Shown here piece by piece: positions 1-64,000 of a stretch of DNA of 64,000 nucleotides. Each line of letters starts with the position of its first letter. The stretch's first letter is position 1. Source of the DNA: Tribonema minus. Its lineage: Eukaryota > Sar > Xanthophyceae > Tribonematales > Tribonemataceae. Both the position numbers and the translations under genes were made by a program. Under the pieces are notes generated by a model. That model searched no databases, was not told the origin of the DNA, and saw only the letters and a program-made list of their open reading frames with translations. Where the stretch lies: assembly GCA_017506865.1 (NCBI GenBank), contig JAFCMP010000368.1, positions 310,001 through 374,000 on the forward strand. The letters are read 5' to 3'.

Positions 1-190
1 GGCGATGCGCAGCAGGCGATCTGCGAGCTGCTGAGCAGCAGCAGCTGTGCTCAATGACTGTGACGCGAGTGAACCATGGCTGCACTGTCTGTGTGGTGCA
101 AGCAACTCAAGTGACTAGTCGCCATGTTGAAGTGTGTTGCCCCAAGAAGTGACGCCGCAGCACGCGACGCATAGCAGCGATCTGTGCGCT

Positions 191-219
191 GAGCAGCAGC
201 AGCAGCAGCAGCAGCAGCG
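191..219. repeat. CAG trinucleotide run
   Basis: About nine CAG units. GCTGAGCAGCAGCGCTCAG-like imperfect repeats continue through 1-1000, upstream of gene 1. No coding exon could be supported in this stretch. Confidence 0.8.
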
Positions 220-643
220 CTCAGTCATTCTGGAGCGACCCAGGTGAGAGTGATCCCCATGGCTGCGCTGTGCGGAATTTGCCGTGAGTGTGATCAGTTG
301 GTACGCCGCGTTGTGGAGTTGCGCAGAGGGGGCGCAATAGTTGAACTAGTGCGCGGTGCACGGCGGGCGGTGCGCGAGCTGCTGAGCAGCAGCGCTCAGC
401 AGCGCCGGTGCAGCAGATGACGCGTTTTCACACACTAAGCTGCAGGAGCACAAATGGCGCTGTTGTGCGCGACTGCGCAGCGGAGCAGCAGCGCTCAGCA
501 GCAGCAGCAGCGCTCAGCAACCACCGGTGCAGCGGCGGCGGCGCAAATGAGTGATTGATTGCTGCGCTGCGGCGCGCGGAGGTTGTTGTGCGGAGCGGCG
601 AGATGGTTATCGATCGCTGTGTTAATTTGTGTCATGCGTGGGC

Positions 644-670
644 GGGTTAGGGTTAGGGTTAGAATTAGGG
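644..670. repeat. Interstitial TTAGGG block
   Basis: GGTTAGGGTTAGGGTTAG with a degenerate tail, in the non-coding region before gene 1. It is the first of dozens of such short blocks in the window. Confidence 0.85.
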
Positions 671-1102
671 CAGCAGCGCTCAGCCGCAATGGAGCTCCAG
701 GTGATCAGTGGCTATGTGACTTGACTCGACTCCTTGCTGAGCACTGAGTGAGTCACCATCACTGCCGAGCGCTGCTGCAGGCTGCTGCAGGCCCCAGCGG
801 CATCGCCGACCACTGAGCACTGCCTCAGCAGCGCTGCTGCATCGCGTAACCGCTGAGCCCTGCTGCCCTTGCAGATGGCACCACCGCACCGCAACATCAC
901 AGCAGCAACGGGCTGGAACTAAGGCTTGCGCAGGCACCGCGGCTGGGGCACTTATCACAACGCGAAGCAACGCTCAGCGCCGCACGACAGTGCCGTTGAG
1001 CGCTGCCTCACAGCCGCTAAGCGCTTCTGCACCACACCGCGTGCCTCTGAGAGCGTTTTCTCACCGCGCTGAGCCCTGCTGCCGCACCGCATCCCCCCCC
1101 AG

Positions 1103-1421
1103 GCGGCGCCGCAATTCCGCAGCATCGCAGCAGCGGCGGCGGAGGGCTGGAACTGGGACTCGCACAGGCGCCGTGGCTGGGGCGCGAAGCGCAGCGCGAA
1201 GCAGCGCTCAGCGCCGCGCGGCAGTGCCGCCTGTGGACGTCCATTGCTGGGGGGGTGCTGCTGCGGGGGGTGAGGGATCTGGAGGGGTCTACGGGGCTCA
1301 ATGCCTACCTACGGCGTGCGCGCGAGGTGTTGAAGTTGTGCCACGACGAGCCGTGCCAGGAGGTCGTGCGCGTGTACTTGAACTTGGCGCCGCTGCACTT
1401 CGTCATGGAGGATTATCCCAG
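1103..1421 (+). CDS. Gene 1, exon A (first recognisable exon)
   Basis: Reads ELGLAQAPWLGREAQREAAL, then ARQCRLWTSIAGGVLLRG, then YLNLAPLHFVMEDYPR, and ends in phase 2 before gtatgc. The acceptor may be after 1102 or after 1119; the frame is open across both. A decayed copy of its first half lies at about 868-1010 and of its second half at about 1517-1607. Confidence 0.6.
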
Positions 1422-4400
1422 GTATGCAACTTCAACATGGCGTGTCTACCTACAGCAGCTTATGTACCTGAAATGTAAGACGCACGTCAGTTGCAAGTGC
1501 TTGAGGTGCTGATGTCGCAGCAGTTGAAGCTGAAGTTGTGCCATGATGAATAGGCGGGCCGGGCTGGCGCTGCTGCACTTTTGTCATGGAGGACTACGGC
1601 GGGTACACTTCAACATTGTGGAGACCTTCGTTGTACTACGTTGATTGTACACTTCGTTGCCCAGGTAAACTTCAACATTGTCACCACCGTTTCCATGTAC
1701 TTCAGAGTGAAAAATTGTAATCATGTCAGCGGGTGACCTTCGTGCACTTGAAGTATTTTGCTTGAGTTGTTGAAGCCACGCTGAACTACGTACAACGAGT
1801 GAACTTGAATTGCAATGAGTGAGGTGTGGCAAACTACTTCGGACAACTTCAACATGGTGTGTTGAAGTAGACAACCGCTTTGAACATCTCGGGGCTGTGA
1901 GTCTCGGGATGCGCATTGAGTCATGTGACTTGTTGCCTGTGTCGCGCTCTGCATCGCGCTCTGAGTCACATGGATTAGGGTTAGTTATCCCCCCAATATT
2001 GAATCTCAAAAACCCCGTTGCACTTCCTTAGAGCCATTCAATACAGCTTTTGCGGCCACGAATTTCTGGCGTGATTCACATGCAAGCGTTCCATACGACA
2101 GAAGCGATCTGGTTCATTGCCAGCGTTCCATACCACAGCGATCTGGTTCATTGGACATGAACTGCGTCAGATGTCGCTGACGAAGCAGCTCATGCCACGG
2201 CGCCAAAGCGGTGCCGCTTAGGCTTAGGGTTAGGGTTAGGGCACCAGCAGCATTCAGACAGGCCTCGGCACGCGCAACGGCAGCAGCGCAAGCCTCTATG
2301 CCTCGCCACCGAGTGCCTGCATTCACATGTGTGTGAGGAGTTCCAAGCATATCAGCACAGCCGTCATACAGCAGCACTGCTCAGCATCATCCGTCGGTCA
2401 TCGCACTTGTCGCATGTACGGCAGATGCGCAGACTTCGCCGCTGCATGGGCTGCGCAGAGCGTATGAGCGCTGCCATCGCGCATCAGCAGCACCACTCAG
2501 CATTGTCCACTCCTCACCGCCCCTAAAATGCTAGAATGCCCCTTCCCCCTGCCCGTACATGATGCACGCATGCGCCAAACGTGTGGGCGCTGCCATCGTA
2601 CAGCAGCGTTGCTCAGCATCACCCTCTGCCCCTCAGCACACCTGGAAGTTATAGAAAGTTACAGAATGCCCCAGGTTCCAGAATGCCTACCTCAAGTTCT
2701 AGAATGTCCCCCCTGCCCTGTCCTTCATACAGGTTTCAGCGCTAGGTCGGCTGTGCGGAGCGTCTGTGCGCTAGCAGCATTGCTCAGCAGCATCATCTGC
2801 GCCTCGGCACAACTACAGGTCCACAATGCCTGCAGTTCTAGAATGCTCAAAGAGCTAGAATGCCCCCCCCCCTGCCCCATTACTTCATACAGGTTCCACC
2901 GCTACGTAGGCTGTGCAGAGCGCATGGGCGCTGCCATCGCGCAGCAGCAGCATCGCTCAATAGCATCCCTCTGCTGCTCCGGCTGGCCCCCTGCCCGCAC
3001 CTCATACTTCAAAGTGCTTCTTTTTGAAGTAGAATGGTCCCCGTGCGCGTCCTTCATGCAGGTTCCACCGCTACGTCGGCTGTGCGGAGCGTTTGTGCGC
3101 TGCCATCGTGCAGCAGCATTGCTCAGCACCATCGCTCTGCTCTTCAGCACACACACACCCTGCCCATACCCCATGAGAATGCCCCCCCTGCCTCATTACT
3201 TTATGCAGGTTTTACCGCTACGTCGGCTGTGCGGAGCGTCTGTGCGCTGCTATCGAGCAGCAGCAGAGCGCGCAGCAGGCGGCGCTGCGAGCGCAACAGG
3301 CACAAGCAGCTACGGGCATCAGCGCCGACTGCTGCGGCGTTGAAGATGTGGATCCGGGTCTGCCGCAGGCGCTGGACATGGACATTTGGTTCATGCTGCA
3401 GGTATGTATGTATGCACATGCATGTAGGGTATGTACATGCAGGCATGTAGGTATGTAACCATGGACATGAATGCGGGATGGGAATGTAAACTCGGGGCTG
3501 CTGCGGGCGCTGGACATCTGGTTCATCTGGTTTGTGCGGGTATGTAGGTTTTCATGCATGGGCGAGTGTACACGCCATTCATGCGGGAGAACGTGGTTAA
3601 CCATATATGCATACATACCCTCAAGTTGAACCAACCCTGACAGCTATCGTACCCCTGCAAGCACCATCAATCAATTGTTCAGAACATTGATCCATTCTGC
3701 TATAATCCGCAGACGGTGCTGATCATGACCTAATGCTGGAGCCCTAGCCTAACCCCCCATTCCCACCTCCCCCCATCCCTGACCTTCAATGCACCCATGA
3801 ACCACTCGTTCATGAATTTGATCCATACTTCTGTTGGACGCAGATGATGCGCATGTTCCGCACCGCACATGAAAATAGATGACTCAAGAGCCTGATTCGA
3901 TGACTCATGAACCTGACTCGATGACCCATGAATTCTGTAATCATCACTCATACAGATGGATTTGATCTATTCTGCTGTGCACTGCAGATGATGCGCATGT
4001 TCCGGGGGTGGCTGCAGGCAGAGCTGGACTCGTCCAACACTGAGTCGTCTCACGAGTCGATGCACCAGACCCTGGGGCAGTTCGCAGGGTGAGCTCCGGC
4101 GCGCACCAACAGTTGAAGTGGAAGTAGTCGAAGTGAAAATTCACAGCGGTGGTTGCGCACACCACTACTGTATTTTCCTTGCTTTTTGACAGTGCGCTTG
4201 CAGGTTAACCTCACAACGCTGGTTACCAGAATACTGCTGTTTCGTCACACTGTGAGTTTGGAATTCAACCTGTAGTGTGGCCTCAGGTCATATATATATA
4301 TAGAAGTATATATATATACACACGCCACACGATGCTTGCTTCAACTTGGTACTCCAGAGCACATGATACGAGGCTTGCGCTTATGTCATCTACCCTTGCA

Positions 4401-7400
4401 ATGCCAATGTCATGGCCGCCTGTTCTGCCGGTGCCCAAATGCACCTAACCCTAACCCTAGGTACATGCCTGCCGCACTCCTAGCTATTATGCGGTGTACA
4501 CATGCGCCTCCATGTTTGTTTGTCGCCTTGCAGCGTGGACACTGACGGCAAGATAACAACACGCATGTCTGCCACAAATGTGATTGTACAATATGCATAC
4601 CTGCCCTGTTCACAACGTTCGGCCTCATTGTTCCCCCCTCTGCAGCGTGAAGCTCAGGCTTGGTGTGGACAGACCTATGCTCAGGGCAAGGGTTATGGTT
4701 ATACTACGGGGCCACACCTGCGCATGCAATCAGTTTATTGCATACCTGTCACATATGTGATGTCTACATACCTCTACTCATGTGTTGTATATACATCTGC
4801 CCTCTGCAGAGTGAAGCTGAGGCCGGGTGTGGACTTTGGCGATAAGCCGCCCAACAACCCCATTGCGGGGTTCGCGCCTGATGTGCAGGTATGTATGTAT
4901 CATATCCCTCATATGCGTATACATACCCCTGACCTTACCCAGACACGCACTTTTCTGGTGAGAATGTACACCAGCTTTTGTCTGCAAGTCACCTCGTATT
5001 TGGTGAGAGCAGGAACAGGTATGTATCATACCACTCCACACTCCATACGTTTATACCATAGTCCAGACACAGTTCTCCTGGTGCGAATGTGCACCAGCTC
5101 TTGTCTGAAGGCCACCCTCTGTTTTGTGTATTGAGAGCAGGTTAGGGTTAGGGTTAGGGTTAGGTTAGGGTTAGGTTACAGCCATGCGCGCATACATCTG
5201 CATCACGACACCTGCTTGATATCATCCCCCCAATGATAATGTGTGCGACCCTTGTACTGCTTTGGCTTCCCAGCAAGAGCTGTCGCAATTGCACTGTGCA
5301 TACCCTTGCCTGCCCACTTCCAGCTGCCCGCATGTTCAGACGAGATGCGGCCAGTGCCACCTGTCATCAATGACAGCTCATTGGGGGGTCCACCAGTAAC
5401 AGCTGCTCATTGGGGGTCATCACATACCCTCAGCTATCCGCACCTAGCTGGGCACACTGTTTTTTAAGACGACATTGTGCAGTAGGTGTCAGCTGCTCAG
5501 AGGCCAACTCTATCTAACCCTACCTAGGGTTATTGAGTTGGCTAGCTAGGGTTAGCGAGTTGGTTAACCCTGAGCTAATCCTAGCCCTCACTCTAACCCT
5601 AGCTCTTGCGTGGTGATGCTCAACCCCATTCTGCAGGTGTCAGCTCAGGAAGCCTGTGTACAAGTATAACCCTAGCTAGGGCTAGCAAGTTGGCTAACCC
5701 TCAGCCAATCCTAACCCTAGCTCTCGTGTGATGCTCAACTTGACCCACTCTGCGCAGGGACTGCCCACATACAACCCCACCGAGCTGCAGACGGTCATGG
5801 AACAAGGCGGTGGTCTCAACAAGATTCAGGTGAGTATGCCCGAAGAGTTGAAATTTGCAACTCTGATGGAAGTGACGTTCCTACTTGCTCAGATTGAGTG
5901 GTTTTGGAGCAACGCAGCATCAACAAAGTTTTTGTGTAATTGTGCTAAAACTTCAGGTATGCTAGGGTTTGAAGTAGGAGCTGAACATTTGATGTGCCGA
6001 TGAGAGCAAACATTGGCAGTGTTTGCCTCCTTCCCATCTACAGTATGTATGTATACTTCCCCAGGCACTATACTTCAAGTGAAGTATGTGTATGCATGCA
6101 TGCGAATGAGACGCACCAGCATTGAAAGGTGCCCTGCATGCAACCGTGTGCTCCCCTCGCCCTCATTATCTGGCCCTAACGCTACCCCTACCCTACCCCA
6201 CCTATCCTCAGGCGACACAACCTACCCCAAATGCTGTCACCTGTACCCTAACCCTCAGATTCGACACCTAGCCCTAATCCTGACCTTGCTGCACCATCTC
6301 TCCTCAGGCCAAAGCCATGGCTCGCAACAACATTGTGGCAACGTCCTTGACACTGTTGGCGGAGGCGGATGAGCAGGCCTTGGATGCTCTGGTGAGCGCT
6401 GCCACCAATGCGGCCAAAAACATCTCTCCGGCTATCAGCGGCATCGATCACAGGCTGCTGCAGGTGGGCTTTACGTACCCTAGAAGTGGGGTAAGGGTCA
6501 GGCACGTATGCTACCTAGGGTTAGGCTTACGCTGGATGCTCTAGCAAGCGCTGCCACCAATGCGGCCAAGAACCTCTCTCTGGCAATCAGTGGCATTGAT
6601 CATAGGCGCTTGCAGGTGAGCTCGAAGAGTTTCTGACTCAAGTAGAGGAAAAAGCTTATGTCATACTTCCTCCGTCCCTATAGTTGTTGTTGTTAAGTAC
6701 AGGGTTGGCGTCGTACTGGAGGACCTGTTGAGCGCTGCCACCAATATTGCGAAACGCATTCATCTCCGGCGTCAAGTGCATTTAGCATAGGCGGTTGCTG
6801 TCAAGGCTGACAACTGCATGATCAGGGGTACCATCAGGCATATACTTCGTATGTGATGAAGCCTGAGGGTTACGCAGGAGCGCTGCCGATATGGCAAAAT
6901 GCACATCAACCGAGCGGCTTTGATCATACGCTCCTGTCGGTAAGATTAACCCTGGGTTAGGATAAGGGTTAGCCTAACCCTCACCCTAACCCTAAGGTAG
7001 GGTAACGGCAAGGAATTAAATGTCATCTCGATCGCAGCTCTCTCACATTGTGCACATGACAGTGACATGCCACCGCTGTACTGCAACTTTCACAGATGGT
7101 ACACATCATGGTGACGTACCACTGCACCTTGCATTACTCACCATCGATGCCCGTCTTTGCGAAACAGCCCTCTTGCCTTCCCGTCACCCCTACTGACATC
7201 GTGCGCCCGCTTGCTGCTCTGTACTTCAACTCTTGCAGATTGTGCTCATCATAGTGATGTGTACTCATCATAGTGATGTGTCAGTGCTCATCATAGTGAT
7301 GTGTCAGTGCTCATCATAGTGATGTGTCACCACTCCGCTTTCTCTGCCCTTCACACCATTCTTTGCTGACGCCAGTAGTGAGAGCCACTCACCCCCCACC

Positions 7401-10095
7401 TGTGCTTGCCCCCTCTTCTTCCCAACTTGCTGTACTTCAACTCTTGCAGATGGTGCACATCATAGTGACGTGCCACCCAAACTCGTGTAGCATGCTTTCT
7501 CTACCCCGCATTCATTGTTTGCTGTGACCGTAAGTCTAACCCCCCCCCCCTCCCCCCCTTTCCCGGCCTCCTTCTTACATCATGCACTTTTTTTTATGTA
7601 CTTCAATTCTTGCAGATTGTGCACACCATAGTGACGTGCCATCACCTTGTTTCCTCTGCCCGGCATCATTGTTTGCTGTCGCCGCAAGTCCAAGCCCCTC
7701 CCCTCCCCCCCCCCAACACACGCCTTTCTGACGCACTCATCTTCCTGTACCTCAACTCTTGCAGATTGTTCACATCATAGTGACGTGCCACCCCAGCTTC
7801 GTTAACCGCCTTCATTTCTACTCTTCACCGCTGTCTGCTGACATGGCGAATCCCCCCCCCCGCCCGCCCCGTCCCCCACCCTCCTTCTCACATCATGCAC
7901 CCAAATCCCTGTACTTCAACTCCTGCAGATTGTGCACATCATAGTGACGTGCCACCCGAGCTCGTACCCCGCCGCTCGCGCTGCGGGCGCGCAGCTGCGC
8001 GTCATACTCGAGCGACTGCGCGAGGGTCTGGGTGCGCGATACATGCATACCGCCAGCTTCGATCAGCTGAGCATCGTCACAGCGCTGATCTTCCTGCGGG
8101 TGCTGGACGGGGACGAGGTATGCATGTATGCATCTTCTCAGAAGCAGCAGCATTGTATTGTACTGGCAAAACCATGTGACTATGGGTGTCTTGCACCGTG
8201 TGTGCATGTATGCATCTCAAAACTTAGCACTATTGTTTTCAGGCGAAACCATGCATACCTCGAATGGAAGTGAACTAATACACCCTAAAGTATATACGTA
8301 TGCATCTGCAAAGCTAGCATTATTGTTTTGTAGTGGCGTGTGTACCGTGAGCAAGGGTGTCTTGTATCGTGCATGCAGTATGGGTGGGTGTTTTGCGTCG
8401 TGTATGCAGTTGAAGTTGATCAGCTGAGCGTCACCACGACCATGCTGATGCATCGTTCGCCATGTGTGACACATATTCCAGGACGAGAGCGACCTTCACA
8501 AGACAGTGCTGGCCCTGCATCGCTGCACTGCTGTGAACCGCAAACGCAACCTCGGCTGATCCTACACTCACAGATGTGCTTAGCGTGGGAGTGAGCCAGC
8601 CCCCCCCCCCCCCCCTTCGGATGCTCCTGCTTGCTGCCCCCTACCCCCTACCCCCACCCAACCCTAAACTCACCCCTATCTTTCTACTCTTAATCTTATT
8701 GTGCGTAGGCGGGGTGCGTGGCGATGCTCAAACTGGCGGCGAGCAGCCTGAAGGACGACCCTAGCCTGCTGCAGCCCCCCCCCCCCCCCCCCTGCCTGTA
8801 GGATCTTCCTGCTCACCCTAAACTCACCCTTATCTTCCTAATCGAACCTAATCATTTGCAGGCGGGCTGCGTGGCGATGCTCAAACTGGCGGTGAGCAGC
8901 CTGCAGGACGCCCCCGGCCTGCTGCGCTTCCCCCCCTGGTGGAGCGCAGTGCGCTACACAGCAGCGCTCCTCGTCAGCGCGGGTATGCAGCGCGAGTATC
9001 GAGACCTAGCCCTAGTGTTCAACGGTTTGCGTATGTGCGGCGGTGCCAATATGCTGCCGGAGCCGGGGGATCTCGAGGGGCAGGCAGCTCTCCACAACAG
9101 CACGTGAGTTGTTGAAGTTGCTTGTTCTTCAAGTTGAAGTATATACATCGTACCTACCTAGCGCCAACTGTGCTCAGGACCTACTTGCATTCATGCTGGG
9201 GTTGAGTCAATGGGTCGGTTGATGAAGGCATGCGTGTCAAAAGGTCAAGATGAGTTGCGAAGGACAGCACATGAGTGGGCGACTGTGCTGGTGTGTGCGG
9301 AGCTGCCTTGAAGTTTCTCTTGAAGTTGAGTAATGCCAAGCGTGCTGCACTTTTCTGTGCTCAGAGCACTGGCTCACAGGCCAACCTGTTCAATCGGCAG
9401 TCATGCTTGTGCATATGGCCCCATGTCGCTTCCGTGGCGCTTATCGTGCTGCCGGCAAGCAATGCGTATGCCACGTTCGTTTTTGGTGTCAAGTATCACA
9501 GTGAATTTGCCTTAAAATTCAAGAGGACACGCATGCACAGTTTGAGCCGCATCAAGCTTGCGCATTCCATGCATGATTTGCCAGCCTTGCACTCCATCGA
9601 AACGTCAAACACATCAATTCTCTTCTGCTGTTGTGCAGGCAAGTGAGGTGTATTGCGGTTCAGCGCATCCTGTGGGAAAACCGAGCAAGCGGCGCAGCGA
9701 AGGTCTTCCTGTCGCACATACACCCTTTCGCGCTCGATGCCGATACCCCTCCCGACAATCTTGAAGAAAGTGTTGAAGTTGAGAACGAGATGCAGCTGTC
9801 CGACCGGGATCGCGCCGCATTCGCTAGTGAACCTGACTCAGAGTCAGACTCGTGGTGGCTAGAGTCACTGGGTATCCAGCAGCCTGCTGCAGCAGGGCAG
9901 GATGCTGGAATGGCTGAGTTGATGCCGAGCACTGCTGCCAATAGCTTGCTGAGCATTGATGCTGCTGCGGTGGATGACGCAGGAGGGGGTATGGGTATGG
10001 GTATGGGTATTGGTGCTGATGATGTTGCGGCGCTCAGCACTGAGGAGGAGGCGATGATGCAGGCTTTTGCACAGGAGCTGCAGCAGGCGTGGTGA
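1103..10095 (+). CDS. Gene 1: multi-exon protein with acidic C-terminus (5' end uncertain)
   Basis: Ten exons join in phase: ~1103-1421, 3209-3401, 3988-4088, 4810-4888, 5758-5829, 6308-6463, 7929-8117, 8482-8532, 8862-9103 and 9639-10095. Each has a cag acceptor and a gt donor, and the stop is TGA. The body looks mostly helical (LWTSIAGGVLLRG, NAYLRRAREVL, RYVGCAERL, LRVILERLREGLGARY, WWSAVRYTAALLVSAGMQRE). A Gln/Ala-rich stretch follows YVGCAERL, and the C-terminus is Ser/Asp/Glu-rich with (GM)n. The run of Trp-containing helix, Y..A...L helix and YVGCAERM helix recalls the middle homology region of fungal Zn2Cys6-type transcription factors, and an acidic tail could be an activation domain. 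This is a weak resemblance: no zinc cluster is visible and the first exon or exons are not identified. A helical scaffold protein is equally possible. Exon structure is secure; function is unknown. Confidence 0.65.
2405..3140 (+). repeat. Five decayed copies of gene 1 exon B 5' end
   Basis: Copies near 2436, 2565, 2735, 2889 and 3059 repeat 'caggttccaccgctac', the YVGCAER codons and GCTGCCATCGCGCAGCAGCAG before stops or loss of frame. The functional-looking copy is the last, at 3209. Some copies keep an open frame and an acceptor. Confidence 0.8.
3209..3401 (+). CDS. Gene 1, exon B
   Basis: Enters with one base (completing Arg) and codes FYRYVGCAERLCAAIEQQQ, a Gln/Ala-rich helix, then PQALDMDIWFMLQ before gtatgt. 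It is preceded by five decayed copies of its own 5' end. Confidence 0.7.
3988..4088 (+). CDS. Gene 1, exon C
   Basis: Codes MMRMFRGWLQAELDSSNTES and then HQTLGQFAG between actgcag and gtgagc; phase 0 in, phase 2 out. The intron before it repeats the acceptor and first codons at about 3838. Confidence 0.65.
4810..4888 (+). CDS. Gene 1, exon D
   Basis: Codes VKLRPGVDFGDKPPNNPIAG and then FAPDVQ before gtatgt; phase 2 in, phase 0 out. Earlier partial copies of the acceptor plus first codons lie near 4530 and 4645. Confidence 0.65.
5143..5178. repeat. Interstitial TTAGGG block
   Basis: Five or six TTAGGG units, two of them shortened, inside the intron between gene 1 exons D and E. It follows decayed exon D donor sequence. 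Confidence 0.85.
5758..5829 (+). CDS. Gene 1, exon E
   Basis: A 24-codon, phase 0/0 exon (GLPTYNPTELQTVMEQGG...NKIQ) between tgcgcag and gtgagt. A decayed acceptor copy lies at about 5625-5665. Confidence 0.65.
6308..6463 (+). CDS. Gene 1, exon F
   Basis: A 52-codon, phase 0/0 exon (ARNNIVATSLTLLAEADEQ...ISGIDHRLLQ) that reads as Ala-rich helix. At least three decayed copies of its second half and donor follow at about 6535-6620, 6715-6800 and 6865-6950. Confidence 0.7.
7040..7820 (+). repeat. Decayed copies of gene 1 exon G acceptor
   Basis: Repeats 'tacttcaactcttgcag' followed by ATTGTGCACATCATAGTGAC and GTGCCACC near 7045-7110, 7220-7330, 7435, 7600 and 7755. A shorter TCATAGTGATGTGTCAGTGC subunit is itself repeated three times at about 7250-7325. 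Confidence 0.8.
7929..8117 (+). CDS. Gene 1, exon G
   Basis: A 63-codon, phase 0/0 exon (IVHIIVTCHPSSYPAARAAG, LRVILERLREGLGARY, IFLRVLDGDE). Its acceptor plus the first 15 or so codons are repeated in the intron upstream at least five times. Confidence 0.7.
8482..8532 (+). CDS. Gene 1, exon H
   Basis: A short 17-codon, phase 0/0 exon (DESDLHKTVLALHRCTA) between tattccag and gtgaac. The donor is less canonical than the others, so the 3' edge is the least certain junction of this gene. Confidence 0.5.
8862..9103 (+). CDS. Gene 1, exon I
   Basis: Codes AGCVAMLKLAVSSLQDAPGL, FPPWWSAVRYTAALLVSAGM and YRDLALVFNGLRMCGGANML; phase 0 in, phase 2 out at gtgagt. A decayed copy of its first 60 bases plus acceptor sits at about 8705-8775, followed by a poly-C run. 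Confidence 0.7.
9639..10095 (+). CDS. Gene 1, last exon (acidic C-terminus)
   Basis: Enters with one base and codes VRCIAVQRILWENRASGAAK, VFLSHIHPFALDADTPPDN and then a Glu/Ser/Asp-rich tail. The tail includes EPDSESDSWW, a (GM)n run and EEEAMMQAFAQELQQAW, and ends at TGA. The tail would suit a transcriptional activation or interaction segment, but that is inference. Confidence 0.7.
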
Positions 10096-12153
10096 AGCGC
10101 ACGGCGATGCTTCACGTTTAAAATAGCGCAGAGGCAGCAGTGCTCACGGTGATACTTCACGTTTGAAGTTGTGCTAAAGCGGCGGTGCTCGATCCGATGA
10201 TGGCATTGCTGTGTGAGCTGCCGAGAGGCGCTACACATCGCAACTGCAAAGAGGCAGGGCAGTTTCGGTCGCGCTTGAGGCAGCATATGCAAAGGAGTGC
10301 ACTAATGTGCAATGCACTGCTGGAGTGCACTTGAAGATGCAGTATGGTAGAAAATTGGGACAGGTGTACACTACTTCGAAGTATGCACTAACCTATTTGC
10401 AGCTGTACACAGCATACATAGTATTGGCTCGCAGAGCAGACAGCCACACCAGAATAAATGCAGCTTGGCGCCGGCACAGCTGGCGCCGCTGCACAGAGAG
10501 TCATGCACCTTGGAGCTTGATTGTGCAGAACCTGGGTTCTGTGATCGCTGTTTTGTGAGTTTGTCTGCCTGAATTTCAACTTGAATCTGCAGCCCACAGA
10601 GAGACCTTGCAGCGCTCGTGCCTGCTTCTGCCACGTTGCGCAATGCAGCGCCTCAAACAATCCACCATGCGCACTTGCGTCCCAGACCTGACGTGTTTGT
10701 CCATATGTATGTACCGTCATGTCGCTATTTGAGCCCGGGGGTCACCTTATTAAACGGGCGTTTGTATAACTCGGACAAGCTAATTGAATCAAGCGTTCGG
10801 TTCCCCAGGCTTAAACCAAGAGGGCCTCAATAAGACACCTTCGAACACCACACAACAGGCCCACACCACACGGATGCTTCTGCTGCTACATACTGCTTGT
10901 GGCGGTTTGTTAGTTCAAGTTGTTGAGATTTGTGAGAGAGTTGACTTTCGTGCCTCTCAAACACCATGGCTCCGCTCACGAGGCTAAAAGGCTCAGAAGT
11001 GGGCCGCAGATGTTGGAGCTGCCTCACATAATGTATTCAGGAGGGCACCCTCCGCCATCTGTCCCACAGTGTATGATATGCTACAAACCTCTCATGCGCA
11101 CTAGCAAAATGGGGGCCGGCTTATATTGAGTCCAGCAAATATATTACCCAGGCTTGAATCGTTTTGGGGCCAAGTATCATCTCAATCACGTGCCCCGCCG
11201 GCATTATAAAATAGCGACATGACGGTACGCATGCCGCATCACCTCCGCTAACCCTAACCCTAACAGCAACATGGTGACCTTGTGCATCGAATTGACTGTC
11301 ATGGTGCGGCATACACGGTGCGTGAGCAGTAGTCCACGCTGCCAGTGGGGTACGTATTGGCGCGCAGTGGGGTACGTATGGCGCAGTTGACACTGTGGGC
11401 GCATTAGCTGCAGTGCGCGAAACCGCCGCTCTCCGAGCGCTGTTGCTCACAATGAGCAGTTTGCACGTTGATTTCATGACAAGGCATCGGGACACTTCAC
11501 CACATGCATGAAACCATGAAACTGACGTTCAGAGGCTTTCACCCCGACAGAGTTGCCTACTACTGTACTGATATTAGCCTTTAAAGAGGGCCATTGAGTC
11601 GCGAGCAGTACTCCACGCTGCACGTATTGGCGCGCAGGAGCAGGCAAAGATGCAAATTCAACTTCAACATTCAGTCAGATGCATGTAGTGGCGCAAAGCA
11701 GGCAAGCCTGGGGGCACAGCCCTTCAAGCTTTGTTGGGGCTATAATTACGCCAGCGACTTGGCCGTCGCTTGTCCCTCTACATACCTTCAAAGACCAGAA
11801 CAAGGGAAGGGGAACTCGAAGGGCCCGGGGGGCAACATCCAGGGGGATGGGGAGGGGCCCGCTCAGGGGACATGCCTCTCGTGTGAGCCGACCTATTGAA
11901 CCCCCTTTCAAGAAAACACACGCTGATACGCGCGGCGGTGCTGCTGCCGCCGAGCGCAGCAGCTTCTACCAAGTTGATGTGAAATTTGCAATCTTCATCG
12001 TCCTCTCCTGCCCTGACCCCCCTCCCCCCCCCCCCCCCCCCTCCTTCTCTCTCCTGGTCCCATCACGATGCTCTGCCCCCCCCCTTGTTCTCTCCTGGTC
12101 ACCATCGCAATGGCACCAGCAGCGCTTGCGCTGCCCCTGCGCCCGAAATGCCA
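10096..12153. other. Intergenic region between convergent genes 1 and 2
   Basis: Contains the MITE-like element, one CCCTAA block (about 11,252) and a long C run (about 12,018-12,040). Open frames here lack splice support and recognisable motifs. Confidence 0.5.
10711..11228. mobile_element. MITE-like element with 20-bp terminal inverted repeats
   Basis: GTACCGTCATGTCGCTATTT at 10,711-10,730 is repeated exactly as its reverse complement at 11,209-11,228. The ~480 bp between contain no convincing gene. It lies between the convergent 3' ends of genes 1 and 2. No clear target-site duplication is visible, so the transposon reading is tentative. Confidence 0.45.
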
Positions 12154-13816
12154 TCAATTGGGCGACGGTGCGAACCACTCTCCCAGGGGCGCGGCAACGC
12201 GCCTGGCCCTCTGCTGAGCACTGGCACCGGCCGCTGCTGCAGCAGCGCTCAGCACCTTGCCCCCCGCCCCGCGCGCGCGCAGCAAGTACGGCGCCGGCGC
12301 CTTGTTCTCGTCCGACGCCTCGCTGTCGTCCCCGCCGCCGCCGCCGCTGCCGCCGCTGCTCGCAGTGCCGCCGCGCACTTTGCCGCTGCCGCCAGCGCCC
12401 GCCACAACGCTGCTGCCGCCGCTGCCGCTGCCGCTGCCGAGGTTGCCGCTGCTCGCTCTGCCGCTGCCGCTGCCGCCAACGCCTACTGCAACGGTGCCGT
12501 CGCCGCTGCCGCCGCCGCTGCTGCTGTTCACTCTGCTGCTGCTGCCGCCGTCGCCGCCGATGCTGCCGCCGCGTGCGGTGTGCGGCTCCGATAGTGGCAG
12601 CAGCGGGTACTGGGGCTGGCGCACCGGCACAGGTACGGCTGCACCTCGCCTGCCGACAGTTACGCCCGCAGCAGGCACGGCAGTTGCATTGTGCCGCGGC
12701 AGCACGTCACGTGTCTGCGAATTGAGTTCGCCGCCGCGGCTGCCGTCACGCGCGTCAAAGCGCCTCTGGACACTCGCGCTGCTGCCGCCGCCGCCGCCGC
12801 TGCCGCCAGCAGCAGCCGTGGCGGCGGCGGCGCCGTAAGCTTCATCGGCGGCAGCGACGGCGGTGGCGGCACTGACGCCGGCTGCGCTGTCTGCTGCTCG
12901 AGGCAGGTCTGCAAACTGCTGCGCCGCGCTGCTGCTGCCACCGCTGGATGCGCGCTCGGCGGCGATGCTGGTGCTGCCGAGCAGCTGCTCGATGGCGTCG
13001 AGAGCGCTGTCAAGCGCGTCGCCCTCATCTTCAACAGGCTCAACTTCAACATGCTCATCTTCAATAACCTCCTCCATCGGCTGTACAGCGGGCGCCCAGC
13101 GCAGGGCCGGCGATGCAGCCACGCCCAGCCTGCCCCTGCCCCCGTGCGCTGCCGCCGCCGCCGCTGCCGCCGCCGCTGTCGGCAGACTGCAGCGAGAGCC
13201 AGCGGCTGCCTCAACGCAGTCGGCAGCAGCAGCGGCGGCGGCGCCAGCCATGCCCACAGCGCGCGCCGCGCCTGTGTAAGTTGAAGTTGAAGTTGAGGTT
13301 GAAGAAGCGGGCTGCTGCTGCTGCAGCGCCTCGAGCGTACGCCCCTGCTGGAGAACAGTGTCCTCGGCGCCGCGCAGGCGCGCCGCGAGCTCTGCAGCGA
13401 TGCTCAGCAGATTCATCACCACCGGCTGCAGGCCCTCGTCCCACTGGCCGCGCGCCGCTTCCGCCGCCGCCTCCCCCATCTGCTGCCGCCGCTGCTGCTG
13501 CTGCTGCAGCAGCGGCTCAGCAAGACCGTCATCGCGCGGCGTGCCGTACGCTGACATCGGCGTCGCCGCCGCCGCCGCCGCAGCAGCTGCCGCGGAGCTG
13601 CGGACGACGGGCGTGCGCGGCAGTGCGTGCGCCGCCAGGAAGGGCGCGCGCTCGGCGGCAGCAGCGGCAGCGCCGTCGGCAGCAGCGGCAGCGCGGTCAG
13701 CGGCGGCAGTCGCGCTGAGGGGCTGAATTGCAGCCTCCAACTCCGACAGGCGGGCCACCGCGACGCGTGCAAACTGCTCCGCGGTGGCTAGCGCAGCGGG
13801 GTCTTGAGCACGGATC
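12154..13816 (-). CDS. Gene 2, last exon (Ala/Gln/Gly-rich)
   Basis: Enters with one base and codes IRAQDPAALATAEQFARVAV, poly-Ala and poly-Gln runs, a helical segment (QPVVMNLLSIAAELAARLRG) and an acidic patch (VIEDEHVEVEPVEDEGD). A long Gly/Ser-rich region follows, and the protein ends APLGEWFAPSPN. Long GC-rich open frames on the other strand here are shadows. Confidence 0.65.
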
Positions 13817-16800
13817 CTGCAGTAGAAGAGAGAATGTCTGGTCAGCGCAATTACAGGTTGGTGGCTCGCACAGCTGTGTTCTAAACTCAGGTGTGCAGTA
13901 TAAGAATTGAACTTCTTGTTAGCAGTATACGGGCATGGCTCGTACAGCAAGGTCGTTAATTCAGGTCACGGAGGAGAAGAGCTTCACACCTGATAACTGC
14001 TTTACGAGTGTGGCTACAGCAGGGGTCTTGAGCACTGCAGTAGAAGAGGGAAACATCTATTTGGTGACGAATGGCGTGGCTAGCACAGCGGGGTCCTAAA
14101 CACAGGAGGTCCTGCAGTAGGAGAGAGAAAACTCTAATTAGTGGCTTACGGGCGGTGCCTAGCACAGCGGGTCTTTAACTCAGGTCATGCAGGAGATGAA
14201 CTTGACACGCAGCGAGTGGTTACGGGCATGACTAGCACAGCGGGGGGGGGGTCCTGAGCGCTGCAACGGGGTCCTGGGCACGGGTCCTGTAGTAGAAGAG
14301 ATAACCCTCTAATAAGTTGTTTACGGGCGGTGGCTAGCACAGCGGGGCCCTACACTCAGGTCATGCCGGCGAATAACTTACCTAATGACTGGTCTACGCG
14401 CGTGGCTAGCACAACAAGGACTTGCACTGCAGAAGAAGAAATAAACACTAGTTGGTGTTTTGGTGGTTTATGGGCGGTTTTCTAGCACACGGGGTCATGA
14501 GCATGGGTCTTAGAAGATACAAATATCTTGTTAGAGGTGTGCAGGCCCTGCAGTAGAAGATATTGAATGGTGATTTACGGCCAGCGCAGCGGGGTGTTGG
14601 GTGTAGAAGCGAGAAACATTTAATTAGTGGTCTACGGGCTTCGAGTCTCCCAAGACATGAGCATGGGGTTATGTCTAGGCAAGTGTTGCAGCTTTTGCCG
14701 TAGGATGTTGATCATGTGGTTTCGGTCAGACTAAACATAAGGGGTACGCTTGGCGCTCACCTGCGTTGCTCGCAGCTGTCCCACGGGTTGCCTCCCGGCC
14801 GCAGCGCCGCCGCCGGCGTGCAGAAAGGAGTGTCACCGCCTTCACTACCATCCGCCCCGCTGCCGCTGCCACCAGCCCCGAACAGCGCCGCCGGGGCGAA
14901 CCTCGCAGCAGCAGCAGCAGCAGCAGCAGCTGAGCCGCTGCTGCGCGCTCGCACGGCAGTGCTCCGAACAGCGGACGAGGGCTCGCGCACGCTGCCGCTG
15001 CCGCCGCCGCCGCTGCCGCCGCCGCTGCCGCCGACGCCAAACGCGGGGCGCGGCGCTGTCTTGAATGCTGCCGAAGGCGGAGAATCGGCAGCAACGCTCA
15101 TCGGTGTTGCAGCGCTCAACTGCGCCTCTTCCGCCAGCCCTAGCCCTAGGGCGCGGCGACGCGGCGCCACCGCCGTCGCAAAAGCGGCGGATGCCGGCGA
15201 CTCCGTGTCCATGGCATCGCGCCGTGGCTGCGGCGACACCAATAGATGTTGAGCATCGCTGCTGCTGCTGCTGCTGCTGCGGCCACCAGCGGCGCCGCTG
15301 TCGAAACGAGCGGCAGTCCGGAATGCGGCGGAGGGGGGGGAGCCGGCGCCGGCGCTGCCGCTGTGGCGCGGCGGCGGCGTGACCCCGGGCTGAGCACTGC
15401 TGCTGCCGCCGCCGCCGCCACCGCCGCTGCTGCCGCCACCTGTGTCCCGGCGAAAGCGCATGGCGGTGGCAAAGGCCGCGGAGCTGGGGGATCCGCTGCC
15501 GCCGCTGCCGCTGCGGCGTCGCGGCGTGGTGTCCGGCGGCGGCGCGCTGCTTTCATTCTGAGCGCTGCTGCCGCCACCGCTGCCGCTGCTGCTGCTGCTG
15601 CCGCAGCCATCGGCGCGCGTGGCGGTGTGAAAGGCGGCTGACGGTGGCGATCCGGCGTTGCAGTGCTCAGGCTCTGGTGTCGCGCTGGCATTGAAGTTGA
15701 AGTCGGTGGCCTGCTGTGGAAGTTGGTGATCGCCGCCGCCGCGCACTGCGGTATGGAAGGCTGCGGATGTCGGGGAGCGTTGCTGTGTTGCTGAGCGCTG
15801 AGGCGTGTCCTGAAAGCGTTACGACGTAGTAACATGGAGCATCAAGAGTGCGGTTGAGTGCATGAGGCAGGTGCTGGCGGACAGCAGCTGTGGACTAGCC
15901 CGAACCCTAAACCTAAACCTAATCCCGACCCTAACCCTAACCCTAATCCGCAGAGCCAGGCAGCCAGGTGACGACGCAACAGGAAATTGATACCAGGAGT
16001 ATGCTCCCAGCAGAAACTCGTACCTGTGCTAGAAAAGAATACAGTAGAAAAAGTATTGTCATATGTCTACAAGTATGTGTACCAGCACTGAGTGCAACTC
16101 GTGTAGCCGTCCTAATGCAACGGCAACGATTATGTCCTGGCTCTACCTGCCATCATGGCACAACTGCTGTCAGCCACCTGTTCGTCAGGAGTGCGCAATA
16201 GGCGTACAGGGGTCGTAGCAGCCTCAACACAGCGGCTCTAAATGTAGCGTTTGTATCGGAGCATGAGTGCGCGTACTTCAAAGTACAGTCAAAGAAACAC
16301 CATAATCATTGCTCCATATGACAGTATGAACAAAGGGCAACTGGCGGCGCGCATTGCGGCCGCAATCCGGCGTCCTTCTAAAAGAAGACCGGGGCAGGAT
16401 TGAGACACTTTGTACATGATGGCCACAATTCAAAGGTTATGCATCAGCAAGTATGTTTTTGAAGTATCACCAAAGCGTCACCGCCGTCATTATCGCTCAG
16501 GCCTGAAGATTGTAATTACGTAAGGTCAGCCTTATCATAGCCTCAGCTACAGTAACCCTCAACCCTCACAATTGCATGCCACGCTTGAAAACGTTCGCTG
16601 CACAGCGATGTTATGAGTGAAATTGAAGTTGTCCTTCTCACCGGATCGTCACCGCCGTTATCATCGGTCACCCTGAAGATTGTAACTGCGTAGGGTCAGC
16701 CTTATCCCAGCCCCAGCTACAGCAACCCTCAACCCTCACAATTGCATGCCACGCTTGAAAGCGTTCCTTTCACAGCAATCCTAAGAGTGAAGTTGAAGTT

Positions 16801-19800
16801 ATTCTTCTCACCGGAGCGTCACCGCCGTCATCATCGCTCAGGCCAACGCCAGCGTACACACGCATGCACCTCAAAGTGTACATGCGTACTGTTTCATAAA
16901 TGACTGATGGGAATTGCTACATGAGATTTGCATTGGTGAGAGCAACTGCAAGATCAAAGTTGAAGTTGATCATCTCACCGGAGCGTCACCGCCGTCATCA
17001 TCGCTCAGATCAATGCCACCTTCGTCGTCCACGCGAAGCCGCGCAATGCGGTCCCTGAAAGCCTCGAGGTCCGCCGCAAACGTCGCCAGCTCGGGAGCCG
17101 CCTCCTGCGGGGAGGAAAAACAGTTGAGTTAGCAACTGCAGACGTGAAGTTGGTGAGGGATCATCATGCACGTGCTCGCAAAGAAAAAGGCGCAGTCCTG
17201 AAAGCCTCGGGATCCGGCGCGCATGTCGCCAGCTCAGGGGCCGGTGCCGCAGCCTGCGAACCAGACGTGTTTGAAGTTAGCAACTTTGAGGGCTGTCACA
17301 AAGTGGGCAGAACCTGTAGTGCCTGCGCATTGAACACGTTAGACAGCTTTGTGACGCAGCTAGTTCCTACATGTGAAGTTAGCAACATTTTGAGGTAAAG
17401 GTCAATTTCAAAAGAGAAAACTGCAGCACCAGCGCAGTAAAGAAGTATTGCGGCAACAATCCCAGCTTTGCTGCATGGCGCAGCTGCGTAGTGTAGAGCG
17501 GTGATGCCCATCAGCGGATGTTTCTCCACAGTAGTATTGCACCAACTTCATCTCGCCATCGGCACCGTCACACGCATACTCGCAGCTTTATGGAGCTCTG
17601 CAAGGTCTAGGGTTTGGGTGAGGGTCAAAATCAGGGTTAGGGCGAGCTGCACGCAGCATCGCGTGCGTCAACCTACCTCTAACTCCATCTCTGACCAAGC
17701 CTGTAGACGTAGAGCTGACTGACTCTGTGTTCATCGCCGTGAATTTATCGATTCAGACTGTCAAAAATTGCTTAACAAGCCCCTTCACTGCGGCAGAATG
17801 CACCTCACGAACTGCGCCGCCGCCCCCGCCGCCGCGGCGCCCGCGCGCAGCCGTCCAGAACGCCTCCGACGACAGAGACTGTTCCCCAAGCGCGTTCTCA
17901 GAACGGTCCCCGGAGGGAGCGTCGCCTGCGCCATCGCCACGAACGGGCGGTGTTGCTGCGGCGCCGCCAGCGCCGCTGCCGCCGCCTCCGCCTGGAGCGC
18001 CGCCGCCGCTGCCGCCGTGCGCAGCTGCCGCTGCGTTGTCAACTTCACTGTTAAAGTTCATGTTGAAGTTTTCATCATTGAAGTTGGCGCCGTCGCCGCC
18101 CGCGTGCGCCGCGGCAGCTGCCGAGCCGCTGTCGAATTCTGCTGCTGCTGCTGCGGGATGAGCGCTGCTGCGGCGGCGCTTGTGAGAGGAGCGCGGCGGC
18201 GGCTGCGGCGGGAACTGCAGCGTGTTGTGCCTGCTCTTCATGAGGCTGCGGCGGCCGCGGGCGCAAACGCGACAAGCAAACGAGACCGAAGTTGTGTGAA
18301 GAAGAGACAGGGTACGGGTTGGCAAATGAGACTACAGTGTTGTCAACAAGAATTCACGCATGAATACCCATGAAGATAGCCACTTCAAGTGATCGGCGAC
18401 GCAGCTATCCTCAAGAAGCTGGTACAGCGTGGTCTCCAAAACTGGTGCGTCAGGTGTGGAGCAGGGTCACCTGCTGCGTCACGCAACCCCATCTAGAGAC
18501 GGCGTGCCACATTTACTTTAGGGTTAAGATTAGGGTTAGATCAACTCTCACCTAACCCTAAGAAGCCACCAGATCAAGCCTCCATCTTGCGGAGTTTTTG
18601 AGCAGAGTTTTTGAAAGGTTTGATTTATTTATGACCACGGATGCTACAGCCTCTTCTGCTAAAGCGGCCTTGATCAATGGCATTCAATCAACTTTTCTTT
18701 GAAACAAACACTGCTGCATCTCCCCAGCGCTATTAGAGCGGCCTTGATTAATGGCATGCAACCAACTTTTCTTTGAAACAGACACTTCTGCATCTCCCCA
18801 GCTCTTATTAGACACGTCATGGACTCCACAACCGCTCTTATGAGACACCTTGAGCATTCCACAATTGTCACATGTTCCCCAAGGCGCTAGTAGGTGAACC
18901 GCATGCCCTTCCTGAACTGTGACGCGAGGCGCTCAGGGGAGAGTCACCTCCTTTCCCGCTCTATTGAATGCCCATTCCATGCATTCCACAACCGGAATAG
19001 AGCTCTGAATGAAGCGCATTCCATGCATTCCACAGCCGGTTCAGAGCACGTTATTCCGAGATGCAGAGGCGCTCAGAGGAGAGTCACCTGCTGCACCTCT
19101 CCTCAGTGGACGCGCATTCAATACATTCGACCACCGGAACCGAGCTTCAACTGGGTGCGTATACCATGCACTCCACAATCAAAACAGAGCAGCGCTGCAG
19201 AGGTGCTTATGGGAGAGTCACCTGCTGCGCCTCTCCGGCTGGAATTAAATGCGCATTCCATGCATATTACAACCGGTATTTCACAACCGGTACAGAGCAT
19301 GCCGTGCTGCAATGCAGAGGAGAGTCGCCTGCTTCACCTCTCATGCTTTGATTCCATGCATTCCAGAACCGATACAGAGCATGCCCTCCTGCGATGCAGA
19401 GGCGCTTATAGGAGAGCCACCTGCTGCGCCTCTCCTACTCTAATTTCATGCATTCCACAACTGTAACAGAGCATTCTGCGACGTAGGGGAGAGTCACCGG
19501 ATGCGCCTCTCCTGCTGTAATTGGATGCGCATTCCATGCATTCCACAATCAGAACAAAGCTCCATTTCCGTGCATTCCACAACCGGAACAGAGCTCTATT
19601 GTAACTGGATGCGCATTACATGCATTCCACAACCGATACAGCTCAATGATTCTTTACGACGCAGGAGAGAGTCACCTGCTGCGCCTCTCCTGCTCCTCCC
19701 TGGTGAGCCTGTACTGCGCCTGGTCCGTTATGTCTGCGTTCCATTCGGGCCGCTTCCGCACGCGCCTCTCTCCCGTGCCGCCGCCGCTGTTGAAGTTGGA

Positions 19801-19858
19801 GTTGAAGGACCTATCGCCGCTCGCCACGCCTCTGGCACGCCCGGAGACCATCGGGGAC
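12154..19858 (-). CDS. Gene 2: low-complexity protein with SPxSAAFxTA repeats
   Basis: Five minus-strand exons join in phase: 19858-19676, 18245-17804, 17104-16979, 15809-14761 and 13816-12154 (stop TGA). The N-terminus has a basic/acidic patch (RRVRKRPEWNADITDQAQYR followed by LTREEQERR), then a basic segment (SSHKRRRSSA) and Asn/Phe repeats. Next come a short conserved-looking exon, a Ser/Gly-rich exon with six SP[PTAS]SAAFxTA units, and an Ala/Gln-rich exon with predicted coiled-coil helices (FARVAVARLSELEAAIQPL, NLLSIAAELAARLRGAED). The PEWN-D-TD-Y-LT-EE pattern faintly recalls centriole/spindle proteins such as SPICE1, but this is a memory-level resemblance only. Exon 1 could begin at an internal ATG or be preceded by another exon. 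Confidence 0.6.
13830..14650 (-). repeat. Decayed copies of gene 2 last-exon acceptor
   Basis: At least six copies of 'tagaagagagaa' region, 'ctactgcag', GATCCGTGCTCAAGACCCC and GCTGTGCTAGCCA (minus-strand sense) run through the intron upstream of the last exon. Confidence 0.75.
14761..15809 (-). CDS. Gene 2, fourth exon (SPxSAAFxTA repeats)
   Basis: Enters in phase 0 after gctttcag and leaves in phase 2 at gtgagc. It holds six units spaced about 45-50 residues apart: SPTSAAFHTAVR, SPPSAAFHTATR, SPSSAAFATAMR, SPPSAAFRTAAR, SPASAAFATAVA and SPPSAAFKTAPR. Poly-Gly/Ser linkers separate them. A telomere-like CCCTAG stretch is read in frame as LGLGL near 15,140. Confidence 0.65.
15900..15952. repeat. 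Interstitial CCCTAA block
   Basis: Degenerate then perfect CCCTAA units in the intron between gene 2 exons 3 and 4, close to the exon 4 acceptor. Confidence 0.85.
16979..17104 (-). CDS. Gene 2, third exon
   Basis: A 42-codon, phase 0/0 exon without low complexity (EAAPELATFAADLEAFRDRI, then LRVDDEGGIDLSDDDGGDAP). At least three decayed copies of its 3' end plus donor follow near 16,840, 16,660 and 16,490. Confidence 0.65.
17804..18245 (-). CDS. Gene 2, second exon
   Basis: Enters with one base and codes LMKSRHNTLQFPPQPPPRS, HKRRRSS, an Asn/Phe repeat (NFNDENFNMNFN) made by the GAAGTT motif in frame, then Gly-rich sequence and GEQSLSSEAFWTAARGRRGG. It ends in phase 0 at gtgcat. Confidence 0.6.
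18900..19670 (-). repeat. Decayed copies of gene 2 first-exon donor
   Basis: About eight units of roughly 80-100 bp (minus-strand sense) repeat GAGAGGCGCAGCAG plus gtgactctcc, followed by a GTTGTGGAATGCATGGAATG stretch. They lie immediately downstream of the exon whose end they copy. Confidence 0.8.
19676..19858 (-). CDS. Gene 2, first recognised exon
   Basis: Starts after ccaagcag or at the internal ATG of SPMVSGRARG. It codes FNSNFNSGGGTG, the RPEWNADITDQAQYRLT block and TREEQERRS, and leaves in phase 2 at gtgact. Eight or so decayed copies of its 3' end and donor fill the following intron (18,900-19,670). Confidence 0.55.
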
Positions 19859-20145
19859 CTGCTTGGCAGATACATAATTATAGTTGAAGTTAGTGACGTC
19901 CATCCCACATTATTTTAGCATTAAAAATATGAGGTGGCCCATACGCAGTGCACAACCCTAGGGGGGGGGCAAGGGCATTGTTCTGCCACTATTGAGGGTT
20001 GAAGTTGTCATCGACCACGGGATATCTGCACACAAACGCCGCATGAGAACATCTTGAGCATGTTGCTGTATAGTTTCCTCAGGCTCTATCTTGGGAGTAA
20101 GCAGCAAGCAATCGTCCTGTTCCTGCTCACCATGCCTCTTTCATA

Positions 20146-20700
20146 TCAACCCGCACGATCAGGGTAGCACATTAAGTGGTTGCTGTACTGGCCATACATA
20201 TGGGTAACATCACGCACAAAAAAAGGGGGGCAAAGTGTGCCACTCGGCAACTGCATGTGCGCCCAATCTCTCTGCACCAGGGCATCAAGGGATTGGTCGA
20301 AAATCTTGGAAGAGGCTGAACATATGTGACTCATGTCACATCGGTGGTCACAGTAATGATTGGCTGACCTGTAAGCGCTGTCAGGAGACGCCTTGGGCAC
20401 ACGTATTGCCCTTTGCCTGCCACCAAAAACACCTGCATCGCCGCCGCCACCGCCAGCACTGTCCACAGTGGAAATGGCGGCCACGCTCCCAGCTACATAA
20501 GGTCTCTCCCTAGCAACAACGGTCACGCCTCTGCTCCGCCTACGCAAACGCTGCTGTTGTTGTTGCCTCGCAGCAAGCACTGGCTGCATGCGGCGCCTGG
20601 CGTTGCGAGGTGGCGATGGAGAAGGTACTGGCGGCAGGGGCTTTGGAGAGGGAGGAGGTTTCTGGTGGGCTCGCAGTCCCGTCCTGGTGGTGACCGGCAT
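20146..20700 (-). CDS. Hypothetical protein, Pro- and Arg-rich
   Basis: An open frame of 184 residues from ATG (MPVTTRTGLRAHQK) with a Pro/Ser block, a Gln/Arg block (AARQQQQQRLRRRSRG) and a plain C-terminus (YCDHRCDMSHICSASSKIFD). It lies between genes 2 and 3, downstream of a (TG)n tract. It could be a 5' exon of gene 2, an independent gene or chance. Confidence 0.3.
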   Translation of the reverse strand: MPVTTRTGLRAHQKPPPSPKPLPPVPSPSPPRNARRRMQPVLAARQQQQQRLRRRSRGVTVVARERPYVAGSVAAISTVDSAGGGGGDAGVFGGRQRAIRVPKASPDSAYRSANHYCDHRCDMSHICSASSKIFDQSLDALVQRDWAHMQLPSGTLCPPFFVRDVTHMYGQYSNHLMCYPDRAG

Positions 20701-20817
20701 AGTGCTGGTGCTGGTCCCCCTGGGTCGGCCCTGTGTTGCAATATTGATACAGACTGATTTTTGCCAACTGCCAAAACTTCGATCTTCAACTCTCGTCTTG
20801 AACTTTGGCAAAGAAAA

Positions 20818-20853
<36 letters not shown>
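20818..20853. repeat. (TG)n microsatellite
   Basis: About 18 TG units without interruption, between genes 2 and 3. No gene is supported through it. Confidence 0.9.
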
Positions 20854-20857
<4 letters not shown>

Positions 20858-21316
20858 CGTGATCCACCGTGGTGGCTTTCTTTGAAGACGCCATGATGAA
20901 CCGACTTGGGCGATGCGACAAGGCAGGACTACGGCACGCAGGGAGTGCCTCTCTCTCTGTCTGTAGAAGCGAGGCACTCTCTCGAAAGTGGTGACTGACG
21001 GCGAATGCGATGAGAGACGCTGTGTCGCACATCTGGAAGGTGCTGCAGCGGAAGTATCGGCGGTGATGACAGAGCTGCAGAGCATGAAAGCGTTCCTGTC
21101 CTGCGACACCCCTTCACCCGGAAGCTGTAGGCGCCGCGCCGATACATACAAGATGTCATCATCTATGCCGTGGACGCTTGTTTAACGCCTGACAGCCGTC
21201 AGAGACATGGTGGGGAGTCAGAGGACATTTCATGCAGCTCCGCCTGGAACCTCCAAAAATCAGCACAGGCACAGGTGTTTACAGACAACACTTCCTAGCC
21301 AGCCTCATAGAATTCA

Positions 21317-21724
21317 TTGGCGCCGGCACGCATATCTTCTTCGCCCCATGAGCAGAAGGGTACGAGCTCTCAATGCGGTGTGGCGTGCACTCGCAAAGCC
21401 ACTTCGGTGCACACGACGACGTTCATCGCCGCAACGCAGTCTCAGTACACTCTCGAACTCAATATGGACAGCGCCGAGTTCACCGCTGCACTGCCTTCGC
21501 TCAGCCTCACAGATACAGAGCCTGCGCCTTGCTGCATCGCGTTGGGGGTCTTGCGATATGACGCTGTTGCACAATTTTCGCGTCACCTCGGCTGCCTTCC
21601 GTTTGCCTCTGCGCTGTGCGTTGGCAAGGTGTGGCGTGCTAGCCTGCACGTGATTTGCGATGATTTTCTACCAGGGGGAACGGGCTCTACGGAGGCGGTG
21701 GAAACGCGGCCACAGCAGATTTGA
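21317..21724 (+). CDS. Hypothetical protein fragment
   Basis: An open frame whose second half reads like coding sequence (MDSAEFTAALPSLSLTDTEP, VLRYDAVAQFSRHLGCLPF). No motif is recognised and no splice structure is evident. It sits in the otherwise gene-poor stretch between genes 2 and 3. Confidence 0.2.
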   Translation: MAPARISSSPHEQKGTSSQCGVACTRKATSVHTTTFIAATQSQYTLELNMDSAEFTAALPSLSLTDTEPAPCCIALGVLRYDAVAQFSRHLGCLPFASALCVGKVWRASLHVICDDFLPGGTGSTEAVETRPQQI

Positions 21725-23197
21725 GCGCCGCCCCACAATACTTACGAGTACAGTGAACTCCTCTACCGTTTGCTAGGCGGTACAGCAGGGGTGTGTGGGA
21801 CAGTCGCTCACGGGTGCTTTATGGTGGGTGATGTGGGGGCGGGGTGTCGCGTGCAAGCTTTGCATGCCACATCCAAGAGTGAAAACGAGGCCAACAAACG
21901 GCACGACATTCCACAGCCCCAAGGCCAAGTGGAAAGTTTTAACAAAGTACAGCAAAAAAGTACAGCAGGGCCTTCCCCGGCCATGACTTATGGTTGATGA
22001 GTCTTACTCTGCATATCTACATCAAAATGGCGCATCTGCCCATGCCGCATCTCTCCTTACATCTGTTCTCTGTGCCTGCGAGCCTGCTGATGCATCTCAA
22101 GTTCAACTTCAAGTTGATGTGTCAACGCGATTGACACACACACACACAATGAGCTTGATTTGTTGGAACCGCCAGTGCTCCCTTTGCTGTAATGACCGCA
22201 TACTGGCGCGCCGCAGTCTGTTGCGGTCATTGTCCATTCAAGTTGTCCACTGCCCCATGCACCAGTGCCTACGTTCTTCTTGTGCTCTGCATGTCAGTAG
22301 AAACTTGCGGTGCTTCATGAAAGGCGGAGCATGCGAAGAACGTGTACACTGCTGGTGCTTTCGGACTTGCGTTGCATGCATGCCTCAGAGTCTGTCCCCT
22401 GCCAATGGCTTGCGGCTCAGTGGGGAGGTATCATTAATGGCATTAACTCGACTACCAACAGTTGAACCTGCACATGAACCTGCACATGCAATGTCAGCTG
22501 TGCGCCCCTCACAATGCCCCCCTTTCTGAATGACATTGGTCAGCGTGTTTGCACATCTCAATTGTGACTTGGTCAGTTTCTGGTCCTTGACATCTCTAAA
22601 TATTGATGTGGGCCGTATTGACATGGTCATGCATGCGCCGTGGCAGGGTTGAGATTGAAGCTATTGATCCTAGGCAGCACATCCTATCAGTGCAAACCTG
22701 GCAAAGTGTTCATACAAGTGCTGACATCAGCACAAAGTGTCAAGCATCCAAGAAGCATTTGGTGATGTCCAACAACCACACCTGTCATGACACAGCGATC
22801 CGTACTGAAGCAAGCTTGACTGACTTGTGACGTGGACACGTCAGCTTGTTCCTCCAAATATAAGCGATGAAGCGCCTGAGAAAACAGTCAAAGCGACATA
22901 AATGTATTTTTCTACACGCTTCAGGTAGGTTGGCCTGACGCGTGTGTTGCCCTTCACAACTTCAGCTTGCACGTCATGCCGCGGGCAACAATGGGAGCAG
23001 CCCCTGTGTGGTGGGAGGGCTGGCACTATTTCACTACTGTGGTGTTCTGAGACGAAATCGGCTTGACTGATCGGCTTCGGCTTAGCCGGCAAGCCGAAAA
23101 GCGGGCCGATGGCATCGACTCTGAACACTATGTAGTACACGCATAGTGACGAAGAAAACTGTAGACTATGCAACACTGCGCGTCACGGCGCCGCAAA

Positions 23198-23524
23198 TCA
23201 CAAGCCGCCGTCGGTATCGGTATTGGAATCACTAAACAGAACATCTATCGCGCTCGCCTTCACACAAACTCCCGCCGCTCCCTGCAAAACGACAGTTACG
23301 GTACCCCCCGCGTGGCCGCCGGCGGTTACAGCTGCAGTTGCACTTTCGTCATCGGCAGGGCACTCTGCTGAGTAGTCGAGTACGAGCAGGAGCATCTTGC
23401 GCAGCTGCCGGTGTACGGTGATGGTGGTGCCTTCCGCCGCTGCTGCCGCGAAGGCGCCAATGCCGAAGTTGACGGGCACCTTGAGGGCCACGTAGCGCGC
23501 CCTGCCGCGCAGCCGCGCGCACAG
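23198..23524 (-). CDS. TGS1: TGS1-like gene, last exon
   Basis: Enters in phase 0 after tgtgcag and codes LCARLRGRARYVALKVPVNF, GIGAFAAAAEG and RQLRKMLLLVLDY, then a variable tail ending SNTDTDGGL and TGA. LKVPVNF matches the C-terminal strand of the family. Two decayed copies of its 5' half lie at about 23,820-23,950 and 23,695-23,760. Confidence 0.75.
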   Translation of the reverse strand: MCARLRGRARYVALKVPVNFGIGAFAAAAAEGTTITVHRQLRKMLLLVLDYSAECPADDESATAAVTAGGHAGGTVTVVLQGAAGVCVKASAIDVLFSDSNTDTDGGL

Positions 23525-26500
23525 CTGCACACATTGAAATTCGGAGAAGGGGGCGCATGCAAACAGGATTAAGACGTGAGATGGTTTACAGTTGCTAATG
23601 TTGCTCGCGTCTGGTGCGCGTGTGCGCACTGTTGCTGAGTATCCCAGCAGCATATGCGTGCAGTAGATACACGTTGCATGCCTCAACAGAAAGCAGAGTC
23701 ACTGTGTGTGCCTTGCCGCGCAGCCGCGCACACAGCTGCACGCGTTGAAATTCGGAAACAGAGCAGCAAGCAAGCAGGATGAGTATATTTTGTGGGGGCT
23801 AGAGCAAGTGTTGTTGCGCTGCTGCCGCGAAGGCGCCAATGCTGAAATTGACGGGCACCTTGAAAGCCACGTAGCGCGCCCTGCCGTGCCGCGCAGCCGC
23901 GCGCACGGCTGCACGAGTTGAAGTTCGGAAACAAAGCAGCAACGAGGGCATTCATCCAGCATAGGGTGTGACTTTATTCATGAAGCTCGAAGAGGGCATT
24001 GCAGAGAGGAATGGGGTTCGAGATGGTATAGTGTCGGTGATATTGCTTGCACCCTATGCGTGCAGCAGAGACATGCAGCAACAGAAAACAAAGGCCAGGG
24101 GAGGTGGCAGCGCGCCATGCCATCTCTCGTGCGCGCTCCAGGGTCTGCTGTCATCAGATCAGTCCATCGCTAATATAGCAGCCTCAAATCTTGCCAGCTG
24201 CAGGTGACTACTCCGATCAATAATATAGCAGCCTCCAACCTTGCCAGCTGCAGGTGACTACTCCGTGTCTGCGCACCATACATGCCCCACTGTAAACCGA
24301 TCCGAGACCGCAACGCACAGGACTATGCACACAATATGACTGCGTTGATTGCTCAAGACCTTGTTATCTATCAAGGCTATCGAGCAGGCCACCTGCCCTA
24401 ATGGCACACCGTTCAGCTACAGTTCTAGGGCTGGATATTGTCCTCCAGACCGGGCTCACGACTAAAGCGTGCAGGACGATACTCACGGTATGTATGCATG
24501 TATGGGCTGAGACATGCTTCAAACGTCAGCAGAACAGAAAGTGCATAGAGGCGGTAGATACATACCTGCCCCAGCGGCACACCGCTCAGCTGCAGATCCA
24601 GCTCCGGCACCTCCAGATAGTCCGGACCCCCCCAGGGTGGGTCCAAAAACACAACGCTCCCCTCAAACGGCAGCACGGCATTGCCCCTTTTCCTCACGCA
24701 ATTACCCGTGCCACCCCCTTCTTCCTTCTTCGCATGCCCATATCCATGCCTAGGGTTGGGGTTAGGGTCTGGCGACGGATGCTGGAAGCTGGAGGGCAAG
24801 CCAGAGTCGGAGTCGGAGTCGCTGGCGTGTGCGCGGCTCTGTACTGCGCTACTGCTCGGTGCCACCGGCGGCGGCGGCGGCAGCGATCCTGCATTCACAG
24901 ACAATGGCGACAGGCTGTCATGACACTGGTGTGATGTGCAGCAGCGCAGCAAAAAACAGACACACTTGGGGTAGGAATGAGTCCGGCGATGGTTGAGGGA
25001 AGCTGGGGGCAAGTCTGAGTCAGAGTCGCTGCTCCTATGCTGCTGCTCGCCGCCACAAGCAGCGGTGGCAGTGTCTTTGCGGTAACAGACAACGGCACAC
25101 AGGCTGTCACAAACAACGGCAATGTCTCCGGGCACCTCCAATATGACTATTGGTTAGGGCTAGCGTCAGGATTCAACACTGTTGCCAGCCAGCTGCCTCA
25201 ACTATGGAGCACGCCTCTTGTGAGTCACTGACCCTAACCCAAACCCTCACCCTCAGTCCTTAAAGGAGCAGCTGGCAGTTTCATTTATAAATTGCATGCA
25301 GGGCACAGGATCCAACAAGACCTAACAACCCAGGCGCTAGGGTTAGGGTTAGCGGTACTTGTGCAAGGACTTGTATTCATAAACGCCCCCAAGGGTGTCC
25401 TATGCAACCTTGAAGTTTGCTCCTACGCGGCAGCCTAGTCTGCACTGTACCGCAGGAGCTTCGGCACCGGTGCTGCAACACAGCCTAGCACTTGCGCTTC
25501 GCGGGTGTACGCCATGAATGTTGGCGGAATTGTCAGGGTTGCGCACCATCTATTGAAGTTTTAACTTCAACTTGCCGTCGACGACCTCCGTGAGGCTGCC
25601 GAAATCGTGTGCTGGACAAGCGCAAGGTTTAGAGTTGGCAGTACTGTAGAGTGTAACAATACCGCCTGGTTTAGATGGTGCTTTCACGTACCGTGGCCAA
25701 CTTCCGTAAGGCTGACGAAATCGTGCTGGAGGCAGTGCACGCGCTGCCGTGCCAGCTTGCCGCCCAACACCACCTGCAGAGGCGCATGCGCGAATTGTGA
25801 AATTTAATTATGTACTTCAAGTATGAAGGTACTTAATTGTAAAAAAACAGCCAACACTGAAGTCGTTGTTATCTATCTGCTACGAGCAGCGTATTTGAGT
25901 ACGTGCACCAACACCACCTGCATGCGCACTTCAAGTGGGAAACACTACAGAAAATTATTTCATTTACATGCTACAAGCAGAAAATTGAAGTGTACGCATA
26001 TGAACATCAGCACCCTGCTGAGACTACCAACAAGGAGTTCAGCTGCCACCCACCGCCGCCTGTACCGCCAGGGCAGTCAGAACCTGGACTGTGTGCTTCA
26101 GCAGCTCATAGCATGCACATCCATATATACCATGTTATACCGTATGTATACCAGTCAGATGTGCAACACACATACCTTGACGTTGTGCTTCAGCAGCCTG
26201 TAGCATGCACATCCGTATATACCATGTCATACCGTATGTATACCAGGCAGATGTGCAACATACATACATACCTTGACGTTGTGCTTCAGCAGCTTGTAGC
26301 GCGTGGGGTCAAGCTCCACGGCCCACACCTGAACGAAGGGTTAGGATCAGGGTTAAGTCAGGCTGCCTGATGTGAGTAGCCGCATAAAGCGTTGTACATC
26401 GAAGCAAATACAGTAACGCCAATGTGAATCACTGTTGACAATGTGGACAAGAATTTATTAGCTCATGCAAGGGCGCTGCCACATGAAAAGGTGTACAACT

Positions 26501-29500
26501 GCAGACGTTATGCAATGCTTAGGTTCCACGCGCGATGTCCCCTATTCTTAAAGGATATGACGTTGCCGCCAACACAGGCGGTGCCATCGATGGCTAGGTA
26601 ATCATTATGTATACTGAAGTGAGAGTTGATTATCATTGATTGGCAAATAACTGGCAAAAATCACCTGCTGAAACTGCCCATGTGAGGCAAAGGAAATAAC
26701 GTAGCCACCAACGCAGGCGGTGCCATCAATGGCTACATTATTTGATAAAAGTAGTATTATAAAGATGTATACTTCTATATTGAAATGGGAATTGAACTTG
26801 ATTCATTTACACCCAAAAAAAGGCAAAAGTCACCTGCTGAAACTGCCCATGCGAGGCAAAGGAAATAACGTTGCCACCAACGCAGGCGGTGCCATCGATG
26901 ATAGGCGTAGCGGTGTCCACCCCTGGGAGCCCAAGAAGAATCTCCGTTATCTGCCAGATGGGGGGGGGGGGGCGGGAGGCACAGCTGAGCATGACATCAC
27001 CTTTGCGGCATTTGTTCTTTCTGTGAGGTACAACCAATTCCCTTATTGCAGTCTAGTAAAGCTGAAAGTATGGTGAATACGTGGACACAGCTCTAAGAGG
27101 ACGACATTGTTTGCAGTAAATTGACGCTAGAAGAGCAGCATGAAAAAATTGAACCGTAACGCTAACCCTAATCCAAACCTTCAATGCCTCGCGAGGTCAC
27201 ATTTGCCACTCTTCGTCCTCTCTTCATGCTTCAGAGTGAACTTCATGTGCAAATACTACATCCCTCAGGATGTACTTGCTGAACCTCCCAGGACCGCAAA
27301 ATAAGAAGCTCCATCATCTGACAGAAGGACATTGCAGGGGCGACCCCACATTTTCTTAAGGTTAGGGTGAAGATAGCCCACCAGGGAAATCGCCATTGCC
27401 TCTCAAGCACAATGCCAGATTTGTCATCTGCTATCATTCCTTCACTAATCAATTCTTATCATTTTCAAACGTGAAATGGTCAGAAGAGAGTAGTCTACTA
27501 CGATCAGTACAACTTAAAGCTTGCCGCATGAAAGGATGGCATGTCGGACATGTTTAGTATAAATACTTGGAAGTATAGAACATCAGTGCTGGAAACTCAA
27601 TTCATTCCCATTAATGGTACTCCCAATGTTCAATGATTCCTTTGCACGAGTGGGAGAGTGAAACGCAGAGCGTGAAGGCAAACGATCACATGAATCCACA
27701 ACAAGCATCGGGCAAAAGTTACAGCAACAAGAGCTACAGGTAAGACACGATTTACGCTCTTTTCCAGGACTCGAGATACTTCAGCCGAAAAGGCGACAAC
27801 CACAGATGCAAATGAGCAACTGCCATTCGATCTGTCACAATGCTCAGCACACCTTGGCACAAAACAGAGCAACTGCCCCCACGTAACAGGGGCAGCAGAA
27901 GTAAATAAAGTACCGGGGGAGCAATGAAGTGCAAGTGTCATCACCTGGTCGGCGGTGCGCTGGTCCGTGACGCTGTAAAGTGAAGTTGCGTCGAACTGCA
28001 AGCGGTGACGCCGCTGCGCGTCCATCTTTGCAAACAGGAAGTTGACCTGGGCAAGCGGCACAGCGGAATACACTGAGCTCAGCAATCTCAATAGATGAAA
28101 CTGTGTTTTCTGATCCCAAGCCCAAGCGCAAGTTCACTCGTGCATGGGTCGGCAATGAGTGATGTCCTAGCCTGAGGTGTCAACATGGTTCTTAGCAAGT
28201 GCACGCAGAGCTGCAGAATAGCCACGCAACGACCTTTAACCCTCACCTTGATCCTAACTCTAACCCACGTATGTGTCAGAATCGCCAATGTGGCTCATGT
28301 CAATCCTAGCCCTAACCCTAGCCTTGCCGCCTTGCTTGTCAGGGCATATGTATGAGCGCTGCTGCATCAGCACCGCAAAACACATTAGTGTGCACTGCGC
28401 TGGTCCAGCTCATCTTTAACCCTCAGATTAACCCCAGTCCCAATACATGCTCGGCCTGTTCCACTGCATCACTGCAGAAGTGGCAGGAACCAACCCGTGG
28501 CGACCTTGCCGCTTATTGACGTTGTGTTATGGTATTGAGGCCCACGAAAGTGTACAGGTTGATACATTTGCCAGACCTAGTAGACTAGGCATACATGTGA
28601 TCTGCGAATGATGCATTGATACCAGGGGCTGCACAAATGCTACATCAAGAGTTTGCAGAAATGGCAACGGAGCAACTGTGACCAACATATACCCCCCGTG
28701 TATATGTACGTTGCACGAACGCTGCACTGACATCAGGAGCGGCAGGAACCCTAGGCTACAGTGAGAGGTGCAGAAAATGGCTGCGGACAGCGATAATTCT
28801 GTCCATCCCATGCTCACCTTTCCGTGCGTCGACCCCGTATATATGGCATTGGGGTCCAAGTCCGCCTCCCCCCCCCCCGCCCCCGCCCCTCCCCCCTGCC
28901 CATCCCCCGCCACAACGCACGCCTCTGCCCGCGCATGCCCCTTCTTCAACTTGCGCTTCTGCTTCTTCTTCGCGCCACCGCCGCCGCTCACTGCCGTGGT
29001 CGTTGACCCGTCGCTGGGAGCGTCGCCGCCATCCGCAGTTGAGGTTGTGCCATCTGTAGTTGAAGTTGCAACTGCCGCCGCAGCGGTTGAAGTTGCCGCC
29101 GCCGCGGCGAATACGAACGGCGCTGCGAACGCGCTCAGCCTGCGCGGCACTGGCGCCAGAACGCCCCCCTCCTCCTCTCCCTCCCCCTTGCCCCCCATTC
29201 CCCCCCCGTCCCCCAGCCCCCGTTCTCCGCCCCCCGCTGCCGCCGCCAGCGCGTGCTCCCCCCCCGTGCCCCCTGCTATGGCACTGCCGCCCGGCTCAAT
29301 GCCGCCTAGAGTCTGCGGCGGCGCAGCAGCAGCTGCTGTTGCGCTGTGCGCTGCTGCGGTGTCGTCGAGCACTGCTGCCTCCAGCGCACGCGTCGCGCTC
29401 GCAAACGCCACCGCCTCGCTCACGGGCGCCGCGGCAAACATGGCGCCGTGCGATGCCGCCCCCGCTGCCGCTGAAAGTTCAAGAGGTGGACTTGAAGTTG

Positions 29501-32500
29501 CAGCGGGTGACGTTACTGCCGCCAGCTGCGCGCTGACTGCCTCCCCCACAGCAGCAGCAGCAGCGGCAGCGGCGGCGGCGGTGGACCCTGCCGGCGGCAG
29601 CAGCGGTGCGGGAGCGGGGTCCTGCGCGTCAGCCCTGGAACTAGGGTTAGGCGACGCAAACCCGCGCAGCACCTGCCGCGGCGCCCCGGGCGATGGAGTC
29701 CTGAACGAGGACCGTTCCGCGGACTGTTCCTGCTGAGGAAAGGTCTGTGCAGACCGTTCCACCGGGAACGCGTCTGCGTCGCCCACGGGTTCCGCCGCGC
29801 TGGGTGGGCATGATATGGGCGATCGCGGCAGCAGGGGTGCCCCCTCCGCCCCCCCCCTCCCCGCCCCCCCGATGTCTTCAGGGGGCCGACAGATAGCGCT
29901 GAGGGGGGATGGGGGCGGGGGGCCCCGGCGGGGGGGGGGGCGGGGGGGGCGGACAGCGTTAGCACGCTGGCGGTGCGCCCGCCCGCCATCGCGACGAGGG
30001 CGTCAAAGGCGGCGCAATCGCTGCTGAGCGTTGCTGCAGTGCCCTGGGCCAGCGCTGCGCTGCCAGGACCGCCCGGGGCTCCATTGAGATGCGGAGATGC
30101 AACGTGCGGGGACGGCAGCGGCGCCTTTATGGCGCTGTGCGCTGCCACCGCCGCCGGCGCAGCTGCCGCTGCAGCTGCCGCTGCAGAGACTCGGCTGCCG
30201 CCGACCGCCGGTGGCGGCAGCGGGCTGCTGCCAACGTTCGCTGCCTCCTCTGGTGCAGCAGCAGCTGCTGGTGCCGCTGCCGCAGTGACGCGGCTGCCGC
30301 CTGCAGGTGGTAGCAACGGGCTGACACCTCCCTTTGCTGCTGCAGCCGTGCCTGATGCACTGCTGGCAGCGACAGCAGATTGCCCAACAGGCGCCGCTCC
30401 TGATTGGCCGGCAGCTGAATTCGGGACTTCTGATTGGCTGGCAGCGAGTGCTGCCCCCCCCGCGGCAGACGCGACGCCGCCGTTGAGCCGTTTCAGCAGT
30501 TCAAACCACGGCTGTGAAACTGCCGTAACTGCCGCGCTGCCGCTCCCTGCATCTACTACGCTATCTTCAACTGACTGTGTGCCACCGCGCAATGGTCTGG
30601 CGTCTTCTCCCTGTGCTCCTGCACCCCGTTCCGACAGCGACGGCTCAGTGACTAGAATCCCCCCACTATCCCCCCCTATGCGAGCAGGCGCTGCTGCCGC
30701 TGATGGCGTACCTACAATAGCGTACTCATCAGTGCCGAGCGCTGCTGCAAGCCGCTTCGCCCGCAGGTCCGCGGGCTTTATCAGGGGGGTGCGGGGGGGG
30801 TTTGCGGGCGCCTGAGCGCTGACGTAACTGCCAGCGTAACTGCCAGAGTAACTGCCATTCTCCCGCGGAGAGGGCGCGGCCAGCGGGGAGGCGCTGAGAG
30901 CGCGAAGCTGGTCTGCCTCTGCCGCTGCTGCAACGCTCAGAAAGAGCCCCCCAAAATCAGGACCGCGGGGGAGAGGGGGCCCCGCTGCGGCAGAAGTTGA
31001 AGTTGCTTCCGTCGTCTCCCAGATCTGTTCGCAGTGCCGCCGCCGCTGGTGCTGCAGCGGAGCGCCGGCAACGCAGTCAAACATCAACTCTTAAGATCTG
31101 CAGGCTCGTTTCAGAAATTGTGGAACTGCAAGCACTTGAAGTTGTTAAGGAACTCGAGTTATGCGATGGTGCATCTACTGGTACTTGCGTGTTTTCGTAA
31201 GTCGAACTATAGTTCAAGTACAGTCCCGTGGGCCCGAGCCTCCTTCTTCTGAATAAAGCAGATCTGAAGTGGTTTTTGCGGTTTCAGCATACCAGGGTCA
31301 GCGCTTTAGACACAGTGCCGTGTGCCCGAGCCATCCTCTCAACCCAACTCACACCCATGGCAGGTTTCGGCGTCCACTGCTACTATTAGCATACAGCGAT
31401 GCCACATGAATGCGCAATGCTCATGCTTTTCGCTCCAGATATACGCCTGTGTGGAGCGCCGCCTCTAGGTATGTCAGCAGCGGACGTCAACACATACTTA
31501 CCCAGGGCTGTTCACGCTGCGAGTTGGCGTTTTCGCAACGGATGTGGACCCTAACCCTGACTCTAATTCTAACCCTAAACCCTGATCCTAACCCTCACAT
31601 CAGTCACAAGTGTCACGGCTCTGCCATCGCTGAGCATCCTTGCCCCCCCCCCCCCCCCCCCCCCTTCTCCCCCTCTCCCCCCACCGCAAGTGGAAGTTCA
31701 ACAAGTGGAGCTTCAACGACGTCAGGCGACTCAACACAGACCGCCACCGCGCCTGCATATTAGCCAATTCCTAAAAGCGATGAGCCAGCATCTGTGAGGG
31801 GGCGCACAAGACTACTACAAGTCTACAAAGGTAGGCGGGGTGCCAAACTCGACAGTTGAAGTCTATCGCAAGGCACAGCACTTGTCTACGGGGAGGCACA
31901 CCCCTTGGTAGTGCTGCCTTTCTCCGTCGATGCTGCACGATCACTCCTTGTCGACAAAACGCCGTGCTGCACCTCGCACGCACGCGCACATAGTTCAATG
32001 TTGAGCGCTGCTGCTGCTGCTGTCGCTGACCTGTGCTGCAGCAGCGATCAGCGCAGTGCTGCCGCCCCCGTGCCCGCTGTCCTGGCGCCCCCACCGCTCG
32101 CCGCACTCGACTGAGCGCTGCTGCTTGACCTGTGCCGCCGCCGCCGCCGCAGCAGCAGCAGCTGCAGCGCTCAGCAAGCCAACCCCCGGCTCACCCCCGT
32201 GCCGCTGCTCGCCGTGCCCCTCTGCACCGGCGTACTGGCTGAGCACTGCCGCTGCGGGCCTCAGCAGATCTGACGGCCGCAGCAGCAGCGGCGGGCGCGC
32301 CGCTGCCGCCGCCGCCGCCGCCGCAGCAGCAGCAGCGCTCAGCTTCCCCTGCCCCTCCCTCCGCTCCCCCCCTCCGCCCCCCTGTCCGGAAATCCCCGCA
32401 CGCGCCCCCCCCGCTGCTGCCGGTGCGTCACCTCGCTGTAAACGCTGTAGCCGCTCCGACCGCTGTTGAGAGATGGCCTCCTGCACTGCGCGCTGCCGCC

Positions 32501-34405
32501 GCTGCGCGTCTTGCGCCTCCGATGACGGGGTCACGGTGCTGCTGCTGACTCCTGCTGCAGCGGCGCTCAGATGGCCGCCTGCCGCCTGCTTTGAATTATT
32601 ATTAGGGTCAGGATTAGGGTTACGATTAGGGTTAGGTTTACTTTGAAGAGAAGCTTGAAACACGCGCACGAAAGGACGCTGCGAGGCAAGCACTTGAAGT
32701 TTGGCTGATCCTCTGGGGTCCAAGAGTGGTGCCTGGGCCGATGCACCGTTGTGCGTATGGACGTTTGCGGCCTGATGGAAAGCACATGGGCCTGAAATCT
32801 CCACAAAAATCCAAGCAGTGAGCTTCAGCTTAAGGTTCGCGCTGATGGCCATAATACGAGGGATGTTGACTTCAACTGCTGCTTGCTGCATGCATCGGAG
32901 CCCTGGCTGGAGCTCATCGCTTGGCAGAGAGGACACCATACGGTGCATGATTTTTATAAATCATTAGAGAGTCCCACTTACCAACTCTTTGAGGTGCGTG
33001 TTCATTGTCACCGCACTGACGGCCGCATTGAAGTGCCCACGCCATGCCCGCATATGCAAAGAAGACACGCTTGCCTGCGTACTTCATTGTGCTCCATCTC
33101 CACCCGCGCCAGCCAGCCCCACTGCAATTGATTATGGTTACGCTCATCGAGGTATGTACGTTTAGACGCGTGCCTGTATAAGTTACAGTATATCTTGTTT
33201 GCTTACACCAAGTACAGTACCACTGAAGTTGTGGTAGGGAGTGCGCGAGTGCCCCTGCATACATGCATACCTTGTTGTGCTCCATGTCCACCCTTGCCAG
33301 CCAGTCCTGCTGCGAGTGTTTGTTGACAAACTTATCAAAGCATGCGTTCAGACGACATGCACATGCCTGTATAATTCACCTGTATGTTTCGTTGCGCGTA
33401 TAGTAGTGAATGCGTGTGCGCGCATACCTACATACCTCGTTGTGCTCCATCTCCACGCGCGCCAGCCAGTCCCGCTGCGCCTGCAGATCGCACAGGTGGC
33501 GCTGCTGCAGCTGCAAGTGCCTCTCCTGCTCCGCCTGGAGGTGATGGATGTATTCAAGTTGAAAGTCGGCCTGGCGCTGCACCTCCGAGCGCTCCTGCTG
33601 CTGCTGCTGCTGCTGGTGGTGCTGCTGGTGGTGCTGCTGCTGATGCTGCTGCTGCTGATTCTGCTGCTGCTGATGCTGCTGGTGCTGTTGATCGTGGTGG
33701 TACTCTTGCTGCTGCTGCTGCTGCGCCAGTAGAAGTTGAAGTTCAGCTCCCGCTGCTGCGTTCGCTGCAACGTTGCAACAGCAAACAAAACAACCAACAG
33801 CTTTGTGTTGTGTCGCGCATTCAAGCCGTGGTGCAGCCCCGTACTGTGTCAGAATGCAGCCAAGGTAGCCATTATATGCAGTGACGCGAATGACTGTGGA
33901 ATTTAGAATGTGGACAAGCGGACATGAAGGCCCAGAGGTCCCCAATACAGTGTCCATCGCTTCAATGAAACGCGATGCATGCACGCCAACTAGTAAACCT
34001 GAGATGGTCATTCATGGAAATTTTCGATAAACACACACCTGCATCAGAACCCATTGTCGCTTCCACTGGTCTCGCTGAAAACGCTCCAGCACCACTGCTC
34101 GCGTTCCACACCGTCGGTGTCTGATAGTTCGTGTCGTACTTCGGCACTGTCGAGCTGGGCTTTTGTGGGATCGCAGTGTCGAACGCAGCTGCCTGAACGT
34201 AGTGGCTGTGATGGCCATATTGGTAAGGAGATGCGGATTGAGGTCTCGATGGAGCAGGGAGGCGGTCTGGCGGCGGCAGCATGTCAAAAGGCTGTGACTG
34301 CTGTCCCGGCTGCGGGCCTGTCCGCACCTGCTGCTGCTGATGAGTGAGGGCCGCAGGGCACTGCAAATTCGGCATCCCGGAGCCTGCCCACGGCGGCTGC
34401 GCCAT
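23198..34405 (-). CDS. TGS1: Gene 3: TGS1-family RNA cap guanine-N2 methyltransferase
   Basis: Ten minus-strand exons: 34405-34039, 33764-33436, 32585-32031, 31051-28818, 28046-27945, 26950-26834, 26328-26272, 25773-25692, 24888-24566 and 23524-23198. All join in phase except for one shift inside exon 4. The C-terminal part reads YSVTDQRTADQ (the SVTPE-like entry of the family), IIDGTACVGGNVISFA (SAM-binding motif I), VWAVELDP (motif II acid), VFLDPPWGGPDY (motif IV, catalytic) and ALKVPVNF. Known TGS1 enzymes convert m7G caps of snRNAs and snoRNAs to trimethylguanosine; the VPVNF ending also recalls protist and giant-virus members. A Gln/His/Ala/Gly-rich N-terminal region of about 1,100 residues and a low-complexity insert before motif IV are unusual. 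Family assignment is strong; exact target RNA is inferred. Confidence 0.8.
23695..23950 (-). repeat. TGS1: Decayed copies of TGS1-like last exon 5' end
   Basis: Two copies of the acceptor region ('tttccgaatttcaacg', 'gtgcag') plus the CARLRG codons; the longer copy (23,820-23,950) extends through the VPVNF equivalent (VPVNFSIGAFAAAA). They lie just upstream of the last exon on the minus strand. Confidence 0.75.
24566..24888 (-). CDS. TGS1: TGS1-like gene, exon 9 (catalytic DPPW)
   Basis: Starts after gaatgcag with a low-complexity insert (GSLPPPPPVAPSSS, ASDSDSDSGLPSS) that includes the translated telomere-like DPNPNPRHG. It continues to VVFLDPPWGGPDYLEVPELD and LQLSGVPLGQ; phase 1 in, 0 out at gtatgt. 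The insert lies between motif III and catalytic motif IV. Confidence 0.75.
25692..25773 (-). CDS. TGS1: TGS1-like gene, exon 8 (motif III region)
   Basis: Codes VVLGGKLARQRVHCLQHDFV, then SLTEVGH; phase 0 in, 1 out at gtacgt. HDF is the usual 'GD(F/C)' motif III position. A decayed copy of the 3' end lies at about 25,570-25,620. Confidence 0.7.
26272..26328 (-). CDS. TGS1: TGS1-like gene, exon 7 (SAM motif II)
   Basis: A 19-codon exon, VWAVELDPTRYKLLKHNVK, phase 0/0. The acidic VELDP end of beta-2 binds the SAM ribose in this fold. Two decayed copies of its 3' end lie at about 26,178-26,210 and 26,083-26,115. Confidence 0.8.
26834..26950 (-). CDS. TGS1: TGS1-like gene, exon 6 (SAM motif I)
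   Basis: A 39-codon, phase 0/0 exon (ITEILLGLPGVDTATP, IIDGTACVGGNVISFAS, HGQFQQ). DGTACVGGN is the glycine-rich SAM-binding loop. Two decayed copies of the second half with donor lie at 26,660-26,735 and about 26,555-26,600. Confidence 0.8.
27945..28046 (-). CDS. TGS1: TGS1-like gene, exon 5
   Basis: A 34-codon, phase 0/0 exon (VNFLFAKMDAQRRHRLQFDA, TSLYSVTDQRTADQ). It corresponds to the conserved 'kfD...l D...wySVTpE.iA' entry to the methyltransferase domain. Confidence 0.75.
28818..31051 (-). CDS. TGS1: TGS1-like gene, exon 4 (large, frame shift in poly-G)
   Basis: An Ala/Ser/Gly/Pro-rich exon starting HQRRRHCEQIWETTE and ending with a basic patch (AKKKQKRKLKKGHARAEA), then DLDPNAIYTGSTHGK at gtgagc. 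The frame changes once within homopolymer G runs near 29,850-29,950; upstream and downstream halves are each long and open. Either a sequencing indel, a small intron or a true frameshift explains it. A telomere-like block is translated as FASPNPSS. Confidence 0.6.
32031..32585 (-). CDS. TGS1: TGS1-like gene, exon 3
   Basis: A phase 0/0 exon after a TTAGGG-bearing intron and ttcaaagcag. It codes a basic helical patch (QDAQRRQRAVQEAISQQRSE, RLQRLQRGD) followed by poly-Ala blocks, and ends ALIAAAAQ at gtcagc. Confidence 0.55.
33436..33764 (-). CDS. TGS1: TGS1-like gene, exon 2 (Gln/His tract)
   Basis: Codes ANAAAGAELQLLLAQQQ, an interrupted Gln/His run, and a charged helix (EYIHHLQAEQERHLQLQQ, LCDLQAQRDWLARVEMEHNE), likely a coiled coil. 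Phase 1 in, 0 out. Two decayed copies of its last dozen codons plus donor follow at about 33,270-33,320 and 33,085-33,125. Confidence 0.6.
34039..34405 (-). CDS. TGS1: TGS1-like gene, exon 1
   Basis: Begins at ATG (MAQPPWAGSGMPNLQ) and is Pro/Gln/Tyr-rich (PSRPQSASPYQYGHHSHY). It ends MGSDAG in phase 1 at gtgtgt. An in-frame upstream start (MFDGLRQCT) is possible. Confidence 0.6.
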
Positions 34406-35429
34406 CGTGCACTGTCGCAAACCGTCAAACACTCACATTGTGTCTCGAGATAAGATTCACAGTTGGAGCTGAGCTTTGACCAGGCCTAGCTGTGAAGATC
34501 CGATGCGCCAGGGCTACTGGACGATGAAACAAAGATCCACACTCTAGTTGCTGCTGCCTCACAGCCTGCACACACACACACCTCTTTCAGCTCTCTCAAG
34601 CGGTAGTTGAAGTTAGTCAAACTTCACGTCTTTGTGTGTCGACAACTGTTAGGCTGCGGCAGCTCCGGCGCGTGCCGCTGAGAGTGCACGTCAGCAGCTA
34701 ACGCGGTTTGCAAAGCGCGAAAGCAAGCGCTCTGCGACGGCATCAAGCACTCACCGAAAAGGAGAGGGAACTCTCTGCACTTGGTGACATCTCCGTGATA
34801 ATGGGAGCCTGCGGCAGCGATGCAGGCAGAGGTGGGAGGCAGCGAAGGCGGTGGCGGGCGCTCGTGGGGCTCTATGCAGCAGGTGAGAGAAGTCACGCAA
34901 CTGCAGTCGTTGTGCTGAGCAACAGTACAGATCCATTTTTTGGATTGATCAAATCATGTCGGCGTCACACCAGTTGTCGCCTGCAAGTAATAAGCAAACT
35001 TGACGGTATGAGCCTGCGCAAGCAATCATCGGCGCCGTTACGGCGTCGCCAGCACCGCCTTTACTAGGTCAAGGCCATCACCACTGTCGACCCTTTTCGA
35101 ACACAGTTCGAACACTTTTTTTCAAGTAGGAGAGCACAGTGGAATAAAGCATTCCACCGATGTCAGATCAACGAGTTGGAAGTGCGCTGGAAGCATCGCG
35201 TACATCAGGCTTCCAACTTACAACGTGGTTGAAAATTGAACTGCGCGTCTATGCTTTACAGCTGGCGCGTAAGCCGCCGTCTCTGGAGCACAGTTGGCGA
35301 CATGCCATGACCAGACATGCGTCAGAGCACAGTGATTCGGTGAAGTTGTGTATGTAGTTACTATCTGATGAACTTCGGTCTGTCTGTCAAGCCCTTGTTG
35401 TTTCATTGAGCACTGCCATCATGAACGGG

Positions 35430-36062
35430 CAACGTGGCAGCACAGAGGCCTTCGGTGCAAGTCCTACTGGAGAATGGGATCCCAGCTTCTTGCGCAGTGA
35501 GGGCGTGCGACAAGCTGCAGAAAGCTGTGCGGGCAGCTGCGCTGCCGGAGTCCTGGGTCGAAGGACCCGGGACCTGTGTGCGGCTGAGCACGCGCGCTGT
35601 ACGTTTTCTTATCATCGCTTGAGGGCAAGGAACCCTGTATCATGCCTTACTGTTGGCTCCTAGCGCACACAGCGTGCGCCTACGCGCATCCCGTTCCACT
35701 AACCACAGCTACCGCTACGGCGACTACCCTCCCGGCAGTTGCAGAACTCCCAGCAGCAGCTGCTTGACTGCACTCAGGCTCCAGCACACACGTCCGCCCT
35801 CAAGTCGGAGGGCTGCGCTTGTCGAAAAGCCTGTGATATTCACATTGCAGCAGCAATGGTGCAGGCGCTTTTTGCGCCACCTGCGGAAGACGATGCACGG
35901 GGAGGCGATGGAGTTCCTAGTGGAGCAGCAGCGTGCATCTGCGCTTAACGTGCTGGACGGCCGGCGGGGCACCTATTCCCTTTCGCCAGGGACCCTGGTG
36001 AATTGCATCCTTGTACTGTTGGCATGGCCGCCGAAGGACACAGCGGAGGGGGGCATGGCGCT
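35430..36062 (+). repeat. Diverged inverted repeat, left arm
   Basis: Reads VQVLLENGIPASCAVRACDK, then RAALVEKPVIFTLQQQWCRR, LRKTMHGEAMEFL and LAWPPKDTAEGGMAL. The same order is readable on the minus strand of 37,075-36,480 with frameshifts. The frame ends just before the palindromic 90-bp units. Confidence 0.65.
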
Positions 36063-36375
36063 CTGAGTTCCTAGTAGAACTCAGTTCTACTGCTTAGTAG
36101 AACTCAGTTCTACTACTACAACTACTACTACTGCTATTAGTGGAACTGAGTTCTATTAGGTTCTACTGCTACTACCACTAGTAGTAGAACTCAGTTCTAC
36201 TAATACTACAACAACTACTACTGCTTTTAGTGGAACTGAGCTCTATTAAGTTCTACTACTACTACTACTAGTAGTAGAACTCAGTTCTACCAATACTACA
36301 AAAACTACTACTGCTATTCGTGGAACTGAGCTCTATTAAGTTCTACTACTACTACTACTAGTAGAACTCTAACCC
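36063..36375. repeat. Three tandem ~90-bp palindromic units
   Basis: Each unit contains GTAGAACTCAGTTCTAC, an almost perfect palindrome, plus (ACT)n. Units start near 36,100, 36,190 and 36,280. They form the centre of the surrounding inverted repeat and end in a CCCTAACCCTAG block. The strand could fold into a long hairpin. Confidence 0.75.
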
Positions 36376-36479
36376 TATCCCTAACCCTAGGAACGCATAC
36401 GCCACGGCCCTAGGAACTCATGCGCCACGGCCAGAACGCCATGGGCATGAGTTCCTAGTAGCACTAAGCTCCTAGTAGA

Positions 36480-37075
36480 GCAGAGCGCCAGGTGTCCTTC
36501 GGCGGCCATGCCAACAGCACAAGGATGCCGTTCACCAGGGTCCCTATCGGAAGGGGATAGGTGCGCCTTTGACCGTCCTGCACCTCAAGCGCAGATGTGC
36601 GCTGCTGCTCGGCTGGGAAGCCCATCGCCTCCCGTGCGTCGTCTTCCGCACGTGGCTCACAAGCGCCTCCGCCGTTGCATCTGCCTGCTGCGATGTGAGC
36701 ATCGAAGGCTTTTTGACAAGCGCGGCCCGCACAGCTCCTTGCAGCTTCTCGCGCGGCCCCACTTTGGCAGGCTGCTGTTGGTTTCCGTTAAACCAAGAAC
36801 ACACTAAGAAGAGGTTTTAAGAAGGAAATACCTCCTTAAGAAGCTGAAATCCCATTTTCTGCACGTGGCTCACAAGCACCTCCCTGCCTGCTGCGATGTG
36901 AACATCAAAGGCTTCTTGACAACCGTAACGCAGCCGCACAGCTTTCGGCATGTCGCGCTCTCACTGCGCAAAAGGCTGGGATTGCATTTACCAGCAGGGC
37001 TTGCACCGCAGGCCTCAGGCGCAGCGGCAGCGGCAGCGGCAGCAGCAGCAGCAGCAGCAGCGGAGGCATCGTCCT
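36480..37075 (-). repeat. Diverged inverted repeat, right arm
   Basis: Minus-strand reading VQALLVNAIPAFCAVRARHA, RAALVKKPSMLTSQQAD, VRKTTHGRRWASQPSSSAHL matches the left arm. A segment is also duplicated within this arm (about 36,645-36,740 and 36,855-36,950: CACGTGGCTCACAAGC...GATGTGA). Arms are clearly older than those at 56-60 kb. Confidence 0.6.
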
Positions 37076-38160
37076 TGGATCGCACTTCATAAGGCGTGTG
37101 CATGCATCATGCCAGTGGTGTTGCTGAATTAGTAGTGAAGCAGTGTACATCATCAGCATATCCTCTTCTGTTATGTGGATGCATACACGTTGATTGTGAC
37201 TGGGAACGTATAGCTCGCCTCCGTGCCGGAAACGGACTAACCCTAACCCTAACCCAAGGGCTAACCCTAACCCAAGGTCTAGGCAGACACCAGACTCGCG
37301 GCTGGTGCATGTATTGCTGACGGTGATCACTTTAAAGAAGAACCATCGACACGCGAAACTTGCATGAAACTGGCACGTCAGTGCTCAGCAGGACCCAACT
37401 TCAACACGTGCTGAGCTGTGCGCCGTCACACAATGGAGCCAGCTTGTGTGAGTCAGTGCTCTGCGCTGGCTTGAAAGTGAGGCAATGGCCCCCTTCACAA
37501 GCATACAAGTGTGTGAGTAAGTGCTCTGCGCTGGCTTGAAAGGGAAGCAATGGGTCTATGCATTGGCAAACAAGCTAGAATTATGACCTGCTGATCCAGT
37601 CGTGGTTGGGACACGTGGCAGCAGGGACGGCCGTCAACAACGGCAGCGGAGCCGCTGAGCACTGGTCACACGACATGTCCAAGCATCACGCTATGTAGTG
37701 GCTTAAACAGAGCTATGTAGTGAAGCACTCAAAACAGGTTGCATGAACCAAAACTGATGTCCTTCTACTACTGTCCACATATCCAGTTTGATTCATCAAG
37801 TTGTTTTGTGTCTCGCTGAACACTGCCATCATTGTCAGGTCACGTGGCAGCAGGCGTGGCAGCAGCGGCGGCAGCGGAGCCGCTGTCGCTTTAGCACTGC
37901 TCACACGACATGTCCCAAGTACAATCTGACTACTGTTACAACTGCCTATCAAGTTTGCTTGCTTTTATCAAGTTACGTTTTCACAGGTTATTTTGTTGTC
38001 TCGCATCACGGCCAGGTCACGCGGCAGCGGCAGCGGAGCCGCTGTCGCTTGAGCACTGCTTACACGACATGTGCAAGCACAATCTGATGTACTGCTTCTA
38101 CCGCGCACAGTTTGTGTGACATGCATTTCTTGTCTCGGTGAACACTGCCATGATTGTCAG

Positions 38161-38327
38161 GTCACGTGGCAACAGGCGTGGCAGCAGCGGCGGCAGCAGA
38201 GCCGCTGTCGCTTGAGCACTGCTCACACGACATGTCCAGCCGCGCCATACCCGCTCTGAACGAGTCGCTGGTGCAGACATTCGGCGACGGCATCGCACTT
38301 GAAGATGTGAAAATACTGCAAGCACAG
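38161..38327 (+). CDS. Acid phosphatase, first recognised exon
   Basis: Enters with two bases, codes HVATGVAAAAAAEPLSLEHC and GDGIALEDVKILQAQ, and joins VVVRHGSRTP in phase 0. This places it where the 'L..V.v..RHG' strand should be. Three decayed copies of its 5' end lie upstream (37,600-38,085) and three of its 3' end downstream (38,400-38,660). Confidence 0.6.
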
Positions 38328-41300
38328 GTGCGTAGGAAGGGGTTGGGGTTGCTGAACGGTCCACAACTCTTTTTTGAAGTGTCGCGGAGTATGGTGATGG
38401 AAGCGAGCGTGTGAAAATGCTGCAAGCACAGGTGCGCACACTTGATGTTTTGTGGACTGGAAGACGATCGGCGACGGCGTTGCACTTGAAGATGAGAAAA
38501 TACTGCACAGGTGCGCGCACTGAATGTCTTTGTGAACTTGAAGTGATCGTGCGAGCTTATGCGAGAGAAGACTGCTGTTGTCTCATGGCAAGTGCGCGGA
38601 ATTCATGGCGGCGCATTTGTAGATGTGAAAATACTGCAGGCACAGGTGCGCAAGGCAGGAGAATGAACTTCAACCCTGCCATTGTCTCCAAGTCACTGCT
38701 CAGAATACATGCGAAGTGCCACCAAACACAGTGAAGGACATGTGAAATAATATTTTTGTGGAGTTGACCTGCTCATCGCCACTTTCGGGGATTGGGGAGA
38801 GCGAGGGACAAGTTGAAGTTGTGACGACACCGACGCCGCGAGGCAGGAAAACATTGGCGTTCACAGTGCGAAGGGCCGCTGGTGCTGCTGGCCCCAGATA
38901 AACTTCGTTGCACCAAATGTACCAGTACCGTAGGTACAGATGCACATGACCATGCTGCGGTTTGTGTTGAAGTGAGCGATCGCGGGGAGATCTACTTGCT
39001 GACGCGTCCATACTAGAGAGTGCCAGAACATGTACCAATGCAGTGGGCACAGGCACCGCAATGTTGATGTTGAATGTCATGCTGACATTGCTATCATGGG
39101 GAAAGCAGAACAACGCCTCATCTCAAATCTTCAGGTTTATATTCCGCGCCAATTTACCATGTTTGCTGATATTCTCTTCATGCCCTATCTTCATCTGGAC
39201 CGGCACACTGCCCCTTATTATGCTTAGTCCGCCTTCTTGGCAGGAAAGGCTTGCAGCGTTCTTTACGTCTATGATAGTTTTAACTGAAAGGGTGAGGGTT
39301 AGGGCTAAACCTAGGCCTAACGCTAACCCTAGCTGGCCCCAGAACAACGCCTCATCCTCATCTCAAAGCTTGAAGTTTGTCTTTCCGTGCAACTCTGCGA
39401 CGCTTAGCTGCTATTCTCCCCATGTCCTATCTCTACTTGATCAGGCGTACTGCCCGTTGTTGTGCTTGTTTCCACTTCGTGGCAGGCAAAGCTTGCAGCA
39501 CCCTGGCGCCTCTTGTTCTTAGGGGGTTAGGTCTCACCTTACCTTAGGGTTAGGGTTAGACCTATGCTCAACCCTATGAGGGTGCATTGGGCGAACTCCA
39601 TGTTCTCACACTTGCAGCTGCCGTGCTCATGATTCAGCTGTGACGCTGACGGCTCAACTGCAATCTATTGTTACGACCCAGCTACGTATGGTGCTCGCGG
39701 CGCTGACCCTAACCCTAACCCTAAACCCTACAAATGCCGCTCGCGGCTCACAAGCATGGCTTGAAGTTTTCAGTAACCAAGCATGTAACCAATAGTTGTA
39801 CAACTTTAGAAAAATACCAAGAACTGCAAGATTCAGGTGAACTACGGAAGTGCAAGCAATAAATCAATGTTTCAGGTCTGTCTGTTGAATCGCCATCAGA
39901 CTTGTATAGAAGACACCAACTAAACTGGCGCTTTTTTTTTCAGCGGGGGTTTTGTGCAAATACGTATTTCATCTAAGACTGGAAGACCGCAGGCCGCTTG
40001 TGGCTTTGAGGATTTCTCAATTTCCATCCAACACATAAGACAATTTCCTGCACTATCCAAAAGATCATGGCAACAAGAACTGCTACCCCCACAGCTGAAT
40101 TGTGCAAGCTCACAGCGCAACTGCTGCTCACGGCTGCAATGCTCACCGGCGATGTTGTTCTCACAGCTCAGCTGCGTTGACCACAGGGCTCAGCTGCGAT
40201 GCTCACAGCTGTAACGCTCATGACTCAGCTGAAACGCTCACACCAAAGCAGCGATGCTCAGCTGCCACGCTCGCCCAGCTGTGGTGCTCACGGCTGCACC
40301 GCGGCTCAACCGCTGTGCTCACGGCTCAGCTGCTACATCATCGCTCAGCTTACCAGCTACATCAAGCTCACCGCGGCTCCACCGCTATGCTTACAGCTCA
40401 ACTGCTACATCAACGCTCTGCAAATCAGCTACATCAACGCTCAACTGCTACATACGCTCTCACGGCTCAAACTGCTACATCAAACGCTCAGCTGCTACAT
40501 CCACGCTCACCAGCCTTGGTCACATTTCAACTGCTACATCAGACGCTCAGCTGTGTTGACTGACATGTGCTGCGCGCAGGTGGTCGTGAGGCTCAATAGC
40601 TGTGGCCACGGCTCAACTGTCATATTCGGTGCTCACAGCGACATCAAACGCTCAGTTGCTGTGCTCATAGCTCAGCTCAGCCCGTTCATTTACGCGCGCA
40701 GGTGGCAGTTGGTATGCTCCGCCGTAGCTGCTACATGAACGCTCAACTGCTATGCTCTCACACGGGTCAGCTGCTACATCTGCTACATCAATCGCTCAGC
40801 TGCTATGCTCACCGCTCGCTCTTTTTTCTTTCTTTCTCGCGCAGGTGGTGGTGAGGCACGGATCACGAACCCCTTGGGGCGCGTTCTCGTGCTGGCGCGA
40901 TTACGATGTACAATGGGACTGCAATGTGAGTGACTCTCCTCATGTAGACAATTAGGGTAAGGGGTAGGGTTGGGGTTAGGGCTAGTGAACATATCGGGAG
41001 TGTTCTCTCGTCAGGCTGACAAGTAGGGTTAGGTTTAGTGTTAGGTTAGGGCTATCAAAACCCCTTGGGGCGCGTTCTCATGCTGGCGCGATTACGATGT
41101 ACAGTGGGACTGCAATGTGAGTGACGCTCCTCATGCATGCAACAAGGGTTAGGATTAGGGTTAGGGCTTTTGAACCCCTTGGGGCGCGTTCTCATGCTGG
41201 CGCAATTATGATGTACCGTGGGACTGCAATGTGAGTGACTCTCCGATGCGCGCAGACAATGAGGGCTGGGGTCAGGGTTAGGGTTAGGCGATCACGATGT

Positions 41301-44300
41301 ACAGTGGGACTGCAATGTGAGTGACGCTTTTCTGCATGCAGACAGTGAGGGCTAGGTTTAGTGTTAGAAGAAGAACTATGTATGCTCGTCAAGGGTTCAG
41401 CTCACTGTTCCTATTGCCGCCTGCGCTCACAGACAACTACGGTGGAGCGACCCAGCCCGGTGGTCCTGACAAACGGCAGTTACATTGGCGATGGGCAGCC
41501 GCCCATGTTCAGGAAATTGTACGAAGATTCCGGAAAAAGCGCCAACACGCTGCTTGGCGGGACGTGCATGCTGGGGCAGCTGCTGGTAAGTTTCATACTT
41601 CATACTTCGAAGTAGAAGTACATTTTCGGCCCTTGCGCAATTAGGTTGAAGTGTAGTGGCTGGCTTCGGGGGTTAGGCGTAGCAGTACGGCGACCCTGGC
41701 CCTAGGGTTAGGGTTAGCTGGTGAGGCCAATGGCAATGTGCCACAGACATTGACAGCTTCTGCGCATTCGATTGAAGACCATGCGGCGGCCTGCTTGGCA
41801 TTATGGTTAGGGTCAGGATTAGGGTTAGGTTATGGGTTAAGTTAGGGTTTCCGCGTCGCAGCTGATGCCGGTATGCCGCTATGTGGGTCCAGGTAAGGCT
41901 CCCGCTGCTTGGTGCTCATGTATTTCTGCAGAGGACAGCCTGTAGCAGCACGTGGCCAACGGGAGTCTGCTGAGGAACGCCGCAGTTCATCGCAAGTTTA
42001 CTGTGCTGATGTCCCGTTCATTATGAGTTCACTGTGCTAAATATACCCTATGCTCATGTATTGCTGCAGGAGGACGGACTGCAGCAGCATGTGGCCAAGC
42101 AAAATACATGCCACGGTTCATCTTGAGTTCACTGAGTTGGTGTACCCTGTACTCGTGCACTGCAGTAGGAGGACGAACTGTCACAACAGCACATAGCCAT
42201 CGCAGACCTGCTGAGGCATGCCGCAGTTCATCATGAGTTCACTGTGCTGGTGTACCGTGCACTTGCATACTGTTGCTGCAGGAGAGGCTGCAGCAGCAAA
42301 TATGCAAACCTGCTGGGGCATGTGCAGTTCATCATGAGTGCACTGTGCTGGTGTATCATTTGCTCATGTACTACTGCAGGAGGAGGGACTGCAGCAGCAC
42401 GTGGCCAATGGGAACCTGCTGAGGGACGCCTACATCTGCAAGGGGGGGGCGCAGTGCCTGTTCCAGGACGACCTGGAAGCGGTGTCAACGCTCATCAACG
42501 GCAGCGCATCAGGTTAGCGCTCAATCACATGTCGTGTATGCTTTGCAGTACATTTAGATGAGAGGGAAGTCAGTGGAAGCACTCACGCACTCGCAGTATC
42601 GCTGTTCGAAGCGAAAGCACGACGAACACACAAATTAAGAAATGCCATCACGGTGACAGTGATGTGTCTGTTTGGAAGCGGTGTCGACGCTTATCAACGG
42701 CAGCGCATCAGGTGAGCGCGAACCCTAACCTAACCCTACCCCTCACCCTAACCCTAAGACGATATGAACAGTGAAACCTGTCCCCAGATGCACCCACAGT
42801 TTCGCTGAATTTTTTTGTAGAGAAAGCGCGATAAATACACAGATGAAGACATGCCATCACGGTCACAGTGGTGTGTCTGTTGGAAGCGGTTCAACGCTCA
42901 TCAACGGCAGCGCATCAGGTGAGCGCTCAATCACATGTCACACGTGCTTTGCAGTACACTCAGATGAGAGGGAAGTCAGTGGAAGCACTCACGCACTCGC
43001 AGTATCGCTGTTCGAAGCGAAAGCACGACAAACACACAAATTAAGAAATGCCATCACGGTGACAGTGATGTGTCTGTTTGGAAGCGGTGTCGACGCTTAT
43101 CAACGGCAGCGCATCAGGTGAGCGCGAACCCTAACCTAACCCTACCACTCACCCTAACCCTAAGACGATATGAACAGTGAAACCTGTCCGCAGATGCACC
43201 CACAGTTTCGCTGAATTTTTTTGTAGAGAAAGCGCGATGAATACACAGATGAAGACATGCCATCACGGTCACAGTGGTGTGTCTGTTGGAAGCGGTTCAA
43301 CGCTCATCAACGGCAGCGCATCAGGTGAGCGCTCAATCACATGTCACACGTGCTTTGCAGTACACTCAGATGAGAGGGAAGTCAGTGGAAGCACTCACGC
43401 ACTCGCAGTATCGCTGTTCGAAGCGAAAGCACGACAAACACACAAATTAAGAAAAACCATCACGGTGACAGTGATGTGTCTGTTTGGAAGCGGTGTCAAC
43501 GCTCATCAACGGCTTTGCATCAGGTGAGCGCGAACCCCAACCTAACCCTGACTTTAACCTTAACCCTGACCCCAAGACAATATGAAAAGTTCCCGTTCGC
43601 ATGGTGAAAAAGTGGTGCCACGTTTGAGGTGTGGCATTGCTTGCGTGAGCAAGGTGAACATCAGTTGAGCACTGTGACATCATTGGTACGCCAACTTGCG
43701 GTGTCAACGCTCATCAACGGCTCTGCATCAGGTGAGCGATCGATAATAAGATAGAAGTATGAGTAGCTAGGACCCGTTAAAAAAAAAACTTGCCTGCTCA
43801 ACGCACTCACATCTGCCAACGCACTCACAGCATCGCTCTCAGGAGGAAACCGCGCTTGACATTCACCTTACATGCTATCACGGTCACAGCGGTGTGTCAC
43901 TTGGCGGTGCCGTTAGCTCTTATTGACGGCACCGCATCTGGTGAGAGGCTGGTGTCCAGATTGTCGAACTTCAAGGCACTCATGCATCAATTTCAAGCGG
44001 TGACGTTTATCACGTGCCACGCAGCCTCAATTACTTCGAAGTACTTCGAAGTATGACTTTTAGCATGGGACCTTTTGTTCTGCTTCAATCTTCAGTTTTA
44101 GGTAATAACAAACCTTACTCGCTTTCACATTCAAATAGAAAATCCGCACATGAGTGACACCACCATTGCTCCTCGTGGCGCCTGCGGAAGGGAGATGCAG
44201 AGCCAAACTTCAACATGAATGCGTGCATGGCAGCACCTTTCTTTGATGTTTTCCTCCAGTGTCACTCGCATATGGTGACGTCAGCATTCCGTGCCACTGT

Positions 44301-47300
44301 GACTGCGACAGGCGAGGTGCGACTGCGGAGCACTGACTTGCAGCGCACGCTGCTGAGCAGGCAGACTGTCACAGAACTTCACCTTAAATGCGTGCATGGC
44401 AGCACCTTTCCCTGATGACGTCTTCCTCCGGTCATTATCGACTTCTCATCATCAAATCCGTGTCATCACTGGGCTTTGTGGCATGCGAGGTGCGGCTGCG
44501 GAGCACTGACTTGCAGCGCACGCTGCTGAGCGCGCAGACGCTGCTTGTTGCCCCACCGAACTTCGCCATGCATGCGTGCAAGGTAGCATTTTCCCCTGAT
44601 AGTCTTTTCCTCTAGTGCCACCTGTCAAATAGTGAGATCATCATTCCCTGTCATTTTGATTGCAGGCGAGGTGCGGTTGCTGAGCACTGACCTGCAGTGC
44701 ACGCTGCTGAGCGCGCAGACGCTGCTGTCACCGAACTTTAACTTCAATGCGTGCATAGTCGCACCATTGTCTACAATGATGCTTTGTTGGTTTTCTCTCT
44801 CCAGTGTCGACCGGTGAATGGTAACGTCATCATTCTTTACCGTTGCGATTGCGGCAGGGGAGGTGCGGCTGCGGAGCACTGACTTGCAGCGCACGCTGCT
44901 GAGCGGGCAGACCCTCACGGCGACGTTCTTCGACGTGGCAGCGGCGCGTGCAGCAGCGCTCGACGCACTGTATAGGCCCGACGCGAACGTTAATGGCACT
45001 GGCACCGGCCCTTTTCCCAATGCTACTGCTGACTCACAAGGGTGAGTCTATGTATGTTTCAGTCAGGGTAAGGGTTAGGGTTAGGGATAGGGTTAGGGTC
45101 ACGCGCGCAGCAGCGCTCGACGCACTGTACGGCCCCGACCCGAATGTCAACGGCACTGGCACCGGACCATTCCCGAATGCTACCGATTCACAAGGGTGAG
45201 CTTCATTATTGGTCAGGGTCTGGCCCCTTGCCTAATATCCTTTTTTTTCAACGGCGACTCCGATGCGTGTCAGTAGGGTATCGAGTGACGGTGCGTTGGA
45301 TGCAAACGTCGATGGCACTGGCACCGACCCTTTCCCGTATGCTACTGATTCATATGGGTGAGTCTATGTATGCATCGATTAGGTTAGGGGTAGGGTTAGG
45401 ATTAGGGTTAGGCTTAGGGTCAAGCGCGCAGCAGCGCTCAACGCACTGTACGGGCCCGATGCGAGCATCAATGGCACCGGCGCTGGACCCTTCCCAAATG
45501 CTACTGATGCGCAAGGGTGAGCCCATGTATGCGTCGGTCAACGACTGGCTCCTCATGTTCCCTATTCACAAGGGAGATGTGTTTGGGTCAGAGCTAGGGT
45601 TCTGGTCGACAGTGTGATGGATGCGCTGTACAGGACCGATGCAAACATCTCAACGGCATCGGAGCCAGCCCCTTCCCCAATGCTACCGATATACACGGGT
45701 GAGCTGAAGAGCTTCGCACAGCGTGGTTCTCAAGCGCAATCCCTACATAAGGGTAGGAGTCGTACAGTCGAGTTAACAGAGTTAGGGTGTAATAGACCTA
45801 GGGCTAGGGTTTCGGTCGACAATGCGTTGGACGCAGTGCCTGAACCCGCTGACTTGTGTCCTGTCAACATTGAAGCTCAAATAGTACTCCACTTGTTGGA
45901 CTCTAAAGTTTGCAATGCATGCTGTGCTGTTGCCTCTCTAGCCACAGCGCTTCCGCTGACGACACTGGCACCCCTACTGGCGTTGACTTCGGGCTGCTGA
46001 CCGGGGAAGCGCTGATTTGTGCTCGTTCAACATTGAAGTTGAAGTAGTGCTTCCACGTGAACTCTAAATTGCGATGCTGTGCTGATGCCCCTCTTGTCAC
46101 AGCGCTTCTGCAAACGATACTGGCATGCCCATCGGCTTAGCTGACTGGGGACGCGCTGATTGTGCCCAGCCAATACTGACGTTGAAGTTAGCATGCCACG
46201 CTTGAACTTCAAGTTGAGATGCGCGCTGTGCTTTCGCTTCTCTGGTCACAGGGCTTCCGGAAATGACACCGGCATTCCCATTGGCGTAGACTTGGGTCTG
46301 CTGACAGGGGACGCGCTGATTGTGCCCTGGCACACTGGCGACTATGCTGTTGACAGGCTATATACAAACGAGCAGGCCTGCCCAAGGTGAGTGCATTGTG
46401 TAATGCATCGGGTCATCGTTCATTCACTTTCATGTGAGTTTCATGTACTGTGCACAAATATATGCTTTGAAGTGTCGTATTTTGAACAGTACATTCAAGT
46501 AGAGCTTGATCTAATTAGTATTGCAAACATGCGTCCTCGGAGTATTGGCACACTGGCGACTATGCTGTCGACAGGCTATACACAAAACGAGCAGGCCTGC
46601 CCAAGGTGAGCCCCATGATGCATGGCATTTTGTTGCGTGTGCTAGGGGTAGGGTTAGGGTTAGGTAAATAACCCCAAATGTATATACTGCACGTGTGTGC
46701 AATGCTTTGCAGTATATATTGGCGACTATGCTGTTGACAGGCTGTACACAGACAAGCAGGCTTGCCCTAGGTGAGCCCTGTTGTGTAGTGCATGGCATGA
46801 TCATTCATTGACTTTCATGTACTGTGCACATCTGTACATTTTTTGGTTCAAATACAAAAATATATCCCCAAATGGATACCACGTACATAACGGCACACTG
46901 ACAACTATGCTGTTGACAGGCTGTAAAAAAGCGAGGCAGCGTGTTTCAGATGCACGGGCATGCAGTGTACGATGACTTGCTTTGGCAGTGCTTCTGCATG
47001 CATACTTCAACTAGAAGAAATTGTGCCTGCATTCGCTGGTCTGCTCGTATTGCAATTGCCTGTCTTAGCAAGCTCACCTCTGGGTCTCCTCTGGCATGAG
47101 TAGTTGGGCGTGCAGGCGACTACTCCTTTGATTTCCAACTTCAAGAATGACGTGCTTCAAGTATTACATTTTTAAAAGTGAACTTGTGAAAGTATCTCAA
47201 CTTCAAGTAACTCTCCCGCATCGCCTCCGTACCATCTCCTTACTGAGCTGCTAACCTGACCCTAACCCTAACCCTAAATAAAAAAGCCTCGCTCCGAAGT

Positions 47301-50300
47301 ACGCACTGCTTGCTTGCTTGTGAAGAGCGCTCGTTCCTCCCAACCCTACAGCAATATTTATGTTTTAGACTTCAAGTACACAGCAGGTGTCAGCTCTCCA
47401 CACGCACTACCTCCAATAATTAAATTCAAAATAAGTTATGAATAACTGATTGCAAACATTCAACTTCAAATGACTAGTGATTTTCGCGAGCCGCAGCAGG
47501 TGCGCAGCGATGCTCAACACGTTCCGCATTGAGGCACTTGCGCTTGCAGTTCTACGCTGCTCACCATTGCGACTGCTCATCGCAGGCTGACGGAAATTGC
47601 TGCAGCATCCAGCAACTCTCCAGAATTCATTGAGGAGTTCCACAAGTCGCCGAACGTTCGCGCACTCAACGAGTCCATCAAGGCGGCATGGGGCATCAAC
47701 GACGTGGACTGGAAGTGAGTCCACGTGTACTGGTTGGTGGTACACTGTACTGTGCCATACTGTGTGGTACTGTGGGTATACTGTTGTTGTGTCGCTCAAC
47801 GAGTCCATCATCAAGGCGGAGCGGGGCATCAACGACGTAGAATTGAGTACAGATGGACAGTTCAACAGTAGATTGTACTGTGCCGCGCAATACTGTACTC
47901 CATATGCACTGTGGTCGTACCGTTGGATGTGGACTGGAAGTGCGAACACACGTGAGCAGTTCAACAGTCGAGCATACTGTGTCGTACTGTGCTGTACTGT
48001 AGTGTACTATACTGAAATGCGGTTGTACTGCTGTCGTGCCGTGGCATGCGCATCAATGACGTGGACTGGGAGTGAGTGGGTACACGTACGGCGCACTGTT
48101 TGGACTGCACCGTCAACGGCACTGCAAACCTGATGTAGATACTTGAAGTTATGCAGCTGTGCCGTGCCCTCTATGTCAGGATCGCATTGGACTGCACCAT
48201 CACCAAGGCGTGCACAGGTTTCAGTTCACAGTAATTTAATTTTCTGGATACTGATGCAATACTGTGGAAATGCGCGGCTTCACACCCCCATGCACCTGGC
48301 GATAATCCCAGGTAGTACAGTGGAAGCACGCGGTTCCGCAAGGTTGACAGACAACAAGCAAGGACACACGAGAGCGGTGTGCTGTTGCAAGCTGAGAGTG
48401 ATTAGGATGCAGGCACGCAAACCATGTTGCCCAGGCACAAGAGACTGCTCGCAGTCAGTAGCAACATGGTGCTGACTACCGTGGTCCTAGTTGAGGGCCC
48501 TAGGTGCTGTGATAGGCTGACTGAGCACCAATCCAAGCCTACAAGCAACTGCTGAACTACAAGGTGTTTGAGCCGTTATATCCTGAGCCCAAAATCTGCC
48601 AGGAAACTGCAGAATGTAGCCGTGAAATGCGCCAGATTCCCACAATACTAACATCACTAAATTCAACTTGCACATATACATTTTCAGAAAAAGTCCCAAC
48701 TGAGTTTATAAACTGTGCCGTGCCCTCCCATGTCAGAATCACATTGGACTGCACCATTACCACATCGTGCACAGGTTTTAATGTTACAGTAATCAATACT
48801 GATGTAAGAGCAAACTTACTTTATGAATTCAACTCGAACATTCACACCTTCAAAGCTTCGCAACTGAACAAACTGTGCCGTGCCCTCTGTGTCAGGATCA
48901 CACTGGACTGCACCATTACCACGGCCTGCACGGGCAACGCGCTGCCGCCAGATATGACGCCAGAGCTCGTTGCATCAGTGCTCAACATCTCGACGTTCGT
49001 GGAGAACTACAAGCACTTCTACAACGACAATGAGTGAGTTTATTCATGCGACAATGAGTGAGTTCATTTATGAAAACCGCAGTGCTCAAGTGAATTCATG
49101 GTTTTGTGCGGAGCTGGCGTTGCGAATGCTCAACATCTCAACATTTGTGGAGACCTACAAGCACTTCTACAACGACAATGAGTGAGTGCAAGTGGCTTAA
49201 TGAATATTGCGGTACTCAACAGTGAATTAACGATTTCCTGCAGAGCTGGTGTCGCGGGTGCTCCACGTCTCGATATTTTGTGGGGAATTACTTCAAGTTG
49301 AAGCACTTGTAGAATAATAATGAGTGAGTGTTTCAACAAGCGCTTAAATTCATGAATGCTGGGGCTGGAATTTTCTTCCAACAGCTTTGTGCTGGTAGCA
49401 CGCTGTTGTTTCAATAACATACTTGTTTAGTGTACAGGTTCGCTAAATATTACAGGCGCTGCTGATGGCACAGGATCAGAGTATGCATGCATTGCGTTGT
49501 TTGAGGGTGTCAATAAGGCAACTTAAAGATGCGCTGCAGCAACTCAAGTTTGGAATAATCAGAGATTAACGCAGCGTGCTGTGGACGCCATAGAGTAAGA
49601 TGTTTTTGGGTACAATTTTTTGGACTTCTACAAAGTCTATTGGGGTTCTATCACAATTTTGGATAGCTTCCTTTTGAAATAAAATTCATCCTTCCCCGTG
49701 TGCGTTGCAGATTCGCCAAGCTGTTGCAGGCGCCACTGATGGCGGAGCTGTGCGGCCACGTGGAGTTAACTTCAACACTATCAACTTCAAAGTTGAAGAA
49801 ACGCTAATTATATTCAATGTTTGACAGCTGACTGATTGAGTTGAAATTCATCTTTCCTCGTATGCGTTGCAGATTTGCCAAGCTGTCGCAGGCGCCGCTG
49901 ATAGCGGAGCTGCGCGGCCATGTGGAGGTGGCAACTTCAGCACTATCAACTTCAAAGTTGAAGTTTGGACTGTGGGCCGGCCACGACAACACGCTGATGC
50001 CACTGATGGCCGCCATTGCCAGTAGCAGCTGGGGGGAGGGCAGCAAGTGGGTGCCGTACGCAAGTATGGTGGTGCTGGAGCTGTATCAGGTGACCACACG
50101 ATCCCTTTCCCCGATGCACCTGTTGAACACTGCAAGAGCCAACCTTAGCTTTAGCCTTTCCCCTCGATCTTCAAGTCCCTTCCCCTCCCGGCTCCGCCGC
50201 CAGGCAGCCAGCCAGTGCTAAAGTGCTAACCCTAACCCTAGTTATCCCAACCCTAAGTGCACAAGTGGGTGTCGTACGCGAGCACGGTGTTACTGGAGCT

Positions 50301-53300
50301 GTACCAGGTGACTGATTAGGTAACCCTTACCCTTTTACTGCTGCAGCTGATATTAAGCAGCACAAGTCTTGCTCCCCCCCTTCCCAGCTCCGCCCCTGGG
50401 CAGGGTTAGGGTTAGGGTTAGGGTTGTGCTAACCCTAATCCTAGTGATAGAGCAAGTGGGTGCCGTACGCAAGCATGGCAGTGGCGCTGGAGTTGTATCA
50501 GGCGCCTACATGTCTACAGCTGGCCGACACCAAGAAAGCAACAATCGTTCAAAGGGCACAATTGGGAACGTTCCCCGTTGCTACTGATTGCCTCTACAAT
50601 CGTCATCGCCGCTCGAAAGGGCACGCGCTTACATAATCGTAGCCCCGCAGAAGGCATAGTCTTCGAGGGCTACGAGGAGGCCCTGACACATTAGCAGCTC
50701 TCCGTCATCGGAGCCACGGTGGTTTGAGCTGACAGTTTGACACGGGCTTGTCAGCGTAAAGCGTAAGCGATTGTCTGTGAAAGTTTTGCAAACCGTGCTG
50801 GTTTCGGCAAGAAAAACTCTGCCCTAGTTGACTGCCAAATTGAACTGTCCTATGAAGCACATCGCCACAGACGGCGCTGCCAATAACTTCTACAGACAAT
50901 CTCTAGTGTTTGGCCTTCGCCACCTCTCTTGCAAGTCGCAGCAGCTATCTCGGCGAATTGGTTGACGGACGTCCATTTTTAGAATTTGTTTTGGGCTTGA
51001 TGTTAGCCAGCTGTACTACATCACTCTGACCGTTTTCCTGATGCAGTTCTAAGTCTGTTAAGTGTTAGGTGGTGGATTTCTTCCTGCCAACTTCGACTGA
51101 TGTTTGCTCAAGTAGAGGGGGGTGGTGCGTTTTTATAAATAAATATTTTTTGACGAAGTGTCCTGACCCTGACTTAGGGTTGAAGTTAGCGTTAGGGCAT
51201 GAATTTTTCCCTTTTAAAAATTGACCTGGATTGTGACAAACACAACAGTCCGAACCGCCACCAATCAATCGCGTGCATGTGGCCAAGGCGACGTGCAATG
51301 ACCCTCACTCACCCTAACCCTAACCCTGACCGTAACCCTATCTGGTCTGCCACGGAGCGACAATACCTAGTGTGTGAACCTACCGCTTCTCTCGTTGACG
51401 CAGGTGGCCAATGAGGCGTATGTGCGGCTGATCTTCAACGGATCGGTGCTGCACGTGGTCTGCCTGTGTGCATACCTACCTTGTAATACAAGTGACGCAG
51501 AGGATACTTATGGTTTGACGTATTCCCCACACCATCCTGGATTATTTAAATACTTGTAGATGATACCATTCATTAGCGGTATACCATGTGTGTGAACCTA
51601 CTACTTGTTTTATTCATGCAGGTGGCCAACGAGGCGTATGTTCGGCTGATCTTCAACGCAGCTTTGCATACATACCATGCAATACAGAAGACACGTACAC
51701 GCATATGAACGTACTACTTTTGGCATGTATGCAGGTGGCCAACGAGGCGTATGTGCGGCTGATCTTCAACGGAGCGGTGCTGCACATGGACGGGGGCTGC
51801 GCAGGAAAAGATCTCTGCGCGGTACAAGACTTCTTGGAACTGACAGGTGAAACTCCAACTTTTGTAAAACCTCAAGAAGCATATCTTTGCTTTGGTTTAC
51901 AAAACTTAACAGGATATTTGTGCGGTTCAAGACTGCTTTGGAGCCGACAGGTGAAACTTCAACTTTGGCAAAACCTCACATTTGTGCTAATACAAAACCT
52001 TTTGGAGCTGACAAGGTGAAAGCTCAACTTGGGGTGAAACCTCAAAGGACCTCTGTGCGATTCAAGACTTCTTGGAGCTGACAGGCGAACCTCAACTCTG
52101 GTAAAACCTCAAAAGTGAACTTCAATTTTGTTAAAACGTCAAATACATTTGTGCTGTACAAGACATCTTGGAGCTGACAGGTAAACTTCGATTTTGGTCA
52201 ACTCTCAAAGGGTCTCCAAGCTATACAAGGCCTTTTGGAGCGCAATTTGAGTGAAACCTCAAAAGATCTTTATGCGGTACAAGACTTCTTGGAGCCGACA
52301 GGTGAAACCTCAACTCTGGTGTTTCACCTCAACTCTGGTACAACCACAAGGGATCACTGTGAGGTGAACCTCGACTTGGGCAAAACCTCAAATGACAACT
52401 GTGCTATACAAGACCTTTTGGAGCTGACAGGTGAAATGGCAACTTTGGGTGAAACCTCAAAGGATGTATGTGCCGTACAATACTTCTTGGAGCTGACAGG
52501 TGAAACCTCAACTCTGGTATGGAAGTCATACCGTTGAAACCTAACGAAAGGATCTGTGTGAGTTGAACCAAAGGAGCTCTTGTGAGGTGAACCTCAGCTT
52601 TGGTAAAACCTCAAAGGACCTCTGTGCGGTACAAGACTTCTTCATCCTGACAGGTGAACCTCAAGACTGGCAGAAACTCCAAAGATCTCTGTACTGTACA
52701 AGAGCTCTTGCTGACAGTTGAACCTCAACTTTGGTAAAACCGCAAAGAATATCTGTGCTGTGCTGCCAGATTTCTTGGAGCTGACAGGTGAAACCTCAAC
52801 TTCAGTAGAACCTCGAACTCTGGTTGAGAGCACGTTTGTCTGAGCCACGCTGGTCAGCAATGTGTGATCAGGGAGACCTCTGGTTCTTCTCTGGTCATTA
52901 GGGTTAGAACTATGGGTTAGCTACAGTAGGGTGTCGCAGAAGCTGATGGTCAGATTAAGGGTCAATGGAAACGAATCAAAAGATCGTAGAGCTCTAGGTG
53001 ACGAGGTGTGGTTAACCACTAATCCTAGGGTTAGGGTCACGGCCAACACCAAAAGAATTGTTGTCGCTGTGGCAGGTAGAATATATGAAAACGAATCAAT
53101 AAGATCGTTGAGCTCTAAGTGACAAGGGATGGTTAGCCGCAAGTGCCTTCCACCAATACCCGTAGTTGCCGCTGCTGCAGCCATCGGCCGCGAGTCAAAC
53201 AGTACCACCACATTCACAGCAGTCAAAAACACTTCTGTGTGCAACCTTCTGAGGGTTCGAGGCATATTGGCTTGTAGGCATGGACTGTGCATTTCTTGGG

Positions 53301-55706
53301 TTAGGGTCAGGGTTACAATCAGAGCTAGGATTAAAATTTAGAGCTAGGTTGAAATTAAAGAGGATTGGGTTGTGGGCGTGGACCTGTGCATCTCTTGACG
53401 CTAACGGGTGAAAGGTTTGGCATCAGTGTTCAGAGCAAAAAAAAAAAGATGGCTGTGTAGGACAACAGAGGGCCAACGGACGCAGTGGCGCCAGCATTCA
53501 ACGCCAAGTTTGCATGTAGCTGCCGGCCTGCTTCAGCACTTACCCTAGCCCCCTCTTAAATTCTAACCCGCATCACGTGGCTCATTGCAGCCTGTATGCA
53601 CCCCTGCGTGGCAGCCGGCTGCACGGCCAGCAACTTCAATAAAAACACTTCAACACATCTCAGTTGTTTTCTGTTTTGCCACCTGAATGAGCCCCAGCCC
53701 CAAAACCTGTCTGCATTCTGCCAAACTCGGTGCTGTTTGCTTGAACGTCCATCCATTTCTAACTTCAGCCCTACTCTAACTTCAGTTTGTCCCTACTTAA
53801 ACTGCACGTTTCCTCTGCCCGCGCCGTGCGCTGCAGCCTTGTGCTGCAAGACCGCGCGGTGACCACTTGCACAGCGGCAAGTTCAGCATTGAACCTTCCG
53901 TTTCACCTCCTACTGTGTGAGCCTAAGCTCAAGTTTTCAGCGCTGCTCCACACCGCACTGCAGCCTTTGTGCCAACTGCACGGCGGCAACTTCAACAGCA
54001 TTCAATCTTCCGTTTCACCTCCTACAGGTGTGAGCCTACTCTAAGCTCAAGAGTTCACCGCTGCCCCGCACGCGCTGCAGCCTTTGTGCAAGGCCCATTC
54101 AGTTTTCTGTTTCACCTCCTCTGCCAGTGTGAGTGAGCCCACTCTACCTGCAAGGGTTTTGCCGCTGCCCACACCGCACTGCAGCCTTTGTGCAAGACCC
54201 CGCGGCACCCAAGGTGCTGTCTGCTTGTGGGGTTTTCATTTAACTTCAACAATACTATAACGTCTAACACCTTGCTTCAACTTTGAGCTTTCACCACCGT
54301 CTGCGCCGTGCTGCAGCCTTTGTGCAAGACCCCGCGGCGACCAACTGCACGGCGGCGCTGCCGCCAGCGGTGCCTGCGCAGACGCCATTGCCCACCGAGC
54401 AGCCGACAGCAGAGCCCGTAGCGCCCGAAGTGGTGCCTCCCGTGCCCACCGCTCCGCCGACGGAAAAGGTTCTGCCGGGGGGCACAACGGGACCCGGGGG
54501 ACCGGACGACGCGCAGGTGTGTACTTCAAGTTTGAAGTTGTTTATAGTTGGTGTAGTGATACACGGAATGCGCCTCCTGTGCCCACCGCTTCGCCAACGG
54601 AAAAGGCTCTGCCGGGGGGCACGCCGGGGCCAGGGGGGCGCCGAAGGTGCATACTTAGAGTTTGAAGTTAGACATATAGTTGAAGCGTTGTGCTAGTGCA
54701 GGCGTAGCGATGATAGAACTCTACTCCTGTGCCGACCGCTTCACTGACGGAGAAGGTTCTGCAGGGGGACGCGGAGAACGCGCACTCGCGTACTTCCAAA
54801 TTTGAAGATTGAAACCCTCACTTGAGTCATTGCATGCGCCATGCTTTGCACTCTGCAGGCAGGTGGTGACCTTCTCTCTGGCGTACTTCATGGCTGGGCC
54901 AATGGCTTCAGAGCTAGGGTTAGGGTTCACAATAGGGTTAGGGTTAGGGTTAAGCACTGACTGACTGTTCGAGTTCGCACTGGTGAACTTGAAGTTCTGC
55001 CTTCAACCAGGACAGCGCCGCTCGCACCCATAGGCGCATTTGCATTACACACAAGACACTCCTCACTCACGCGTCTTTCTTCGCATTGTGCAGGCCAATC
55101 AGCACAGTGGGCAGGTGGTGGTGGCGTTCTTTCTGGCATGCTTGTGACTGTCCTAATAGCAACAAACTTCTCCGCAATGTGCACTGACACTGTTTGAGTC
55201 CTCGTTGTAAGTCTGAAAGTGCCCCATTACAGCACGCACAAGACACGCTCCTGAGAACTGGATCCCTCACTCACGCGCCATTATTTGCATTCTGCAGACC
55301 AATCAGTACAGCGGGCAGGTGGTGGGGGCCTTCTCTCTGGCGTGCTTCTTCACAACTCACACACTAGAAACGCTCCTGAGAACTGGATCCCTTACTGGAG
55401 TTATCTCACAAATCCCTTTTGTCCATGGCTGACAAGAAAACGCCTGAGACCTGAATCCCTCGCTCGCGCGCCATTCTTTGCATTCTGCAGGCCAACCAGT
55501 ACAGCGGGCAGGTGGTGGTGGCGTTCTCTCTGGCGTGCTTCATCATCGGCCTCCTCACCGGGGCAGCGCCGCTCATCATCTTTCAGCGGCGGTTCAACTA
55601 CGAAGCAGTGGGGGGTGCGGATACTGCCGTAGATTCGGGCGGGTACCAGTACCAGATGCCTGAGATTTCCAACAATGTGCGGCGGAACCTGGAGACTTTT
55701 GCGTGA
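38161..55706 (+). CDS. Gene 4: type I membrane histidine acid phosphatase (5' partial)
   Basis: Twelve exons join in phase to about 620 codons: 38161-38327, 40845-40925, 41433-41585, 42380-42512, 44858-45041, 46252-46386, 47586-47714, 48896-49033, 49873-50089, 51735-51846, 54317-54516 and 55491-55706. Motifs in order are VVVRHGSRTP (catalytic His nucleophile and Arg), LEEGLQQHVANGNLLRDAY (the usual 'LT..G..Q...LG..LR..Y'), EVRLRSTDLQRTLLS (phosphate-binding RSTD..RT), AGHDNTLMPLMAA (HD proton donor), YVRLIFNGAVLHMDGGC, a Pro/Thr-rich stalk, one transmembrane helix (VVVAFSLACFIIGLL) and a 40-residue tail. Nine N-x-S/T sequons fit a lumenal or surface domain. This is the architecture of lysosomal/prostatic acid phosphatases, which hydrolyse phosphomonoesters. 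The signal-peptide exon is not located upstream. Confidence 0.85.
39700..39727. repeat. Interstitial CCCTAA block
   Basis: CCCTAACCCTAACCCTAA in the intron before the RHGSRTP exon. Other blocks in the same intron lie at about 39,296-39,330 and 39,541-39,562. Confidence 0.85.
40100..40830. repeat. Short-unit minisatellite before the RHGSRTP exon
   Basis: Irregular repeats of 'cacggctcaactgctacatcaacgctcag' with units of 12-30 bp fill the end of the intron. Two decayed copies of the acceptor ('cgcgcaggtggtcgtgagg', 'cgcgcaggtggcagttgg') are embedded at about 40,567 and 40,693. The long open frames here are produced by the repeat. Confidence 0.75.
40845..40925 (+). CDS. Acid phosphatase, RHGSRTP exon
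   Basis: A 27-codon, phase 0/0 exon, VVVRHGSRTPWGAFSCWRDY then DVQWDCN, with the family signature. Three decayed copies of its 3' part plus donor follow at about 41,060-41,325, each next to TTAGGG-like blocks. Confidence 0.85.
41433..41585 (+). CDS. Acid phosphatase, third exon
   Basis: A 51-codon, phase 0/0 exon (TTTVERPSPVVLTNGSYIGD, FRKLYEDSGK, LLGGTCMLGQLL). It supplies the GQL part of the conserved 'G.LT..G' motif and one NGS sequon. Confidence 0.8.
42380..42512 (+). CDS. Acid phosphatase, fourth exon
   Basis: Codes EEGLQQHVANGNLLRDAYIC, FQDDLEAVSTLINGSASG; phase 0 in, 1 out. Four decayed 5' copies precede it (41,925-42,330) and about four 3' copies follow (42,660-43,740). Confidence 0.8.
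42520..43530. repeat. 406-bp tandem duplication inside an acid phosphatase intron
   Basis: About 2.5 nearly identical 406-bp units. Each contains two echoes of the fourth exon's 3' end with a donor (ACGCTCATCAACGGCAGCGC, atcaggtgagcg) and a CCCTAA block. Near-identity marks this as the youngest duplication among the intron echoes. Confidence 0.85.
44300..44760 (+). repeat. Decayed copies of acid phosphatase RSTD exon 5' end
   Basis: Three copies of 'cag', GCGAGGTGCGGCTGCGGAGC, ACTGACTTGCAGCGCACGCT and GCTGAGC at about 44,310, 44,487 and 44,665. They keep the RSTDLQRTLLS reading frame better than most echoes, so they could work as alternative exons. Confidence 0.8.
44858..45041 (+). CDS. Acid phosphatase, RSTD exon
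   Basis: Completes Gly and codes EVRLRSTDLQRTLLSGQTLT, then ARAAALDALYRPDANVNG; phase 1 in, 2 out. Three decayed 5' copies lie at 44,300-44,760 and four 3' copies at 45,100-45,700. Confidence 0.85.
45066..45100. repeat. Interstitial TTAGGG block
   Basis: Several TTAGGG-like units directly between the RSTD exon's donor and the first echo of its 3' end. A matching block recurs with the next echo at about 45,380-45,420. Confidence 0.85.
46252..46386 (+). CDS. Acid phosphatase, sixth exon
   Basis: Codes ASGNDTGIPIGVDLGLLTGD and YAVDRLYTNEQACPR; phase 2 in, 2 out. Decayed copies of the 5' end precede it and of the 3' end follow it. Confidence 0.75.
47586..47714 (+). CDS. Acid phosphatase, seventh exon
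   Basis: Codes LTEIAAASSNSPEFIEEFHK and ALNESIKAAWGINDVDW; phase 2 in, 2 out at gtgagt. It likely belongs to the helical cap domain between the RSTD and HD motifs. Confidence 0.7.
48896..49033 (+). CDS. Acid phosphatase, eighth exon
   Basis: Codes ITLDCTITTACTGNALPPDM and LNISTFVENYKHFYNDNE; phase 2 in, 2 out. Two 5' copies (about 48,150 and 48,705) and at least two 3' copies (to 49,330) surround it. Confidence 0.75.
   Translation, partial: DHTGLHHYHGLHGQRAAARYDARARCISAQHLDVRGELQALLQRQ
49873..50089 (+). CDS. Acid phosphatase, GHDNTL exon
   Basis: Codes FAKLSQAPLIAELRGHVEVA, LKFGLWAGHDNTLMPLMAAI and KWVPYASMVVLELYQ; phase 2 in, 0 out. HD is the general-acid motif. The GAAGTT repeat motif is read in frame just before it (SALSTSKLKF). 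Confidence 0.85.
50400..50450. repeat. Interstitial TTAGGG block with inverted partner
   Basis: GGTTAGGGTTAGGGTTAGGG followed closely by CTAACCCTAATCCTAG, so both orientations meet head to head within an acid phosphatase intron. Confidence 0.85.
51735..51846 (+). CDS. Acid phosphatase, tenth exon
   Basis: Codes VANEAYVRLIFNGAVLHMDG and CAGKDLCAVQDFLELT, matching the family's 'v.vlyNg......C....C....F'. Phase 0 in, 1 out. Two close 5' copies precede it and about ten 3' copies follow over 900 bases. Confidence 0.8.
51870..52800 (+). repeat. About ten decayed copies of acid phosphatase exon 10 3' end
   Basis: Units of about 80-100 bp repeat CTGTGCGGTACAAGACTTCT, TGGAGCTGACAG and gtgaaacctcaac. 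This is the densest echo array in the window and follows directly on the exon it copies. Confidence 0.8.
54317..54516 (+). CDS. Acid phosphatase, Pro-rich stalk exon
   Basis: Codes FVQDPAATNCTAALPPAVPA, then a Pro/Thr/Glu-rich stretch and GGTTGPGGPDDAQ; phase 1 in, 0 out. It probably forms a stalk between the catalytic domain and the membrane. About five 5' copies precede it and two 3' copies follow. Confidence 0.75.
55491..55706 (+). CDS. Acid phosphatase, transmembrane and tail exon
   Basis: A phase 0 exon: ANQYSGQ, a 24-residue hydrophobic helix (VVVAFSLACFIIGLLTG...), then QRRFNYEAVGG and a cytoplasmic tail with GGYQYQMPEI (a possible YxxPhi-like sorting signal) and TGA. Confidence 0.8.
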   Translation, partial: ANQYSGQVVVAFSLACFIIGLLTGAAPLIIFQRRFNYEAVGGADTAVDSGGYQYQMPEISNNVRRNLETFA

Positions 55707-57024
55707 CACTTGTTGCAATCACACACACGCGCACACAACACAGAGGTCATTTTGCCGAGCGTTGATTTCCGCTGTTTGTCGCCTGCTTTGCGTCCGTGCT
55801 GCGCAATCATGTGCTTGTGGCTTGTGCAGTGTTTTGTGTGTGTGTCGCGATTTTGTCACATCGCTTGCCGAGCGTCAGGTTTCGCTGTTTGTCGCCTGCT
55901 TTGCGTCCCTGCTGCGCGATCATGCGCTGCTTCTGGCTTTTTCATTGTGCTGCTTCTCATCTGCCGTGATATTGTCAGTGCGGTCGTGTACTTTTTATTA
56001 ATTCTCGCTCAGGTTGTGTACATGTATATGAGTATGGCACATGACTGCAGCTACCGCTTGCAGCGAACGCCACTGCCAATGTCGCCTGCCTTGAGGCAGC
56101 AGCGCACGCTGCGTAATAGCAGGTCAACAGACCAGCCTGCTTCTTACCCTAACTCTACCCTTACCCCAAAGTGTGTGGCTGGGTTGCGATCCTTAATGCA
56201 GGCCTCAAGGGAGGCCGGGTATACATTGTGTTTCGGAAGGTTACAAAACCTACAAAGCAATCTGCACTACGCCTACGCATGGCAGTGATGCTGCTACTAT
56301 AGGCACCACACTTGTAAAGTCAGACCATCAACCTCTGACACTCGCGCTTGAGTCAAGAACTGCAAGAGGCGTTGGGGGGGGGACGCCAATGCACATGCGC
56401 CAAGTACATGCTGCCTTCCGCCGCATGTTTGTGTAACGTGTTTGCACACTCAGTCTATGTGCCGCACACGCGCGTGCGTGTTGCATACAGCTTTGCTGTT
56501 CAATGTTAGCAGCATCGCCGCCCTATTGGCCGCTTTGCAATGTCGTACTATCGTACATTGCACCGTCTTTGTAACGATAAGCGAGGGGGGAGAATCTTGT
56601 TGTGATGCACCACTTTCACGTTGGTGTTATCATGCTCACAGGTGCATCAAGGGGGTATGTGGGAATCTGCCCCTTTATCCGCCCTATTAAGGACCACCTT
56701 TGGTCCCACGTAACTGCAACTTTGCAGCTTTCGTGACTGCCACCTACCATTTGTCTGTTGCCCACCAATGAGGCCCACTACTTTGGCTTTAGGTGCACAT
56801 GTGGTGTTGCCGACTGCTCACCAATGTTGCCAACTGCTGGCAGCTGCAGCAGCTCTTCTCTTGCTCCCTTGCAATACAATTCATTCTTCATCTGCAACCC
56901 AGTGTCAGCCTTCTGCCTGCCGCTGCCTTGCCTGGAGTCAACAAATGGCCTACGTCTACAGGGTGTGGGCTGACCTTTTACTGGTTCGACCACGACACAC
57001 TCAGTGTTTGGGGCCTAAAACTGC

Positions 57025-57546
57025 CTACCCCCACATGAGCATAAAGACAAAGCTAGTTTTATTCTCATTTTTAAAGGTAGGAATAAACGTTTGTTGAATG
57101 TACGTCTCCTGCGCGCAGCAGCAACACGGAGGCAGCGGGTGGCAGAGAGCTTGAAGGGCCTGGCGTAGGCGGTGCGTGGCAGCTTGATCACGCGGGCCTG
57201 GCACCACTGCAGAGGGCTTTACACGCGCAGAGGTGATTTGCCTGCTCATTGAGAAGCGAGAGTAACGAACCGAAGCAACGCAGCGGCGAAGGGAAGAGCA
57301 ATACTGAACGAGGGCAGGCCTGCTGGTATAAATGGTGCTAGCGCCTTTCCGTGACTTTGTGCTGTGCAGGACCTTCAGCTGACATGTAAATGCACACAGG
57401 AGCGCACCCGCGCAGCGCATGTTGAGCAAAGATAGACCAGCTGCCACTATCATCAACACCCGCAGTGGCAGTACTAGCAGCGGAGAACAGGAGTGATAGA
57501 AGGGCATGTGTACCCTCTCCAGCCACCACAAGACAGCCTCCGTCAT
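57025..57546 (-). CDS. Hypothetical 173-residue protein in the left arm
   Basis: An uninterrupted frame from ATG (MTEAVLWWLERVHMPFYHS) with a hydrophobic segment (PLLVLPLRVLMIVAAGLSLL) and a Cys-rich patch (HPLPPCCCCAQ). The equivalent in the right arm (from about 59,010, + strand) is frame-shifted. It is divergent from the exon 1 copy at 57,697, so the two could share a promoter. Real coding status is uncertain. Confidence 0.3.
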   Translation of the reverse strand: MTEAVLWWLERVHMPFYHSCSPLLVLPLRVLMIVAAGLSLLNMRCAGALLCAFTCQLKVLHSTKSRKGASTIYTSRPALVQYCSSLRRCVASVRYSRFSMSRQITSARVKPSAVVPGPRDQAATHRLRQALQALCHPLPPCCCCAQETYIQQTFIPTFKNENKTSFVFMLMWG

Positions 57547-57696
57547 GTCACTACCTGTCCAGGTTTTACGTGAAGGCAGGTTGTTGATCCATCGTGACCA
57601 TGATGCTCCCCTTATGCCCCCCCTCACCCCCTGCTTGTGCATCTGCCCACGCTTTGTCATCGGTGCAGCCAGTGAGAGGCACAGTGGATCTGCACG

Positions 57697-57879
57697 ATGG
57701 TCACATGGCTTGCAGCATCAGCTGCATGGCTTCGGGTGACTGTGCTGTGTGCAGCCGTTTTGAGCGCCCATGGGTTTCTGGCAGCTACTAGTGTCAAAGC
57801 TGCGTCCCAACGGCTGGCCCCGCACACAATGTTACGACAGAGTGTGCCTCCTCTTTGTTCTCAGTCAGCGCCTGGTGAG
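57697..57879 (+). pseudogene. Duplicate of gene 5 exon 1 in the left arm
   Basis: Codes MVTWLAASAAWLRVTVLCAA, VLSAHGFLAATSVKA and ends SAPGE before gtgagt. It is nearly identical to the minus-strand exon 1 at 58,859. A second exon (QISRYSVLPSVKCGADRKW) follows, but the Walker A exon is only present in the other orientation, so this copy probably lacks the ATPase. Confidence 0.5.
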
Positions 57880-58177
57880 GTGAGTTTACGCTCTTTCTGT
57901 TGCATACTGATGCAAGTTTTGTGGGTGCAGCAAATATCGAGGTACAGCGTCCTTCCTAGTGTCAAATGCGGTGCTGATCGCAAATGGCAAAACCTTGGAC
58001 CTAACGATGGTAAACAGCGACACAAATCACCACGACCCTGTGCGACTTCCATGTAATGATTGTGCCATCACAGTGCTCAGCACATCAGCGATGTACAAAG
58101 TACAGAAAGAGTCAGCACGGTTCACTTGCGGATGCTCATGAGGCGGAGGTTGATGATGGCTCATGCACAGTGTACCT

Positions 58178-58859
58178 GTAGAGCTGCGGCAACTATGCTG
58201 GTTTTCCCGGCACCCCGCGGGCCATACACCAGCAAAGACGGGTTTTGATCATCGTCCCTTGCAGTGTCCACGAAACCCTTGAAATCCGAAACACAGCCGC
58301 GCTTCACGAGCTTATCACCTTGCAGAGCCTCGTTAAGGACAAGTGTGCTGCTGTGGAGCATGCCCGCAGCGCGCGTCATGTTGTTTGCGCCACCTCCCGT
58401 GAAGGCAGGCTTCAAAGCTGTAGCAGGCAGTGTGGTGAAGGCAAAGGTAGCTCCAGCTACAGTAGTTCAGGAATCCTGTGAGTGCAAGAAAAAAAATAAA
58501 GCAGGTCACACATATGGAAGATGTCAGCAACTTGATTGTTGACATTCCAGACAACGCCAGTTCGCGCACAAGTACAACTGGCCGATCAGCACCGCATTTG
58601 ACACTAGGAAGGACGCTGTACCTCGATATTTGCTGCACCACAACACTTGCATCAGCATACAACAGAAAGAGCCTAAACTCACCTCACCAGGCGCTGACTG
58701 AGAACAAAGAGAAGGGACACTCTGTCGTAACATTGTGTGTGGGGCCAGCCGTTGGGACGGAGCTTTGACACTAGTAGATGCCAGAAATCCATGGGCGCTC
58801 AGAACGGCTGCACACAGCACAGTCACCCGAAGCCATGCAGCTGCTGCTGCATGCCATGG
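58178..58859 (-). CDS. Gene 5: P-loop ATPase, 5' exons only
   Basis: Minus-strand exons at about 58,859-58,677, 58,640-58,530 and 58,470-58,178 can be joined in phase. Exon 1 has a hydrophobic leader (WLRVTVLCAAVLSAHGFLAS). Exon 2 codes QISRYSVLPSVKCGADRPVV. Exon 3 codes DFKGFVDTARDDDQNPSLLV and YGPRGAGKTSIVAAALQ, with Walker A GPRGAGKT, then a donor. No Walker B or later exon is seen: beyond the donor the sequence runs into the left arm of an inverted duplication. The leader followed by Phe resembles bipartite plastid targeting in algae with secondary plastids. It is probably an AAA+/STAND-type ATPase truncated by the rearrangement. Exon 2-3 boundaries are the weakest part. Confidence 0.5.
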
Positions 58860-60230
58860 GACCATCGTGCAGATCTACTGTGCCTCTCACTGGCTGCCCC
58901 GATGACAAAGCGTGGGCGGATGCACAAGCAGGGGGTGAGGGGGGCATAGGGAGCATCATGGTCACGATGGATCAACAACCTGCCTTCACGTAAACCTGGA
59001 CAGATAGTGACATGACGGAGGCTGTCTTGTGGTGGCTGGAGAGGGTACACATGCCGTTCTATCACTCCTGTTCTCCACTGCTAGTACTGCCACTGCGGCT
59101 GTTGATGATAGTGGTGGCAGCTGGTGTATCTTTGCTCAACATGTGCTGCGCGGGGTGCGCTCCTGTGTGCGTTTACATGTCAGCATGAAGGTCCTGCACA
59201 GCACAAAGGTCACGGGAAGGTGCTAGCACCATTTATACCAGCAGGCCTGCCCTCGTTCAGTATTGCTCTTCCCTTCGCCGCGCGTTGCTTCGGCTCGTTA
59301 CTCTCGCTTCTCTGAGCAGAGAGCAGCAAATCACCTCTGCACGTGTAACGCCCTCTGCAGTGGTGCCAGGCCCGCGTGATCAAGCTGCCACGCACCGCCT
59401 ACGCCAGGCCCTTCAAGCTCTCTGCCACCCGCTGCCTCCGTGTTGCCGCTGCGCGCAGGAGACGTACATTTAAAAAACGTGTTTATTCCTACCTTTAAAA
59501 ATGAGAATAAAACAAACAGCTTTGTCTTTATGCTCATGTGGGTAGGCTTTTCCCCAAACACTGAGTGTGTCGTGGCCGACCTAGTAGAAGTTTAGCCCAC
59601 ACTCTGTAGATCTAGGCCTCTTGTTGACTCCAGGCAAGGCAGCGGCAGGCAGAAGGCTGACACTGGGTTGCAGATGAAGAGTGGATTGTATTAATTGCAA
59701 GGGAGCAAGAGAAGAGCTGCTGCAGCTGCCAGCAGTTGGCAACATTGGTGAGCAGTCGGCAACACCACATGTGCACCTAAAGCCAAAGTAGCGGGCCTCA
59801 TTGGTGGGCAACTGACCAATGGTAGGTGGCAGTTACGGAAGCTGCAAAGTTACGTGGGACCAAAAGTGGTCCTTAATAGGGCGGACAAAGGGGCAGATTC
59901 CCACATACCCCCCTTAATGCACCTGTGAGCATGACAACACCAACGTGAAAGTGGTGCATCACAAGAAGATGCTCCCCCCTCCCTTATCATTACAAAGACG
60001 GTGCAATGTTAGATTGCATGACATTGCAAGCGGCCATTAGCCTGAGGGCGGCGCTGCTAACAAAGCTGTATGAAACACGCACGCGCGCGAGCGGCGCACA
60101 GTGTGCAAACACGTTACACAAACATGCGGCTGAAGGCAGCATGTACTTAGTGCGTGTGCAGTGGCGCCCCCCCCCCCCAATGCCTCTTGCAGCTCTTGAC
60201 TCAAGTGCGAGTGTCGAGGTTGATGGTCTT
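58580..60230 (-). repeat. Large inverted duplication, right arm
   Basis: Reverse-complement partner of the left arm, with a 0.6-kb spacer between them that holds the Walker A exon. A shared protein-like stretch (PTNEARYFGFRCTCGVADCS against PTNEAHYFGFRCTCGVADCS) shows the match. No clear target-site duplication was seen at the outer edges. Confidence 0.85.
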
Positions 60231-60262
60231 GGGAAGTGCGAAACGTGAGTCGAAGGCGGTGA

Positions 60263-60946
60263 TTATGTCGTAAAGGCCACGGCTGATGATGAGTTGAGGG
60301 CGGCCCAGGTAGATCCAAGTCGCTCTCCGCAGCGGTGGTGAGCGCCCATTCCCGACATAGCGGCGGACGTCACGCCGTTAACGGCGGACGTGCGCGGCAG
60401 TCGTGTGCGATGTGAAACTGCAGGCCCTTGCTCAGGCCGGCGCTGGTCACGGCAGTAGTAGTTGATAAGTGGCGCCATATCCATGGCGACAGGCAGGTTG
60501 CGTTGACGGGACGGCTGAACTCCAGAACGCGCCGCATGAGCGGGCGTGCCAGCGCGCCGCCGCGCGCGGCGGCTGCGCTGGGTGGCAGGCTGCGGAGGCG
60601 TCGAGTTGCGGCTGCGCGGAAGGCTGCGCTTAGGGTTAGGGTTAGGGTCAGGACCTAACCCTAACCCTGAACTGCTGCCGCAGTGGTGTGAACGACTATG
60701 ATGGTCGCGGTAGCGCTCGCGAGCGCTGCTGCGGTGCGGGCTGCCATTGGTGGTGGCGATGAAAGCTTGGCGCGCGTAGTCGAGCGGCGGCGGTGAGCCG
60801 CGGCGGGGGTGGCGCGATGAGTCGGCGCGGGGCGCGCGGACACCAGCGGTGGCGATCATGTTGGTGCTGCCCATGAAGCGGTGTGACTCAGTGGTGTCCT
60901 TGTTGATACGGCGGTAGTCGCCGCAGACGCGCCACTCGCTCAGCTT
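60263..60946 (-). mobile_element. Gypsy-like reverse transcriptase relic fused to an Arg/Ser-rich frame
   Basis: The minus-strand frame begins KLSEWRVCGDYRRINKDTTE, which matches the early RT motif of Ty3/gypsy elements ('WR...DYR.lN..T'). It then runs into Arg/Ser/Pro-rich sequence with no further RT motif (no YxDD). A TTAGGG-like block is translated as LGLGPDPNPNPK. It is likely a captured or decayed fragment abutting the inverted duplication. Confidence 0.4.
60628..60668. repeat. Head-to-head TTAGGG/CCTAACC block
   Basis: TTAGGGTTAGGGTTAGGG followed by TCAGGACCTAACCCTAACCC. The two orientations form a fold-back of about 18 bp arms, and the block is read through by the open frame of the RT relic. 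Confidence 0.8.
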
Positions 60947-60949
60947 GTG

Positions 60950-62280
60950 TGCGGGTATTCAAATGTGAGTCCTGCATTTGTGCAGTCGTGCTGTAAACAC
61001 TTGTTAGCTGAGCTGGTGATGCCTAATGGGGGGGGGGGGGGGTGGGGGGGGGGCAACCTTCATCACTGCACAAGGAGCAAACAAAGCGGCCTTGTTGCAC
61101 ATGTGTGTAGATCTGGAGCTTTCGATGACTGTCTGTTGAACTTCACACAGGTGCTGGGAGCAGTTAATATGACACTTTTGTTTCAGGTGAATTAACTTCA
61201 AGTCAAGTGTTCAAGATCACACTAGAGAAGGTGATTCTAACATCAGCAGACACGGGTTAAGCAGCACTGTTGTGTCACCAAATGCACCCTCCTTGCATGA
61301 TTGTGGGCCCAATGCGCCGGTGCACCTGCTCAAGTTAGGATTCGGCCGCAGCAAAGGTGCATAGGCCAACGCCAGAGAGAGAGATGTGACGGGAGCAATA
61401 TAAGGATGGGGCAGCCTTTGTGCGCTGGTTACTGGTGCGCTGCTTTTGAACCGATAGGAAACCACGCGTGCACAAAGCAGTATTAGAGTCAACAGCAAAC
61501 CTGCATCTGCCAGCCCAAGGTTGCTTCACTGAGCAGCTTAACGTACCTGAACCATTGATCTGGAGCTGACCTCAACCAGCTTGCGAACAAAACTGCACTC
61601 TAAGTGCTGACCGCAACTAGGGCATGTGAAAGTGTTTGGAACGGAAAGCAATGCAGATGCGCACTTGCCCAGGCACGCATGAGCAGCAGACCACTTGTGA
61701 ACGTGCTGCAGACAGGCTCATTGTTTGCCAGTAGCGCAAGGCACACAGGGGTGGACAAGCAGAACAGACAGCATCAGTGGTTGAGCGAGGGGGAGAAGTG
61801 ACATAATGTCAAAAACATTCTTCTTTAAGGCTGGAGCAAGTCTGTTGAGCACTAATGCATGGCGCAGCAACACCGCGCTGCGACCACGACATGGCTGCAG
61901 CTGCTGCTCTGCCCCCAAAACCAGCTCCTTACGAGTATGCTGTGAGGTTTGGCTGCGCTTTATCGGCTTGAAGTTACTCTTGAACTCAGCCCTGGTGCCA
62001 GCCTGCAGGTGCAAACCCAGGCTGCATGATCGGTTCACTCGCCCCTGTGCTCTGACTGTATATCGCAGGAAGGAGGCTGACACCAACCTCAATGCTTCCT
62101 TCAACTTCAAAGATGTCCGCTGCATGTGCCACCACTAGTATGTGCCTTGGAATTAGCTGGCGTCAACACTTTGCGGCAGCCTTGAACCATGAACTGATGC
62201 CCCTAAACGGTGTGGAACAGGCGTGCGCTCGCAGGTTTTGCGCTGTGCTTAGAGTCAGGGTTGGGTAACCCTACATGTGA
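60950..62280. other. No supported gene
   Basis: Holds a G homopolymer run (about 61,026-61,052) and short open frames such as the one at 61,806-62,138 (MSKTFFFKAGASLLSTNAW), which has no motif or splice support. Confidence 0.4.
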
Positions 62281-62386
62281 TCATCGCGTCGGTAATGTGC
62301 TCCCGAGAACGTCAAGAAAGATCTTCAAGTCGTCAGCGCTGACGTGCAGCGCGCGGCGCCCTATGTCGTACAGCAGAAACTGCCCG
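62281..62386 (-). CDS. Gene 6: C-terminal exon of an unidentified gene
   Basis: After acgtttgcag, enters with one base and codes GQFLLYDIGRRALHVSADDL, then KIFLDVLGSTLPTR and TGA. It is not low-complexity. The preceding intron (62,400-62,900) repeats the pyrimidine tract, acceptor and first bases of this exon about four times, as with the better-supported genes. Upstream exons are not identified. Confidence 0.45.
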
Positions 62387-62389
62387 CTG

Positions 62390-64000
62390 CAAACGTAGCG
62401 GCAATTCGCAGAGCACGGAAAGGAGGGGATAAGCGGGGACGGTGGATCGAGCTCACAATAGGCGCTGAGGTCGTGACCGACCAAAGTTTACATTCTTCTA
62501 CAAGTACTAATCTGCCCGCTGCAATGTGGTGGCAATGCGCAGAGCACGGAAAGGGAGGAGGAACGGGGTTAGCGGATCGAGCTCACAAGGGTACTGCAGC
62601 TGAGACTGTGACCCGCCACAGCTTAGAATCTTCTTCTTCTTGAAGTACTAAACTGCCCTCTGCAATGTGGCGGTAGTGTGCAGAGCACGAAAAAGGGGGG
62701 GACGGGGGAAGCAGCTCGAGCTCACTACATGTAGGTGACGAAAGACGGGGGGGGGGGGGGGGGGGGTCAGCAGGTCGAGAGCTCACTGTATGTAGGTGTT
62801 GCAGCTGACCGCAGTGCGCAGAGCACGGAAAAGGGGGGGGGGGGGGCAGCATGTCGAGCTCACTGTAGTTGTTGTAGCTGTGGTCATGAGCCACTTAAGT
62901 GCATATGCCTCTGCTTGCCATTCTGTTACAGTATCTTAGACGCTGTGCCTACGCTTTGTGGCTCTCGGATTGCTTTTGATGTGCAGATTGAAGTGAAGCA
63001 TTTTCCGCATGTTTTTTACGTGCGCAGCAAGTGATACCGGAATTAGTATTGCTGAGAGGTATGCAGGCTCCAGTAATGGCCACACGTTGCCGAGCGGTGC
63101 GCTGTACAGCGCAACGCGCGCTTCAGCAAGTGCTAGCTGATGATGCATGACTTTCCCCAGCATGCGCACACATGGACACGAATGCGACACTGCATGACAT
63201 GAACTGTGCCAAGCGACTGGTGCATTGCAGGTTTTGCTGACACAACGCATCTCGGTACGACAATAGCACAAGTTGTTCGCGTTTGACAGTGCACAGTGCA
63301 TCACATGTTGCAGTCGGGTCCTTTTGGGCATGTGCGCTGTCAAATGCGAACAACTCGATGATATGAGCTGTGTTGCCTGGTAATAGCGCCGCTCTACAAG
63401 CAGCGCCAGCCAAGCCCCCAACTTCAATGCATACTTCAACTCTTACTTCAAGAATCCTAACTTCAATCCCTTGCTGTGTTACCTGATAATTGCGCCGCTC
63501 CACAGGCAGCGCCCTCCAAGCCCCCTAAACAACGCCCCAAAACCCCCTTCTTGCACCTGCGCAACAGCAGTGAAAGCCATATTCATAGAAGTATATAAAT
63601 TGAGATGACAAGATGCAGATATGTGTATATCAATTCTTGCTCAGTCCGCAAAAAAGCCCAGATGGTGGATGTCCTTGGACCTTGCAACCAGAATCTACAT
63701 GTGTCTTTGTGAACACATTGAAAGTGTCTCAATGAGCGTTGCCGATCAAATGTGCCTGTGCGCCAGCAATGGAGACAGCAGCACATGCATTTACATCACG
63801 AGCCAAAGGCAGAAGGCAACCGTGCTTTCCAGGGACGGTGTGTCTTGCTGTGCAACTGGAATGCTGTCACACCGCATGCCTTCACAGCATGGTAACAATG
63901 GACTGGTGTCATGAACAACACCTTTTAATGCCCCCCACCCTGAGCAACCCTGACCCTAACCCGTCATCTAACTCTAAAAAAACAAGCGCCAACACTACAC
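62390..64000. other. Right end, no named gene
   Basis: Beyond the acceptor echoes, a plus-strand frame ends SRIAFDVQIEVKHFPHVFYV at about 63,034 and might be a gene end. A 63,621-63,914 frame (97 codons) has no motif. A tandem copy pair (63,373-63,415 and 63,474-63,525) and a 23-bp fold-back (about 63,268 and 63,330) are present. Confidence 0.3.
62400..62890 (-). repeat. Decayed acceptor copies before gene 6 last exon
   Basis: Four to five units (minus-strand sense) of GAGCTCGA, a C-rich tract, TTTCCGTGCTCTGCGCATTG, 'ccacattgcag' and CGGGCAG. G/C homopolymers of about 13-20 bp at 62,745-62,766 and 62,834-62,846 belong to the units. Confidence 0.7.

Follow-up and report, generated by a model that had tools for sequence, protein, structure and literature searches.

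Many introns of the yellow-green alga Tribonema minus hold direct copies of the edges of their own flanking exons, together with the adjoining splice junctions, and we confirm this pattern of "echoes" both in an acid-phosphatase gene of the 64,000-nucleotide stretch of DNA analysed (the window) and in introns of other genes. The account of these echoes that we consider probable is recurrent tandem duplication of a general kind, combined with selection on the outermost junction. The interpretation in the preliminary description of this DNA, i.e. of a process specific to splice junctions, is partly supported by the data presented here.

Echoes along the acid-phosphatase gene

The phosphatase gene, the sole one of the four genes in the preliminary description to be mapped here exon by exon, lies on the + strand at about 40.8-52.8 kb of the window, and its exons (all coordinates below refer to this strand) were located by tblastn with an Ectocarpus homologue. 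Each of its eight introns contains at least one echo of an adjacent exon edge, with donor-side echoes in five and acceptor-side echoes in six, at identities of 0.75-0.97 to the exon edge; in all three introns holding both kinds the donor echoes precede the acceptor echoes. The exon at 40842-40934 (RHGSRTPWGAF...WDCNVSD; E 1.2e-5 with Ectocarpus P0121), which is the copy continuous with the coding sequence, is followed by three donor-side echoes of its end (41066-41125, 41180-41239 and 41288-41325; identity 0.97, 0.92 and 0.95). Beyond the exon at 41487-41585 (E 0.006) lie four acceptor-side echoes (41926-42318; 0.75-0.94) of the exon at 42374-42460 (E 0.003), and three further acceptor-side echoes (44309-44366, 44481-44539 and 44662-44720; 0.90-0.95) precede the exon at 44854-44937 (LRSTDLQRTLLSGQTL; E 7e-4), again the copy continuous with the coding sequence.

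Two acceptor-side echoes within 45949-46159 (0.78 and 0.79) derive from the exon at 46252-46387 (IVPWHTGDYAVDRLYTNEQACPR; E 0.015 with P0121 and 1e-6 with P0122), the donor of which was read from the sequence as GTGAGT and is followed by three donor-side echoes (46546-46606, containing a one-base insertion, 46720-46771 and 46892-46939; 0.97, 0.88 and 0.87). Between a presumed exon at 47587-47712, an open frame identified by eye without a homologue match, and the exon at 48895-49033 (ITLDCTITTACTG...FYNDN; E 2e-5) are two donor-side (47795-47841 and 48043-48069; 0.91 and 0.89) and two acceptor-side echoes (48179-48218 and 48738-48775; 0.85 and 0.87). Two donor-side echoes (49127-49181 and 49258-49323; 0.93 and 0.79) and one acceptor-side echo (49712-49765; 0.89) then lead to the exon at 49874-50088 (AGHDNTLMPLMAAI; E 8e-10), where a weak Pfam match to His_Phos_2 (~49892-50089; E 0.0052) falls below the family cut-off. 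The following intron holds two donor-side (50256-50306 and 50451-50500; 0.83 and 0.94) and two acceptor-side echoes (51403-51458 and 51621-51667; 0.95 and 0.91), ahead of a presumed exon at 51734-51846 (VANEAYVRLIFNGAVLHMDGG...DFLELT), an open frame between AG and GT without a homologue match. On reading the sequence, 51847-52817 proved to be an array of decayed copies of this exon's end and donor, with self-BLAST pairs within 51806-52817. No annotated T. minus protein for this gene was found among the two matches to proteins of 0.55-1.75 times the query length, and Pfam scans of six further stretches of the window gave three weak matches, one of them plausible.

Echoes and local repeats beyond the phosphatase gene

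An independent set of 57 introns (114 exon edges) was assembled from 15 loci picked by protein family (FtsZ, tubulin, TCP1, kinesin). Exons were taken from HMM matches, introns spanning a missing exon were skipped, and three matches overlapping a neighbour's profile range (at L034, L035 and L036) were dropped as presumed echoes before counting. Relative to a null of exon edges compared with introns of other genes, 20 donor-side and 16 acceptor-side edges (of 57 each) were echoed in their own intron above the 99% level, with 1 of 114 in the reverse-complement control. At a score above 16, 34 of 114 edges recur as direct copies in their own intron, in keeping with tandem duplication across exon-intron boundaries, and none of 404 tests placed an edge in another intron of the same gene, which agrees with the earlier impression that echoes do not come from unrelated exons. 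Donor echoes lie within the 5' half of the intron (17/19) and acceptor echoes within the 3' half (15/15), and the donor-before-acceptor order reported in the preliminary description holds in all seven introns with both kinds. Its statement that most introns hold echoes fits the phosphatase gene but is too strong for this set, where 27 of 57 introns (47% at this sensitivity, i.e. score above 16) do so and five of the 15 loci gave no echo across their ten introns. Echo-bearing introns are longer, with a median of 931 bp (n=27) against 535 bp for those without an edge echo (n=30; p = 0.0002).

Local duplication is, however, not confined to splice junctions. Self-BLAST of the window returned 122 direct repeat pairs and five inverted pairs; members of 118 of the direct pairs are less than 1 kb apart, and copy spacing has a median of 143 bp (IQR 112-174, n=100, steps of at least 500 bp left out), so that orientation and distance are those of local tandem duplication. 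Local direct pairs were also present in 15 of 16 other 10-kb pieces of the genome (1 to 44 each), which together contained one inverted pair. Among interior intron 60-mers, exon-like ones included, 34.5% (n=417) have a direct copy nearby, on one side or the other, compared with a null rate of 1.4% (n=220), and the rate neither rises nor falls systematically away from the exon. For non-exon-like interior probes (n=965) the figure is 26.3% on either side, or 16.7% and 17.1% per side, against 31.6% per side at exon edges. Copies scoring above 40 are found for 13.2% of exon edges and 1.1% of non-exon-like probes. The per-side gap may be due largely to a conserved exon edge diverging more slowly, but this explains only part of the excess of high-scoring copies, so that an exon-anchored process may also contribute. 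Repeats are rare in coding exons (6/351 probes) relative to matched intron segments (181/1620, 11%). An earlier coding control, in which none of 3961 bp fell within local repeats, came from loci that are partly repeat-poor and is superseded by this count.

Origin and decay of the echoes

We propose that tandem duplication over short distances is frequent in the T. minus genome, with units mostly of 110-175 bp (about 140 bp) that are observed chiefly in non-coding DNA. Where such an event straddles a splice junction, the edge of the exon, its splice site and the beginning of the intron would all be present twice. Because only the first copy on the donor side, or the last on the acceptor side, would remain attached to the body of the exon, this outermost copy would stay under selection, the inner copies would turn into intron and decay, and repeated rounds would generate arrays and a longer intron; duplications within coding sequence would mostly be purged by selection. 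In line with the preliminary description, the outermost copy is continuous with the coding sequence and the inner copies are decayed; the outermost site is presumably the one used in splicing. The duplications may originate in replication or repair, with a unit of nucleosome or Okazaki-fragment size, and mis-processed flaps, paired-nick fill-in or microhomology are candidate routes, although this origin is conjectural. Of 21 pairs with at least 90% identity, four cover the whole offset between copies, two at least 0.7 of it and 15 less than 0.7; clean tandems numbered only seven, too few to judge microhomology at their seams. TTAGGG telomere-like tracts, considered as a cause, showed no clear link to the arrays (17/59 lie in array spans covering 20% of the sequence).

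Several observations nevertheless count against general tandem duplication as a complete account: edges are echoed nearly twice as often per side as interior probes, high-scoring copies are far commoner there, the 38 most similar echoes contain an excess of synonymous differences (99/161 vs 44% expected, p = 1.6e-5), repeats are patchier than in neutral simulation, and one third of the loci lack echoes. The first two, and principally the second, would follow if duplication were directed to exon-intron boundaries, e.g. by exon nucleosomes, transcription or R-loops, with interior repeats representing old arrays pushed inward. Between adjacent echoes, the score also declines away from the exon in 36 of 54 untied steps (p = 0.02), which hints weakly at growth beside the exon, and the nearest echo is the best-scoring at 14 of 25 boundaries (9.1 expected). 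We regard such directed duplication as unlikely, given that interior probes show no distance trend, that divergence is about equal for nearest and further echoes (0.099 and 0.104), and that duplications are common in non-exon-like sequence. The earlier proposal that introns grow outward from their exons draws some support from intron length and the distance trend, but is tempered by the interior duplicates.

The synonymous excess could instead reflect exchange between exon and echo, whether by gene conversion or by echoes serving for a time as alternative exons, that keeps the exon-like parts similar. High-score echo-echo pairs (91 of 207 differences synonymous vs about 28% expected) are consistent with this, as is L035, where five echoes are 90-98% identical to the exon start and the upstream part differs; no long second copy of this piece was among the matches listed. 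Yet the proportion of synonymous differences drops to 37% among the least similar echoes, the expectation models mutation bias by transition rate only, and, of the 70 gaps found in 102 echoes, 64 cause a frameshift, so the echoes are not coding. Greater similarity of the exon-like part in 11 of 11 arrays, with a sharp drop at the splice site, had suggested exon-specific conservation. We have withdrawn this reading, since arbitrary 60-mers in non-exonic repeats show an equal contrast between identity inside and outside the match (0.17, vs 0.19 for exon echoes; p = 0.16); the contrast therefore mostly reflects how copies were found, and the drop at the splice site resembles the one seen where any intronic repeat ends. 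Repeats generally are patchier (0.17-0.21) than neutral simulation between echoes predicts (0.02-0.09). Exchange accordingly appears distinctly improbable. It is very improbable indeed that the echoes serve as exons, whether ordinary or mutually exclusive: some nearest echoes do differ by synonymous changes alone (e.g. L022 intron 4, L025 intron 5), but echoes mostly represent one edge of an exon, number up to eight at a boundary and, unlike mutually exclusive or cassette exons, do not keep the frame in every copy. The abundance of tandem duplicates might also recall the birth of introns by duplication of an exonic AGGT segment, but that process predicts a downstream-exon copy at the 5' end and an upstream-exon copy at the 3' end, the reverse of the positions and order seen here, and we find it barely credible.

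Less probably, T. minus introns might still grow mainly from their exons, by duplication with a unit near nucleosome or Okazaki size that is strongest at exon-intron boundaries, with young echoes exchanging with, or constrained like, the exon before decay; were this so, the genome would preserve a lasting record of intron growth driven by exons.

Comparison with known systems

Intron length varies greatly between lineages, a variation often attributed to transposons. The echo arrays of this alga make intron growth visible: duplicated junctions can be seen in roughly half of the introns sampled, which also run longer, and counts and dates for growth by short tandem duplication could therefore be obtained at each boundary. 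Every array moreover offers a natural experiment on spliceosome choice among near-identical competing sites, because the outermost copy should win. A literature search, mostly without subscription papers, found no genome described with splice-junction echoes as a common intron architecture.

Gao and Lynch reportedly described internal gene duplication with intron creation, which resembles the present case in that parts of genes are duplicated internally at splice boundaries; we know of no genome in which internal gene duplication is the main source of intron sequence. In plants, break repair gives rise to patch-mediated or paired-nick tandem duplications that are likewise direct and short (tens to hundreds of bases), although the T. 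minus junctions are mostly too old for comparison. AGGT duplication resembles our system in that local tandem duplicates interact with splice sites, but it makes a new intron, whereas in T. minus introns already present become longer, with the copies in the opposite order. A potato RdRp gene underwent a tandem duplication crossing an intron-exon boundary, with splice signals inherited as in T. minus (PMC4974935); that was a single event in one gene yielding one new intron, whereas T. minus has many affected boundaries, often with several copies, and no new intron was seen. Yeast deficient in rad27/FEN1 forms tandem duplications from unprocessed Okazaki flaps, some with internal sequence between units (PMC13202174), but this is a mutant or stress state and its connection to T. 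minus is conjectural. Introners (PMC9860276) are similar introns dispersed through a genome and likewise provide a bulk supply of intron sequence. We found no near-identical introns dispersed in many genes: one 4.3-kb gene piece with arrays was matched elsewhere over only ~30-70 bases (40 of 86 candidates scored). Whereas introners are dispersed, the copies in T. minus are local to each boundary.

Distribution of echoes among introns

Tribonema minus is a yellow-green alga (xanthophyte) allied to the brown algae; its assembly comprises 158 Mb in 554 contigs, the window being bases 310001-374000 of contig C368. Our general sample consisted of 57 introns between consecutive exon hits at 15 loci, taken from whole-genome hits of the tubulin/FtsZ, TCP1 and kinesin families and picked by family and by the presence of several exons close together, so that echoes (decayed copies of an exon edge and its splice site inside the adjoining intron) played no part in the choice; a minority of the kinesin/kinase loci found was covered. 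Exon ends were taken from HMM or tblastn hits, with splice sites placed by rule for 55 of the 57 introns. Presumed to be echoes, three hits that overlapped the profile range of a neighbour were excluded from the exon list, and the two introns containing an excluded hit (intron 3 of locus L035, intron 3 of L036) hold additional echoes besides. Six loci match the FtsZ query (L016, L018 weakly, L019, L021, L025 and L027), five having several separate exon hits and L027 a single open frame. Kinase hits are near-equal and similarly spaced on contigs C90/C179 and on C144/C223/C278, which suggests haplotypic or recently duplicated contigs that would be useful for tracing polymorphic duplications. An element of about 825 bp (L031:2096-2921) is present in at least about 40 copies of roughly 97% identity.

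Within the sample, 36 of 114 exon edges exceeded the 99% null level and 34 exceeded a score of 16 in their own intron, against one of 114 in the reverse-complement control and none in 404 tests of other introns of the same gene. Of the 19 donor echoes 17 lay in the 5' half of the intron, and all 15 acceptor echoes lay in the 3' half, the donor echo coming first in all seven introns having both. The arrangement set out in the preliminary description, in which donor echoes precede acceptor echoes and each derives from its own flanking exon, is thus borne out. At least one echo was found in 27 of the 57 introns, with variation between loci: all six introns of L035 contain echoes, and none was found in the ten introns of L016, L017, L024, L037 and L038 combined.

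The best-mapped gene of the window, to which the preliminary description had pointed, lies on the + strand and encodes a histidine acid phosphatase. Of the nine exons used, seven were placed by a 491-residue Ectocarpus homologue (P0121) or a second homologue (P0122); the P0121 E-values (8e-10 to 0.015) are weak for single exons, but the exons are collinear. The remaining two (47587-47712 and 51734-51846, both +) were placed from the open frame and the splice sites alone. Donor-side echoes of the upstream exon end occur in five of its eight introns, acceptor-side echoes of the downstream exon start in six, and at least one echo in all eight. The copy that extends the homologue alignment upstream is the first one at a donor (40842-40934, with echoes at 41057 and 41177), and the copy that extends it downstream is the last one at an acceptor (44854-44937); this outermost copy, contiguous with the remainder of the exon, is probably also the one that is spliced. 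At 42474-43590, 2.6 copies of a 406-bp unit, about 96% identical, form one of the most similar duplications in the window.

Elsewhere in the window, an inverted duplication of 1.66 kb (56322-57980 and 58583-60229) shows 91% identity. A weak Methyltransf_15 (RNA cap guanine-N2 methyltransferase) match on the - strand at about 24566-24661 (E 0.0036) falls below the family cut-off; the open frame at 24425-25141 contains DPPWGGPDY, which we take to be typical of TGS1. The motif TTCAACTTCAA recurs on both strands of the window and 23 loci (273 kb), its 23 sites falling into 20 one-kb bins.

Nature, spacing and decay of the copies

Across the 57 introns and the window gene, 102 echoes were recorded at 130 edges, 44 of which had at least one. 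Since 64 of the 70 gaps in echo-exon alignments shift the frame, the echoes are not maintained as coding exons. At the 25 edges with two or more echoes, scores moving away from the exon stepped down 36 times and up 18 times (ties excluded, p = 0.02), and the nearest copy was the best at 14 edges (9.1 expected). Copy spacing had a median of 143 bp (interquartile range 112-174, n = 100), as measured with 60-base probes to which spacings far below 60 bp are invisible and with steps of 500 bp or more excluded. Introns with echoes were longer (931 v 535 bp, p = 0.0002), although longer introns offer more room for matches; the null level, however, is about 1%.

Echo-echo identity in the exon-like part exceeded that in the intron-like part in all 11 arrays, and ungapped identity drops steeply beyond the splice site; for these and for the comparison that follows, only the better-placed splice sites were used. 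An exon-specific contrast was nevertheless rejected: the fall from inside to outside was about equal in echoes (0.85 to 0.67; 11 arrays, 55 pairs) and in non-exonic repeats (0.82 to 0.65; 23 introns, 144 pairs; p = 0.16), and echoes are detected via their exon-like part.

Splice junctions and intron interiors

Self-comparison of the window gave 122 direct repeat pairs, 118 of them separated by less than 1 kb, and five inverted ones; 15 of 16 other 10-kb pieces contained local direct pairs (1 to 44 each), with one inverted pair in total. In coding exon hits, same-exon recurrence was seen for 6 of 351 probes, compared with 181 of 1620 (11.2%) in length- and locus-matched intron segments; in an earlier BLAST-based control, drawn from loci that overlap in part only, local direct repeats took up 0 of 3961 bases of coding sequence and 6101 of 22866 bases of intron. 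Non-coding DNA is thus widely affected by duplication, and a duplication that spans a junction would be retained when the outermost junction still works. General short-range tandem duplication, with selection on the outermost junction, is in our judgement the probable explanation.

The preliminary description had instead ascribed the process to splice junctions, with introns growing outward from exons, and this holds only in part. Of 417 interior 60-base probes, exon-like ones included, 34.5% had a nearby direct copy to one side or the other (25.4% and 24.0% per side), and 26.3% of 965 non-exon-like interior probes had one too. Exon edges, however, for which only a single-sided match is possible, reached 31.6% (n = 114; null 1.4%, n = 220), nearly twice the per-side rates of the non-exon-like probes (16.7% and 17.1%), as duplication directed to exon-intron boundaries would predict. 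Against this, by rough reasoning an echo should diverge from a conserved exon edge slightly more than half as fast as two free copies do from each other, enough in itself for a ratio of about 1.6. That reasoning does not account for the copies with scores over 40, which occur at 13.2% of edges but at 1.1% of non-exon-like probes. Among the 38 echoes of highest similarity, synonymous changes make up 99 of 161 differences (p = 1.6e-5) against 44% expected for a free echo and an exon accepting synonymous changes only, with mutation bias modelled by transition rate alone; both observations would fit exon-anchored duplication or exchange. The synonymous share drops to 48% and then 37% in less similar classes. 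Overall we regard duplication anchored at the boundaries as unlikely. It is doubtful, too, that introns grow mainly from exons by a duplication of about nucleosome or Okazaki-fragment size, young echoes exchanging with the exon or being constrained like it.

Possible origin and comparison with known systems

Direct orientation, short range, repeated copies, loss of frame and longer introns with echoes are seen directly; under general tandem duplication, the copies may arise in replication or repair. The unit is close in size to a nucleosome or an Okazaki fragment. Unprocessed flaps are reported to cause duplication mutations in rad27 yeast (PMC13202174), and by analogy a flap-derived source in T. 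minus may be taken as a lead only. Of the 21 pairs reaching 90% identity, 15 span under 0.7 of the offset between the copies; rearrangement at a later stage, templated filler or patchy exchange would therefore be needed as well. A simple neutral simulation did not reproduce this patchiness. Short interstitial telomere-like (TTAGGG)n tracts are very common, with 59 loci in the window and 16 other 10-kb pieces, 34 of these places being in the window (e.g. 46648, 47258, 50225 and 51310); in sampled introns TTAGGG was on the sense strand in 12 of 14.

Tandem genomic duplication is recognised as a way in which introns are gained (PMC3443670), and a tandem duplication crossing an intron-exon boundary is described in potato (PMC4974935). 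Compared with the intron-gain model, the copy order in T. minus is reversed, and the pattern is therefore not intron gain by that model. It is best called an already known process, ordinary tandem duplication, elevated to a common intron architecture.
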